Positions 1-64,000 of a stretch of 64,000 bases of DNA are shown in pieces (position 1 is the stretch's first letter; every line of letters begins with the position of its first letter). The notes beneath the pieces were generated by a model that ran no database searches, had not been told where the DNA came from, and was given only the letters and a program-made list of their open reading frames with translations. The DNA is taken from assembly GCF_026283965.1 (NCBI RefSeq), contig NZ_JAPDPD010000004.1:62001-126000 (forward strand), read 5' to 3'. Position numbers and translations under genes: made by a program. The stretch is from Dyella subtropica (GTDB lineage: Bacteria; Pseudomonadota; Gammaproteobacteria; Xanthomonadales; Rhodanobacteraceae).

Positions 1-1537
1 CAAATGGAAACACTTCGGCCGCTTGCCATGACGCCATGCTGGCACGCTCGTCGAATCCGCCCTGCAGCGACGGCATGGGCGCCTCATCCGGCGACGTCAG
101 CGTGACATGGACGTTGATGCCACCGAACCCCATGGCGGACACGCCGCCACGCAGCCTGGCCTGCGGCGAGCGCTTCTCGCCGCGGATCAACGGATAGATC
201 GCACGTCCTTCGCCGGCAAAGACCGAATGCGCCTGCTCGCAACCCGCCGTGGGCGGAAGCACGCGCTGATTGACGGCCATCACGCCTTTGATGAACGCGC
301 CGATGCCTGCCGCGGCTTTGGTATGCCCGACGATGGATTTGAATGACGTTACGCCGCACTGTTGCGGCTTGGCCGCGAGACCCAGCGTTTTGGCGATCGC
401 CAGCAATTCGGTTTTGTCTCCCAGCGTGGTGCCGGTGCCATGCCCCTCGATGAAATCGAGCACGTCCGGCTGGACACGAGCTTGCTGATAGGCGCGCGCG
501 ATCGCCAGATGCTGGCCCTCGACACTCGGTGCCGTGATGCCGCCGCGGCCGTCCGAGGACATGCCCCAGCCATCCATGACGGCATAGATCTTGTCGCCAT
601 CACGCTGGGCGTCGGCGAGACGTTTCAGGCCGACAAAGCCACAGCCTTCGCCAGGAATGAAGCCATCGCCGCGCGCATCGTAAACACGCATTTCGGTCGA
701 CGTCAGCGCTCCGGTTTTGGCGAAGCCGATCAACTCGAAGGGGTCGAGACTGATGTCTACGCCGCCGGCAATCACAAAATCGCTGTGGCCTGCGACCAGG
801 CTCATGGCACCGGTATACACCGCAATCAGCGAGGAGCAGCAGGCGCCGTCGACGGTGTAACCGCCGCCATTGACGTTCAAGTAATTGCAGATGCGCCCGG
901 CAATCGTGTTGGCCAGCCCGCCGGCGAGCGTGTCCTCGTTGACCGGAGCGAAGGGCGACTTGAATGACAGCTCCATGCTTTGTTCGAGCGCTTGCAATGC
1001 ATCGCCCGACAAACCCGCCGCCGCCGCCGAGGCGCGCAGGCATTTGAGGACATAGGGCCAGCGCAAGCGCATGGTGTTGGAGCGGGTGAACTCGCCGGTA
1101 AGCGTATTGCCGACGATCACCTGGGTGGTATGACGCGGCAGGCGCGTGGCGTCGTAGCCCGCGTCGTCGAGCATCTGCAGCGCCGTATCCAGAGCCAGCC
1201 AATGAGCGATATCGGTCGCTTCGGTCGTACTTTTTGGAATTCGCCGCGCAGCCCAATCAAACGCATAGCCATCGAGCACGGCGGCGCGATGACCATAGGT
1301 CTTGTCCGGCGTGCGCCGGTCGGCGTCGTAGTAATCGGCCAGCGGCAGGCGGCCATCCGGCATCGGGCGAAACTGCTGCCGCCTGGCAAGGATGTTCTGC
1401 CATAACTCTGCGGGCGATTTCGCACCTGGGTAATAACAACCCAATCCAACGACGGCGACTTTTTTCTCGATACCAACAGCCGCGTCAACTGCAACGGACC
1501 CGGCATCAACGATCGTGCTGACTGAACGTGCGTCCAT
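1..1537 (-). CDS. Ketosynthase-containing polyketide synthase, PksE/HglE/PUFA-like type (3' part missing)
   Basis: The first 512 residues of a type I polyketide synthase are visible, and the gene leaves the window at base 1. After a short leader (from the ATG at 1535-1537) a beta-ketoacyl synthase domain runs from about residue 23 to 490. The Claisen-condensation residues are all present: nucleophile Cys233 in the motif DGACCSSL, His366 in EGHGTGTT and His405 in GHTKAAAG. The segment LANTIAGRICN followed by GGGYTVDGAC is, from memory, characteristic of iterative synthases of the enediyne PksE, heterocyst-glycolipid HglE and PUFA families rather than of modular PKS, where DTACSSSL is usual. 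Having Cys-Cys at the active site is less common. The gene is divergent from the TetR gene at 1776, which may control it. Family assignment to KS is certain. The subclass is inference, because the domains after KS lie outside the window. Confidence 0.93.
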   Translation of the reverse strand, partial: MDARSVSTIVDAGSVAVDAAVGIEKKVAVVGLGCYYPGAKSPAELWQNILARRQQFRPMPDGRLPLADYYDADRRTPDKTYGHRAAVLDGYAFDWAARRIPKSTTEATDIAHWLALDTALQMLDDAGYDATRLPRHTTQVIVGNTLTGEFTRSNTMRLRWPYVLKCLRASAAAAGLSGDALQALEQSMELSFKSPFAPVNEDTLAGGLANTIAGRICNYLNVNGGGYTVDGACCSSLIAVYTGAMSLVAGHSDFVIAGGVDISLDPFELIGFAKTGALTSTEMRVYDARGDGFIPGEGCGFVGLKRLADAQRDGDKIYAVMDGWGMSSDGRGGITAPSVEGQHLAIARAYQQARVQPDVLDFIEGHGTGTTLGDKTELLAIAKTLGLAAKPQQCGVTSFKSIVGHTKAAAGIGAFIKGVMAVNQRVLPPTAGCEQAHSVFAGEGRAIYPLIRGEKRSPQARLRGGVSAMGFGGINVHVTLTSPDEAPMPSLQGGFDERASMASWQAAEVFPF

Positions 1538-1733
1538 ATACGTATTCCACCCTTGGCGTTACTGCGCTGCAAAACCCCATGGCGATTCACCACCGCTGAG
1601 AGCGGCGGCGTGGATGACTTGGAGAGAGAGGCCGCCAGCGAGACCGGCGGCCGTCGAAGGAACTTCAATGTCCCCAAGCGTCGAGCAGGCTAACTCAAGT
1701 TTGTTGCGCTAAAATGAAGCGTTGTCGACATTT

Positions 1734-1779
1734 TTGATCGGTCAACCAAATAATAGATAACATGGGGCATGTGCCATGA
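1734..1779 (+). promoter_or_regulatory. Candidate promoter/operator of the tetR gene with a five-codon leader ORF
   Basis: TTGATC (1734-1739) and GATAAC (1756-1761) are spaced 16 bp apart, a fair sigma70-like pair directly upstream of the regulator start. The -35 box lies in a partial dyad TTGATCGGTCAA (1734-1745), as expected for an autoregulatory TetR site. A tiny frame ATG GGG CAT GTG CCA TGA (1762-1779) ends overlapping the TetR ATG at 1776. Both are read by eye without experimental support. Confidence 0.3.
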
Positions 1780-2351
1780 CAAGAGAGAAAGATTTCGATG
1801 TCGTCGTTGCTCGTCGTGAGATGACGCAGCTCTTTCGACGCAGCGGATACCGGGCAACATCAATGAAGGATCTGGAGGCCGTTACCGGTTTGCTGTCCGG
1901 TAGCCTCTACAACGCATTCGGCGGCAAGCAGGATGTATTTCTTTCGTCGCTGGACTTCTATTTGGCGAATGTCGTCAAGCGACGCATCGATGAGCATCTA
2001 CATGGCGACGACCCCATGGAATGCATACGTGCGCTGTTTACGACGACCTATCACGCGGCGCTCGGCAAGGAGCGCGGATGCCTGCTCACGAACACCGCGA
2101 TCGAGATCGGCATGCACGATAAGCCGACGCATACCAAGGTGATCGCCGGCATTCGCATGTTCGAGCGCGAGTTCTTGGAGCTGGTCAAGCGTGGCCAGGC
2201 GGCCGGCAAGATTCCGTCCACCAAAGATCCGCAAAAGCTTGCGCGTCAACTTTGCGTCAGCTACCAGGGCATGTTGGTTTTGGTGAAGGTGGTCGCGACA
2301 AAGAAGGTGCTTGACGAGTACACCGACAGCATATTGGATTCGCTTACTTGA
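1776..2351 (+). CDS. TetR/AcrR-family transcriptional regulator
   Basis: A 191-residue protein of the usual TetR length. The N-terminal DNA-binding domain (about residues 8-55) shows the family pattern: a first helix ending in FRRSGYRATS, then a helix-turn-helix MKDLEAVTGLLSGSLYNAFGG and the KQDVF segment that follows recognition helix 3. The C-terminal two thirds form the helical ligand-binding and dimerisation domain and contain ERGCLLTNTAIEIG, a motif seen in one common TetR C-terminal subfamily. It lies 238 bp from the divergent ketosynthase gene and 135 bp before the reductase gene. The likely roles are local repression of the ketosynthase gene and autoregulation. The ligand is unknown. 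Confidence 0.93.
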   Translation: MTREKDFDVVVARREMTQLFRRSGYRATSMKDLEAVTGLLSGSLYNAFGGKQDVFLSSLDFYLANVVKRRIDEHLHGDDPMECIRALFTTTYHAALGKERGCLLTNTAIEIGMHDKPTHTKVIAGIRMFEREFLELVKRGQAAGKIPSTKDPQKLARQLCVSYQGMLVLVKVVATKKVLDEYTDSILDSLT

Positions 2352-2486
2352 GTAATTGACCAAGAAAGTCACGCGATGTTTGATTGGACATCCAATCGTC
2401 GCAATCGATCCGTACAAAGATTGTGAATGCCGCTGTCGCGTCGACCGCTTGCATGCACCCATCGTTCAACATCAGAGGAAGCGACC

Positions 2487-3263
2487 ATGGCCGTACTGGA
2501 GACTGAGCGTGTGATCGATGTGCGCCATTGGAATGACAGCCTTTTCAGCTTCCGCACCACGCGCGATCCCGGCTTTCGTTTCGATAGCGGGCATTTCGTG
2601 ATGGTCGGTCTGGAGGTCGATGGCCGGCCGCTGATGCGCGCGTATTCCATCGCCAGCGCCAACTACGAAGAGCACTTGGAGTTCTTCAGCATCAAAGTGG
2701 CCCACGGCCCTCTCACGTCGCGCTTGCAGCACCTCAAGCCAGGCGATTCGGTCATGGTCAGTCGCAAGCCGACTGGAACCCTGGTGCTCAATGATTTGAA
2801 GCCTGGCAAGCACTTGTACCTGCTCGGTACCGGCACCGGCCTGGCTCCCTTTCTCAGCATCGTGCGCGACCCGGAGACCTATGAGCGTTTCGACAAGGTC
2901 GTGCTGGCTCATGGTGTGCGGCATATCAGCGACCTTGCCTATGCCGAGTATCTGGAACGGGAACTGCCACAGCATCCGTATTTGGGTGAGCTGGTGCGCG
3001 AGAAGTTGATCTACTACCCCAGCGTGACCCGCGATCCGTTCCGCAACCGCGGCCGCATCACCGACGCCATTGCCGATGGCTTGATGAGCGACGCCATTGG
3101 CCTGCCGCCGCTGAACCCGGACATCGACCGCGTCATGTTGTGCGGCAGCCCGGCCATGCTGGACGACATTTGCACTCTGCTCGATGGTCGCGGCTTTCGT
3201 GCTTCGCCACGGACGCGCGAGCCGGGCGACTATGTGATCGAACGCGCTTTCGTGGAGAAATGA
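2487..3263 (+). CDS. fpr: Ferredoxin/flavodoxin-NADP(+) reductase
   Basis: A cytoplasmic FAD enzyme of 258 residues that moves electrons between NADPH and ferredoxin or flavodoxin. The ATG at 2487 is chosen because AGAGGA (2474-2479) lies at ribosome-binding distance; a longer frame begins at 2427 without such support. Visible motifs are RAYSIAS (FAD binding, about residues 52-58), GTGTGLAPF (NADP binding, about 112-120), CGSPAM, and a C-terminus ERAFVEK typical of bacterial subclass FPRs of the Pseudomonas/Azotobacter type. Length and motifs match the family throughout. It may supply electrons to a tailoring oxygenase of the neighbouring pathway, but it could equally be a housekeeping Fpr, since nothing in the sequence ties it to the PKS genes. 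Confidence 0.93.
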   Translation: MAVLETERVIDVRHWNDSLFSFRTTRDPGFRFDSGHFVMVGLEVDGRPLMRAYSIASANYEEHLEFFSIKVAHGPLTSRLQHLKPGDSVMVSRKPTGTLVLNDLKPGKHLYLLGTGTGLAPFLSIVRDPETYERFDKVVLAHGVRHISDLAYAEYLERELPQHPYLGELVREKLIYYPSVTRDPFRNRGRITDAIADGLMSDAIGLPPLNPDIDRVMLCGSPAMLDDICTLLDGRGFRASPRTREPGDYVIERAFVEK

Positions 3264-3325
3264 TGACTTGGCGTTGAGCCTGTCTCTTGTGCACATCTCA
3301 CCTTGTGCGTGAGCATGCTTGAACT

Positions 3326-3508
3326 CCCTCTCCCTCGTTCACCGATTTGTGCACGGGGGAGAGGGTTGGGGTGAGGGGAGGGTGCTCGCGTGAGCGTGAC
3401 TCTTTGCGTTGGCCTCCTCTCCCCTTCGGGGAGAGAATTGAGGTGAGGGGCAGGTGCTCGCGATACCTCCTCTCCCTCGTCATTCCGGCGTAGGCCGGAA
3501 TCCAGTGC
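3326..3508 (-). repeat. Composite hairpin repeat, copy A (inverted relative to copy B)
   Basis: It contains, in order on the plus strand, ACCGATTTGTGCAC (3341-3354), a CTCTCCCC-TTC-GGGGAGAG hairpin (3417-3435), GAGGTGAGGGGC, and an ATTCCGGC-GTAG-GCCGGAAT hairpin (3482-3501) followed by TCCAGTG. The same blocks occur in reverse order and orientation at 4719-4855. Confidence 0.8.
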
Positions 3509-3937
3509 CTTATCGCTCGGTTGTCGCGTCTGCGTGCACGGGCTCGCCTGCCGCGGGCTTTCGAACCGCTGCTGCGGCCCGGGTCACTTTTTTCTGTTTG
3601 GCCAGAGGAAATTTGCCAAAAGAGATGCCTATATGGAGCGGTGCTGAGGGATGTGTTCTGTATTCGCGACAATCGTTGGGTTATCGCGACCTGGCCGCTT
3701 ATGCAGCGGGCATTCCGGACGCCTGCCGGCGCCCAGGTCACTTTCTCTTTGCTGACCCACGCACCCTCAGGAGCGGGTGCGAACAGCGCAGCTGGCCCGA
3801 AGGGCGGAGGGAATGGATGCCCGGAGTAAAGAGAAAGTAACCAAAGAGAAATGGTCTGAGAGCAGGCGTCGTGCTTCGGGCTCGCGTCTCTTCCAGTGTC
3901 AGGCGCTCGGGTACATGAGCAAGCAGCACGCGTCACC

Positions 3938-4033
3938 GTAGGAGCGCACCCTGTGCGCGAAACGCGTCCGATGAGGCGCGCTTGGAAAGCAGCCCCGCTT
4001 CGCAGGGCTTTCGCGCACAGGGTGCGCTCCTAC
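3938..4033. repeat. REP-like palindromic pair with 25-bp perfect inverted arms
   Basis: The arm at 3938-3962 begins GTAGGAGCGCACCCTG and is the exact reverse complement of 4009-4033, with a 46-bp spacer between. The same GTAGGAGCGCACCC element recurs as a single copy at 9040-9062 and in diverged form at 14543-14658 and 53611-53653. It resembles REP-type intergenic elements. Confidence 0.85.
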
Positions 4034-4046
4034 CGAACCTTCGCGG

Positions 4047-4586
4047 CTATACCGCGCGCGCCTGTGGCCAAGCGGTTGCATTGAACAACAGCGAGCTGGG
4101 CTGATAAGCATCCCTGGATAGCAGGGCGAAGGGTCTGTTCGGTGCCAGTTGAAGGTAAAGCGATGTCATGGTTGTGCGGGATGTCGCCTGGGGTGCACGT
4201 ACGCGCCGCGTGTAGGCGCACAGGTTTGCTTCCTGGAACCGTTCGTCGAAATCCGGAAGGCTCATCAGGGCTTGCAGCCGGCGAAAGTTGGGAATGTCGG
4301 CGGGATCGATGCGCCAATAGCTTGGCCTGTGGCGCATGCTCCAGATGGTCCGGTTGGAGAAGGCTGGCGTCAGTGAAATGAAGAAATGCGCTACCCGGTT
4401 CAGTGACGATCTGGGCTGCAGCTCAATGGTGAGGCAGGCCTGTTTGATCCGCACATTCTTGGTCGTGAGTACGCCGACGCGGACGCCGAATGGATCGGCC
4501 GCAGCGAAGTCGTCGCGATCCCATGCGCGAGGATGTAAGCCGGTCAGGGCAGAAAAGAGCTTGAAGTCGATCGATTTCACATTCAA
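4047..4586 (-). CDS. Doubtful hypothetical protein, possibly a gene remnant
   Basis: An open frame of 179 codons with no recognisable family. The first 120 residues (containing DRDDFAAADPFGVRV and RPSYWRIDPADIPNFRR) have a composition that could be real protein; the last 60 look like random translation. No ribosome-binding site precedes the ATG, and the frame lies inside repeat-rich DNA between two inverted repeat copies. It could be a decayed gene whose 3' end was replaced, or a chance frame. I do not assign a function. Confidence 0.2.
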   Translation of the reverse strand: MNVKSIDFKLFSALTGLHPRAWDRDDFAAADPFGVRVGVLTTKNVRIKQACLTIELQPRSSLNRVAHFFISLTPAFSNRTIWSMRHRPSYWRIDPADIPNFRRLQALMSLPDFDERFQEANLCAYTRRVRAPQATSRTTMTSLYLQLAPNRPFALLSRDAYQPSSLLFNATAWPQARAV

Positions 4587-4718
4587 GGCAAGGCGCTCGT
4601 CAGGTGACCCTGTAGCCTTAGACGCCTTCGGCGGATGAAATTGAAATGGTCATCCAGAGAGCCTGGATTCCGGGCTGCAGCGACGAACCACGCGCTGAAG
4701 CACGCGCGATGCGAACGC

Positions 4719-4855
4719 CACTGGACCCCGGCCTGCGCCGGGGTGACGAGATTGAGAGGTCATCGCGAGCACCCGCCCCTCACCTCAATCCTCTCCCCCG
4801 AGGGGAGAGGAAGCTACAGCTTCTCTTCGTGCACAAATCGGTAACCAGGGAGAGG
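4719..4855 (+). repeat. Composite hairpin repeat, copy B
   Basis: Blocks matching the reverse complement of copy A: CACTGGA, an ACCCCGGC-CTGC-GCCGGGGT hairpin (4725-4744), TGACGAG, CGCGAGCACC, GCCCCTCACCTCAAT, a CTCTCCCC-CGA-GGGGAGAG hairpin (4791-4809), and GTGCACAAATCGGT (4829-4842). It lies just beyond the stop of the SecA-like gene, so its hairpins could also help end or stabilise that operon's transcript. Confidence 0.8.
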
Positions 4856-4889
4856 ACGCAGAGGGCGAACACCTCGAAAGAGATGCCTC

Positions 4890-6878
4890 TTACCGCCGCG
4901 TCTTGCCGACAAACCCCAGCGCCTTCATCCACTGCGTATCCCGGGCCAAAGTCTGAACCCGCTGCTTTCGGTAGTGACTTTCGGCGCGGTCCTGCACATG
5001 GGTGACCCAGCGGCGCAACCATCGGCGACTTTGCCGGCGATCCGGCACCAGCCATTTCATTAGCCAGCGGCCCGGCTTGGGGGCGAAGCGCAGGAACAGC
5101 TCATCGTCCACGCTGACGATAGCCTCCGCGCTACCGGGGTCGCCCTGGCGTGCGCAGCGGCCGAACAGCTGACGATCGACGCGCGCCGTCTCGTGGAACT
5201 CGGTAAGTATCACGTGCAGGCCACCGGCCTGTTCGACTTCCGGCGTCAGCTTGATATCGGTGCCGCGGCCGGCCATGTTCGTCGCCACCGTGATCCGGCC
5301 TGGCTGCCCGGCCTGGGCGACTGCCTCGGCTTCGCTCTTGTCCTGTCTTGCGTTGAGCATGGTGTGGACGATGCCGTCGCGTTCCAGGCATTGGCTGAGT
5401 ACTTCGGATGCCTCGACCGAGCGGGTGCCGATCAGCACGGCGCGGCCGCTGGCGGCGACTTCGGTGGCGCGGCGCGCGACCTCCTGCCAGCGCTGGGTCG
5501 CGTCGGCGCAGATGCGATCGGCCAGGCGTGCCCGCCGGCTCGGTTTGTGGGTGGGGATGCGCGTCACTGGCAGGCCGTAGGTCTGCTTTACTTCCGTCGC
5601 GACTTCCTGCGCGGTGCCGGTCATGCCGCAAAGCAGGAGATAGCGCCCGAAGAAGCGCTGATAGGTGATCTGTGCCAGCGTGCGACGCTGGCCGGTGACT
5701 TCGCAGCCTTCCTTGGATTCGATCATCTGGTGCAGGCCGCGCTCCCAGGTGCGGTCGGGCATCACGCGCCCGGTCGATTCGTCGACGATCTGCACCTTGC
5801 CCTCGGCGAGGATGTAGTGCTGGTCGCGCTGGAAGCAGTGCACCGCGGACAACGCCTTTTGCACGAATTCGTCGCGCCACAGCGGCGACCGCCACAGGCC
5901 GTCATAGGCGGCAGTGACGTCGCGCACCTGCTGCTTGCCTTGCGGGGTCAACCAGATATCGCGGTGAGTGCCCTTGATGTAATCGATGCCGGGTTGCAGC
6001 GACTGGGCCAGTGCAATCGATTGAGAGTAGATCGCCGGATCCAGGTCGTCGGGCAAGGTCTCGGAGATGATCAGCGGCGTGCTCGCCTCGTCGATCAGCA
6101 CGCTGTCTGCCTCGTCGATGATCGCCACATGCAGGCCGCGCAGGATGGGCGGTTCGCCACGCCGTGCGCCGGCCAGCTCACGCAGGCGCTGCTGGGTCAG
6201 CGAGGCTTCGCCCAGCGCGATGCAGTCCTTCAAATAATCGAAGGTCAGTTCTTTGTTGGAGACATAGGTGATGTCGCACGCATACGCCTCGCGTCGCTGC
6301 GCCACCGGCATGTCCTGCAGCACCACGCCGATGCTGAGGCCGAGAAAATCGAACAGCGGTCGGTTGTGTTCGGCATCGCGCTCGGCCAGATAGTCGTTCA
6401 CGGTAACCACGTGCACCGCGGCGCCGGTGACCGCGGCGGTACAGGCGGCCAGCGTGGCGGCAAGCGTCTTGCCTTCGCCGGTGGACATCTCCGCCAGTCG
6501 GCCTTGCAGCAGCGCGCGGCCGGCAAGCAGCTGTACGTCGTGATGGCGCATGCCCAGCGTGCGACGCGAGGCTTCGCGGATAAGCGCGAACGACGCTGCG
6601 AGTTGCTCGTCGGTAAAACCCTGCCGATGGGTTTCGCGGGAAACCTCGTGCAAGCGATGGCGCAGGCCTAGGTCGTCACAAGCAGCGGCTGCGCCTTCGA
6701 GCGCGGCCGTGGCCTGCAAAAAAGCGCGTGCGCGGCGACCGTCGAAACGGGGAAGCTTGCCCAGCCAGGCGCGTAGCCTGTCTTCCCAGGCCGAGCGCTT
6801 GGGGTCGAGCCGCTCCAGATAAGGGCCATCGCCAAGTCGCAGTTCGCGACGAGCCAGCAATGCACGTACGTCAGACAC
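4890..6878 (-). CDS. Short SecA-like translocation ATPase (SecA paralogue)
   Basis: A 662-residue SecA homologue, against about 900 for the housekeeping protein. The motor core is intact: Walker A STGEGKT (132-138, Lys137), VTVNDYLAERD, Walker B IIDEAD (253-258), the ESTGRVMPDRTWERGLHQMIE block (367-387), GMTGTA (418-423), NMAGRGTDIKL (534-544), and the arginine-rich RQLFGRCARQGDPGS (569-583). A preprotein cross-linking segment is recognisable at about 270-365. After nucleotide-binding domain 2 only some 65 basic residues remain, so the helical wing, the two-helix finger and the C-terminal zinc-binding tail of ordinary SecA appear absent. It starts with GTG at 6876-6878 and overlaps the upstream M50-HlyD gene by 8 nt, so the two are probably translationally coupled. 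Its likely role is to power export by the TolC/adaptor complex encoded upstream. It is not the essential SecA. Confidence 0.92.
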   Translation of the reverse strand: MSDVRALLARRELRLGDGPYLERLDPKRSAWEDRLRAWLGKLPRFDGRRARAFLQATAALEGAAAACDDLGLRHRLHEVSRETHRQGFTDEQLAASFALIREASRRTLGMRHHDVQLLAGRALLQGRLAEMSTGEGKTLAATLAACTAAVTGAAVHVVTVNDYLAERDAEHNRPLFDFLGLSIGVVLQDMPVAQRREAYACDITYVSNKELTFDYLKDCIALGEASLTQQRLRELAGARRGEPPILRGLHVAIIDEADSVLIDEASTPLIISETLPDDLDPAIYSQSIALAQSLQPGIDYIKGTHRDIWLTPQGKQQVRDVTAAYDGLWRSPLWRDEFVQKALSAVHCFQRDQHYILAEGKVQIVDESTGRVMPDRTWERGLHQMIESKEGCEVTGQRRTLAQITYQRFFGRYLLLCGMTGTAQEVATEVKQTYGLPVTRIPTHKPSRRARLADRICADATQRWQEVARRATEVAASGRAVLIGTRSVEASEVLSQCLERDGIVHTMLNARQDKSEAEAVAQAGQPGRITVATNMAGRGTDIKLTPEVEQAGGLHVILTEFHETARVDRQLFGRCARQGDPGSAEAIVSVDDELFLRFAPKPGRWLMKWLVPDRRQSRRWLRRWVTHVQDRAESHYRKQRVQTLARDTQWMKALGFVGKTRR

Positions 6879-9015
6879 TGAAATGACTCAGGAACACTTG
6901 GCGCAGGCGCCGCAGCATCTGTTTGGCCAACGGCTCGCTACCGTGATCGAAACGCACATGCACGCGCTCGCCGAAGGCCGGCGCTGCATCAGGCGGCAAA
7001 GCAAGGTCGACGATGAACACGCGCTGCAGCGTCTTCAGCCCGTTGGTGTCGTTCGGGTTGGTCGGGATGACACCGCCGCCGTTCAAACCCAGCGCCGCCG
7101 TGGGCAGCTCGTCGACCGCACCGGGAAAGCTGCGCACCACGTGCGAGTCATGCACGTCACCCAGCGAATCGGACAGACGCAGGGTGACGCCGTTGAGTCG
7201 CTCGTGCACGAGATCGATGTCGTCCTGCTGCACGACCACGCGCACCAGCAACTCGCGCGGCGCCAGTACGTAGCCCAGCAGTTCACCCTTTTTGTAGTAG
7301 TGCCCGGGCATGTCCTGCGCCGTAGCAACGATCAGCTGGCCGTCGTCGTTTGCGCCGCCGACCAGACGTGCCGCCCGCGCCTGTGCGCGCTCCATGACTT
7401 CGCGTGCTTCCTGCAACTGACGCCCGGAAACACCGGCCTTCACTGGATCGGTGAACTGCTCGGCGTCATAGCGCGCCTGCGCCTGTTCGAACTTGGCCTT
7501 GTTCACCGCCAGCTCGGCCTGCAACTGCGGATTGGCGAGTGTGTAAACCGGCTGACCGCGAGACACGGCTTGTCCCGGCTGCACGAGCCACTGCGCGAAG
7601 AAGCCATTCTCCTGCGCGTGCAGCATGGCGTGGTTGGGCAGCCACACCACGCCTTGCGCATGCGAGCGCAACGGCACCGGCGCGAACAGCAGCAGTCCGC
7701 ACAGCACGCCGAGCGTTACCAGCGTGCGGCGCACCGCGCGACTGCGGCAACGTTGCAGCGCAGGGCTTTCGCGAAGATGCTTCCAGCCTTTGCGCACCGG
7801 CATGCCGATCAGGCTGATCGCGCTCCAGCAGGCCATGATGACGCCGACGATGAAGAACTTGCCGGCCACCAGAAAGATCACCGACACCGTGACAAACGTG
7901 CGATAGCACCACGCCAGCGGGGTGTAGAAGAACAGCCAGCGTTGCTCTGCCGGCGTCTCGTCGGGTTTGACGGCGTCGGTGGCACCGAACGCATAGCGAT
8001 CGAGCAGATACGTCCACCAGGCCTGGCCGCGCTGCGCCAGGTTGGGCATCTCGATCAGGTCGGAAAGAATGTAGTAGCCGTCGTAGCGCAACAGCGGGTT
8101 GCCGTTCACTACCAGGGTCGACACGCCGCCGATCACCATCGTGTTGAATGCCACCGCGCGCAGCACGCCGGGCTCGGCGAGCAGCCAAACATGCAAAGCC
8201 AGCGCCGCCAGGAACAGCTCCACCAGCATGCCCGCCGCGGCGACCAGTGCGCGACGGTACTTGGACGGAAAAGCCGCCGACGACGAGGCTTCCACATAAG
8301 GCACCGGCGCGAAGATCAGGAACATCAACCCCAGCTCTCGCACGGCGCCGCCCCAGCGCTTTACCGCAAAGCCGTGGCCGAGTTCGTGCAACAGCTTCAC
8401 CACCGGATACACCGCCAGCATCACCCACAGGTTGCTGGAGGACAGCACGCGATCCGACAAGTTGTGGGTCAACTCGCCCCAATGCTGCGCGGCGAGCGCC
8501 AAGGCAGGCAGCATCACCGCAAGCCACAGCAGCGCGCCGAGCGGACCAAAGCACCAACCGACATAAGGCGACAGGCGGGTCAGCAGGCGATCCGGGTTGA
8601 ACAGCGGTAGCTTCAGGCTCATCGGATTGAGCAGCCACTGGCGCAGCGTTTCCGAACGCTTGCGTCGATGGCGATCCAATGCGTCGGCGGAGTCGGGCGC
8701 CACATCGGTCTGCAACAGATCGGCCGCGTGCAGTTGCACCAGCAGATCCACCACTTCCGGTTGCGTACAGGCATCGCGCGACTCAGAAGCGTTGGCGCGT
8801 TCCCACAGCGACTGCACGGTGTGTCGACCGTCCATGCCGGCGATCAATGCGTAGGCGGCGGTGGAGAGGCGATAGACGCGCCCGCCGGTCTGGTCCTGCA
8901 CCACGTACCAGGGACGGCCGCGGAATACGACGCGCTGTACAACGGCATAGGGCATCAGTCGCGGGCGGAGCTGGGCGACGCTGTGCCAGGAGGGGCTGAA
9001 GGGGCTACGCGCCAT
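6871..9015 (-). CDS. PqqD-like / M50 metalloprotease / HlyD-barrel fusion membrane protein
   Basis: A 714-residue inner-membrane protein with three parts. Residues about 22-105 resemble a PqqD-like winged-helix domain. A polytopic M50 (site-2 protease-like) domain follows, with the zinc motif HELGH at 210-214 and the downstream NPLLRYDGYY region, whose Asp would be the third zinc ligand. After the last membrane segments a periplasmic HlyD/membrane-fusion barrel runs from about residue 470 to the end, with a short coiled coil around AELAVNKAKFEQAQARYDAE. The ATG at 9013-9015 is preferred because GGGGTGG sits just upstream; a start at 9051 would begin inside a repeat element. It overlaps the SecA-like gene by 8 nt. 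It probably forms the inner-membrane part of an export complex. Whether the protease cuts cargo or only serves as a structural scaffold cannot be told, but the zinc ligands are present. Confidence 0.9.
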   Translation of the reverse strand: MARSPFSPSWHSVAQLRPRLMPYAVVQRVVFRGRPWYVVQDQTGGRVYRLSTAAYALIAGMDGRHTVQSLWERANASESRDACTQPEVVDLLVQLHAADLLQTDVAPDSADALDRHRRKRSETLRQWLLNPMSLKLPLFNPDRLLTRLSPYVGWCFGPLGALLWLAVMLPALALAAQHWGELTHNLSDRVLSSSNLWVMLAVYPVVKLLHELGHGFAVKRWGGAVRELGLMFLIFAPVPYVEASSSAAFPSKYRRALVAAAGMLVELFLAALALHVWLLAEPGVLRAVAFNTMVIGGVSTLVVNGNPLLRYDGYYILSDLIEMPNLAQRGQAWWTYLLDRYAFGATDAVKPDETPAEQRWLFFYTPLAWCYRTFVTVSVIFLVAGKFFIVGVIMACWSAISLIGMPVRKGWKHLRESPALQRCRSRAVRRTLVTLGVLCGLLLFAPVPLRSHAQGVVWLPNHAMLHAQENGFFAQWLVQPGQAVSRGQPVYTLANPQLQAELAVNKAKFEQAQARYDAEQFTDPVKAGVSGRQLQEAREVMERAQARAARLVGGANDDGQLIVATAQDMPGHYYKKGELLGYVLAPRELLVRVVVQQDDIDLVHERLNGVTLRLSDSLGDVHDSHVVRSFPGAVDELPTAALGLNGGGVIPTNPNDTNGLKTLQRVFIVDLALPPDAAPAFGERVHVRFDHGSEPLAKQMLRRLRQVFLSHFSV

Positions 9016-9039
9016 GACGCCACCCCATGCAACCCACCG

Positions 9040-9062
9040 GTAGGAGCGCACCCTGTGCGCGA
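9040..9062. repeat. Single REP-like element inside the export operon
   Basis: GTAGGAGCGCACCCTGTGCG and three further bases, identical to the left arm of the 3938-4033 element. It sits in the 75-bp gap between the GAF-HlyD and M50-HlyD genes, where it could influence mRNA stability or relative expression. Confidence 0.8.
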
Positions 9063-9090
9063 TGCCATCTCGCGAGGACGCCCCTCACGC

Positions 9091-10989
9091 CTAAAGCCCC
9101 CAATTCCATAAGCTCAACCGCACCCAATCGAGCAAGCCGTGCAGCAACACCCAGCCGAGTTTGCGACGCCCCACGCCGATCTTGCCCACACCCTCCATGC
9201 CGGGCAGCAGCAGCGGCGATTCGTGCCGCAGGCGCGCCTCTACCCGGTAGAAATTCTTGCCGTCCTGCGCGGTCGCCACCGGCATGATTCTGGCCACCGT
9301 AAACGGCATCGGATCGCCAGCGAGTCCACTCATCACCAGCTCGCCTTGCTGCCCGGTCTGCACCTGGCTGACATCGCGCTCGTCGACCTGCAGAATGATC
9401 CGGTAACTATGCAGCGGTGCAATCTCGAACAGCTTCTTGCCTGCTTCCAACGGCGTACCCACCTGCTGGCTGAGATCACCGCTGACAATCACGCCGTCGT
9501 ATGGCGCCAGCACCTTCACGCGCGCCAATTTGTCATCCAGCAAATCAAGCTGCGCCTGCGCTTCGTTCAATTGCGCGCTGACTACCTGGATCGCGGTCAA
9601 GTCGTGGCCGGCCATCGCCTCGCGCAGCTTGTTGTCGTACTGATCACGCTCGCTGGACCACTTCGCGCGCTCCACCCGCAAGTCATGATCATCCAGCTGC
9701 GCTAGCGGCTGGCCTTTCACCACCGTGTCGCCGGCACGCACGAAGCCGGCGGCGAGAAAGCCTTCGAACGGGGCTGCCGCAACGCGCTGGATTTCGCCTT
9801 CGGTGACGGTCTTGGCCGAAACGCGATACGACACCGGCAGGAATACCAGTATGGCGATCGCCAAAACCGCCAGCGCTGCGCCGAGCTTCCAGAGCAGATA
9901 GCGCGGACCAAGCAAGGCGCCGAGGAAGCGCTTCGCCTCATCGCCGAATCGTTGCAGGGAGTTGCGCTCGGCATCGCGGCGCTGAGCCACCACCGGTGCA
10001 AGCAAGGCGGCGAACGTCTCCAGCCATTTGCGCTCCACCTCGGTGAACGCCTGTTCCGGCCCGCGCTCCAGCGTCAGTACAGCCATGCAGCGTGCTTGCT
10101 GCGACACCGGAAGCGACAGCAGTCTGCCGGCGCCGGTACGTTGCAGCAGCGCGGCGTGGGCGCGATAGCTTTCGGCGGGCGCCTCACTGTCCGGTTGCGC
10201 CACTTCGATCGGCTGCGCCAGATCGCAGGTTTCGCCCATGGCGGCGATATAGGCTTGCACCAGCGGCGAGGACTTCTCGAACGTGGCGGCTTCGGACAGC
10301 GCCGCCAAACGCACCTGCGCTTCGCGCACCAGGCCGATGGCGACCCGCGTGCAGTCAAAACGCCGGCGCAATTCGTTGGACAGGTCGAACAAGGCTTGCT
10401 GGAAGCGTTCGTGACGCAACGAAGTAGCGATAGTTTCCAACACACCCAGCGAGCGCGTGCTGGATTCCACCGCCGCGTCATGCTCGCGCTTGCCGAGCAG
10501 ATTGGTGAGCCAGGCGCTGCTCCAGTGCAGCTCCCGCAACAGTACGGGCAGCATGCCGTCCGGCATGGGTGTTTCCAGCACCACGGCCCCGGCGATATGT
10601 TCGCTCACCGCGATGGGCGCAGCGATGTGCCATGTACCGGGCGTTTCCGCGAGGGGTTGTATGGCGACACGGCGTTCGACCAGCGCGCGCTGCACCGCGT
10701 CGCCCATGCGCGACATATCGCCATTCGCCGCCGGCCACACCGCAATCGGTACGAAGTTTTGTCCATCGGTGGATTCGACCAGCACGGCCGCCTGCGCAAT
10801 GACCGGAAACTTCTCGCGCAGTAGCGCAAGCCAGGCATCGCAGAATTCAGCGGAATGGCGCGCGCCGACGAAGCGTTGCCATGGGGGCGCCATGTCGGAG
10901 GGCGCGACTTCGGTCGAGCCGGGCTCGATCGAATCGGGCTCGATCGAACCGGGCTCGGTCGAATCGGGCGGTGAGGGCAGGGCGCTCAT
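9091..10989 (-). CDS. GAF-domain HlyD-family membrane-fusion (adaptor) protein
   Basis: A 632-residue adaptor with an unusual cytoplasmic N-terminus. Residues 8-28 are pentapeptide repeats; two GAF-like domains follow at about 45-165 and 185-335. One transmembrane helix (366-386) leads to a periplasmic HlyD/biotinyl-lipoyl barrel with a short hairpin: AAPFEGFLAAGFVRAGDTV, then LDDKLARVKVLAPYDGVIVSG, then the beta-barrel segment. Ordinary HlyD proteins have only a short cytoplasmic tail. Its ATG overlaps the stop of the TolC-like gene as ATGA (10986-10989), indicating translational coupling. Its expected partners are the TolC-like channel and the M50-HlyD protein. The GAF domains could sense a small molecule or gate assembly, but no ligand-specific residues are evident. 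Confidence 0.9.
   Translation of the reverse strand: MSALPSPPDSTEPGSIEPDSIEPGSTEVAPSDMAPPWQRFVGARHSAEFCDAWLALLREKFPVIAQAAVLVESTDGQNFVPIAVWPAANGDMSRMGDAVQRALVERRVAIQPLAETPGTWHIAAPIAVSEHIAGAVVLETPMPDGMLPVLLRELHWSSAWLTNLLGKREHDAAVESSTRSLGVLETIATSLRHERFQQALFDLSNELRRRFDCTRVAIGLVREAQVRLAALSEAATFEKSSPLVQAYIAAMGETCDLAQPIEVAQPDSEAPAESYRAHAALLQRTGAGRLLSLPVSQQARCMAVLTLERGPEQAFTEVERKWLETFAALLAPVVAQRRDAERNSLQRFGDEAKRFLGALLGPRYLLWKLGAALAVLAIAILVFLPVSYRVSAKTVTEGEIQRVAAAPFEGFLAAGFVRAGDTVVKGQPLAQLDDHDLRVERAKWSSERDQYDNKLREAMAGHDLTAIQVVSAQLNEAQAQLDLLDDKLARVKVLAPYDGVIVSGDLSQQVGTPLEAGKKLFEIAPLHSYRIILQVDERDVSQVQTGQQGELVMSGLAGDPMPFTVARIMPVATAQDGKNFYRVEARLRHESPLLLPGMEGVGKIGVGRRKLGWVLLHGLLDWVRLSLWNWGL
10910..10969. 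repeat. Four 15-bp tandem repeats in the GAF-HlyD gene
   Basis: Units such as TCGATCGAATCGGGC are repeated four times with one or two changes each. They encode the pentapeptide series around GSIEP-DSIEP-GSTE at the protein N-terminus. The unit is related to repeats in other genes of this window. Confidence 0.9.
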
Positions 10990-12524
10990 CGTTCCTTCTC
11001 CTGCACGTGGCTGGCGAGGTGGAGAGTGCTTTCCTCATGGGCGTCGAAGCATTGATCCAGCTCGTCGATATCCATGGCCGTCAGGTCGCCCAGCGTGGCC
11101 CGCAGCTTGATGTACGAAGTGAGCTGCTGGTAGCGCCCTTTGCGCATGTCGCGACGCGCCGCGGCGATCTGTTGCTTCGCAGTGAGCACATCCGCCTCGG
11201 TCTTTACGCCGCGCGCGGTGCCGCGCTCGGCAACCGCCAGCGCGCGCTGGCCCGATGCCAGGGCCATGCCCGCCGCCTTGGCCTTGGCCGTGCCTCCGCG
11301 CCAACCGAGAAAAGCATTCTTCACGTTGAGGATGGCCTGGCGTCGCGCGGCCTCCAGATCGTCGCGCGCCTTGTCGCGCAAGGCGATCGCCTCGGCCACC
11401 TTGGCTGACTGGGTGCCGCCGGAGTAGAGCGGTACATTCAACTGCAAGCCCACCGTAAGCGTGCGGATGTGGTAACCCGTCTGGCCCGGAAAGTTGCCCA
11501 CGGCCTGATCGTTGTTGCCGTAGCTGGCCACCATGTCGAGGGTGGGTTGGTGGCCGGCGCGTTGTTTGCTTATCTCGTCTTCGGCGGCGGCCAGCGCACG
11601 TGTCGCGGCGCGCAGGGCCGGGCTATGCGCGTCGATCTGTCCGAGCCATTGATCCAAGTCGCTACCGACCAGTTCGGGCAAATCCACATCGTCGCGCAGG
11701 AATGGCTGTTCGAGGCCATTGGCCGAACCCACCCATTGCTCCAGTGCGGCGAGTTTGGCCGCCTGATCCATCTCGGCCGACGTCTCGTCCGCCGCGGCTT
11801 CCTCATACTTGGCGCGTGCATCGTCGGCCTGCGGTTCGCCCTGCGTGCCGAGCTCGGCGCCACGGCGCGCGATGTCCCATTGCGCATGCAAGGCATCGCG
11901 CTGCGCGGTGGTGAACGCCACTTCGTCGCGCGTTTCCATCAGATCGAACCAGGCCGTAGCCAGCTTCTGGTAGAGCTGCTGCTCCGTGTCCTTGAGCTGG
12001 TACTCGGCCTGCTGGGTCGTGTCGTGCGCTTGATCGAGCGTGGCGATATTGGCCGGGTGCCAGATCGGCTGGGTAAGGCTCAGCTGATTGGTGAGGCTGT
12101 GATAGCGGTCGTGCAGCGGCTTGTTCTTGTCCAGCGTTTCGTAGCGACGTCGATTGCCGTTGCTGGTGGCGGTTCCGGTGATCTGCGGCAGCATGGCGCC
12201 ATAGGCTTGTCGTGCGCGCGCCTTCGAAGCCTCGAGATTCGCCTTTGCAGCGCGGTAACCGGGCTCGCTGTCGTGGGCAATGGCGAACAGCTCGCCGAGC
12301 GAAGTGACGTTTGAACTTGCGATAGCGAGATGGCTGCCCATCAGGCCGAAGCAACCTATCGCCATAGAACAGATCGCCATGGACAAAGGCGTGCGCTTCA
12401 CCTTGGCGCCTGCGACGACAGCCGTCGAACCTGCACTGGCCGAACCCGCTCTGGTTGGGCGTGCTCTGGTTGAGCCTGCTCTGGTTGAGCGTGTTCCGTT
12501 GGCATGAAAACGATTGCGTCGCAC
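10986..12524 (-). CDS. TolC-family outer-membrane channel protein
   Basis: An outer-membrane efflux protein of the TolC fold, forming the exit duct of a tripartite exporter. The tandem half-repeats expected of TolC are visible: one begins around SLGELFAIAHDSEPGYRAAK with ARQAYGAMLPQITGTA, and the second contains SPALRAATRALAAAEDEI, HQPTLDMVASY and TVGLQLNVPLYSGG. GTG at 12522-12524 is proposed as the start because AGGGA lies 6 nt upstream; this gives 512 residues. In-frame starts at 12596 or 12569 would lengthen it. A signal peptide (about MAICSMAIGCFGLMG...LAIASS) is preceded by some 45 basic, repeat-coded residues, an unusually long n-region. First gene of the operon with GAF-HlyD, M50-HlyD and the SecA-like ATPase. 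Confidence 0.9.
   Translation of the reverse strand: MRRNRFHANGTRSTRAGSTRARPTRAGSASAGSTAVVAGAKVKRTPLSMAICSMAIGCFGLMGSHLAIASSNVTSLGELFAIAHDSEPGYRAAKANLEASKARARQAYGAMLPQITGTATSNGNRRRYETLDKNKPLHDRYHSLTNQLSLTQPIWHPANIATLDQAHDTTQQAEYQLKDTEQQLYQKLATAWFDLMETRDEVAFTTAQRDALHAQWDIARRGAELGTQGEPQADDARAKYEEAAADETSAEMDQAAKLAALEQWVGSANGLEQPFLRDDVDLPELVGSDLDQWLGQIDAHSPALRAATRALAAAEDEISKQRAGHQPTLDMVASYGNNDQAVGNFPGQTGYHIRTLTVGLQLNVPLYSGGTQSAKVAEAIALRDKARDDLEAARRQAILNVKNAFLGWRGGTAKAKAAGMALASGQRALAVAERGTARGVKTEADVLTAKQQIAAARRDMRKGRYQQLTSYIKLRATLGDLTAMDIDELDQCFDAHEESTLHLASHVQEKER
12431..12505. repeat. 15-bp tandem repeats at the 5' end of the TolC-like gene
   Basis: Units such as CTGCTCTGGTTGAGC are repeated about five times, the outer ones diverged. 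They encode a basic STRAG/PTRAG-like series before the signal peptide. Confidence 0.85.
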
Positions 12525-12651
12525 CTCAAATCCCTTCGCAGTGCCCGGAGGGAGAGGCTGGCCAGTCATAGGCCGCGACGGCCGGGCAGTCGCCACGAAG
12601 TGCGTGGCGGCAAACCCTCGTCAATCCGGTAAATCCCCCTGAAGCCTGGGC

Positions 12652-12680
12652 ATTTTGGCATCGCACGTATGGCAGTGCAA
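12652..12680 (-). promoter_or_regulatory. Candidate sigma70-like promoter of the TolC-to-SecA operon
   Basis: On the minus strand TTGCAC (12680-12675) and CAAAAT (12657-12652) are separated by 17 bp, about 130 bp upstream of the proposed start. The intergenic position fits, but only part of the consensus is matched. Confidence 0.35.
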
Positions 12681-12789
12681 AGACTTACGCGAGACTGGCT
12701 TGGCACAGGTTGATTGACATCGACATGCGCTACCATGCGCGCTCATTCGCCAGCGCTTGGCGTACTGTTTTCCAGTCTCAGGGGGAGTC

Positions 12790-13104
12790 ATGAAGCGCAT
12801 CATGGGAGCGGCCGTACTGGCGGTCGTCCTGGCCGGCTGCCACACCACCGGCCAGAAAATCACCAAACTCGATCCGGGCAGCACGCGCGAACAGGTCGTT
12901 GCGGCATTGGGGCGCCCCGATGCCATGCGCACCGTGGGTGAATTCGAGGTCTACACCTATCTCGCGCGTAAGCGCACACGGCTATCCGTTGTCCATACCG
13001 ATTACACGGTGATTCTCAAGGATGGTCAGGTTGTGCAGTACGGGCCCGGCCTTGCGCGGCGCGAGGGCGTGCATAGCATGGTGATCGAGCAGCCAGAGTC
13101 TTAG
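12790..13104 (+). CDS. Small outer-membrane lipoprotein, SmpA/OmlA (BamE)-like
   Basis: A 104-residue lipoprotein. The ATG at 12790 follows a strong GGGGGAG site (12781-12787). The signal peptide ends in a clear lipobox, LAGC, so Cys16 would be lipidated. The mature part, with KLDPGSTREQVVAALGRPD followed by beta strands (VYTYLARKR, DYTVILKDGQVV), matches the SmpA/OmlA fold that includes BamE. It is shorter at the C-terminus than, and different from, housekeeping BamE. It is followed 63 bp later by the membrane-protein gene and is divergent from the TolC-like operon. A role in outer-membrane assembly of the neighbouring export complex is possible but is inferred from position only. Confidence 0.85.
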   Translation: MKRIMGAAVLAVVLAGCHTTGQKITKLDPGSTREQVVAALGRPDAMRTVGEFEVYTYLARKRTRLSVVHTDYTVILKDGQVVQYGPGLARREGVHSMVIEQPES

Positions 13105-13167
13105 GGATGCTCTGATGAGTTCTGCGTAGGCATGCCCATTCAACTCGACCGTGGAAAAGGGGTCTCT

Positions 13168-14508
13168 ATGCGCGACCGGCCATTGCGATCGATATGGGGC
13201 GTGCTCTTCTTGCTGGTATGTATCGGCAACGCGATCGCCTCTCCACCCTCCTCACCAAGGGAGGAGAGCGCGCCGCTCGTGCGAGAAATCCTGGATGGCC
13301 CGGTGCCCGCAGAAGCATTTGCCCTGCATACCGCCGCAGCGACGATGTTCGAACTCGGGTTCGCCGAGGATGCGCGGCGGCTTGAATCCTATGGCGAGCG
13401 CACCGCCTTTCTCCACTTGCTCAATCGACCCTACACGCCGGCAGCGACCGTGCGAGAAGCGTTGAAGCAGGAAGCAACGGCTCCGGTTTCCCTGGATCAA
13501 TTGCGCACCGATTTCATGCACGAGGGCTACTCGATTCAAGCGAGTACCGCGGAAGACAAGCAAGGCCCGGATCGCCGCATGGCCGATCTCGGGCGGGGAA
13601 CGGCCGGTGTCGAGATAGTGTCTTTGCAGCCCGGACTTTGGGGCGCGTTTGATGCAAGGGTCACGCATTCAACCGGTCATTCGATCGGTGACGCCTATTT
13701 TCTCTTTGTATCGGCGCTCATTCGAAATAAGACCGTTGAATCGGGCCAATTTGAGTTGGGCATTCCTGTTGGCGGGCGAATGCCGATGAGATGCAAGTTC
13801 GGCAGTGTGGCCCCCGGAGGGACGGGGCAGGTTTATTGCCTGGTGGATATGGTCAGCGTTCCGCAAGACAAGGAACGCATCATCGCGACGCTCATCCGTA
13901 TGCTGAGCGGCGGCCCGATCAACGATGCAAGCTCGTACGGCTTCAGGCCGGATGCTTTTCCCTTTCGGGTCACTAACCAAACGGTCGCGCAGTCGGCCAA
14001 TCCTGCAGAGCGGTTTGGTGCTGACGCAAGAACCGCAGCGCAGCACATCATTGCCGGTGCGGGTTGCCGAAAGCTTGGCACTTGCGGCGGCGTGTTTGAG
14101 GGGTACGCGACGAACTCAGGCGCATGGGGCCTGGCGGTGACGACCCTTTTCATGGTCTGGACGGTAAGCCGCCAATGGCATGGCACGGGAGGACGTGGCC
14201 GCGTTTTCTTCTACCTTTTCATAATCTACTTTCTTCTGGTGACGCTGGCCGCCGCATTGAGCCTGATCGATCCGCCGGCCAGCGCGATGCCGAGCAGATA
14301 CTACGCCGGACTCTTCAGCAGCCTCGCGGTGGGCCTGCTGTCCATGCCCTGGAGCTATTTCAAGCATTTGCTGGACGGTGCAGCGCCCTACGCGGCCCTG
14401 CGTGACTTGAACAGTCACGACTTCGCGCTTCAGTGGTTCTTTGTTCTGGTCAACCTGTCCTATTTGGGGTTGATGGCGCTGTTCAGCCGTTTGCCGAAGA
14501 GGCGGTAG
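13168..14508 (+). CDS. Membrane protein of unknown function with periplasmic domain and four C-terminal helices
   Basis: A 446-residue protein that I do not recognise. The ATG at 13168 is preferred because AAAAGGGG precedes it. A signal peptide (about residues 1-25, IWGVLFLLVCIGNAIAS) is followed by a soluble region of some 290 residues with several Cys, likely periplasmic (CRKLGTCGGVFEG near its end). Four hydrophobic segments follow, including LAVTTLFMVWTV, VFFYLFIIYFLLVTLAAAL, LFSSLAVGLLSM and WFFVLVNLSYLGLMALF. It lies directly after the lipoprotein gene and is convergent with the giant-protein gene, between the two halves of the proposed export system. It may be an accessory component or unrelated. 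Confidence 0.8.
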   Translation: MRDRPLRSIWGVLFLLVCIGNAIASPPSSPREESAPLVREILDGPVPAEAFALHTAAATMFELGFAEDARRLESYGERTAFLHLLNRPYTPAATVREALKQEATAPVSLDQLRTDFMHEGYSIQASTAEDKQGPDRRMADLGRGTAGVEIVSLQPGLWGAFDARVTHSTGHSIGDAYFLFVSALIRNKTVESGQFELGIPVGGRMPMRCKFGSVAPGGTGQVYCLVDMVSVPQDKERIIATLIRMLSGGPINDASSYGFRPDAFPFRVTNQTVAQSANPAERFGADARTAAQHIIAGAGCRKLGTCGGVFEGYATNSGAWGLAVTTLFMVWTVSRQWHGTGGRGRVFFYLFIIYFLLVTLAAALSLIDPPASAMPSRYYAGLFSSLAVGLLSMPWSYFKHLLDGAAPYAALRDLNSHDFALQWFFVLVNLSYLGLMALFSRLPKRR

Positions 14509-14542
14509 AGGGAAGGCAGGAGAATCCGGTAGCTGCACACCT

Positions 14543-14658
14543 GTAGGAGCCCACCCTTTGGGCGACCGGACTGGCAACGGTCTCGCAAGATGGCATCGCG
14601 CACACGGTGCGCTCCTACGGGCTAGCAACGCCTCTGTAGGAGCCCACCCCGCGGGCGA
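14543..14658. repeat. Three REP-like elements in the convergent intergenic gap
   Basis: GTAGGAGCCCACCCTTTGGG (14543 onward), an inverted TCGCGCACACGGTGCGCTCC (ending at 14618) and GTAGGAGCCCACCCCGCGGG (14636 onward) fill the gap between the two convergent genes. Confidence 0.85.
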
Positions 14659-14700
14659 TGATCTTGCGCGGCAACGTCGTTGAATTCGCCGCCCGGACCT

Positions 14701-14732
14701 CTCCTCCATTCACCCATGGGTAAATGGAGGAG
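14701..14732. terminator. 32-bp near-perfect palindrome, candidate bidirectional stem-loop terminator
   Basis: CTCCTCCATTCACCCATG continues into its own reverse complement with one mismatched pair, giving a stem of up to about 14 bp. It sits 45 bp past the stop of the giant gene and 193 bp past the convergent membrane-protein gene. There is no T-tract on either strand, so it may be an mRNA-stabilising or Rho-assisted structure. Confidence 0.4.
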
Positions 14733-14777
14733 ATGTGCCCAAATAGGCGCCGTTCGGTTCGAGGAAACGTCAGCCTC

Positions 14778-15085
14778 TTAGTTCGACCGCTTCACCACCA
14801 ATCCACTGCGCTGAGCCAAATCCGCCGAACTCAGCAACGGCTGCTCGACCAACGCATTCCACCAGGCGCTGCCGATGTTCTCCGAACTACCCATGTCAGT
14901 CGGATAGGTGTTGACCCAATCCAGCGACGGTCGGCGCTGCTGGTTGGTCGGATCAATGCCCAAGCCCTGATTGACGATGATGTAGCCGTAGCTGCGCTCG
15001 TCGTACTGGTGACCGGCACTAGCCGTGACGAATACGGTCTGGCTGCGGCTGCACTCGCCGTCATCGTCGTCTTCATCCTCGTTGC
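14778..15085 (-). other. Unique C-terminal tail of the giant protein
   Basis: About 100 residues (12435-12536) after the last cadherin-like repeat: an acidic NEDEDDDDGEC stretch, then a non-repetitive segment with YGYIIVNQGLGIDP, DWVNTYPTDMGSS and WWNALVEQPLLSSADLAQRS. It is neither a repeat nor a known anchor, and could carry an export, retention or anchoring signal. Confidence 0.6.
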
Positions 15086-18000
15086 GGCCCACGTTCAAGG
15101 TGATCGTGGCGGTAGCGCTGTGGATGCCGTCGCTCACCGTATAGGTGAACGTGTCGGCGCCGACAAAGCCATTCTCAGGCTTGTACAGATAGCTGCCGTC
15201 GTCCCTCTGCACGAGCTGGCCGTGAGCCGGCTTGCCGACGCTGAGCGTGAGGCGATCTTCGGCGTCCTCATCCGGATCGTCGACCAGAGAGCGCAGGTCG
15301 ATGTGGACCTTGCCGTTCTGTTCCAGCTTAAAGACTGCATCGTTGGCGGTCGGCATCGCCACCACGGTGATGTGCACAGTAGCGACATTGGATATGGCCT
15401 CACTATCGCTGACGTAGTAGCTGATGCTGTCGCCGCCGAACCACTCGTCGTCCGGTACATAGGCGAAGCTGCCGTCATCATTGCGGTGCAGACAACCATG
15501 ATGCGGGCCATCGATGATACGCACGTTTAGCACCTCGCCATCCGGATCGCTGGCGTTGGCCAGCACATCGATGCGCGACGGCGTTTCCGACGGCACGCTG
15601 ATATCGGCATCCTTGGCGACCGGCGGACGCTTCGGCGGCAGCACAGTCAGCGTCACGGTGGCAGGCTTGGAGTCGAGCTCGTCGGTCGCCGTGACGTAGG
15701 TGAACGTGTCGGTGCCGACATAGCGCGGATCGGCTGTGTAGATCCAGCGGCCGTCCTCGTCCTGCGTCAGCGTGCCGTGCAGCGGCTGGGTCAGGATCTT
15801 GGCGTGCAGCTCGGCTTGGTCCTCATCGCACTCGTCATCCTCGTCGTCTTCATCGTGGCGCGGTACCAGGTCGAGCGTGGTCGGTTTGCCGGCACGCACG
15901 GTGAAGCCCTCGTCCTTCGCCTCCGGACGCTTGTCGACGTCGAGGTGGATCACCGCCTTGTTGGAGTCGTACTGGCCGTCGTTGGCGACGAACACGAAAC
16001 TGTCATCGCCGAGCCAGTTGGCGTCCGGTGTATAGGTGTACGTGCCGTCGGCATTCGACACCAGGGTGCCATGGCGTGGCCCGCGTACGATCCGCGTGGT
16101 CAGCGAATCGGCGTCCGGGTCGGAGGCATCGCTGAGCAGATTGATCGTCTTCGTCTCGTTCTCGGCGACGAAGACCTCATCGTCGTGCGCATGCGGCGGC
16201 CGGTTGCGCGCCCTCACGTCGATCGTTGCAGTGGCGAGGTTCGAATCGGCCTGACCGTTATTCGCGATGAACGTGAAGCTGTCCGCGCCGATGTAGTTCT
16301 TGGTCGGCACATAGGTGTAGGTGCCGTCGGCGTTGAGGACGAGCTGACCGTGCTGCGGCGGTGTGACGATGCGCACGCTGAGCGTGCCACCCGGAATCGT
16401 GCTGGCGTCGGTACGCAGGTCCAACGTGCGGGTCTGGTTGTTGTGCAGCCAGAAGCTGAAGTCCTTCGCCACCGGCGGCACCAGGGCGACCGTGAAGCTC
16501 GCCGTCGCCACGTTCGAATCGAGTTGGCCGTCGTTCGCGACCCAGCTGAAGCTGTCGCTGCCGTAGAAGAAGGTCGTCGGCGTATAGGTGTACGTGCCGT
16601 CGGCGTTCTGCGTCACGGTGCCATGCTGCGGCCCCTTGACGATGCGGAACTTCAGTGGGTCGTTGTCCACATCGTTGGACGACGTACGCAAATTGACGCC
16701 GACGTTGCCATCCTCGGCCAGGTTCAGCGCAAGATTGGTCGCCGTCGGCGCATGGTTCACATGCGCCACGGCCAGGCTCACCGTCGCCACGTTCGAATCG
16801 AGCTGCCCGTCGTTGGCGACGTAAGTGAAGCTGTCGTTGCCGTAGAACAGGTAGCCCGGGGTGTAGGTGAGCGTGCCGTCGGCGTTCTTTGTCAGCGTAC
16901 CGTGCTGCGGCTGGCTCACGATGCGGAAGGTCAGCGGGTCATTGTCCACGTCGTTCGAGGACGTCTTCAGGTTGACGCCAACGTTGCCGTCCTCGAGCAG
17001 GTTGAGCGACTGATCCTTGGTCGTCGGCGCATGGTTCACATGTGCCACGGCAAGGTTCACCGTCGCCGCGTTCGAGTCCAGCTGTCCGTCGTTGGCCACG
17101 TAAGTGAAGCTGTCGTTGCCGTAGAACAAGTAGCCCGGGGTGTAGGTGAGCGTACCGTCGGCGTTCTGCGTCAGCGTGCCGTGTTGCGGCTGGCTCACGA
17201 TGCGGAACGTCAGCGGGTCACCGTCCACATCGTTGGACGAGCTACGCAGGTTGACGCCGACGTTGCCGTCCTCAAGCAGATTGAGCGACTGATCCTTGGT
17301 CGTCGGCGCATGGTTCACATGTGCCACGGCGAGGTTCACCGTCGCCACATTCGAGTCCAGCTGTCCGTCGTTGGCGACGTAAGTGAAGCTGTCGTTGCCG
17401 TAGAACAAGTAGCCCGGCGTGTAGGTGAGCGTACCGTCGGCGTTCTGCGTCAGCGTGCCGTGTTGCGGCTGGCTCACGATGCGGAACGTCAGCGGGTCAC
17501 CGTCTACGTCGTTCGAGGACGCTTTCAGGTTGACGCCGACGTTGCCGTCCTCAAGCAGATTGAGCGACTGATCCTTGGTCGTCGGCGCATGGTTCACATG
17601 CGCCACGGCGAAGTTCACCGTCGCCGCATTCGAATCTAGCTGCCCGTCGTTGGCGACGTAAGTGAAGCTGTCGTTGCCGTAGAACAGGTAGCCCGGCGTG
17701 TAGGTGAGTGTACCGTCGGCGTTCTGCGTCAGTGTGCCGTGTTGCGGTTGGCTCACGATGCGGAAGGTCAGCGGGTCACCGTCCACATCGTTGGATGAGG
17801 TACGCAGGTTGACGCCGACGTTGCCATCCTCGAGCAGGTTGAGCGACTGATCTTTGGCGGTCGGCGCGTGGTTCACATGGATCACGGTGAGGTTCACCGT
17901 GGCGGTGTTGGACTGCGCGAGGCCGTTGTCGAGCAGGTAGGTGAAGCTGTCCTTGCCGTAGTAGAGATACCCCGGTGTGTAGACGAAGCTGCCGTCCGGG

Positions 18001-21000
18001 TTGAGCGTGAGCGTGCCGTGCGCGGGACCCGAGACGATCTTCGGCAGCGCGCCGAACACGTTGGTGTCGTTGGCCAGCACGTTGCCGGTGACGGTGCCAT
18101 CCTCGTAGCCGGTGAATGCTGCATCGTTGGCATGCGGTACGGCGTAGGTCGCCATGTCGCTGATCGTGACGTGGCTGCCCGCGGGGCCGAAGCCGATCAG
18201 GTCGAACGACAGGTTCACCGCGGTACCGGTGGGCACGTTGTGCATATCGATGATGTACGTGCGGCTGCCGTCGGCGTTGGTGACGAAGGTGACGTTAGAA
18301 CCCAGGTGCGCACTGCCATCGCCTTGCAGGTTGAGCAGGGCGTCGGTGTGATTGAGGTCGAACGTACCGCCGAGCGATGCGCCGGTCTTGGCGTCGAGCA
18401 GTGCCACTTCGAACGCGTCTTCGGGCATGTCGCCGGGATTTTGCAGGCCGACGTTGCTGACCGTGAAGCGCAGGAATTTGTCCAGGGCGCCCAGTTGGAA
18501 TTGCTGGCTGATCCGGGTCTGGCTGGTGGCCGACTCGCTCAAGGTCGCTGTGGTGCCGGCGACAGCAACCGCACCTTGCGTGCTCCAGGCTTGGGTATTG
18601 GAAAAATCGCCGATAAAGCCTGCCGTGCTGAAGGCCGGTGCCTGCATGCCGGTACCCGTGGGCGTTGACAGCGCCTGGGTGAGGCCAGCCGACAGGACGA
18701 CATGGCCCGCCGTGTTGCCGGTGACGGCATTGGCTGCAACCGTGGTAGTGCCAAACAGATCGGTAAGCGACGGCAGACGGCGCACGCCCGGATCCAGCGA
18801 TGCATACATCACATCCAGCGGGTCGCTGCTATGTCCCAGGCCCAGTGCATGACCGAATTCATGCAGCATCGCGGTGAACAGATCCAGCTTCCCGTAAGCG
18901 GGAGACAGGCTGGAGCAGGTCCATTGATTGCCGGTATGGGCGCCGTCGAATGCGAAATTGTCCGTCGGCGTGGGATCGACGAACCAGCCGCGACCGCCAC
19001 CGCTTGCATCCAGCACGATCTGGTGGCCTGTGGTGTCGCCGACATCCACGCCCTGCAGGTTGCCCACCGATACCGTCACATCGGCGAGCACATTCGGATC
19101 GGCACCGGCAGCAAGCCAGGCGGCGCGAACCGAAGGCAGGAGCTGGTTGATATCGGCCTGGGTGAGCGTGCTGGTGGTAGACGAGGCCGCAGCGCCTTGC
19201 GTCTGCAGCGCGGCGGTGCCGAGGAACTGCAGATTGTCCAGGTGAACGATATCGCCCAATACACCCGCGGATTCGCCGCTGCCAGGCTTCACGACAAACT
19301 TCAGGCGTCCCTGTGCATGCAGGCCGCTGATGCCAGACAGAACGATGTTATGGAAATTGCCGTCGGCATAATTCTTCAGCGCTATGCCACCGTTGCTGAT
19401 GTCAATGCCGGCACCGGTGCCATCGCCGCCGTTGTCCTGGGGAATCCAGAAGACCTGCAGGACGGAGTTGGCGTCCGTTGCGCGTGTAGAGATTTCGAAC
19501 GACAGCGACGTGGCTGTTGGCGGAATCGCCATGCGATCGTGCGTGACCGAGTAATTGTTGCCTTGGCCAAGCACATAGCTGAGGTCCCAGTCGCCGCATG
19601 AATTCAACGCAAACAACGAGTGAACAAGGCTGGCCGTGATGGGATTGCTGACCAATTTCGCGTAGGCGTCTCCCACGGCTCCCGTGAAGGACAACCACGT
19701 GTCGTTATTACCCGTCAAGTCGATGCCAAGCCGGTCGCGAATATCGGACAAGGACATGCCGAGATGGCTGACGATGGCGCTCAGCTGGCTTTCCAGGCCA
19801 GAGGACGCGATGGCATTGACAATATTGGCGATGGTCGCCGCGATGGACGGATAGACCGTAGTGCCACTGCTGATGAAGCTCAGCGCCCCCAGGTTAACGC
19901 CTCGGTTAATGGGGTTGCTGTTGATATCGGCAACAATGCTTGCGTAATTGCTGGCAATACCCGCGTTGAGCTGCGGAGAAACCTGCTGGGCAATCAGGTT
20001 GAACAGCTTGGTGATGGCGTCGTTGACCTTGCTGTCGCCGGTGTTGCCGAAAGCCTTGCTGAATTTGAAGACAAAGTCGTTGAGATTCCAGTTTGTGCGC
20101 AGATCGAGGAATTGCGTACGGCTCGCGCGATCGTCATGGCTGCCGGCGTAGTTGCCGCCAAGAGCCTCGCCATTGTCCAGGCTCCAGCCGGGTACGTCGT
20201 ACGACTGCAGGAAGCGTCCATCGAAGCCATTGCGGCTCTGCTCGAAGGTGCCGTTGAAGATTTGCAGGCCATTGTTGACGGTCTGGTTGCCGCTTTCAAA
20301 GTCCTGCAAGTTCGAGCCGCTTCCGCTGTGCAGCAGGGTGACGATCGGCCGCTCCGAATTGTTGTAGTTGTTGTCGACCTGGCCTGTTCCCGAGGAAATC
20401 AGCGGCGGCCGCAGTGAGGAGCCGCCACCGATGATGGAATAGAACCAGCCTTCGCCGCCGCCTTCCCATGACACATCGGTATACGACTGGTCGCGCTGGT
20501 TTTGGTCATAGGCCATGACCTGCTGGGTGCCGTACATCACTGGTTGATTGTCTTGCAGCGCAATGTTCTGCCGCTGGGAGATGTACCAGGGCAGGAAATT
20601 GGGGCTCATGCCCGACGCCGCGTACAGGTTTGCCAAGGTTGGCGATATAGCGTCCAGGACCGCCGGGTTCAAAACGTACCCGTCGTTGAAGGCCGTCGAG
20701 TTGGAGAACTGCCGCCAGAAGGGCACGCCATCGCTGACATCCCCGTTCGCTTGCGACAGCCTGGGCGCATTCAGGTCGAGCGCACCGGTACCGAGGTACC
20801 AGTTCTGCACCATCCCGTGCGGGCCGGCAGTAAAGGCCTTGAGGCCCTGAAGGAGGCCGTTCTGGATACCCGTGAAGCCAGGCAGACCCGTGAGGTCGAA
20901 GTCGATGTTGGCATCGCTGACGATCTTCTTCGCACCACCTTGCAGCCAGCCCTCATAACTGACATTGCTGCTGTCGTTGCGTAGCTGCGGCTGGGCCTGA

Positions 21001-24000
21001 TCGTTGGACAAGGCTCTTCCGTTCGGGTTGATGTGCACGAGCGCCAGCTCGTTGGCTTCCCGTTCGTAGTAGTTGTCGAGGAAGTTGATGTTCTTCCAAT
21101 CCAGCACATTGGGATCGCTGAAGTCCGTGTTGTTCAAATGACCCGTGCTCAGCGAGGGCTGGGCGAAGTCATGCACGTCCAGATCGGTCATCTGCAGATC
21201 GGTCGGATGAATGCCCCATTGGCCCAGACGCTGTGCGATCAAGCCATTGACCACCGTGCCGCGGCTGTGCGCCATCAACTGCAAGGGGCAGTTCTTGAGA
21301 TCGTCCACGCCGATTTCCAGCAGGCTGGCAAAAATCGCGTCGGCTGCGGCTTCGGTAAAGCCGGTGGTCGTCATGCCGGACTGGGAATACCAGTCCGAAA
21401 TCAGGAAGATCGGCTTGCCCGCCGCCTTGTACGACTGCAACGCCGCCATGTTGGCCGCTGCCGTGGCCGCCTGGTCGCCAGCGGTGTAATGCAGCGGGTG
21501 CGCGTGATAGATGTTCGCCTGGCTTGCGTCGTACTCCATCCAGATACCGGTCGCGGGGTCGTACATGAACAGGCCGCCGCCCGTGCGTTCTGCAAGCTCC
21601 CTGCCGGTGTTGTAGCTCATGGTCGCCTGAGCCATGCCCTGTTCAATGGCGGGCTGATAGCCGTGAGTGATCAGGGTGATCGAGGCGTATTGACCCGCCG
21701 GCGCGCGGTAGGACGGCGTCGTGAACTTGTAGGAGTTCTGGACGGCGATATCGCCATTCAGCTGCGACTTGTACTGGATACCCCAGTAGTAGTCTTGCGA
21801 AGCCGTCAGCCCGAAATGATCGAGTGTGCTGGTGTCCAGCTTAAACACCAGCTTGCCATCGACATAATGTCCCTCGACGTCGATCTGCAGCGTACGGCCG
21901 GCACGGCTGTCGAGATGATTCGGATCGTTACCCACCATCGGCAGATTGGACGTGATGCTGGTAGGCAGCTGGGTGTTCTTGAGATCGCCCCAGGGGTCGC
22001 TCGGATCCGGGAACAAGCCGTGGTCGGCATCGAACACGCTGATGTAGAGCGTCGAGTGGATCGGCTGGCCCTCCTGATAGTCCTTGTCATAGACAGACCA
22101 GGAGAAGGTGGGCTGGATCAGCTTCTTCGGATCCGTATAGCTGTCGATGCCGTCCACCTTATGGTCGGTCAACTCAGGCTTGAACGGCTGGCTGCCGATG
22201 GCCTGCGTAAAGCCGATGGGTAGCAGGGTACCTGCAGGTTTCTGCTGGGAATTGGGTGCGACGTAATCGATCGGCCGCTTGTCCCAGTAACCGCCTTTAT
22301 AAGCCGCTTCCGCGTCCGCGATCAGAGTGGCCACGTCGTACTTCATCAGGCCGGGTGGCGTGTCGATATTGAACAGCTGCGCATACAGCGTCGTGCCGTC
22401 CGGCGTCACGGTCAGGCCGTTCATCGCACCGCCGTAGATGGGGCTGGTAGCCCCCAGGAAGACTGGAGTACCGAACGGGTCCTTGATCACGCCGATCTTG
22501 CCGCCGATGAAATCCAGTGCGATGGTGTCGGAGAGGTCCATGCCCTCCAGCATCTGACGCTCAAGGTTGTAGTCGGCGACAAATGCATATTTGAGATCCG
22601 GCGTGACAACAATGCCTTGCGACTCGTAAATGTTCTGCCAGTAAATGCGAGAGGTGAGGTAGGAAGGCTTGAGATCGATCAGCGGAGCCGCTTTCGCATC
22701 CTTCAAGTCGCCCGTTTTCGGATCCGTGGTGACAGTCAGCGTCAGAATGCCGCGGTCGTAGCTGCGGGAATTGGAGACGATGAACTTGTTGGGATCCGAG
22801 GTGCCCTTGATGAACAGTGGCGTGATGCCCTGGAAACCACCACTCTGGTCGAGCACCAGACTGGATTTCACCTTGGCGTTTTCGTCGATCGATTTCAGAT
22901 CGATGATGAGCACCTTGCCCGGTGACCTGTCTCCGCCATGCGGGAAGAGCACGTAGGGTTGGTTGGCGACGGTCGCGAGCAGATACCTGCCCTCACCGCC
23001 GACGGCGAGGCCGTAAAAGCCATACGGCGCTTGCGTCAGCGCATCGGTCTGAATCTTTATCGTGCCTGAAGGTTTGTCGTAATTCGTCGAGGCAGGGTTG
23101 ATCTCGATTTGATACAGCCCTCTCGAATTCGACTGGTAGCGGTCACCCAGCGCCACGTACAGCTTGTCATCAGCCACGGCGATCGAGGTGATGTCCGTCG
23201 ACGCCGTCGCTGTCGAGACCTGATAGCTGTCGAAGACTTGCAGGCTTGCGGTATCGATCGCATAGACGCGTCCGGCATAGCCGGCAATGTAGGCGCGCGA
23301 GTTGTCGGCCGAGAACGCCACCGCATCGACGTGCCAGCCGTACATATTTACTGGGCTGCCGGTTTGATCGTCAGTAATGGTCTTGATGAGCTGATTGTTC
23401 TCGAGCACGAGAATCTGATGTGCCTGGGAAACAAAGGTGAGGTTGTCGCGCGACGCAATCTGCCCTGAATTGCTGGCCAGCTCGTTTTTCTGCACGTCGG
23501 AATCACCGCTTGGCGTCATCGTTTGCAGCCAAATGGTCCGCACCACGCTGATCGACATTTTTGCCAGCGGAATGTGCGCGGGCGCATTCATGATGATCTG
23601 GTTGGCCGAATAGCCGGCCGGAGGATCAATGTCGATTGAGCCGCCTGCGGGCGACGTGAATCGTATCTTCAGCGGCCCGTAAAGCACGCCCGGCTGATCG
23701 GCGCCGAAGTTGTTGCCGGTGATGGTGAGCTGGCCGGACTGCACATCGAAGCTGATGTCGGTGATCGCCGGTTGCTTTGCCTTAAGTTCATCGGGCACGT
23801 CCGGGAAGATGTTGTCGAGGCTGACGGGCGGCGTGCTCGGTGCATGAGGCGGGATCGTGGCCTGGGTCACGTAGGTCGCGCCGGAGCGGAACGAATAGCA
23901 GGCTATCGCCTGAGCCGCCATGATGCCGATGCAGTCGAGCGCAATGCTCGCTCCTACGAGGCCGCCGGCCATCATGCCGACCATGCCGGCCGGGTTGAAC

Positions 24001-27000
24001 AGCATGTCCGGCCTCACACCCAGTGCCACCTGGCGGCTGCCGTCGTCGGGGTTGTGCTTCACCTGCGCCACGTAATAACCCGTGCCGTCGACGCCAGCGT
24101 AGGGCGGCGAGCTGGTATGAATGAAGCCGTCGCTGCCCACGACACCGGATTCCACCGCGAGCCACACGGGCTGGCTTACGCCCTTCTCGTTGAGGAAGGT
24201 GGTGTACTTGTAGAAATAGACTTTCATGCCCGCCGTGGCATCTGCCGGGGCTTTCAGCGAGAGCTGCACGGGAACCGTCAGTGCCTTGCTGCCGACTTGC
24301 AGGTTGAAGGCGCCCGCGAATTCAAAGTCGGACGGCGGCAAGGTCGGCGGCGGTATCGGGAGATCCGTGGGATTGACCGCCGTGATCGAAACGGTGGTGC
24401 TGGCGCTCAGTGAATCCGGCGCGATTTGCGCGACCAATCCATTGCCGCCGTTGACGACACCGCCGATGGCCGGATCGATGGTCTGCGGTGCGACTGCAGG
24501 CAAGGCGACGACACGAACTTCGATGTCCCTCTGCAAGCCGCCGGTAATCACGCTGACGATGGTGAAGCCGGCCTGCTTGGCCATGATCAAGCCGTCGGCC
24601 GTGACCGAAACGATGTTCGGGTTCTGCACACGGTAGATCACGCCGTAGCTGGCAGCGGACTGGTCGCCGTCGACGGTGGCGTTGATGCGGATCTGACGCG
24701 TGCCCTGGTTCTCGACCAGACTGACGCTGCCCGGGTACACGGTGTAGCCCTGGTCCATCTTCATCTGATAGACGTCGCTGTCGGTGCTGGACGCCGACGA
24801 GGTCAACGCCATGGACGCGGTAAGCCCGCCACCGCTGGCCGAGATCACGGCCGTGCCGCCACCGTGCACATACAAGACACCGTTGGCGTCGACCGTGGCT
24901 ACGCTTGTATTGCTGGAGCTGAATTGCAGGTAGCTCGCAGGCAGCGCGACGCCCGTCTGGTCGGCGAAATCACCGACCAGCGGCAATGGCATGCTGGTGC
25001 CCGGCGCCATGAACCCCAGTGTCGCCGGGGCGATTCGGATCAGCGGCGCGTTGCTGACATTGATATTGACCACAATCGGCGCCGACGCACTGAAGCCGTC
25101 ATCGGCCAACAGCGTGAAGCTTGCGGTGCCGCTGAAACCGGCAGCCGGAACAAAGACCACCGATTTGCCGTCGGTGCTCAGCGTGGCACTGCCGTTGCTG
25201 CTGCTCACCACGCGCCAATAGATGGCTTCGCCCGCGTAATCGGTCGCCAGCTGATCCAGCGGGATCGTAGTGCCCAGGCCCACATGGGTCAGCGTGGTCG
25301 GTATGTTCGCGGCCGGTAACGGCGGCAAGGCGGCCTGGAAGCCATAGTTGGCGTAGAGGATCTGCCGATCGGTCTGGTCGACCACACCGTCGCCATTGAT
25401 GTCGCCCGCGAGATTCTTGGTGGCGAGATCCTGCTCGAAGGCCGCGCTATCGCTGCCGTCGACCTTGCCGTGGTGGCTGAGGTCACCGGCCATCGACACA
25501 CTGATCTTCGCCGAACCGGTGCCGGTAAGGCGCAGCAGCTTCATGCCCGCTTGGGTTACGCGCACCAGGATGGTGTGCGCGCCGTTGAAGACGGTGTCGC
25601 CGAGCACATCGCCGCCGACTACTTGCAGCGTCGACGTGGCATCGCTGAAGGTGACGCTGATGGCCACGATCAAGGCACCGTTCGCGCCGGGCACCTTAAT
25701 GGTGGATGCCAGTTCGCTGTCGCGAATCGCGAAGGCGAGGCTGGTGGTTTGACCGGCTTGCAGCGTGCCGTTCCACTGGTTGGCGGTGCCATTGCCGAGC
25801 CACATGGCCGCCGTGCCGAGGTTGGCGGTGAGCGTATCGGTGAGCAACTGGCCGCTTGCGTCGTAGCCGTACGGCGTGCCCATGCCGTTGCTGTCGAGCG
25901 CACGCGAAAGCACCAGCCGGTTCTGCGTGTCATACGCGTAGACCACGCTGCGGCTGGTGCCGTTCGTATCGAGCGGACCGGTGATGCGCACGATGTTGCC
26001 TTGCGCATTGCGCAGGATATCGATGCGATCGGTGCTGCCGACCAGGGCAAGCCCGGCGTCGGAAACCATCCACTGTTTGCCATCGCTGAAGTCGACGCGG
26101 GTGACCTTGCCGGCGGCGTCGAGTCGATACTGTGTGCCGTCCGGTGCGGTCAGCACGTAGCCATTGGGCGCCCACGGCAGGCCGGTGGTTTCATCGTAGA
26201 GATGAAGGCCCATGCGCTGCAGATTGCCGCCATTGGCGGCTTGCAGGGTCCAGCCCTGGCTGCTGCCGAAGCTGGCGTTGTAGACCATGGGCGCGTTCGC
26301 GCCACCCTGCATTGCGGTGCCGCTGGCATCGAGCATGAAGCTCAGGTTCTGCATCGGCGCATTGACGTCGCCGAGGTTGCTCGGCATCGACAGCCAGATA
26401 TGGCTGCCCATCGTCCACGCGGCGATGGCACCGCTGGCGGTCGACGCCGCCTGATCCGTCGTCAGGCCCGTATCGAATCCGGCGATCGCCCAGTTACCGA
26501 AGGCATGGCCGCTGTTACCCGCAAAGCTGCGGTTCACCGTGAACGCGTGGCCGCCGAGCTGATAGGTGACATCCGCTACGTTGTTGCCGCCGAAGCTCTT
26601 CTGCGCCGAATCGATGATCACGCGCGCATCGATTTCCGCAACACGGGCTTGCAGATCCCATGCGGTGAGGCGCAGCTGATACACGCCATTGCGGAACTGC
26701 GCGGGATCGAGGTTCGCCAGCGCGATCGCCTGGTTGATATTGCTGGCGTCGTAGCTCTGTTCGCCCAGCGTCTGCCAGTTGTCGCTGCCGTTGGCCGCGA
26801 TCTGCAGGCGATAGCCCATCAACTGCAGTTCCTGCAGATTGGCTTGCAGCGCGGTGAGCGCATGGATCGTCAGTGGCTGGCTGTCCAGCGTTGCACCGGC
26901 CAGTGCGCCGCTCCACGCCGGTGCGGGAGCCACCGCGGACGGATCCTTGACCAACACCTGGCCGTCCGTGGTGTCGCTGAAGCCATCCGCATCGATGGCG

Positions 27001-30000
27001 GTGACACGCACATCGATGGTGCCCGGTTGAGTCGCCTGCAGCTGGAAGCGGCCGCTGCTGTCGAGCGCGACGGTCTGCCACTGAGCGGTGCCCAGACCGG
27101 TACCGCGTACTTGCACCGTCATGCTCGCAATGGGGCTGAAACTGCTCGCGCGCACGGTCACCTGCACGGACTGGCCGGGCAGGGCAGGCATGCTTGGAAC
27201 GCTATCGATGAGAATGCTGGGTGCATTCGCCGATGCGTCGGCCACCACGCGAACCGTGAAAGTCCGCTGCACGGTATTGCCGTGGTTGTCATCCACGTTG
27301 GCGGTGATCACGAAATCGCCTACCTGGCCCGGACCCGGCGTCCAGTTCAGACGCTTGTTGGCGGCGTCGTAGCTGGCGCCTTGCGGCAGGTTGGTAAAGC
27401 TCACCGCCATGGCCTGCGTGATCGCGTCGCCATCCGGGTCGTTGGCGTAGATGCCTTGCCGCGTGTCGGTGCCGCCGAGCTGCACGGGCAGGCTTAGCGA
27501 CTGGCCGACCACCACGGCGTGGCTGCTCACATCGAGCACCGGTGTGCGATGCACACCCAGAACGCGCACTTGCACTGTCTGCGTGCTGGTGAGTGCGCCG
27601 TCCGTGGCCTGGAAGGTGAAGGTAAAGTCCTTGCTCTCCATCTTGGACTTGTCGACGACGTCGAAACCCGGCGTCCATTCGAAGTAGCCGGTGGTGCCGT
27701 CGAAGTTGATGCCCTGTGGTGTATTGGCGTCGTAGAGCACGCTCAGGTGCACCGGCTTGTTGTCGAGATCGACGCTGTTCAGGCTGAAGGACAGGGTGCT
27801 GCCTTCGTCGACCAGCTGCATCGGCAGCGGCACGATCTTCGGTGCCTGCGCGATGTGCGCGACGTGTACCTCGAAGCTCCGCATGAAGCTCATGGCGCCA
27901 TCGCTGCCGGTGACAGTGAAGCGATAAACACCGTTATCGCCACCCGTCGACGCGAACAGGTTCGGCGTCCAACTCAGCGTGGCCTGGTTGCCGTTCGCGC
28001 CGCTCGGCACGTTGAGCGCCATGCCTTGCGGCAGGCCGGCGGCGGTCCAGTTGATCAGGTGCGCGGCCGGGTCGGTGCCAAAGAGGTTCAGCGTCAGCGG
28101 TGCGCCTTCGCTGGTGTTGATCACCACCGGTGTGCTCGCGTTGCCCGTGTCGTTGACGGCCGTGCCGTTGACTTGCAGTGCGAGTAGCTGCGGCGGCGTA
28201 TCGGCGGCCACCACGATCACATGGATCGTATGGGTGGTGACGTTCGGCACCGGATTGGCCGGATTGACATAACCCTGGTTCTGCGGCGGCAGGCCGCTGT
28301 CGGTCACGGTGATGGTGATGTCGTGCGGACCGAGGTCGTCGGTGGTCGGTGTCCACGTCAGCAGCGCCTGGCCGTACTGCGTCTGCATGGTCAGCTGTGC
28401 GCCGATCGGCAAACCATTGCTGGACAGGTGCAATGCATCCTGATCGGCATCGGTAATGCTGATGGGCAGGCTCAGTGCTTGACCGGCAATCGCCACGAAC
28501 TGCTGCGGCAGTGTGAACACCGGCGGTTCGGTGAAGCTCTTCGCGGTCAGCACGAAGCGCTGCGATGCCGCCATGCCGGTGGCGGTGTTCTGTGCGGTGA
28601 GCGTGATCGTGTAATCGCCGCGATCGTTGTCGCCTGGTGCGAAATGCAGGGTGCCCTTGATGTGTCCATTCGCATCGGGCGCGCTTTGCGTGAAGGTGGC
28701 AAAGCGCGGCAGGCCGTCGATGGTGACTGTCACCGCATCGCCGATATTGGCCGCGACATCGACCGGAATATCCAGGGTGCTGCCCTTGTCCACGCTTGCG
28801 CTTGCGATCGGCGCAATGGTGGGGGCGAGATTCACATTCACCACGGTGATGGGAATCACCACCGTACTGGTGATCGGCGTGCTGGCCGTATCGCCGGCCT
28901 TGCTGGCGACCACCGTGACGTTGTACTGGCCGGCCTGGTTGTAGCCGGGCGTCCAATTGATCTGCAAGGTATCCGGGTCGAAGGTGGCGCCTTGCGGCAG
29001 GCCAGTGACTTGATAGCTGACCGTAGCGCTGACGTTGCCTTCGTTCGGATCACCCGCCTGCCCACCAGGCACCGGGCGCAGCTTGGGTTCGAACTGCGGA
29101 TTATTCGGATCGAAGGCGAACACGCTGATATTCAGCGGCTGACCTTCCAGCGTGGTCCATGGCTTGCTCAGATCGCCGTCGAATTGCAGGGCGCCATTGG
29201 CGTGCAACACGGTGAGCTGCAGCGTTTGCTGCACCCTGCTGGTTTTGACATCGCCGTTCGGCAGGGTGAAGGTGGCCGTGAGGTTCACCAGCACCGAGAC
29301 ATTCCCTTCCTGCGCATAGTCCGGCGTCCAGCTCAACCAGCCCGTATCGCCATTGATCGACATGCCGCCGGGGAGGTTCGGGGCGCTGTAGCTCAACTTC
29401 ACCGTAGTGCCGTCGGCATGCTTCAAACCACCCGGCATGCTGCCGGCAAGCTGCAGGCCGAACGCATCGCCTTCGCGCAGCGTCTGCTGTGCGACCGGTG
29501 CGAGCACGGGCTGCGGCCAGGCCGGGATGACCACGATGTCGAAGCTTTCGCGCGTTGTCACCCTGCCGTCGCTGACGTTGATGGTGACGCCGTTGTAGGT
29601 GCCGGCCTGCTCGTACGTGGGAGTCCAGTTGAGCGTACCGCTGCGCGCATCGAACGATGCGCCGGGTGGCAGGTTGGTGATGCTGATGGTCAGCGGATCC
29701 CCGTCGGTATCCGAGGCGACCACCGGCAAGGACAGCGGCTGGCCTTCGACCATCATCACCGTGTTTTGTGGTGCGATGGTCGGTGCATGGTTGCCGTTGG
29801 TCACCGCGATATGCAGGGTCTGCAAGGTGGCACTGCCGCTGGCATTGACGATGCGCAGCACGACGATGGTGTCGGCGTCGGCGTTCGTTCCAGGTGTCCA
29901 GCTCAGCGTAGCGATCGCGTGGTGTTTACCGTTGGCATCGACGGTGACACTGCTCGGCGGCGTCAGCGTAAAGCCTGCCGGCGCTTGCACGATCTGCCAA

Positions 30001-33000
30001 TAGATCGCGTTGCTGTTGTTGTCGATGGCCTCGACCTGCGACGTCCATGCCTGGCCGATGGTGGCTGTCTGCGTAAAGGCATACGACGTGTCGGTATTGG
30101 CATTGACGGCTGCGATCGCGGGCGGCAGATCCGGCGTCGGTACGGCATAGATGCCGTGACCCAGGTTGAACTTGGCCAGATCCGCGAGGTTGCCGGCACC
30201 GAAATGACTGGCGGGCACCACGGTAATCGTCTGGTTCTGCAGCGTGGTTCCCGCAACGAGCTTGCCGTTTGGCAGGCTGTTGGTGAGATCCAGCACCCAC
30301 AGACCGGCTTGATCGCCGCTGCCTTGCGTGGCGCCGGTAATGGTGTCGCCAAAATAGGTGCCCGGATCGAGCAGCAGCATCAGCGGGCCGTGCAGATCGT
30401 CGGTGCCGGTATTGGTGACGCTGACGTCGTAGCTCACCGCGCCGGTGCTTTGATCGGCACGGGTGTTGCTGAAATGCAGCTGCACGCGGCTGCTGAGATC
30501 GAGCAAGGCAGTAAAGCCGGTGACGCTGTCCTGGCCGATGCGCAGCTGGAACGCACTGCGCAGATTGCCGCTGATGGTGAGCTGGTAGTGACCGGCGGGC
30601 AGGCCGCTGACATCCAGATAGGCGGTATGCGTGGCCGCATCCCAGCGCACGCTCTTCGGCGAAATCGGCGTGGCGCCGGTGTCGCTGGATTGCAGCACGT
30701 AGTTGGATGCATTCAAGACGCTGGAACCGTCGCTGAGCGCGGCTTGCGCATTGCTGCCGAGCCACATGTCCTGATCGAACTGCACGGCGATCTGGTTGAG
30801 CGGCAGCGGCACCAGTGAACCATCGGGCACGCTGGTGGCGAGCACCTTGGGCGCGCGCGCCGCGGCAATCTCATCCACATGGTTGGTCTGCGCGACCAGG
30901 ATGCGGCCGTCGGCCGTGGTGATCACGCCTTCGCTCTGCGTACCGCCGCTGGCGACCTGCAGCACGCGGCGCGACTGCAGCTCGATCATCCACACGGCGG
31001 AGCCGTGCGTGGTGTCGGCGACGCCGTTGACCTCGACGTGCTGGTTGAGGCCGCCGGTGGCGATCAACACGCCATCGAGCAGCGAGTCGGCCTGGCCGAA
31101 GGCGAGGTGGTCGACCACACCGTTGAGGCGGTATTCCAACTCCGCACGACCCAGCGTCGGGCCGCTCATCGGGAAGCTGACGATGTCGGTGGTTCCGTTG
31201 GGATCGGCGGCGGTGATGTCGCTGCCGCTCCACTTCACGCCCCACAGGCGTCCATCCGGGCCGAACGCCAACGCACCGACCCGTGTGTTGCTGAAGTGCT
31301 GCCACGCCTGCGTCGCATCGGTCTGGTTCGGGTGGAACACCTCGATGCCGCTGCCGTCGGACACGTAGATGTCGCCGGTGCCCGGCTGGATCGCCAGGGC
31401 ATGCGTCAATGGCTGGCCGCTGGGGCCTTGCAGATGGCGCAGCACGGCGCCGCTGTTCGCATCGACCTGCAGCAATTCATTGCCGGTCATCACCCACAGC
31501 TGGCCCAGCGCGTCGACGGCCATGTCCAGCACTGGCTCGGCCAGTGTGAAGAGTGGCGTGACGTTGTGGCCGCCGTCCTTGGCGTAGTGGTAGACAGCGT
31601 TTCGTTCCGTACCGCCGCTGACCAGGATCGAGCCATCCGGCAACTGCACCATAGCCATCGCGCCGATATCGGCGGCGCCGGTGCTGAAGCCGTCGGCGAA
31701 GCCGCGCGCATTGAACGGGGCGAGCACGCCGGTGAGATCGCCCGCGTTGTTGGTGGCGACATTGCCCGGCAGCAACTGCGTCGCCTGCTGGAACAAGGCG
31801 TTCGTCGGGTAGGTGCGATCCTGCGGTGCCTGCGGCGTTTGCGCGGTCGAATCCAGGCTCGGCGTGACGCCGAGGCCGTCGAGCACCTTCTGGCGGGCGC
31901 CGTCATCGGGCAGTACGGCGTTGGTCACGTTGGCCGCTTCGCGGTTGCCGGCGTTGTCGGTGGCGACGGCCAGGAATTCGTACGTGTGACCGGTGGCGCC
32001 GGTGAACACCGCCTCGCTCACGCTGGGATCGACCTGGCGCTGCCAGATCTTGAAGTCGCCGCCATCGGTGGCGACGTACACGGTGACGAAGCGAATGCCG
32101 CTGGCATCGCTCTGCGCGTTCCACTTCACGTCGAACGCGGGCGCACCTTGGGCGTTGTTGCCCAACGAGGTCACCGTGACCGTGGTGGTCGGCGCCTTGG
32201 CATCGAGTGTGGTGGTGACGACATTGCTGTCGATCGGCGGAGCGCCGTCAAAGAGGATGCGCGCTTGCGCCTTGATCTTTGCGCCGGTGGCGGCCGTGGC
32301 GCTGGCGGCTACCGTAAAGCTCACAAAGCCACCCAGGGCCTTGCTGCTGCCGTCCTGCGCCGGAGCCAGCAAAGCCTTGCTGAGGTTCTGCATCACTTCG
32401 CCGGTATTGGGGTCGATCGCCTGGATCAGCCAGGTGGCGATATGCGCATCCGCGTCGACACCTGCGCTCACGCGCAGGATGTATCCCTTGCTGGCGGTGA
32501 AGTCGAAGTCGCCCTGGAAGTTGGTGTGATCGGCTGGCACATGGATGTTGATGTCGCCGATCTTCAGATCGCCCAGGCGCAGGCTGCGCGGGTCGAGGTT
32601 GGCGTCGAGCTGCGTGACGATGCGGATCTGCCCGATGCCCTGCGTGCCCGGATTATTGAAAGCAAAGCTGTAGGGCAGGGGCGTCGCTGCTGGTACATAG
32701 ACGCTGCCGTCGCTTGCGACCGCATTGCCTTGCGGCCCTTGTGCGCTGATCGCGGCTTGCGTTGCGCCCTTTTGTTGCGCGATCAACTGCAGGTACTGCG
32801 CAAGGTTCAGGCTCTTGCCCGGCAGCGGATTGAACTTCTGATCGAGCAGGCCTTGCGCGCGCAGGTATTCCAGCTCGGCCTGACCGCCGACGAAAATCTG
32901 GAAGTTTTCGAACTGCAGCGTGCGTCCGGCGTGTTGGTCATAGTCGGCCTCATTGGCCAGCTTGGGCACCGGAATGTCGACCTCGTTGCCCTCGTCGTCC

Positions 33001-36000
33001 TGGCGCGTTTCGATGTGATCGATCGCGCCCTTGGCCGCGTTCGGATCGCCCGCGAAACTGGCGGTATTGCCGTACCACTGCCGCACCTTGGCGAAGAAGC
33101 CGAGGAGGTCCGCCTGCGTGCGATACGTATCACCGCCGTTGGACATCAGGATGCCAGCCGCCAGCGTGGCGTTGAGGCTGACCACCTGCGGATTCGTGGC
33201 GATCGGCGGGGCCTGGTCGGCCGGCAACAACATGCCGGACTTCTCCAGCGCGGCCAGCCAGCCGTTCACCCATTGCGAGGCATCGGTGGCCAGCACGGCG
33301 AGACTGCTGGGTGCCTTGGCATCGGCCAGGATCGCCGCGCGCAGACGCATCGCGTACGCCGTTTGCTCGGCAACGAACTCGTCACGCGTGAGCGCGGTGG
33401 CAGAGGCCACCACGTTCATCTGGAACGACTCGGCAAGCCGCTCCAGCTTGGTGAAATGCGTGTCGGCATCGGTGGACAGGAAGGTCGCCGTCAATCCTTT
33501 CGCGATCTTGTCCAGGCTGTTCACGCCACTGTCGAGCAAGCCCTGCGCCTTCCAATCCGGATGCGTGGCGTACAGCGCGTCGCGCAAGCCATCGAAGTCA
33601 TGGTTGAGCCACGCCGTGAGACCCGGATAGGTCTGCAGGCGGAAGTCCATGCCCACGAAACCCTTGGCGGCGACGTCGAAGGCGTAGCCGGGCGCGAGGT
33701 TGTAGCCGTTGGTGTTTTCGGTGCCGTCCAGCGAGGCCCACGGAATATCCGTGCGCGGCTGCGTGCTCGGCGTCTGACCGTAGCCTTGCGTATTGGCCGG
33801 CGCACCGTCGATGTTGCCGTACGGCGAACCACCCACGTTGGCGCCGAAGATCGCATACGGCAGGTTGAGTGCATCCAGCAGGTACTGGTTGTAACCCATC
33901 TCCACCGCGCCGATGTCGAAGCGCACGTACGGCGTATCGACATTGGTGAGGCTTTGCAGCGAAACACTATAAGTCGCGCTGTCGCCGGGATTGAGATTGC
34001 GCGGGCCGCCGACGCCGATGGTGACATCGTCCTCGATGCCACGCTGCACGAGATAGCGATCGGCCTCGGTCACGCTCTGGCCGTTCGGGTTGATCACCGT
34101 GACGTCGTACAGGCCGAGCGGGAACTGGCGCGTATCGAACACCGCGCGGATATGCGTGGCGTCCAGCACCTGCCAGCGCGCAGGTTCGGCTTCGTACACG
34201 CCGGGACGCGAGAGCTTGACGATGGCGCCTGCCTGGAAGCTGGCACCGTAGATGTCCAGCGTGACCCAGCGATGCGCATCGTCGCTGACGCCGCCGGTGT
34301 CGGGCGTCACTTGCGTGATCGACAGCGGCAACAGGTCCGCGCGCAGGGTGACGGGCACGTTCTGGCCACTGCGCGAGCGCACCAGCACGTAGTAGTCGCC
34401 CGCCTGCGTGGTGGGGATGACCGCCTGCTGGTTGGCCGATGCGGCATTGGTGTATGCGGCGTCGTAGGCAAACGTGGTGGGTATGTCGCCGAAGCGGATG
34501 TACAGCTCGTTGTCGCCGGAGGAGGCCTGCGCGTTGAGTAGCAGGCGCAAGGTCTGGCCGGCGCTCACCGTCACCTTGTACAGCTGCACATCCCCGTTGG
34601 AGAGCGTGGTCTGCAGCGGGCTGGCCAGGGCCAGCGGCGGCACCTGCGTATTGATGGTGGCGGCCGAAGGCGTGAACGTCTCCGGCGAACCGGTTTCTTC
34701 GTAGATGTCCGGGCGCACGATAACGCGCCAGCTGCCGTCCTTGAGCGGCGGCAGTTTCGCGGTGAGCGTGCCGGTGTAGCCGGCACTGGCTGCGACATCC
34801 CCGTTGTGCGCCACCTTGCCCAGCAAGATGGCGCCCAGGTTCCAGGTGTTGTCCTGGCTCAGGTAGATCGCATCGGTCCAGCTGCCGGTGGCGGGGTTGG
34901 TCGAGTTGTTGGTGACGTTGTAGGTAATGGTGACCGGATCGCCCACCATCGCCGTGGCCGGCGCGCTGACGTTGCCCACCACCAGGTCCGCCGGCGGTGG
35001 CGCGTTGATCAGCATCGGCTGCGCAGCGGCGGTTTCGTTGTTCTTGTTCTGGCGGAATTCCAGCACCTGGCCGTTCGGCCCGCTGCCGAACACGTTGGCC
35101 GGATCGGTCACCACGAACACGTAATACGCGCCGTCCAGATCCTTTGGCGCCGTGACATTGAACTGGCCGTCGTAACCCGCATTGGCAGCGAGGCCGCCGG
35201 TGTGGCTCAAGTAACCCAGATAACGATCGTGCTGCAGGTCCAGCGTGCGATCGCGCGACAGGTACACCATGTCGTACCACTGGCTCTGGTCGCCCGGCGT
35301 GGCGCCGCCGTTATTGTCGACGTGGTAGTTGACGGTGAAACTCTGTCCGGCCGTGACCGCGGTGGGTGCGTGGACGTTAGCCACCTGCAGATACGGCGGC
35401 GCCACCTGGGTCACGTTGATCGGGATCGAGGTGACGCGATGGGCGCCGCCCTGATAGGCCGGTACGGCGCCGGGCAGGTTGCCGGTCACGACATCCAGGC
35501 CTTCGCGGATCGAACTGGGCGAGCTGAAGTACCAATCCTTCACCGTGGTGGTGTCGGTCTTGAGCACGACATAGAACGGGCCGCCGATCGATTGCGGAAT
35601 GTGGAACGTGGCGCTCTGCGTGTAGGTCTCGCCCGGCTGCAGGAAGCGGGGAAGGCCGTTGGCGTCGGTGATGCTGATGTGCTGCACGCGCGCCGGGTTG
35701 TCGTACAGCGAGCCTTCGACCAGCGGATAGTCGCCCGCTTCCAGCGAGCCATCGCGCGACAGATAAAGGCCGTCGTTCCACCCACTGACGCGGGTGGCGC
35801 GATTGCCGTTGTTCTGCACGGTCCAGGTGACGGTGACCAGATCGCCCGAATTGGGCGCGGGGTTGGAGATGCTCAGGTTCTGGATCTGTAGATCCGGTTC
35901 GCGATAGATGATCGCGATCGGGCCGGTGCCTATGCGGTTGCTGAGGTTGTCGCCCTCGTAGGCATGCTGGCCGTAGTAGTTCAGATCCGAGTCGTTCCTG

Positions 36001-39000
36001 CCGCCACCCATGTTGTCGCGGTGCGGCCGGTAGTCGGGCCCCGGGGAGGCCAGGCCGTCACCGCTGTTCTGGCTGTCGGCAATCACATAGATGTAGTACT
36101 GCCCGCTGGTACCCGGCGGCAGCTGCACATTCGCCGTGGCGGTATATTTTGCGCCTGCGGCGAGACCAGCCGTGTTGTAGTGCGTGAACACGCCCAGCGC
36201 GGTGGCACGAGAGGGGATGAAGGTGGGATCGGTGCTGATGTACACCGAATCCACCCAGCCGGCGGTACCCGGCCACACGGTTTCACCCTGGTTGGTGACG
36301 GTCCAGGTGATCGGTGTGAGTTCGCCGGAGTAGTTCTGCGGCGGCACTTGCACCGCGGTGACCTGCAGGCTGGCCGGATGCGTGGTCACGGCGCTGGCAA
36401 CGTCATTGATTCGAAGCTTGGCGGCTTCGGGCACCTGGCCCAGTGCATCGGTCCGCACGATCACGTAGCGGCCGGTGATCGATGGCGCGAGCTGCACGGT
36501 CTGGTTGACGGTGTAGGTCTCGCCGTTATTGAGCGCGCGGTCTTGCGTGTAGCTGGCTATGGTCCAAACCTTGGTGGCCTTGCTCAGGTCGGCGTTGTCG
36601 GCCACGTAGACGGTATCGGTCCAGCCGCCGCTATACAGATCGCCCTGGTTCTGCACGGTGTAGCTGAAGTTGAGATTCCCGCCGGCATCGACGTTCGCCG
36701 GCGCGGTCACCTGCGTCACTTCCAGGTCGGGCGGCGTGATGCCGAGCACGCTGATCGCGCGTGCCTTGTAGTTGTCGTTGTTGATCTGGGTCGGGTCGTC
36801 CGTATTCGTGTTACTGGCCAGCTCATCCTGCAGGATGGTGCCGTAGGGGTTTGTCCAGACGGTGAGGAAGTACTGGCCGCTGAGCGTGTTGTCGGGAATC
36901 GTGACTTGCAGATTGCCGAGGTAGCTGTCGCCCACCGCGAGATTGCCGGTGTGCACAGTGGAGCCCAGCAGCACGTCGCCCTTGTTGGCGCCCGGGCGAC
37001 GCGGGTCCTTGGCCAGCCACACGGTGTCGGTCCAGCTGTTGACGTCGGCGGTCAGGCCACTGGTGGTGGCGCTGCCCTTGTTGGTGACCTTGTAGCTGAC
37101 GTTGATGCTGGCGCCGTGTACGGCTTGATCCGGCGCGTTGACATTGCTGGTGAACAGGTCCGCGAACGGCACCGGATCCACGTAGAAATGCGCGACTTTG
37201 ACGTTGTTGGCCTGGTTCGGATAGGTATCGACCGTGCTATCCGCGTTCGCCACCACGATCAGGTAGCAATCGCCGCGGAAGGTGATCGGCACGTCAATGG
37301 TGGCGCTGGTGTTGCTGTAGCTCTCGGTGCTGTTGAGCGCACTGCCGTTGTCGTAGGTGCCGACGAGCTGCGAGGTGGCATCGAGCTGGGGGCTCAGCGA
37401 CAGGTACACCTTGTCGCGCCAGTGACCCGTGGCGGCGACGCTGCCGGTGTTCTGCACGGTGTATTGAATGCCGACACTGGTGCCGGCCTTGACATGATCG
37501 GGCACGGTGGTCGCGCTGACGATCAGGTCCGGACGTGGCGTGAGCGAGACCGTGCAGGTGCCGGTGCTTAGCGTGACGTCGTTGTTGCGAGCGCCGCCGT
37601 ATTCATAGACCTGGTCGCCGTAGCCGCCGAGGTTGGCATTGGTGGTCACCTGCAGGCGGTAAACGCCCTGCAGCCGGGTGGGCAGGCGCACCTGCTTGGT
37701 ATGCGTGTAAGTGATGCCGGGCGCGAGATGCTGATCGTAGGTGAAGACACCCAGATCGATGGATGGGCCGTTGCCATCGGCCGGCACCAGCTTCAGCGCG
37801 TCCACCCATGGGCCGACCGCATCGGCCTGGCCCTGGTTGATGACGGTCCATGAGGCGTCGATCAACGAGCCTTCCGTCGCCGTTGCCGGCAGGCTCGCCG
37901 TCTGCACGAACAGATCGGGAGAGGGCGACAGCGTGACCGGCACGGCCGCACTGTGGCCTACGTTGTCGCTGCCATAGATGAACTCGTACGGCAGGCCGTA
38001 GGCGGCGGTGCGCACGTTGACGTAATACGTGCCTTGAATGCCGTCGGGCACGGTCACCGTCATGCTGCGCGCATAGGTGCCGCCCACCGGCAGCTGGCCG
38101 ATATGGTCGGCACTGCCGAACTGGGCGATCACGTTGTTGCCGGCGGCATCGCTGCTCAGCCAGACGGCATCGGACCACTGAGCGCCGTCGGTAATGCCGA
38201 TGCCGTTATTGATGACACTCCAGTTCACTGTCAGCGGCTGGCCGCTGGTCGCCGTGCCTTGCGTGGTCACCGACTGCACTTGCAGGTCGGCATAGGGCTT
38301 GGGCATCACATCGACCGGGTGCGCGGCCTGCGCGGTGTTGACGGCGGTCAGGCCGTTCTGGAACACCTGCTGGGTCGCATCGCTGATCACGAACAGCTTG
38401 TAGCGACCGCTCATGCCCGGGGGCAGCATCACGTGCAGCTGGCCGGTGTAGTAGGCACCCTGCGCGAGCGCGCCGTCGTGGGCGACGTCGCCGAGCACGA
38501 GGTCGTCGTTGTTGCCGGGCGCGTCGTGGGTGGTGAGGATCACGCGATCCACCCAATGCGTGCTGTTGCCCGCGCCGGTGCCGGTGTTGGTCACCGTCCA
38601 GCTCACGTCCATGCTGGCGGGATCGGCGATCAACTGCGGGGGCGCGGTGACTGCGCTGACGGCGAGATCCGCGTACGGCGCCATCGTGACTTGGGTGACG
38701 GCCTGCGAGCTGTTCTTGTCGAACGCATGTTCGTCCAGCGCATGCGTGGCATCGGCGATCACCAGCACGTCGTATTCGCCGCTGGAGCCCAGCGGCAGCT
38801 GATAGTCGACCGAGGCGTCGTACTTGGCGCCCGAAGCCAGCGGGCCGGTTTGCGCAACGTCGGCGATCTTGGTGGTCTGGCCGTTGTGCACCAGGAACAC
38901 CTGATCCACCCAGTTGCCGGTGGCGATCGCGCCGTTGTTGGTCACGCTCCACTGCACGTGCAGGTTGCTGCCCGACTGCAAGGTGGGCGGGCCGCCGACG

Positions 39001-42000
39001 TTGGTGACGGCGAGATACGGGCGCGCCACCGCCATGGTGCTGCTGGCGCGGCCGACGTTGTGGTCGGTACCGCCGCGCTCGTAGATGCTGCCGTCGGCAT
39101 TGGCGCGCACCATCCAGGTGTAAGTGCCTTCGGCAAAGCCGAAGGGCAGGGTGACGTTCACCGTGCGCTGCACGCTGGCGCCCGCGGCGATGCCATCGGT
39201 GTACAGCGCGTTGGCGACTTCGATCAGGTTGCCATTGCCCGCATCGAGATAGATGCGGTCGCGCCACGCGCCGCCGGTGGCGGCGTTGCCGGTGTTGTTG
39301 GCGGTGTAGGTCACGGCCACCGTATCGCCCGGACGCACTGTGGCGGGTCCGCTCACGCTGCTCACGGTGAGGTTCGCCACCGGCGACAGTGCGATGTGCA
39401 GCGGCTGGCTGCTGGCGCGCGCGTTGTCCGCCGTGTGGCCGTTCTCGATCACGGCGCTGTCGCTGTTGCTCTCGACCAGAATGTAATAGTCGCCCGTGAA
39501 ATCGCGCGGCAGGCTGAGCGTGGCCGTGCCGGTATAGCTGTCGCCATTGGCCACGATGCCCGCATGCGTGATGGAGCCGGCCAGCACGATGTCGTCCGCC
39601 GACGGCGTGCCGGTCTTGGACAGCACGATGCGGTCGTTCCACAGCGCTGTGCTGGTCGGCGCGTTGCCGGTGTTCTTCACCGTCCAGCTGACATTGATGC
39701 TGTCGCCGCTCTGCGCGGTGACCGGTGCCGTGACCGCCGTAATGTTGAGATCGGAATACGCCGCGGCCACCGCGATCGGGCTGGTCGCGCTGGTGCTGTC
39801 GGCGCGGGTATCCGGTTCCAGCACCTCGTTGTTGGCGTCGCTGCGCACCGCGATGTAATAGGTGCCGTCGGCCAGCATCGGCAGATTCACGATGGCCGTC
39901 TGGGCGTAGTTCTGGCCAACGGCGAGCACGCCGTTGTGACGCACGGTGCCGATGATGATGTCGCTGACGCTGCCCAAGGTGGAGCGGGTACTGAGCACGA
40001 TCACATCGTTCCAGGCGCCGCTGGTGGGCGCCTGACCGTTGTTGGTGACGGTCCAGCTAATGGTGACCGGCTGGCCGCCCACGCCCTGAGGGGGCACGTT
40101 GACGTTGCCGATCTTCAGATCCGCGTACGGCGTAACAGCCGACACGATGGACGCGGTGCCGATGTTGTTGCTGTCGTTGCCGTTCTGCAGGTCGGTTTCG
40201 AACAGCGTGGCCACGCCCGCCGCATTGCGGTTGGCGGTGACGGTGATGCCGAGATTGCCGGCACCGGCCAAGCCATCGGGCAGGCGGAAGGTAAACGTGC
40301 GCAGGCGATGATCGTTCGGCAGGATCGCGCCATTGGCCTGGCCGTTGGTGATCGCCGTGGGATCGTAGGCTAGGCTGGTGTTGATCAGCGACAGCCCGGT
40401 GTCTGCGCGAGTGACCTGGATGCGATCGCTGAACGCGGCGCCGGTGGCGCTGCCGCCCATGTTCCAGTCTTCCCAGGTGATGGTGACCATGCCACCGGCC
40501 TGAATGGCCGTGCTGGCGACCTGCAGGTTCTTCATCTGCAGATCAGGTCCCACCGCCTGATCGATTTCGGCGGTGTTGTCGGTCTTGACCGTGTTGGCCT
40601 CGGGCACTTCATTGAGGCTGTCGGCGATCACCTTGATCGTGAAGTTGCCGGAAGCGTCGACGCCGTCCGGCCAAGTGAAGCTGGCGGTGCGCGAACGATT
40701 GCCGCTGATCGCCAGCGCGCCTTGCGTATCGCGCAGGGTGACGGTGGCGACCAGCTTGCCGGTGGAGAGGTTGCGCACCTCCAGCGTTTCGCTCCACGGG
40801 TTCGCGACCGCGGCGGTGCCCTGGTTGAGTGTGGTCCACGTGGCGGTGATGCTCTGGCCCGGCTGGAAATTGCTGGCCGGCTGCAGCGTGAAGTTCTGCA
40901 CCACCAGGTCGGCGTACGGTGCCAGCGCAACGCTGACACTGGTGCTTGCGGCCGTGCTCGCGGTTTCCTTGAAGACGTTGTCGGAGTCCGCGATCACCGT
41001 GACGCTGAGCGTGCCGGCGGCGAGGTTGCCATCGGGAATGCGGATCGACTGATGGCGGTTGCGCGCATCGTTTATGGCGAGCGGGCCATTGCCCGCGTCG
41101 CTTTCGTTGTACGGCACCGTGAGGTCGAGCAAGATCGCGCCCGTGGCGGTATTGCGCACGATGATGCGGTCGTTCCAATTGCCGCTGGATGCCAGCGTGC
41201 CCTTGTTAGTGTCCACCCATTGCACGTCGATGGTCTGGCCGGTCTGCAGACCGGTGTTCGGCGTGACATTCACCGCGCTGGCAGCGAGTGCGGGCGAAGG
41301 CGTGGCAACCAGGGAGTTCAGGATGACAGTCGGCGGATCCTGCACCTGGGTCACACTGAACGCGACGCTTGCCGGCGTGCCTGTGCTGTTGTTCGGATTG
41401 ATCAGCGCGAGCGTGTAGCGACCGCCGACGGCCAATGCGCCGAGGTTGACGCCGCCGTAGCCGTTGAACTGGTACTGGCCGTTGCCCTGCCAGTTCTCAT
41501 TGCCCATCAATTGCTGGCTCACCACGACGCGGCCCAGCGGATCGAGCAGCATCCAGGTGGGTACGCTGTTGAACCCTGCGCTCAGGGCGCCCGGCAGTGC
41601 ATCGAGGAAGTAGTGCGCGCCGGCCTGGGCGTCGAACGTATACAGCTGCACGCCGCGGGCATCGGTCACGCTGGTGGTGACCGGCGTATTGATGGTCAGC
41701 GGTGTGGCGGTGGTCTGATCGAACGCGGTAAAGCTGTACGCGTCAGCGGTGTTGCTGTTGCTCCACAACGTCAGCACATAGTCGCCGGCCGGCAGCAAAC
41801 CGCCGAAGTCGCTATAAGCGCTGCTCCACCAGTAGGTGTCGTACATCTGATGGTTGAAGACGGTGCCGTTGGGGCCCTCGAGCCGCCATTGCGTCGATTG
41901 GTTCGTTCCCAGGTTGTGGAAGGCCAGCACGCTCTGATTGTCGAGGTGCAAGGTGTAACGCATCGGCAGGCCGCCAGTGGGCAGGTTGCCGCTGATGACG

Positions 42001-45000
42001 GTATTCAGCGCGATGGCGGTGGCGGCGGTATCGACCGAGAAGCTGTAGTTCCGTGCGCCAACCCTGGATTCGATCAGCAGGTAGTAGTTGCCGGCGTCGA
42101 GATTGAGCGCACCGGTACTGCTGTTCATATCGTTGTACGCGATGGTCTTGCCGTAAGCGGAGACCAGTCGCCAGCTCATCCCATAGTAGTTGCCGATGTA
42201 GCCCAGCCCGTTGAAGGCGAAACTGCCGGCCTTCGCCAGATTGAACTGGTACGCTGCTACGCCCTTGCTGGGATCGACGTTGCCATTGATCGCCGTGTCC
42301 TGGGCCAGCGTCGTGACGCCGGCGAGATCGGCGAGCATGAAGCTGATGGAACGCGAATAAGTGTTGCCGTAGAGATCAGTAAGCTGAAGCGTATAGGTGC
42401 CCGCGCCGGGCAAAATGATGGCCTTGCCGTCGTTGGACGGATCGGCGGTGTAGATCAGCACGCCCTGCGCGTCGTACACGTTTGCGCGCACGCTGGCGTT
42501 GCTGCTGAGCATGTTGAGCCACAGCTTGGCGCCTTGCTGCACCGTGATGCTGTAGCCGACGCTGCCATTGGATAGCGTGGCCGTGATGGCCTGGCCGATC
42601 GCGGCTGGCGGCAGGCTGTGCGACATCGTGGCGGTAAACGCGAACGGAACGGCCGTGGTGCTGCCGTTGCCTGCCGTATCGCGTACCAGGTAATAGACGC
42701 CCGTGCGCGGCAAGTTGGCCACGCTGCCTGCGTTCTGCACCAGTTGCACGAGGTTGCCGAATTCGTTGTACAGCGACCAGGTGAAGTTGGTGTCGTTGCT
42801 GGCGAGGCTGATCGAATCGCCGGCATTGGCGTTGAAGGTGTACGTCTCGGCGCTGCCCGAGGTATCACTGCCGCTGACCGGCGAGCCCGAGGTCAGGGCG
42901 GTGGCGCTGGCGAAATCGAGCAGGCGCAATGTGGCGCTGAACCAGCTGGCTGCTATGGTGAATTTGTAATCGCCCGCGGGCAGCGTGATCACGCTGCTTT
43001 GCTGGGAATAGATCGAATCGCTGGCAACCACCTGGCCATGGCTGGTTATCGACCAGGGTGCATTGCCATAGGCGTACTGCCCGATATCGATCAGTACATG
43101 CGTGGCATTGGGCAGATTGAAGCTGTAACTCTGCTGGCCTTGCGGAGTGATCCAGGTACCTGGAGCCATCGTCTGCGTGTTGAGCGCAAACTGCACGGCC
43201 ACCGGTGTCGCATCGGCGGAGGCATTCGCCGTCCAAACCCAGACGTAGTGCCCGCTCATCGATAGCGTGAAATCAGCGGCGCTGGTCATGGCGCCATTGA
43301 CGACGACGGCACCGATGGGATTGAGCAGCGTCCAGTTGCCGGCCAGTGAACCCATGTTGCCCGGGGCGAAGTGCAGCGATTGCCCGCTGACGCCGTCGAA
43401 GCTGTAGGCCCGGATGCTGCCCGGGGCGATGCTGTCGCTGATCGGCGCATCGATGCCGATGGCTGTCGCACTGGCCGCGTCGGCCAACTGGAAGGACAGC
43501 GAACCGCTGATATTGCCGCCGGGGCGAACGCTGAACTGATAGGTGCCGGCCTGCAATTCAATCAGCCGTTGCACGCTGCCGCTTGCAGGCCAGCCGCCGT
43601 TGATCGCCAGCCCTGATCCGCTCAATTGCCAGCGGAAGGCGACGCCGCTGCCCGTCCCGCTGAGCAGGACGCGCGTCGGCGCATTCAAGGTGAAGCTATA
43701 CACCGACGTGGTGGCGGTGCTGCCTGCGGTGACCGTAACGGGTGTGCCGAGCGTGATCGGTGCGAGCGCCTGTGCCGGCGTGCTGTTGAGGCGGAAACCG
43801 TAGCCGCTGGTAGCGCCGGACGGATTGATGCTCCACAGCAGGTAGTAGTCGCCGTCGGCGGGCAGCGGCGGCAGCGGGTCGTTCGCATTGGAAGCATCGC
43901 CGAAGAGAATGTTGCCTTGGGCGTCGCACAGGCTCCAACGGGCCCGGCCATCCGTGCCGTCCTGTGGCGCGAAATACAGCTGCTGTCCGGCCGTGCCCTT
44001 GATATGGAAGGTCGCCACGCCGGTGCTGTCGAAGGCCACGGTAGTGGCTGTGTCCAGCGCCAGTTGCGGCGTGGTGGCATCGAGCGGTTCGAGGACGAAG
44101 CTGTAGTTGACGGCCTGCGATCCACCGCCTCCGGGGATGATCATGTTCGTTCGCGCGAAACTGCCGCCACCGCCGCCGAAGCCGGGGCTGACCTCGACGA
44201 TATAGCTGCCCGGGTGCAGGTGAACCAGCATGGGCGCATCGCCGCTGTGCACGATCAAGGGCGTCATGCCCTGGCCCTGGATCTGCAACGTAACGGTCGA
44301 CGATGCGGGTGGCAGCGAGATCGCGAACAGCTGGTCGCCGCTCAACGAAAGCGAATAGACGTCCGTGCCGCCGTGGGCGATCGATCCGCTGACCGACTGG
44401 CCCATGCTGAGTGCGCTGGGCGAGGTGACGTGCAGATAGCTCGAGCCGTAGTTGTGATTGGGAACGACCACGTACCAGGTGCCGCTGGCATCGGCGTGCA
44501 TTGGCTGCACGGTGTTGCCGTAGCCCGAAAATACCTGGCTGAGATCCTGGCGGTAGACGTCATAGCTTACCGAGCCGCTGACGAAATAATCCTGTCCGGC
44601 GGTCACCGGGATCGCGTAAATACCCGGATTGGCACTCAGGTCGAGCGGCCCCGGCGCGGCCACGCTGGCCTGCGCCTGGGTGGTGAGGGTGAAGTCGATA
44701 TTGGTCGCGCTGGCGTTCTGGCTGCCGTAGTTGACGGCGAGGGTGTAGTCGCCCGCCGCCAGCAACCTGACCGTTCCCATGGCCGTAGCATTGAAGTTGT
44801 CGGAGACGATCAGACCGTTGGCGTCACGCAACTGCCACTGGGCGCTGGACACCGAGGCAGTGCCGCTGATCGCGACCAGCGTGGCGCTGCTCAGGCTGAA
44901 GGCGTAAACCGTGCTGCCGCCCGCATTCAAGCTCAGCTTCGTATCCTGGCCGAGCGTCAGCGGTGCTGTGGCAATGGGCGGAACATTAGTGTGGCTTTGC

Positions 45001-48000
45001 AGCGTGGCGGTGAGCGTGGCCGTGAGTGGCTCGTTGGCGCCGTACACGATCAGGGCGTAGTTGCCGGCACGATCGAGCGTGACTGTGCCGGTATTCGTCC
45101 AGCGGCTGCCGTAGCCGGAGGCGATGGCGTTGCCGTCCGGGCCGATCACGTTCCAATACGCGCCTATGCCGTCATTGTTGTTGTTGGTGAGCGCGCAACT
45201 GATGTTCAACGTATCGCCAACACTGGCCGCGATGCGCAGCACCTGCGAATCCGAGTTGGAGGCCAGCGTCACCGATGCGGGCGTGCCTGCCGTGAGTGAC
45301 GGGCCGGCGTCGATATCGATCAGCCGGAACTGATTGCTGACGGCGTTGCCATTGCCGTCGAACTTGACGGTGTAGCTGCCGGCCGGCAGCAAGATCGGGC
45401 TGCCGTTGGCATTGCTCAGATAACCCTGGCCGCAGGTCACGCCACGCGCATCGACGATGGTGTAGCGCGCATCGCCCGCGGATGCATTGGGCGCCACCAT
45501 CAGCAGGCGATGCGGCGCGGCGAGCGTGAACGTGAAGTTGGCCAGTGACACGGAGGCAGGATCGAGCGTAAGCGCCTGGGTGCTGCCAATGGTCAAGGCG
45601 GTGGTAGGGATGCTTACCGGCGCCAGGGTGGTGGTGTAGGGCAGCGCGGCACTGCTGTTATCGGTGCGATGGACCAGCAGGTAGTACGCGCCTGCGGGCA
45701 GCACTCTGGCGGCCAGGCTGCCTTGGCTGCTGTCGGTCCACATGCCGCCGTCGATGGTGTTGTAAAGCGTCCAGCCGATGCTGCTGCCGGTTTGCGCGGC
45801 AGCGCCAAATTGCAACGGCGTCACACCATCGCTGGTGATGCGGTAAAAAGTGGCCGCTTGTCCCGCCGCCAATTGCGCGGGGCTGGCGGAACCGGCGGGC
45901 AGGGCGGGAGCGCTGCCCGCATCGAGCAAGGCGAATTGGTATTGCAGATGATTCGCCGCGCCATTGATGACGACGTCGTACTCGCCGGGGGCGAGGCTGG
46001 TGATATTGCCGGTGCCGACGGATTGCCCGTACTGGAAAATCTGTGCGCTGAGACTGTTGTCGCCGTTGGCGTTGTACAGCATCACCTGGCCGCCACTGGG
46101 CAGACTGAGGTGGTAGCCGGTTTGCATGGTATTGCTGTCGAGTGTGCCGCTGACCGTTTGCCCCAGACTGGCCATGGGAGGAATGAACGGCGTCGCGCTC
46201 ACCGCGTAGGCAATATCGGCGGACGTACCTGCGGCGGCCAGGCCGTCGAGCATGAGGGTATAGGTGCCGCTGGCCAGCGGCGTGGTGTCGACATTGGCGC
46301 CGTTCGCGCCGGAGATCACCAGGTTGCCGTTGCTATCGAGCAGCTGCCAGTTGATGTTCGCTGCATTGCTGACGCCGAAATTCAGATGCAGGGCGGAGGT
46401 CTGGTTGAGCACGACGGCATAGGCCGCGGCCGTGTGCCCGCCCGAGAGCGTACCGTTCGTCGGCGTGCTGGTGATCGGCGTCGCCTTGGTGAGGTTGAGC
46501 AATTGCAGCGCAAAGTTCGCCGCCGCGCCGTTACCCGCGATCCAAAGCACGTAGCTGCCTGCGGTAACGTACTGCGTTTGCGGGTCGCCGCCGTCCAGGC
46601 TGCTCCAGCTCGGTGCGTCGCCCAAGGCCGCAATGCTCGCGCGCAATCCTGGATCGGAGCCGGCGTTATGCAGCTGCAGCAGCGTGCCCACAGGCACGTC
46701 GAAACGATAGGCCGCCAGGTTGCCGTTGACCGCAAGAGCGCCAGTGAACAGCGTGCTGAATGTGGCGGCCGGCAGGGCCTGACGCTGCACGCTGAGCGTG
46801 TACGCCGCCGTGGCCGTCGACGTGGCGCGGGTGATCAGCACGACGTAATTGCCACGGTCCAGCTGTGGCGTATTGCTCGCCGAGCCGGCGCTGCCTGTGG
46901 CGAGCTGATTGCCTTGTGCGTCGAACACGGTCCAGGTGTCGGCGCCCGTCAGGCTGATGGCGAGTGCGCCTGGGATGTCCTGGCTGTAGCGATATGCCAC
47001 AGCCTGTTGCCCGATGGCGAGGCTGCCGTTGACCGGTGCGTTGCCAGCTACCGGCGCCTGCGCGCCGTCGATGGTTTGCAACGCGTAACTGGCGTTGTCG
47101 GCGGTGGCGGCGATGGTCAGGTCGTAGTCGCCTGGCGCGAGGAGGGCCTGGTAATACGCGGCGTTCTGGTCCTGCCACGGCGCAACGCTGTTCGCGCCGG
47201 CGGTGGTCAGGCGCCAATGGATCGACTTGGAGCCCACGTCGCGCAACAACTGCGCGATGGGCAAGGTCTGTCCGTAGTCGACCGTGAGGCGATAGGTCTT
47301 GCTGTCGCCCGACGACGCAAGCGTGCCGTTGAACGAAGCGCCCAACGCGAGCCCCGTTGCCGCAGGCGCTGCGCTTTGTGTCGCAGTGAGCGTGTAAGTG
47401 GCGGCCGTACCGCCGTCGATGACCACGTAGCGCGCCATGCCGGTCGCAATGCCACTGGCGATGGTGCTGGAAGCAAGCGAGTTGGTACCTGAAGCAACCA
47501 GGTTGCCGGCGGCATCGAATACGCGGATGGATGCGCCCGCACTGACTGATGCATCGATCTGAAGCTGCAAGGCGGATTGATCGGCGGTGGCACTGACGCG
47601 ATAGACCAGCGCATGGCCATCCGCGATGCTGCCTTGCGTGGCTTGCGCCAACGGAAGGTTGGTAGCGGTGGCGAGGTCCGTCACGCGCAGGCCGTAGCTG
47701 CCCAGTGCATCGACGCTGTCGGCTTGCACTTCCAGCGTGTAGACATCCGCGGCAAGCACGCTCGGCGTGATCGTACCCAGCTGACCGTGTGCCACGACGC
47801 TGCCGTCGCTGGCGCGCAGGGTCCAATGCTGGTTGAGTCCGCTGAGGCCGTTGACGATGACGGCCGTAGGCGCAGCGATGGCGATGCGATAAATGTCGGG
47901 CACGCCAATCGTGGCGGTCTTGCCCTGGATATCGCTGCCCAGGCTCAGTACGCCACGCTGCGGTGTGGTTTGCGCAGCGTCATAGGTGATGTCGGTTTCA

Positions 48001-51000
48001 GCGGTATTGGCGATGTCGCCCGCCACGATCAGCTGATAGCGGCCAGCGTGCGGCAGCACCAGTTTGAAGTTGTCGGCGCCGGTGAGCGCCGTGGACGCGA
48101 GCACCTTGTTGCCCGCTGCATCCACCAGCCAAACCGTGGCCTTGCCGCCGCTGAGGCCGCTCACATGCAGCGTGAGGTAATCGCCTGCTTGCGCGTCGAT
48201 CGCATAGGCCGCCGTCGCATTGCCTGGAACGAGTTTGATCGACTGTGCCGTGCCGGTGGGCAAGGCCGCAGCCGCGCCAAGGTCGAGCAGATTGAAGGCG
48301 AAGTTGCCGGTGGCCTGGCCGATCGGCACCAGTTGCAGCCGGTAGGCGCCGATGGCATTGAGCGCCACCGTATCGTTGACCGCTGCCAGCGCGGTGTCTG
48401 AAACAACGGTTCCGGTCGGGCCGAGCAGGCGCCAGATGATGTCGGTGCGAGCACTCAGGCTCGTGAACAGCACGCGTGTGGGTGCCGCGAGGCTGAAATC
48501 GTATTCCTGCTGTTGGGCGACCGAGGCGATGCTGCCATTGATGGCGCTGCTCAGCGCGAGCGGCTGGGTGACAGTAACGATCTGGTGCAGCGTGAAATTC
48601 GCCGTTGTCGCGCCCGATGCGAGGGTCAGCACATACTGGCCCGAACCGAGATGGAACGGGTTGCTGTTGTTGCCATTGAGCGTGCCGGACTGCACGTACT
48701 GGCCTTGCATATTCAAAAGCTGCCACTGCACGCTCTGGCTGCTGGTGGCGACGTCCATGCGATAGTCGCCATCCGCCGGGGCGGTAAAGACGTAGGCTGG
48801 CGATTGGCCGTTCGCAGCGAAGGTTGCGGCGATCTGCTGATCGACAGCGACGACGGGCTGTGCCGTGATGTCGCCCAGCGTGAAATGGAACGGGCCGGTG
48901 GATAGATCGTTATAGCCCACCGTCAGCACATACGTGCCGGCAGGCAAGGTCAGCGGGGCGGGAGCACCGTTGAAGCTGTGCAGCGAGCCCTCCGAGCCGC
49001 GCGGGCCGCTGAGGCTCCATTGCAAACGGTTGTTCGCCACCGGGCTCATCAGGAGCGTGCCCGGCGCGGTCAGCGTGAAGCTGTACTGGATGGTCTGGCC
49101 GGGCTGGGTGATGCTGCCGGCGGTATCGGTGCCCAGCGTCAGCGCAGCAGGCGTGGTGACGCGATGTCCCAGGGTAAAGCTGAAGGAGCTCGTTGTGGCC
49201 GTAGTGCCATTGACCGACGTGGGCGAAAACACCAGCAGGTATTCACCGGTGCCGGGCAGCGCTATATCCGGCTGGAAACTGTTGTAGTTGGAATTGCCGA
49301 TGGCGATGGTGTTGCCGTTCGGCGCGATCACGCTCCACTGCGTATTGAAAGCGGCACCGCTGAAATTGCCCTGGAAGTAATAGTGATCGCCGGCATTGGC
49401 GCTGAAGCGGTAGCTGGTCGATTGATCGCTGGTCAGCGTGCCCTGCGTGGGTGTATCGAGGCTGATTGCCTGCGCTGCGTCACGGTTGCCCAGGCGGAAG
49501 CCGAAGGAAGCCGGCGTATCCTGCATATTGCGCAGAATAAGCGTGTAGTTGCCCGCCGGCAGGGAGAGGCGTTCGCTGCCGAAGCCGTTCCAGCCATATT
49601 GAGCACCGCTGCTGGAGCGGATCACCCATTGCAGATAGTTTGTCTGGGTGCTGGTGCTTTGGCTGGGATCGAAAAGCAGCGTGCCGGCCTGGTTGAGCGT
49701 AAAGCTGTATTCGGCCAGGCTCTGGCGTCCGGTAAGGCTGCCGCTGACGAGGTTGTTGAAGCTCAGCGGCGCGGTGGTGACATCCTGCTTGCTGAGTGTG
49801 AACGTGTCGGTGCGCGAGGCGGTGCCGTCGTACTTGTAACCGAGGTCAAGCAGGGTATAAACGCCGTCGGCGGGAATGGCGAAGACGCTGCCTGGCGTAT
49901 CGTCCGAAAGCGAGGGCAGGACGTTGCCGTAGGCATCGACCAGTTGCCAGCTGTTGTAGTAGTTCCAATTCGAATTGAGCACCAGCTTGCTGCCGGCGCT
50001 CGCTTGCACGCGATAACCCACGGCACTGCTGGCAGGCGAGCGCGTTACCGTGGTGGCCTGGCCCAGCTGCAGCAAGGGCAGGGTGGAAATATCCTTGACG
50101 CTGAAAGCATAGGCGCCGCCGCCCGCGTAGTTCCATGAGTATTGCGAGCCTTGCAACGTCAGCGCGTAGTCGCCAGGCGGCAGCAACCGCACCGTGTCCT
50201 GGTTCGAGAGCGCCTGCTGGCTGAATTCGGTGCCACGTGGGCCGACCAGGGTCCATAGGACGTTGTTGCTGGTCGGCGTATCGAACAGCAGCGATGCGGC
50301 GCTGCTCAGCGTGAAACGGTAGGTCTTGGTGGCATCCCACGTCGCCAGGGCGCCTGCGGTCATCGCGCCCAGCGACAAGGCGTCGCCCGCCGGCAGCGGC
50401 GACGGTGCGACATTGCCGGTGGTGTCCAGTTCCACCTGGTAGGCGACGTTGGAGGTATTGCCCACCGCACCTTCGATCAGCAGCGTGTAGGTGCCGCCGG
50501 CGGCAAGACTGATCGGGCTGCTGTCGCTGGCGAGATTGTTCGCACCTGCGACGTCATGGCCATAAGCATCAACGAGGCGCCAAGTCGCGCTACCACCGGT
50601 AACGCTCACGCTGTGCAGCTTGACGCTGTCGCCGGCCACCGCCGTGAAACGGTAAGCGGCCGAGCCGTTGCCGGGACTGAGCGTTCCGCTGACGGGCGTG
50701 CCCTGGGTAAGCGCGCTCGCCGCAGCCAGGTCGTTCAGAGCGAACGCGTACGCGCCGGTGGCATTGCCGTTGCCCTGCACCGTGAGGGTGTAATCGCCAG
50801 CCGGCGCATTGATCACGCTGTAGTTGCTGCTGCCGTCGCTGCTGCCGAGCGCACGCTGCTGCACCAGTTGCCCACTAGGGCCGGTCAGCGACCACAGGAT
50901 GTCATTGCGCGCACTCTGCGGATCAAAGGCCAGTTGCGTGGCAGCGGCAAGATGGAAGCTATAGACGGTCGACTGGCCAGCCAGCGCGATGGCGCTGGAA

Positions 51001-52388: not shown

Positions 52389-52455
52389 GTGTTGCTCCCA
52401 GTGTTTGTCCGCCGGTCGGGCGGATTGGTGCGGCATAGAGAATGTGGTGAATGCG

Positions 52456-52484
52456 AAAAGGTGCCTGGCCGTTATTGCGGCCAG
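52456..52484 (-). promoter_or_regulatory. Stem-loop between the adaptor gene and the giant gene, possible attenuator
   Basis: CTGGCCG-TTATTG-CGGCCAG (52465-52484) is a perfect 7-bp stem. On the minus strand it is followed, 5 nt later, by TTTT. It lies in the 145-bp gap and could reduce readthrough into the 37.6-kb gene. Confidence 0.35.
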
Positions 52485-52533
52485 TGCGGGATCGCCTTCG
52501 TTGTTGCTTGAAAGGCGATCCCTGCCATCTTGT

Positions 52534-53403
52534 TTATGGGCCTAGCGTTGCCTTGCACTTGACGCCCGAGGGCAGGTCAAGCTTCGGGTTGGGCAAATCC
52601 ATGAAAACGACAAAGGTGCCGCTGGCCGCATCGACGATGCGGTCGACGCTGGTGATCTTCGCGGCGTAAGGCTGCTCGGGTTGAATCTCGGATACGACCG
52701 TGGCGGCCATGCCGAGCTTGGGCACGCCAAAGGCGCGCATCGGCATCACCACGCGCACGTGCAACGGATTGAGTTGCGCGACTTTCAATACAGCGTGCTT
52801 GGTGGCGTTGGGCTCGAAGATTTCGCCCGGCCACATCATCTGATCCACCACCACGCCGTCGAACGGACTGCGGATGGTGCGCAGATTGAGCTGGCTGGAC
52901 TGCTGCACGTATTCGAGGCGCGCCTGCTCGCGATTTTCCTTCGCGACCACCAGCTCGGCCTGCGCCTGTTTGAATTCGGCCTCGGCGTCATCGCTGTCCT
53001 GATGCGACATCAGCTTCTCGGCCGCCATGTCGCGGCGGCGAGTGAATTTGCGCTGGGAGAATTCGATCTTGCTCGCGGCCAGTTGGGTCGGTCCGGCGAG
53101 CTGCGATTTGTAGTGAGCAAGGTCAGCCGCGGCCTGTTCGGCGTGCGACTCCAGCGAGGCGAGCACCTGGTTGCGACCGACCCGGTCGCCGCGTTTGACC
53201 AACACATGATCGAGCACACCACTGACCGGAGCGCCCAGCTCCACCGTCTGCATCGGTTCGATCAGGCAGTCGTAGGCGACACCGGCATGAAGCGCGGTGG
53301 AGGCCAGTAGCAGCGGAGAAAAGGTGGCACCGAGAGTTGCGGCTTTGAAGGCAAGAATCCGTGCGCCGCGACCTCCCAGAACTGCTCTGGGTGTACGAGT
53401 CAT
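52534..53403 (-). CDS. Periplasmic HlyD/RND-type adaptor protein
   Basis: A 289-residue membrane-fusion protein. The ATG at 53401-53403 follows AGGGA at a slightly long spacing; an in-frame start at 53457 is less likely. A basic n-region and hydrophobic core (about residues 15-40, AATLGATFSPLLLASTALHAG) form a signal sequence. Then come a lipoyl-type half motif (PVSGVLDHVLVKRGDRVGRNQVLASLE), a coiled-coil hairpin (about 90-165) and the second lipoyl half (LRTIRSPFDGVVVDQMMWPGE), then a beta-barrel domain. The protein is short, ending after the barrel. First gene of a two-gene unit with the giant protein, it probably joins the TolC-like and GAF-HlyD proteins in the export complex or delivers the cargo to it. 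Confidence 0.9.
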   Translation of the reverse strand: MTRTPRAVLGGRGARILAFKAATLGATFSPLLLASTALHAGVAYDCLIEPMQTVELGAPVSGVLDHVLVKRGDRVGRNQVLASLESHAEQAAADLAHYKSQLAGPTQLAASKIEFSQRKFTRRRDMAAEKLMSHQDSDDAEAEFKQAQAELVVAKENREQARLEYVQQSSQLNLRTIRSPFDGVVVDQMMWPGEIFEPNATKHAVLKVAQLNPLHVRVVMPMRAFGVPKLGMAATVVSEIQPEQPYAAKITSVDRIVDAASGTFVVFMDLPNPKLDLPSGVKCKATLGP

Positions 53404-53465
53404 TCCATTGTTCCCTGTTTCGCGACCGTCAGCGGAGCCCCTGACCCCACCGTACAAATTCGCGC

Positions 53466-53499
53466 CCGATAAATTATCGGTTCAAAGTATGACGAGCAA
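53466..53499 (-). promoter_or_regulatory. Promoter with palindromic operator for the adaptor/giant-protein operon
   Basis: On the minus strand TTGCTC (53499-53494) and TAATTT (53476-53471) have a 17-bp spacing. The -10 box lies at the centre of a perfect 15-bp palindrome, CCGATAAATTATCGG (53466-53480), about 63 bp upstream of the adaptor start. A repressor bound there would block initiation. Confidence 0.45.
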
Positions 53500-53610
53500 G
53501 TGATTTTGATGCGTAAGTTATTGCGGTCGCGGGGTTGGACTGCCGGACCAAGACATTGGGCTTAAGCCGCGTGTGGCGAGTTTGTTGCAAACGGCGTCCT
53601 TCCCGCTTTT

Positions 53611-53653
53611 GCCGGAGCCCACCCCGCACTCGATTCGGGGGTAGGCTCCTACC
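53611..53653. repeat. Diverged REP-like palindrome
   Basis: GGAGCCCACCCCG (from 53614) and CGGGGGTAGGCTCC (to 53649) form imperfect inverted arms of the GTAGGAGCC element family. Confidence 0.7.
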
Positions 53654-54062
53654 GATGGGGTGTATGGGGTGGCGTCATGGTGCGTATGAGGGTTGACGAA
53701 GCCATGCTCCGTCGAGGTGGCTTTAGTATGTTTTTGCGGAAATACGCAAGATCATGCTGGTTGACAAACCGGGCCGTATTCTTCGAAGTATGTGAGCACT
53801 AAGCAGAGGGGACTGCTGCGGCATGGCCTGCTCCATGCGCGTTTGAGAATGGACTCAAGAGGCCATGCCAATACGCGGGGAATGGCCAAGGTCTGCAGCA
53901 GCTGCTTCCATCTATTCAAGCAACACATCAAGTAGAAGACGAACTCATTGCTCACGAGGCGATGAGTGCCGCTGAGTAGGGCGCTCAGGTTGAGGCGATA
54001 CATGGAGTATGTGGGGACTAATTCGGGTGCCGCTTCGCGGTGCCGCACGGCGGAGACCTTTA

Positions 54063-54088
54063 ATCGCTTGAGCCGCAGCTCAAGCGAT
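54063..54088. promoter_or_regulatory. Perfect 11-bp inverted repeat upstream of the PKS cluster
   Basis: ATCGCTTGAGC (54063-54073), a 4-nt centre CGCA, then GCTCAAGCGAT (54078-54088). No T-tract follows on either strand, which favours an operator or RNA structure over a terminator. It is 313 bp before the MbtH start. Confidence 0.4.
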
Positions 54089-54352
54089 CAAGGCGGCATC
54101 ATTCGTGCCAATGCGCTGGCATCCCATCAGAAAAAATCCTATCTATGTCGTCCTGATACCCAGGTCACGTTCCTCTCAAGCGCAATAGGTATCGTTGCCG
54201 CCATAAATCGATCCTGCGGCTTTCGCGCCGAGATCGCGAACGACACCCTGATGACGGACCAGCTCTGGATGAGCAGGCACTCCTATTCCGCAGGGTGTCT
54301 TATTCATACCCAAAGCACGTTGCAAGCCATCTTTTCCATGTAGTGGTAGGTC

Positions 54353-54386
54353 AATCGGCCCGTAAGGGCGATTGCGTATTTCTTTT
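54353..54386 (+). promoter_or_regulatory. Leader hairpin with T-rich tail before the MbtH gene
   Basis: AATCG-G-CCC-GTAA-GGG-CGATT (54353-54373), a stem with one bulged G, is followed by GCGTATTTCTTTT, just upstream of the AAAGGAG ribosome-binding site. It could attenuate or modulate translation of the cluster's first gene. Confidence 0.3.
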
Positions 54387-54400
54387 GCAAAGGAGCGTGC

Positions 54401-54613
54401 ATGTCTACCAGCTTGAGCCAGTCGGATGCGATGTATGAAGTGGTGGTCAACCAAGAAGGGCAATATTCGATTTGGCCTGTGAACAAAGCCGTGCCACATG
54501 GATGGACGAAAGCAGGTAAGCAGGGCTCAAAAGAAGCTTGCCTTGAATTCATTAGGGAAGTTTGGACCGATATGCGTCCGCATTCGCTTCGTGCCCGGGT
54601 GCAGTCCGGTTAG
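54401..54613 (+). CDS. MbtH-like protein
   Basis: A 70-residue protein with the full MbtH signature: VVNQEGQYSIWP, VPHGW, GSKEACLEFI and WTDMRPHSLR. AAAGGAG stands 7 nt before the ATG. MbtH-like proteins bind and activate or solubilise adenylation domains of non-ribosomal peptide synthetases. Its presence at the head of a PKS operon therefore predicts at least one NRPS module with an MbtH-dependent adenylation domain downstream, outside this window. The next gene starts 137 bp later on the same strand. Family assignment is secure; its adenylation partner is not visible. Confidence 0.96.
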   Translation: MSTSLSQSDAMYEVVVNQEGQYSIWPVNKAVPHGWTKAGKQGSKEACLEFIREVWTDMRPHSLRARVQSG

Positions 54614-54750
54614 CTAACGTCGCGAGCGGCGAAATGAAATAAAACGGCGGCATCCTAGCCTGGGCGTGACATGCTGGATAAGCGTGGCCTGTTTCTTTGC
54701 GCGCGCTTTCCGTCGCTATGCACCCGTTCGTGCACGCTCAAGGAGGCTGT

Positions 54751-57700
54751 TTGTACGGTCTGCCATATTTCCCGAATTCGCCAACCCAGCCCGATCTTGG
54801 TGGCCATGGGTGGCGTGATTTTGAAGTGGAGTTATCGCCCAGCATGTGTGCGCAGCACGTGAAAACCGTCTTTCTTTTTTCTGGGCAGGGTTCGCACCAT
54901 TTTCAAATGGGCCGGGAGCTATTCGAGCGTGATGCCTGCTTTCGCGCCACTCTGTTGCACACAGATAGCGTGGTGCGCGAACGTTGTGGCGAATCGGTAT
55001 TGGCCGCGCTGTTCGCAGAACGCAATACCAGGGATATCCCATTCAATCGCCTCTTGCACAGTCATTCCGCCATCTTCATGGTGGAATACGCGTTGGCGAA
55101 ATCGCTGATCGACAGTGGCGTGCGCGCCGACATGGTGCTTGGCGCGAGCCTGGGGAGCTTTGCCGCGGCGGCCGTGGCGGGCTACATCGATCCGGATGCC
55201 GCGTTGCTGGCCGTGATCGAGCAGGCGATCGCACTGGAAGAGCGCAGCGAGCCTGGCTGCATGATCGCGGTCGTGGGTGAGCCGGAGCGCTATCTCACGC
55301 CTGAATTACTTGCGCTTTGTGAGCTCGGGGCGAGCAACTTCGCTACCCACTCGGTGATCTCGCTACCGGAACCGAACGTTGCCGCGGTCGAAACCCATCT
55401 TCGCCGGCATGGCGTGGCGTTCCAGCGACTTCCGGTCAACTTCGCTTTTCATTCGCGCTGGATCGACGCCGCCAGACAACCCTACGAGGAGTTTCTGAAA
55501 GCGCTTCCACTTCGGAAGGGCGAGGTTCCCATCGCATGTTGCGCTACCGGCAAGCTCTTGGATGCCTTGCCCACGGGTCACTTCTGGTCGGTCGTACGCG
55601 ACCCGATCCTCTTTTCGCAAACGATCAGCCTGATCAAATTCAGCCTGATCGAATCCCAGGGCAGCTTCCGCTATATCGATGTCGGTCCCGGCGGAACGAT
55701 GGCGACGTTCCTGAAATACGCACTGCCGACCGATTCGACATCCCAGGTACATCAGGTCATGTCGCCCTTCGGTGGTGACGCGGACCGGCTGGCCGAATTG
55801 ACTGCGCGCTCTCGATCAAAGGCTGCTCGATCAGAGACTGCTCGATCAGAGGCTGCTCATCCGGCGACTTCTCAATCAGCAACTTCTCGATCGACGAGGC
55901 GAACCATGAATCAATCAATGGACTCGGTGACATCGGATCACCAAGACGAGCAGGCACAGAACGGACGCATCATGGAGTCGCGCAACATGAAGGCCATCAT
56001 CTTTCCCGGCCAAGGCTCCCAGTTCAAGGGCATGGGCAAGGACCTCTTTCCGCTCTTCCCGGAACGAGTCAAGAGCGCGTCCGACATTCTTGGCTATTCG
56101 CTGGAGGATCTGTGCCTTAACGATCCCCAAGGACATTTGTCGCTGACGCAATACACGCAGCCCGCGCTGTTTGTGGTCAATGCGCTTCACTACTACGCGC
56201 TGCATGACCACAGGCGGCAAGAGCTGCATGCCGATTCCGAAACCGATGCGCAACCGGATTTCCTCGCGGGTCATAGCCTCGGCGAATACAACGCCTTGCT
56301 CGCGGCAGGGGTGTTCTCCTTTGAAACAGGCCTGCGCCTTGTCAAGAAGCGCGGAGAACTGATGGGAGCCGCTCGCGGCGGCGGGATGGCGGCCGTGCTG
56401 GGCATCTCGGCCAAGGAAGTCAGGGCGATGCTCGACGAGCATGAACTTATGCAGATCGACATCGCCAACCTCAATACACCCACGCAAACCGTGATTGCCG
56501 GTGACAACAACGCACTTGCTGCGGCGTCCGAACTGTTTGCACGAAAGAATGTGCGCTGTGTGACGTTGAATGTCAGCGCGGCATTCCACTCCCGCCACAT
56601 GCGATCGGCGCAGGCCGAGTTTGCCGAATTCTTGCGACCATTCTCTTTTGCGGCGCCAAAGATCACAGTGATCGCCAACGCTACCGCGCGTCCTTACGCC
56701 CCAACTCGCATGGCCGAAACCTTGGCCGCGCAAATGGCAGCGCCGGTGCAGTGGGTGGATTCGATCCGCTACCTGATGGGGAAGGGGGATGTCGAGTTCC
56801 AGGAAATCGGAGCGAGCGTGCTTTCCAAAATGGTTGTCGAAATAAAGGCCAAGGCAACCCCGATTGTCGACGATGCGCCGGGCGCTCGGCTCGAGAACGA
56901 CGCTGATATGCGTGGGGCCATGCAAGGCGAGGAAGAGGTGGTCTCGAGCGCGGCTGACCCAAAGGCGAATAGTGCCGAGAGAGCACCTGGAATAAGCGAG
57001 GTAACCGGCCGCAGTGTGCCGCTTCGGATAGAAGCGACGTCGCTCGGTAGCGAGGTGTTTCAGCGTCGATATGGCTTGAAATACGCCTATATGGCGGGTG
57101 CGATGTATCGCGGCGTCGCCTCTGCCGATCTGGTAATAAAAATGGGCAAGGCGGGCTTGCTGAGCTTTTTCGGCTCGGGTGGGCTTTCGCTCAACAAGAT
57201 CGAGGCGAACATCGTTCGCATACAGGGCGAGTTGAATCATGCCGGATGGAATCAGGCTGAATCGAATCAGGCCGAATGGAATCGGGCTGAGCGGAATCAG
57301 GGCCGACCCTACGGCATGAACCTGCTGGCGAACTATGAATACCCCGCGCAAGAGGAGGCGGTGGTCGACCTGTATCTCAAATACGGGGTCAAGAACATCG
57401 AGGCGGCGGCCTTCATGCAAATGACGCTGGCCCTGGTCAGGTTTCGCTTGCAAGGACTGCGCACGAACGCGCGCAACGAGATCGTTTGCGACCACCACAT
57501 CGTGGCGAAAGTGTCGCGTCCGGAAGTGGCGAGGGCGTTCATGTGTCCGCCGCCGCTCGCCATCGTGGAGAAGTTGCTGGAGCGCCACTTGATCACGTCG
57601 CAGCAGGCGGAGTGGTCGCAACGCATTCCAGTCAGCCACGACATCTGCGTCGAAGCCGATTCCGGCGGCCACACCGATGGCGGCATCGCGGCCGTGATGC

Positions 57701-58443
57701 TGCCGCCGCTACTGCGACTCCGTGACGAGATGCAGCGGGCGCACGGCTACATGGAGCCGATCTGCATGGGGCTGGCGGGCGGCATCGGCGGGCCTGAAGC
57801 GGCGGCCTCGGCGTTCCTGCTTGGCGCGGATTTCGTCGCGACCGGTTCGATCAACCAGTGCACCGTCGAAGCCGGCATGAGTCCGGACGGAAAGTCGATG
57901 CTGCAGGAAATGGACATCCAGGACACCGAATATGCGCCGGCGGGGGACATGTTCGAGATTGGCGCACAGGTTCAAGTGATGAAGAAGTCTGTCTTCTTCC
58001 CGGCGCGGGCAAACAAGTTGCTTTCGCTCTACCGCCATTACGAAAGCCTGGATGACATACCACAGCGCACCCGGAACCAGTTGGAAGGCACGTTCTTCAA
58101 GAAGACGTTCGACGAGATCTGGCACGAGACGGCGAATTATTTCAAATCGGTCAACCTCGAGCATGAAGTAGCCAAGGCGGAAGCCAATGGGAAGCACAAG
58201 ATGGCGCTGGTGTTTCGCTGGTACTTCGCCTATTGCACGCGCATTGCCATGGAAGGCAAGGGAGAAGACCGCGTGAACTATCAAATCCAGACGGGCCCGG
58301 CATTGGGCTCGTTCAATCAGTGGGTCAAAGGGACGGAATTGGAATCATGGACCAAGCGGCACGTGGATCACATCGCGATCAAGATCATGGATGCGACGGC
58401 AGAGCACCTCACACGGTCCTTTGCCCGCTTTTTCAGTAGCTGA
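54751..58443 (+). CDS. Trans-acting acylhydrolase-AT / malonyl-AT / enoylreductase protein of a trans-AT PKS
   Basis: A trifunctional 1230-residue protein. The TTG at 54751 is proposed as start because AAGGAGG (54740-54746) lies directly before it; an in-frame ATG at 54697 lacks a site. Domain 1 (about 35-345) is AT-like with nucleophile Ser133 in GASLG. The His normally beside the Ser is Ala, and the malonate-binding Arg position reads Gln158 (ungapped alignment), so it is probably the proofreading acylhydrolase type. A pentapeptide-repeat linker follows. Domain 2 (about 415-700) is a canonical malonyl-CoA acyltransferase: GHSLGEYN with Ser509, Arg534 in VKKRGELM, and AFHSRHM. Domain 3 (about 750-1228) is a PfaD-like FMN enoylreductase (RRYGLKYAYMAGAMYRGVAS, SVNLEHEVAK). 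It serves the AT-less modules downstream by loading malonyl units, clearing stalled chains and reducing enoyl intermediates in trans. Confidence 0.93.
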   Translation: MYGLPYFPNSPTQPDLGGHGWRDFEVELSPSMCAQHVKTVFLFSGQGSHHFQMGRELFERDACFRATLLHTDSVVRERCGESVLAALFAERNTRDIPFNRLLHSHSAIFMVEYALAKSLIDSGVRADMVLGASLGSFAAAAVAGYIDPDAALLAVIEQAIALEERSEPGCMIAVVGEPERYLTPELLALCELGASNFATHSVISLPEPNVAAVETHLRRHGVAFQRLPVNFAFHSRWIDAARQPYEEFLKALPLRKGEVPIACCATGKLLDALPTGHFWSVVRDPILFSQTISLIKFSLIESQGSFRYIDVGPGGTMATFLKYALPTDSTSQVHQVMSPFGGDADRLAELTARSRSKAARSETARSEAAHPATSQSATSRSTRRTMNQSMDSVTSDHQDEQAQNGRIMESRNMKAIIFPGQGSQFKGMGKDLFPLFPERVKSASDILGYSLEDLCLNDPQGHLSLTQYTQPALFVVNALHYYALHDHRRQELHADSETDAQPDFLAGHSLGEYNALLAAGVFSFETGLRLVKKRGELMGAARGGGMAAVLGISAKEVRAMLDEHELMQIDIANLNTPTQTVIAGDNNALAAASELFARKNVRCVTLNVSAAFHSRHMRSAQAEFAEFLRPFSFAAPKITVIANATARPYAPTRMAETLAAQMAAPVQWVDSIRYLMGKGDVEFQEIGASVLSKMVVEIKAKATPIVDDAPGARLENDADMRGAMQGEEEVVSSAADPKANSAERAPGISEVTGRSVPLRIEATSLGSEVFQRRYGLKYAYMAGAMYRGVASADLVIKMGKAGLLSFFGSGGLSLNKIEANIVRIQGELNHAGWNQAESNQAEWNRAERNQGRPYGMNLLANYEYPAQEEAVVDLYLKYGVKNIEAAAFMQMTLALVRFRLQGLRTNARNEIVCDHHIVAKVSRPEVARAFMCPPPLAIVEKLLERHLITSQQAEWSQRIPVSHDICVEADSGGHTDGGIAAVMLPPLLRLRDEMQRAHGYMEPICMGLAGGIGGPEAAASAFLLGADFVATGSINQCTVEAGMSPDGKSMLQEMDIQDTEYAPAGDMFEIGAQVQVMKKSVFFPARANKLLSLYRHYESLDDIPQRTRNQLEGTFFKKTFDEIWHETANYFKSVNLEHEVAKAEANGKHKMALVFRWYFAYCTRIAMEGKGEDRVNYQIQTGPALGSFNQWVKGTELESWTKRHVDHIAIKIMDATAEHLTRSFARFFSS
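55626..55655. repeat. Two 15-bp direct repeats in AT domain 1
   Basis: CAGCCTGATCAAATT and CAGCCTGATCGAATC are adjacent and encode SLIKF-SLIES. The sequence is related to the linker repeats elsewhere. Confidence 0.75.
55808..55897. repeat. Six 15-bp tandem repeats in the AT1-AT2 linker
   Basis: Units such as CTGCTCGATCAGAGG decay outward over six copies and encode RSKAA-RSETA-RSEAA-HPATS-like pentapeptides. Confidence 0.92.
57231..57305. repeat. Five 15-bp tandem repeats inside the ER domain
   Basis: Units such as ATGGAATCAGGCTGA encode the series LNHAG-WNQAE-SNQAE-WNRAE-RNQGR. They interrupt the enoylreductase between IVRIQGE and PYGMNLLANYEYP, presumably in a surface loop. Confidence 0.92.
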
Positions 58444-58654
58444 AGAAGCGGCCTGGCATGGGCTCGCCTGACTAGCGCAGAGCCGCAGCCTTCGGTCATG
58501 TGACCTGGACGGTCGAAGCGACGGTATCGCGTACCGCGCGTGCAAACGATCCAGCTCCTCGCGGAGTTGCCTGGTCGAGGCGGGCTGCCGCTTCGACCGC
58601 GGCCATCAGGTTGACCGAAGCATCCAATGAGCACACCACAGGATAGGCACGATC

Positions 58655-61600
58655 ATGAATGTCCGTCAGTTTCCGCCCCAGGAAAACCCGTCGCCATTCA
58701 CCGGCAAGGAAGGGGAGGATCGCAGGTTCGACCATCGTGACAGCGGAGACATCGCCATCATCGGTATGGCCTGCCGTTTCCCCGGTGCCGAAAACTATGG
58801 ACAGTTCTGGGAGAACCTGTGCCATGGGCTGTCCAGCATCAGCGAGGTGCCGCAGAACCGGTGGGACAAAGACGCTTTCTATTCGGCCAATGCGCAGGAC
58901 AAGAACAAGTCCATCAGCAAGTGGGGCGGGTTTGTCGATGGCGTAGAGTTTTTCGATTCGGATTTCTTCGGGGTGTCGGCGCGCGAAGCGGCGGTGATGG
59001 ACCCGCAGCAGCGGATCATGCTGGAACAGGCATGGGCATGCATCGAAGACGCGGGCTACGACCCCAAGGTATTCAGCGGCAGCCGCACAGGCGTCTATGT
59101 GGGGGTGTTCAATTTCGACTATGAGGACCACCTCCGGGGTGCGCTCGATGCCATCGAGGGGCACGTCTCCACGGGGACGCATACCGCCCTCATTCCGAAC
59201 CGGATCTCGTACTTTTTGAATTTGCACGGCCCGAGCATGCCGATCGATACCGCATGCTCGAGCTCGCTGGTGGCGTTGCACAAAGCGGCGCACGCGATCC
59301 GCCGCGGCGAGTGCGACCAGGCGCTGGTCGGCGGGGTGAGCGTGCTGTGCAGCCCCACCCATTTCATTTCATTTTCCAAGACCGGCATGCTCTCGCCGGA
59401 CGGCAGCTGCAAGAGCTTCGACGAGCGCGCCAATGGCTACGTGCGCGGCGAAGGCGCGGCCATGCTTCTGATCAAGCCGCTCGATAAGGCCATCCGGGAT
59501 GGGGACCGCATTGCCGCCGTACTGCGAGGCTCAGCGGTGAATCATGGTGGCCGCGCGCGCACGGTGACCTATCCAGGGTCTTCAGCGCAATCCAGAGTGA
59601 TCGCTGAAGCTTTGCGCGAGGCACGGGTGCCTGTCGGTACCATCGGTTATGTCGAAGCGCACGGGACGGGCACGCCCAAGGGCGATCCGATCGAAGTGGA
59701 AGGCCTGAAAATGGCGTTCTCCCGCGTCGCAGCGGATCGCGGTGAAGTATTGAGCGAGCGCTTCTGCGGTATCGGCAGCGTCAAGACCAACATTGGCCAT
59801 TTGGAATCGGTCGCTGGCGTGGCTGGCTTGATCAAGACGATGCTATGCATGAAGCACCAGAGCTTTCCGCCACTGGTGCATTACCAGAAGCTCAATCCGC
59901 GCATCACGCTGGATGGCAGCCCGTTCTTTATGGTCGATACGGCGCGGCCGTGGCTGGCGCTGGTCGACGACAACGGGCTGGCCATCCCACGTCGCGCCGG
60001 CATCAGCTCCTTTGGCTTTGGTGGTGTGAACTCCCACGTCATTGTCGAGGAGTATCTCGAACCCGAGGTGGCGCCCTCTGGCCAGGGCCAAGAAGCAACG
60101 GATGAATCTTCATCCGAGCAGTCTCCTGTACTGGTGCAGTCTCCTGTATTAGTGGTGCTGTCGGCCAAGACCGTGCCCGTGCTGCGCGAGCGCGTGCGGC
60201 AACTGCTTGCCGCCATCGAGTCAGCCGAAGTCCGTGACGCTGGCCTGGCTGATCTGGCCTACACGCTGCAGGCGGGGCGGCAGGCCATGGCGGCGCGCCT
60301 GGCGCTGGTGGTCGATTCTTTCGAAACGCTGCAAGAACGGTTGGAAGACTGGGTGGCGCAACGTTCCAAGCCGGGCGATGTGTTTGTTGGGCAACTTTCG
60401 GCCGAGACGTTGGCGCAGGCCGGGGGAGTGGCGGAACGTGAAGACTCGCTGTCGACCCTGCTGGTCAGTGGGGATCTCCTCGCGGTGGCGGGAAAGTGGG
60501 TCGAAGGCCACGAGTTTGATTGGGCGGCCTTGCACGAAGGGCGCAAGCGCCGCCGCCTCGCGCTGCCGACGTATCCGTTCGTCCGGGAAAAGCACTGGAT
60601 CGATGCCATCCCGTCGACGGCATCGGCCGCGCCGCAGACAGCGATCCATCCGCTAGTGCATCGCAATACGTCGAACATTTCCGGGCTGCGTTTCAGCAGT
60701 CGCTTTAGCGGGAAGGAGTTCTTCCTTGCCGATCACCTGGTGCAAGGCGAACGCACCTTGCCGGGCGCGGCCCAGTTGGAAATGGCTCGTTGCGCGGCCG
60801 ACCAGGTCGTTGCCGCCGCGGGCGCGTATAGCTTGAAAGACATCGTGTGGCTGCGGCCCGTCGTGGTCGGGCCCGAGCCGGTGGAACTGCACCTGGCGCT
60901 GTTTCCGGAGAGCAACGGTGAATTCAGTTTCGAGCTCTACGACAGTGCCGATGGCGACGAGGGCGTGGTCTACAGCCAAGGCTCAGTGACGGCCGTCCCG
61001 GATGCGCAGCTCGGCGCTGCGGCGGTGCACGACCTTGCCGCGCTGCGCCGGCAATGTGCGCAATCGCAGCTGGGCGCGGCGGCTTGTTATGCCGCGTTCG
61101 ATCGGATGGGCCTGAACTATGGGCCTGGCCATCGTGGCTTGAGTGAAGTGTTCGTCGGACAGGGGCAGGCACTGGCGCACATCGCGCTGCCGGATTCGGT
61201 GAAATCGCTGCAGGAAAGCTACGTCCTTCATCCCAGCGTGCTCGATGCCGCGCTGCAAGCGGCGATAGCTTTTCAAGCCGAGGACGCGGGCGGGCTCGGT
61301 GATGCGCCGTTGACGCTGCCCTTCGCGCTGGGATCGTTGGACGTCATCGCGCCCTGCACCGAGAACATGTGGGCCGTGATACGCCGCAGTGCTGGCAGTG
61401 CGGCAGGCGATGCGCTGCAGAAATTCGATATCGACTTGTGCAACGAGGCTGGGTCGGTATGCGTGCGCCTCGGGGAGTTTTGCGCGCGCGCGTCGATGCA
61501 TGCAGGGGCCGATGAGCCGGTACGCACCGCGCTGCTGCAGCTTGAGTGGACAGCGCAGCCGGCGACCGCTTCCGGCGCGCCACGCTATGCGAACCATCTC

Positions 61601-64000
61601 GTGCTGTTGTGCGGCGGACCGGACGGCATTCGCGTCGCCTTGCCCGACGTGCAGTCGAGGTTGCCTGGCGCGGCATGCATGGAGATCGGCACCGGCGACG
61701 AACTAGCGCAGCGCTATGAATCGGCCGCCGCCACCTTGCTGGAACAGATCCAGTCGCTGGGCAGCCAGCCAGGACAGCATCTGATCCAGGTGATGGTTCC
61801 AAGCCAGGGCATAGAGCAGACCCTGGCGGGATTGGGCGGCATGCTGCGCACGGCACAGTTGGAAAACCCGCGCATCGTGGGCCAGCTGATCAGCGTCGAG
61901 TCCACGCAGGACGTGGCGCAGGCGCTGCTGGAAAACCGTGACAGCTTCGCGATGCAGATACGTTACGTCGATGGCGTGCGCCAGGTCGGCAGCTGGATCG
62001 AATGGACCGGTGCGATCGATGCCGGCTCACCATGGAAGGCGCAGGGCGTTTACCTGATCACCGGCGGCGCGGGCGGCCTGGGGCTGATCTTCGCCCGCGA
62101 GATCGCTACCCACGCCAAGGGCGCAACGCTGATCCTGACTGGACGCTCGCCGTTGACGGAGGCCACCCAGGCCAAACTCAGCGAGCTGGAAGCGTTGGGC
62201 GCGACGGCGCAATACCGCCAGCTCGACGTGGGCAATCGCGAGGCCGTGAGGCATGTGGTGCATGACGTCGCCGAAACCTTCGGCGGCTTGCACGGCATCA
62301 TCCACAGCGCGGGTGTGTTGCGCGACAGCTTCATCATCAAGAAGACGCGCGAGGAACTGCACGAGGTGTTGCATGCCAAAGTGGCTGGCACGCTCCATCT
62401 CGACGAAGCCAGCCGCGATCTGGCGCTCGACTGCTTCGTCTGCTTCGCATCCACATCGGGTGCGCTTGGCAATGTAGGTCAGGCCGACTATGCGGCAGCC
62501 AATGCCTTCATGGATGCCTTCGCGCACCATCGTGCTGAGCTCGTGGCGCGAGGAGAGCGCCAGGGGCGCACGTTGTCGATCAATTGGCCGCTATGGGAAG
62601 AGGGCGGCATGCAGGTCGATGCCGCTACGCGGCAGAGCATGACGCAGCAGACCGGGTTGATTCCATTGCGCACCGCCAGCGGCTGTGCGGCCTTGGTGCA
62701 GGCCTTGTCGAGCGGCCTGTCGCAAGTGCTGGTGGCCGAAGGCGCGATACGCCGGTTCAAGTCCGCCCTGTCGGGTGTCGCGAAGCCCATCGCTGTGGCG
62801 GCCAAGCCTGAAAGCTCGGCGCCGAGCGCGCTGTCTGACGAGTTGCAGGAAAAGGCCAAACGTTATTTCGTGCGGCTATTGTCGAGCACGCTCAAGCGGC
62901 CGGCGCACAGCATCGATGCGCGCGCGCAGATGGAGGCCTACGGCATCGACTCCATCCTTGTGATGGACCTGACCCGAACCTTGGAGCAGGTGTTCGGCCC
63001 GCTTTCCAAGACGCTGTTATTCGAATACCAGACCATCGCCGCGCTGGCCGGCTATTTCTTGCAGCATCACCTCGCCCGCTTGAGCGAGGTGTTGGGTGAA
63101 ACGCTGCATGATGCCCCTGTAGCGACATCGTCGCGCGAGGAAGAGGCGCCGATCGTTGCCGCGACGACGACTCGCCGCCCGCGCTTCGGAGCGCGCGAAC
63201 CTGGCTTCCCGAACGTGATCGCGCCAACCAGGGACTTCGCGCACGCCAATCCGTCCACGACCACCAAGGATGTCGGCGAGATCGCGATCATCGGCGTAGC
63301 CGGGCGTTATCCGCAGGCGGCCAATCTGGAGCAATTCTGGGCCAATCTGAGCCAGGGCAAAGACAGCATCACCGAGATCCCGTCCGAACGCTGGGACTAC
63401 CACCTCTATTACGACGAAGACCGCAGTAAGCCCGGCAAGACCTATAGTCGGTGGGGCGGCTTCATCGACGGCGTCGACCTGTTCGATCCGCTGTTCTTCA
63501 ATATCTCGCCGCGTGAAGCGGAACTGATGGATCCGCAGGAGCGGCTGTTCCTGGAATGCGTGCATGCCACGCTGGAGGACGCGGGTTACACCAGGGAAAC
63601 CGTCACCCAACATGCCGGTGCGGGACAGGAAGGCAGCGTCGGCGTCTTCGTCGGTGTGATGTACGAGGAGTACCAGCTGTACGGCGCGCAGGAGCAGGCC
63701 AGGGGACGCAACCTGGCGATGCTCAACAGCGCTGCATCGGTCGCGAATCGCGTTTCGTACTTCTGCAATTTCAACGGCCCCAGCCTGGCGCTGGACACCA
63801 TGTGCTCGTCGTCGCTGACGGCGATTCACCTGGCCTGCCAGAGCCTGCAACGCGGCGGCTGCGCGGTGGCGATCGCGGGTGGGGTGAACGTATCGGTGCA
63901 CCCCAACAAGTACCTGATGCTCGCGCAAGGCAAGTTCATCTCCGGCAAAGGCCGCTGTGAGAGTTTCGGCGAAGGCGGCGAAGGTTATGTGCCCGGTGAA
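58655..64000 (+). CDS. Trans-AT modular polyketide synthase, KS-DH-KR-ACP-KS... (3' part missing)
   Basis: The first 1782 residues are visible; the gene leaves the window at the right edge. KS1 (about 30-460) has Cys201 in DTACSSSL, His336 in EAHGTGT and His382 in GHLES. It is followed by the LPTYPF-type post-KS region of AT-less modules. DH (about 660-950) has His694 in HLVQGERTLP and Asp864 in HPSVLDAAL. KR (about 1130-1320) has TGGAGGLG (1136-1143) and Tyr1279 in QADYAAANAF; HSAGVLRDSF supports a B-type alcohol. The ACP carries Ser1433 in GIDS. KS2 begins at about 1525, with Cys1717 in DTMCSSSL. No AT domain is present, so malonyl must come from the preceding AT protein. The ATG at 58655 has only a weak site (AGGA, about 12 nt upstream). 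The first module should deliver an alpha,beta-unsaturated or, with the trans ER, a saturated unit. Confidence 0.93.
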   Translation, partial: MNVRQFPPQENPSPFTGKEGEDRRFDHRDSGDIAIIGMACRFPGAENYGQFWENLCHGLSSISEVPQNRWDKDAFYSANAQDKNKSISKWGGFVDGVEFFDSDFFGVSAREAAVMDPQQRIMLEQAWACIEDAGYDPKVFSGSRTGVYVGVFNFDYEDHLRGALDAIEGHVSTGTHTALIPNRISYFLNLHGPSMPIDTACSSSLVALHKAAHAIRRGECDQALVGGVSVLCSPTHFISFSKTGMLSPDGSCKSFDERANGYVRGEGAAMLLIKPLDKAIRDGDRIAAVLRGSAVNHGGRARTVTYPGSSAQSRVIAEALREARVPVGTIGYVEAHGTGTPKGDPIEVEGLKMAFSRVAADRGEVLSERFCGIGSVKTNIGHLESVAGVAGLIKTMLCMKHQSFPPLVHYQKLNPRITLDGSPFFMVDTARPWLALVDDNGLAIPRRAGISSFGFGGVNSHVIVEEYLEPEVAPSGQGQEATDESSSEQSPVLVQSPVLVVLSAKTVPVLRERVRQLLAAIESAEVRDAGLADLAYTLQAGRQAMAARLALVVDSFETLQERLEDWVAQRSKPGDVFVGQLSAETLAQAGGVAEREDSLSTLLVSGDLLAVAGKWVEGHEFDWAALHEGRKRRRLALPTYPFVREKHWIDAIPSTASAAPQTAIHPLVHRNTSNISGLRFSSRFSGKEFFLADHLVQGERTLPGAAQLEMARCAADQVVAAAGAYSLKDIVWLRPVVVGPEPVELHLALFPESNGEFSFELYDSADGDEGVVYSQGSVTAVPDAQLGAAAVHDLAALRRQCAQSQLGAAACYAAFDRMGLNYGPGHRGLSEVFVGQGQALAHIALPDSVKSLQESYVLHPSVLDAALQAAIAFQAEDAGGLGDAPLTLPFALGSLDVIAPCTENMWAVIRRSAGSAAGDALQKFDIDLCNEAGSVCVRLGEFCARASMHAGADEPVRTALLQLEWTAQPATASGAPRYANHLVLLCGGPDGIRVALPDVQSRLPGAACMEIGTGDELAQRYESAAATLLEQIQSLGSQPGQHLIQVMVPSQGIEQTLAGLGGMLRTAQLENPRIVGQLISVESTQDVAQALLENRDSFAMQIRYVDGVRQVGSWIEWTGAIDAGSPWKAQGVYLITGGAGGLGLIFAREIATHAKGATLILTGRSPLTEATQAKLSELEALGATAQYRQLDVGNREAVRHVVHDVAETFGGLHGIIHSAGVLRDSFIIKKTREELHEVLHAKVAGTLHLDEASRDLALDCFVCFASTSGALGNVGQADYAAANAFMDAFAHHRAELVARGERQGRTLSINWPLWEEGGMQVDAATRQSMTQQTGLIPLRTASGCAALVQALSSGLSQVLVAEGAIRRFKSALSGVAKPIAVAAKPESSAPSALSDELQEKAKRYFVRLLSSTLKRPAHSIDARAQMEAYGIDSILVMDLTRTLEQVFGPLSKTLLFEYQTIAALAGYFLQHHLARLSEVLGETLHDAPVATSSREEEAPIVAATTTRRPRFGAREPGFPNVIAPTRDFAHANPSTTTKDVGEIAIIGVAGRYPQAANLEQFWANLSQGKDSITEIPSERWDYHLYYDEDRSKPGKTYSRWGGFIDGVDLFDPLFFNISPREAELMDPQERLFLECVHATLEDAGYTRETVTQHAGAGQEGSVGVFVGVMYEEYQLYGAQEQARGRNLAMLNSAASVANRVSYFCNFNGPSLALDTMCSSSLTAIHLACQSLQRGGCAVAIAGGVNVSVHPNKYLMLAQGKFISGKGRCESFGEGGEGYVPGE
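60119..60154. repeat. Two 18-bp direct repeats in the post-KS1 linker of the PKS
   Basis: CAGTCTCCTGTACTGGTG and CAGTCTCCTGTATTAGTG are adjacent and encode QSPVLV twice. Confidence 0.85.

Follow-up and report, generated by a model that had tools for sequence, protein, structure and literature searches.

Giant adhesins such as LapA and SiiE are substrates of type I secretion, and a retained adhesin of the LapA type has a retention module that is cut by LapG. Canonical SecA engages SecY through parts that are missing from the truncated SecA-like protein described below. M50 proteases acting on RiPP leaders are represented by the curated models NF041824 (daptide) and NF058609 (YydH/LiaK). An N-terminal LEPR-XLL like that of the giant protein considered here is also present in a Vibrio protein of some 8000 aa, which carries RTX and serralysin domains at its C-terminus; the passage describing it names no exporter (PMC10868602), whereas a candidate exporter is proposed here. 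The IncHI Big proteins RSP and RSP2 are reported to be exported via the T4SS of their plasmid (PMC6764697, PMC8730810), and HlyD and TolC are absent from the texts on them (PMC6764697, PMC8730810, PMC11268884); for these reasons, they were set aside as evidence. A search of titles and beginnings of abstracts in open-licence PMC, preprints excluded, returned no paper on the present gene set.

The locus analysed here is probably a dedicated ABC-less machine for the export and surface display of one giant protein, to which reading we assign a probability of about 0.6. The exporter as a unit is well supported, the proposed SecA-like motor only partly. The question bears on the export of LEPR-XLL family proteins of more than 10,000 residues that have no recognisable signal peptide. 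If the reading is true, a protein exporter would operate without an ABC transporter, the SecA motor would have a second job, and a PqqD-type leader reader would serve a giant protein rather than a small peptide.

Gene content of the locus

The window, i.e. the whole stretch of 64,000 nucleotides of Dyella subtropica DNA that was analysed, contains the following features:

4890..6878, minus strand: short SecA-like ATPase, 662 aa (Pfam SecA_DEAD, E 3.2e-98)
6871..9051, minus strand: protein with PqqD-like domain, M50 protease and HlyD barrel, M50-HlyD (HlyD_3, E 1.3e-6)
9091..10989, minus strand: GAF-HlyD adaptor (GAF 3.6e-10, HlyD_3 2.2e-15)
10986..12596, minus strand: TolC-type outer-membrane duct (OEP 8.6e-49; TIGR01844 above cut-off)
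12757-13104 and 13132-14508, plus strand: two further ORFs separating TolC from the giant gene
14778..52436, minus strand: giant LEPR-XLL protein, 12,552 aa, presumed cargo (LEPR-8K profile)
14916..14930, minus strand: PSLDW, one variant of the C-terminal motif of type A, within the last 50 residues of the giant protein
52227..52292, minus strand: LEPR leader region of the giant protein (NF012209 match, contig C41 114227-114292)
52534..53457, minus strand: small HlyD/RND-type adaptor, HlyD3 (Pfam and curated profiles; in-frame ATG at 53403)

The six minus-strand genes claimed in the preliminary description are all present at these coordinates, with their translations checked, while the two plus-strand ORFs between TolC and the giant gene are a correction to it. 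The M50-HlyD and SecA-like genes share 8 bases, and the same genes occur in the same order on closed plasmids. The GAF-HlyD adaptor has its GAF domain in the N-terminal half, followed by a single strongly hydrophobic stretch (residues 369-387) and then the HlyD barrel. Both an HlyD-type adaptor and a TolC-type duct, which are features of type I secretion, are thus encoded at the locus, and a Pfam analysis of the five exporter proteins revealed no energised inner-membrane transporter of the RND, MFS or ABC pump kind in the operon.

The giant protein scores 34.2 bits on the LEPR-XLL profile NF012209 (LEPR-8K; cut-off 17), contains CARDB, Ig/cadherin-like repeats and a matrixin-like site at residue 11192, and is cysteine-poor (14 cysteines in 12,552 residues). 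The proposed lack of a Sec signal peptide is confirmed by a Kyte-Doolittle analysis, which shows no Sec-type hydrophobic stretch in the first 600 residues, and the RTX motif GGxGxD is likewise missing from the protein, as had been claimed; RTX repeats are present in the giant proteins of some relatives. With its HlyD adaptors, TolC duct and giant, cysteine-poor, repeat-rich cargo, and with the RTX repeats of these relatives, the system resembles type I giant-adhesin secretion. It differs in the M50-HlyD protein, in the presence of three barrel proteins, in the N-terminal LEPR leader and in its lack of an ABC signature, which a motif search detected in none of 55 type A loci and in one of 35 type B loci.

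Co-inheritance and the constant M50-HlyD protein

The survey covered 397 Pseudomonadota genomes, and all loci examined belong to this group. LEPR-XLL proteins are found in 39 genomes, type A PqqD-M50-HlyD in 35 and the short SecA in 30. LEPR-XLL accompanies type A M50-HlyD in 32 of the 35 genomes (3.4 expected) and the short SecA-like protein in 28 of the 30 (2.9 expected), while 29 of the 30 SecA-like genomes also have type A M50-HlyD. The prediction that the set travels together is therefore borne out among these genomes, far beyond chance. That the genes are neighbours without a joint function could be argued from locus L017, which has a SecA-like gene and on which M50-HlyD was not found, and from L014, with a SecA-like fragment only and without the rest of the set. 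This explanation is scarcely credible, however, in view of Fisher p values of 1e-31 to 5e-37 for co-occurrence (not true probabilities, as the genomes are related), the spread of type A M50-HlyD over 19 family codes, and a LEPR code that tracks the M50 type (see below). Of the type A loci, 34 of 55 had no recognised OMF, and the same applied to 15 of 35 type B loci; locus edges and a small HMM are partly responsible.

A small DUF3467 gene accompanies 17 of the type A loci and six plasmid loci with annotation; in the window, the ORFs of 60-400 codons within the first 60,000 bases did not include it. A role as a SecB-like chaperone was considered for its product, but sequence comparisons gave no support: the hhalign probability was 0.6%, and no PDB entry matched with an E value under 0.16.

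The PqqD-M50-HlyD protein is the constant component of the system, and a 99% branch of its tree sets type B on one side. HExxH is retained in all 90 M50-HlyD proteins longer than 500 aa; the second M50 motif (NxxP..D) was recognised by pattern in 84 of these, and its aspartate was found by reading to be kept in the remaining six. The protein of the window carries both M50 (site-2) protease motifs, HELGH and NGNPLLRYDG, with an M50 match (E 3.2e-5) under the Pfam cut-off and a PqqD-like match at its N-terminus (E 0.002) that is also under the cut-off. Among 37 scanned type A N-termini, 27 have a PqqD match with E<=0.05, the strongest at 1.2e-9, and ten are unrecognised; L116 and two scanned type B N-termini gave no PqqD match. 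The true start of the window protein is likely near position 9015, where its relatives start.

Like the M50 RiPP leader proteases, the window protein combines a putative PqqD-like domain with an M50 core, aligned over residues 44-416. The daptide model NF041824 matches it and its relatives with E 8e-35 to 9e-46, although the scores (140 bits for the window protein and 121-157 for five relatives) are below its curated cut-off of 300. Unlike those proteases, the window protein also remains below the cut-off of NF058609, is fused to an HlyD barrel and has a giant protein as presumed cargo.

LEPR code and C-terminal motifs

The motif LEPRVLLSGD starts at residue 53 of the giant protein (window 52251-52280), and the leader region containing it is proposed as a candidate recognition element. 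Two forms of the motif can be distinguished, LEPRxLLS near type A M50-HlyD and LEPRxLxD near type B: the eighth position is serine in 21 of 22 type A leaders and asparagine in the other one, as against aspartate in all seven type B leaders. Two exceptions are leader L047 of the type A genome G048, with alanine at the code position, and the D-type leader L205 of G006, a genome for which the scoring, limited to two candidates per genome, listed only type A M50-HlyD. The S form is retained in type A genomes and loci without the SecA-like gene or its motifs (G278, G373, G165 and Thalassospira). Judged from the leader sequences, the code tracks the M50 type and not SecA, and a role of the SecA-like protein as LEPR reader is disfavoured because the giant proteins of these SecA-less or motif-less systems keep the serine.

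Near the C-terminus, [ILV]xW occurs in 21 of 43 type A giant proteins (background 3.4) and [FL]xxQ[LIV] in 12 of 21 type B giant proteins (background 1.1), with the motifs picked after viewing this first set and some of the counted proteins cut at the locus edge. In a later set, [ILV]xW was counted by reading in four of seven giant proteins. The search for a single C-terminal signal common to both types gave none, the type A and type B motifs being different.

The SecA-like protein and the export route

The SecA-like protein contains NBD1, the preprotein cross-linking domain (PPXD) and NBD2 with its ATPase motifs, and the ATPase residues are invariant in a 12-row alignment. It shares the ATPase core with canonical SecA and accessory SecA2 and is about 45% identical to the SecA of its own genome over residues 59-551. 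Its alignment with B. subtilis SecA stops at residue 600, and it therefore differs from these proteins by lacking the wing domain, the two-helix finger and the C-terminal linker, which, from the domain borders, we take to be the part of B. subtilis SecA past this residue. Further differences are its HlyD/TolC gene neighbours and a cargo without a recognisable signal peptide. In a tree, the SecA-like proteins form a single branch, separate from 13 housekeeping SecAs.

Of 55 type A loci, 52 have the SecA-like gene, as against none of 35 type B loci. The gene is absent from the type A loci L113 and L116, whose genomes have just two SecA matches apiece, interpreted as housekeeping SecA, and was not found within the 26 kb of the Thalassospira plasmid locus. 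All four searched ATPase motifs are kept in 42 of 48 SecA-like ORFs of at least 550 aa; none of the four was found in L114, L115 and L117. Because of its absence from type B, L113 and L116 and the missing motifs in L114, L115 and L117, SecA is a clade-specific part of the system and PqqD-M50-HlyD the invariant one. The SecA-like protein appears to have been gained once, after which several lineages lost it or kept it with ATPase motifs that are no longer recognisable, and its candidacy as a universal motor was rejected on the same distribution.

The preliminary description had the SecA-like ATPase and M50-HlyD jointly take the place of the ABC transporter. As an obligatory inner-membrane translocator, this pair would fit the high frequency of the gene in type A loci, its overlap with the M50-HlyD gene and the widely kept motifs, but the loci without the gene or its motifs and the missing C-terminal third of SecA make such an arrangement unlikely, and the proposal is unsupported as written. 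The SecA-like protein is best read as an accessory or optional motor, given that the gene or its ATPase motifs are missing from sister systems and from a number of type A lineages.

Alternatively, the giant protein might cross via the housekeeping SecA-SecYEG, with the locus then providing M50 processing of the leader and HlyD-TolC passage, and the SecA paralogue tuning recognition. The type B loci, with neither a SecA-like gene nor, in all but one of the 35, an ABC signature, would agree with this route, as would the similarity of the paralogue to the SecA of its own genome. The N-terminus of the giant protein is not of the hydrophobic Sec type, however, and the paralogue is without the parts by which canonical SecA engages SecY, which renders this route doubtful.

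An ABC transporter acting in trans also has to be considered. As previously claimed, there is no ABC gene among the annotated ORFs of the window, a long plus-strand ORF from 58655 having been judged by eye only. An HlyB- or LssB-type transporter encoded elsewhere might nevertheless export the giant protein, the locus merely retaining, cutting or releasing it at the surface. The same genome encodes an HlyB-type ABC transporter on C14 (1030 bits), at least one of the curated cut-offs for LssB, HlyB and PrtD is passed in 30 of the 39 LEPR-XLL genomes, and the low cysteine content and the possible RTX repeats in giant proteins of relatives would suit such a route. However, the C14 transporter is adjoined by an HlyD-like gene of its own, the locus has its own OMF and adaptors, and in nine of the 39 genomes none of the three cut-offs is reached, three of the nine (G052, G117, G061) coming close with 492-591 bits. 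In five LEPR-XLL genomes (G390, G048, G132, G064, G088), the best match to the HlyB model does not exceed 382 bits. Export in trans is rather unlikely.

For the dedicated ABC-less machine, we infer the following route. The TolC duct, the small periplasmic HlyD protein, GAF-HlyD and PqqD-M50-HlyD would form a trans-envelope conduit. The PqqD-like domain would bind the N-terminal LEPR segment as a leader, which the M50 site probably cuts, or holds and later releases, and near the C-terminus a second signal may be provided by a short motif that differs between the types. In type A, the truncated SecA paralogue would feed the chain at the expense of ATP, and the inner membrane may be crossed via M50-HlyD itself or via SecYEG. 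Tentatively, and at somewhat less than even odds, the system may be placed in a secretion class of its own, in which PqqD-M50-HlyD combines receptor, leader protease and inner-membrane platform, reads the S/D LEPR code and the type-specific tail and hands the chain to HlyD-TolC, a SecA core without the parts that push on SecY having been recruited once as a motor. Type B relatives are encoded on plasmids of E. coli, Citrobacter and others, so that the machine reaches beyond rare taxa.

The proposed exporter locus of Dyella subtropica

In the window, the genes for a TolC duct, a GAF-HlyD, a PqqD-M50-HlyD (M50-HlyD) and a short SecA-like ATPase form a tight minus-strand operon; the 12,552-residue LEPR-XLL giant, the presumed cargo, and a small HlyD are encoded upstream of it, and two plus-strand ORFs separate TolC from the giant. 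The operon members are:

10986-12596, minus strand, TolC
9091-10989, minus strand, GAF-HlyD, overlapping TolC by 4 bases
6871-9051, minus strand, PqqD-M50-HlyD, overlapping the SecA-like gene by 8 bases
4890-6878, minus strand, short SecA-like gene

On the preferred reading, the set would export or display the giant, guided by its leader and without an ABC transporter; at a guess, the GAF domain might gate export via a small molecule. Each of the parts is a member of a protein family already known.

The alignment of the SecA-like protein covers positions 28-600 of B. subtilis SecA and then stops. The genome contains one LEPR-XLL match and a separate SecA, a 955-codon frame on contig C22. Inside the giant, a matrixin-type HExxHxxGxxH (Pfam Peptidase_M10) is found at residue 11192 (18831-18863, minus strand). 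Polyketide-synthase-like genes occupy both flanks of the exporter (2-1537, minus strand, and 54697-64000, plus strand), with a ketoacyl synthase at 2-1537 (minus strand), acyltransferase domains at 54697-58443 (plus strand) and a plus-strand ORF from 58655 that was inspected by eye only. Downstream of the SecA-like gene lie 96-nt inverted repeats (3412-3507 and 4719-4814) that are 82% complementary.

Co-occurrence, locus types and ABC transporters

The closest named relatives of the SecA-like protein are found in Dyella, Pinirhizobacter, Frateuria and Fulvimonas. A scan of genome contigs with this protein as query found 15 loci, whose hosts include Trinickia, an Accumulibacter MAG, a Solemya symbiont and an alphaproteobacterial MAG. 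GAF-HlyD and M50-HlyD directly precede the SecA-like gene in 13 of them; the two exceptions are without the set on the locus:

L014:9944-11161, SecA-like fragment, Fulvimonas soli
L017:9809-11857, whole SecA-like gene, gammaproteobacterial MAG

Among 397 Pseudomonadota genomes (minimum completeness of 90 requested), LEPR-XLL is present in 39, a strong M50-HlyD (at least 446 bits) in 35, spanning 19 family codes, and a full-span SecA-like protein in 30 among the matches listed, with at most three candidates per genome scored. As the SecA profile matched at all in 396 of the 397 genomes, the span of the match and the length of the frame were used to tell the short form from housekeeping SecA; the copy of genome G237 contains a stop and spans 167-660. 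LEPR-XLL occurs together with strong M50-HlyD in 32 genomes (Fisher p 6e-37) and with the SecA-like protein in 28 (1e-31), and the latter two proteins co-occur in 29 (5e-37), p values that are not true probabilities because the genomes are related. All seven LEPR-XLL genomes without a strong M50-HlyD have a weaker match (167-247 bits). Strong M50-HlyD without a LEPR-XLL match is seen in G002, G077 and G165, and the giant of G165 nonetheless has LEPRLLFSAT. SecA-like proteins without LEPR-XLL occur in G034 and G077, and LEPR-XLL without a SecA-like protein among the matches listed in 11 genomes. The longest LEPR-XLL open frame among the matches listed has 19,427 codons (genome G061, contig C115, 112865, minus strand).

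For locus comparison, 80 stretches were chosen around M50-HlyD matches or LEPR ends, mostly top-scoring M50-HlyD matches and excluding weaker listed ones. The 92 annotated loci comprise 78 of these and 14 of the 15 named loci (excluding L119 and L121, which are short contig ends, and L014); 90 encode an M50-HlyD of more than 500 aa, while L017 has none and the L127 copy is truncated at the edge. Type A (M50-HlyD of at least 300 bits; 55 loci) has a SecA-like gene in 52 loci, divergent and broken copies counted, and lacks it in L113, L116 and L149, the last being a contig end. Type B, the sister system (35 loci), has no SecA-like gene, with small HlyD and a GAF-HlyD homologue in 33 loci each; Pfam recognised no GAF domain in the single homologue scanned. 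In many type A loci a small DUF3467 gene neighbours the giant; it was seen in 17 type A loci as well as at L226:9753-10094 and L225:9863-10144, and was found neither in the type B loci scanned nor among ORFs of 60-400 codons in the first 60,000 bases of the window. Its sequence does not support a SecB-like identity.

By motif search, an ABC signature is present in none of the 55 type A loci and in one of the 35 type B loci. A live rival to the exporter reading is that the HlyB-type ABC of the Dyella genome, which adjoins an HlyD-like gene, acts in trans on the giant. Across the 39 LEPR-XLL genomes, the LssB model scores above cut-off in 21, and the other 18 include six with HlyB and five with PrtD above cut-off; none of the three type I models reaches cut-off in nine, of which G052, G117 and G061 come close.

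Probable leader reading and giant C-termini

HExxH is kept in all 90 M50-HlyDs of more than 500 aa and the second M50 motif, by pattern, in 84; the remaining six, by reading, retain its aspartate. This motif is NPLLRYDA or NPLLRFDA in loci L128, L131, L133 and L148, NITPFMRFDG in L122 and NLNGMMRFDG in L174. PqqD was recognised in 27 of the 37 type A N-termini scanned (from 52 prepared references); individual scans gave no match in L116 or in two type B N-termini. The best NCBIfam model, a daptide leader protease, scores below cut-off. Together, the kept M50 motifs, the PqqD matches and this best model suggest that M50-HlyD is a leader-reading protease, and more than an adaptor.

Of 22 leaders near type A, 21 carry S at the eighth LEPR position and one carries N; all seven near type B carry D. 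Some of these leaders are closely related. Among listed leaders without a nearby M50-HlyD on the contig, seven have S (L024, L030, L031, L034, L037, L042, L048) and L047 has A. The L045 and L046 leaders have D, and their genomes weak M50-HlyD only; no LEPR motif was seen in L025. The L205 leader has D, though its genome shows type A alone among the matches listed. The type B giants of Citrobacter and Kosakonia plasmids carry LESRQLFDGA and LEPRMLFDGA. Since the S form persists where type A lacks the SecA-like protein or its motifs (MEPRLLLSAE in G278, LEPRFLLSAD in G373, LEPRLLFSAT in G165 and IEPRILLSAD in Thalassospira), the LEPR code tracks M50-HlyD type and not SecA.

C-termini were compared in ORFs of at least 700 aa passing a composition filter, some cut at the locus edge. 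With patterns chosen by eye from overlapping data, and earlier windows of the same proteins as background, 21 of 43 type A proteins have [ILV]xW within their last 70 residues (background 3.4), as against none of the 21 type B proteins; [FL]xxQ[LIV] falls within the last 60 residues in 12 of the 21 type B proteins (1.1) and in 4 of the 43 type A proteins (2.4). Among seven stop-terminated giants from type A M50-HlyD genomes, fetched after pattern choice, [ILV]xW was read in four (L214 ITW, L217 IRW, L220 IDW, L221 IVW; binomial 0.001); a stricter scripted pattern matches two. The window giant has PSLDW 50 residues from its C-terminus, and the L205 giant, with its D-type leader, ends in type B-like motifs.

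History of the SecA-like protein and plasmid loci

All four ATPase motifs searched are kept in 42 of 48 SecA-like ORFs of at least 550 aa; one or two are missing by pattern in L132, L145 and L148, and none of the four was found in three genes retained in their operons, whose products could possibly serve as scaffolds:

L114:8682-10484, motif-less SecA-like gene
L115:10742-12694, motif-less SecA-like gene
L117:3946-5811, motif-less SecA-like gene

One branch with full support separates the 48 short forms from 13 housekeeping SecAs, the L114, L115 and L117 rows being on very long branches of uncertain placement. In the M50-HlyD tree (FastTree, unrooted, 79 of 90 rows), type B sits to one side of a branch with 99% support, and the SecA-bearing label requires 7 changes versus 26 in shuffles. 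From this branch pattern and these label changes, the SecA-like protein may be read as gained once and then lost or decayed several times, with L160 (cut by a contig end) and L152 and L159 (frame-broken) counted as decayed.

Nine type A loci on closed plasmids were inspected (L223-L226, L229, L230, L232-L234), and eight have a SecA-like HMM match, the Thalassospira locus being the one without. The SecA-like gene is variously annotated on plasmids as SecA, translocase, DEAD/DEAH box helicase, hypothetical protein or prepilin peptidase. In five of the nine loci the annotation places a large gene next to the set; L223 and L224 list none in an incomplete gene table, L229 starts at the record edge and L234 is unannotated. 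Type B loci reside on Citrobacter and Kosakonia plasmids, the Citrobacter exporter (L227, L231) accompanying a 4465-aa DUF4347/Ig-like giant. A match to the Citrobacter type B M50-HlyD gene occurs in 24 of 5,426 E. coli genomes and covers 80% or more of the gene in 22; in E. coli the gene is found at 21 places on plasmids and 4 on chromosomes.
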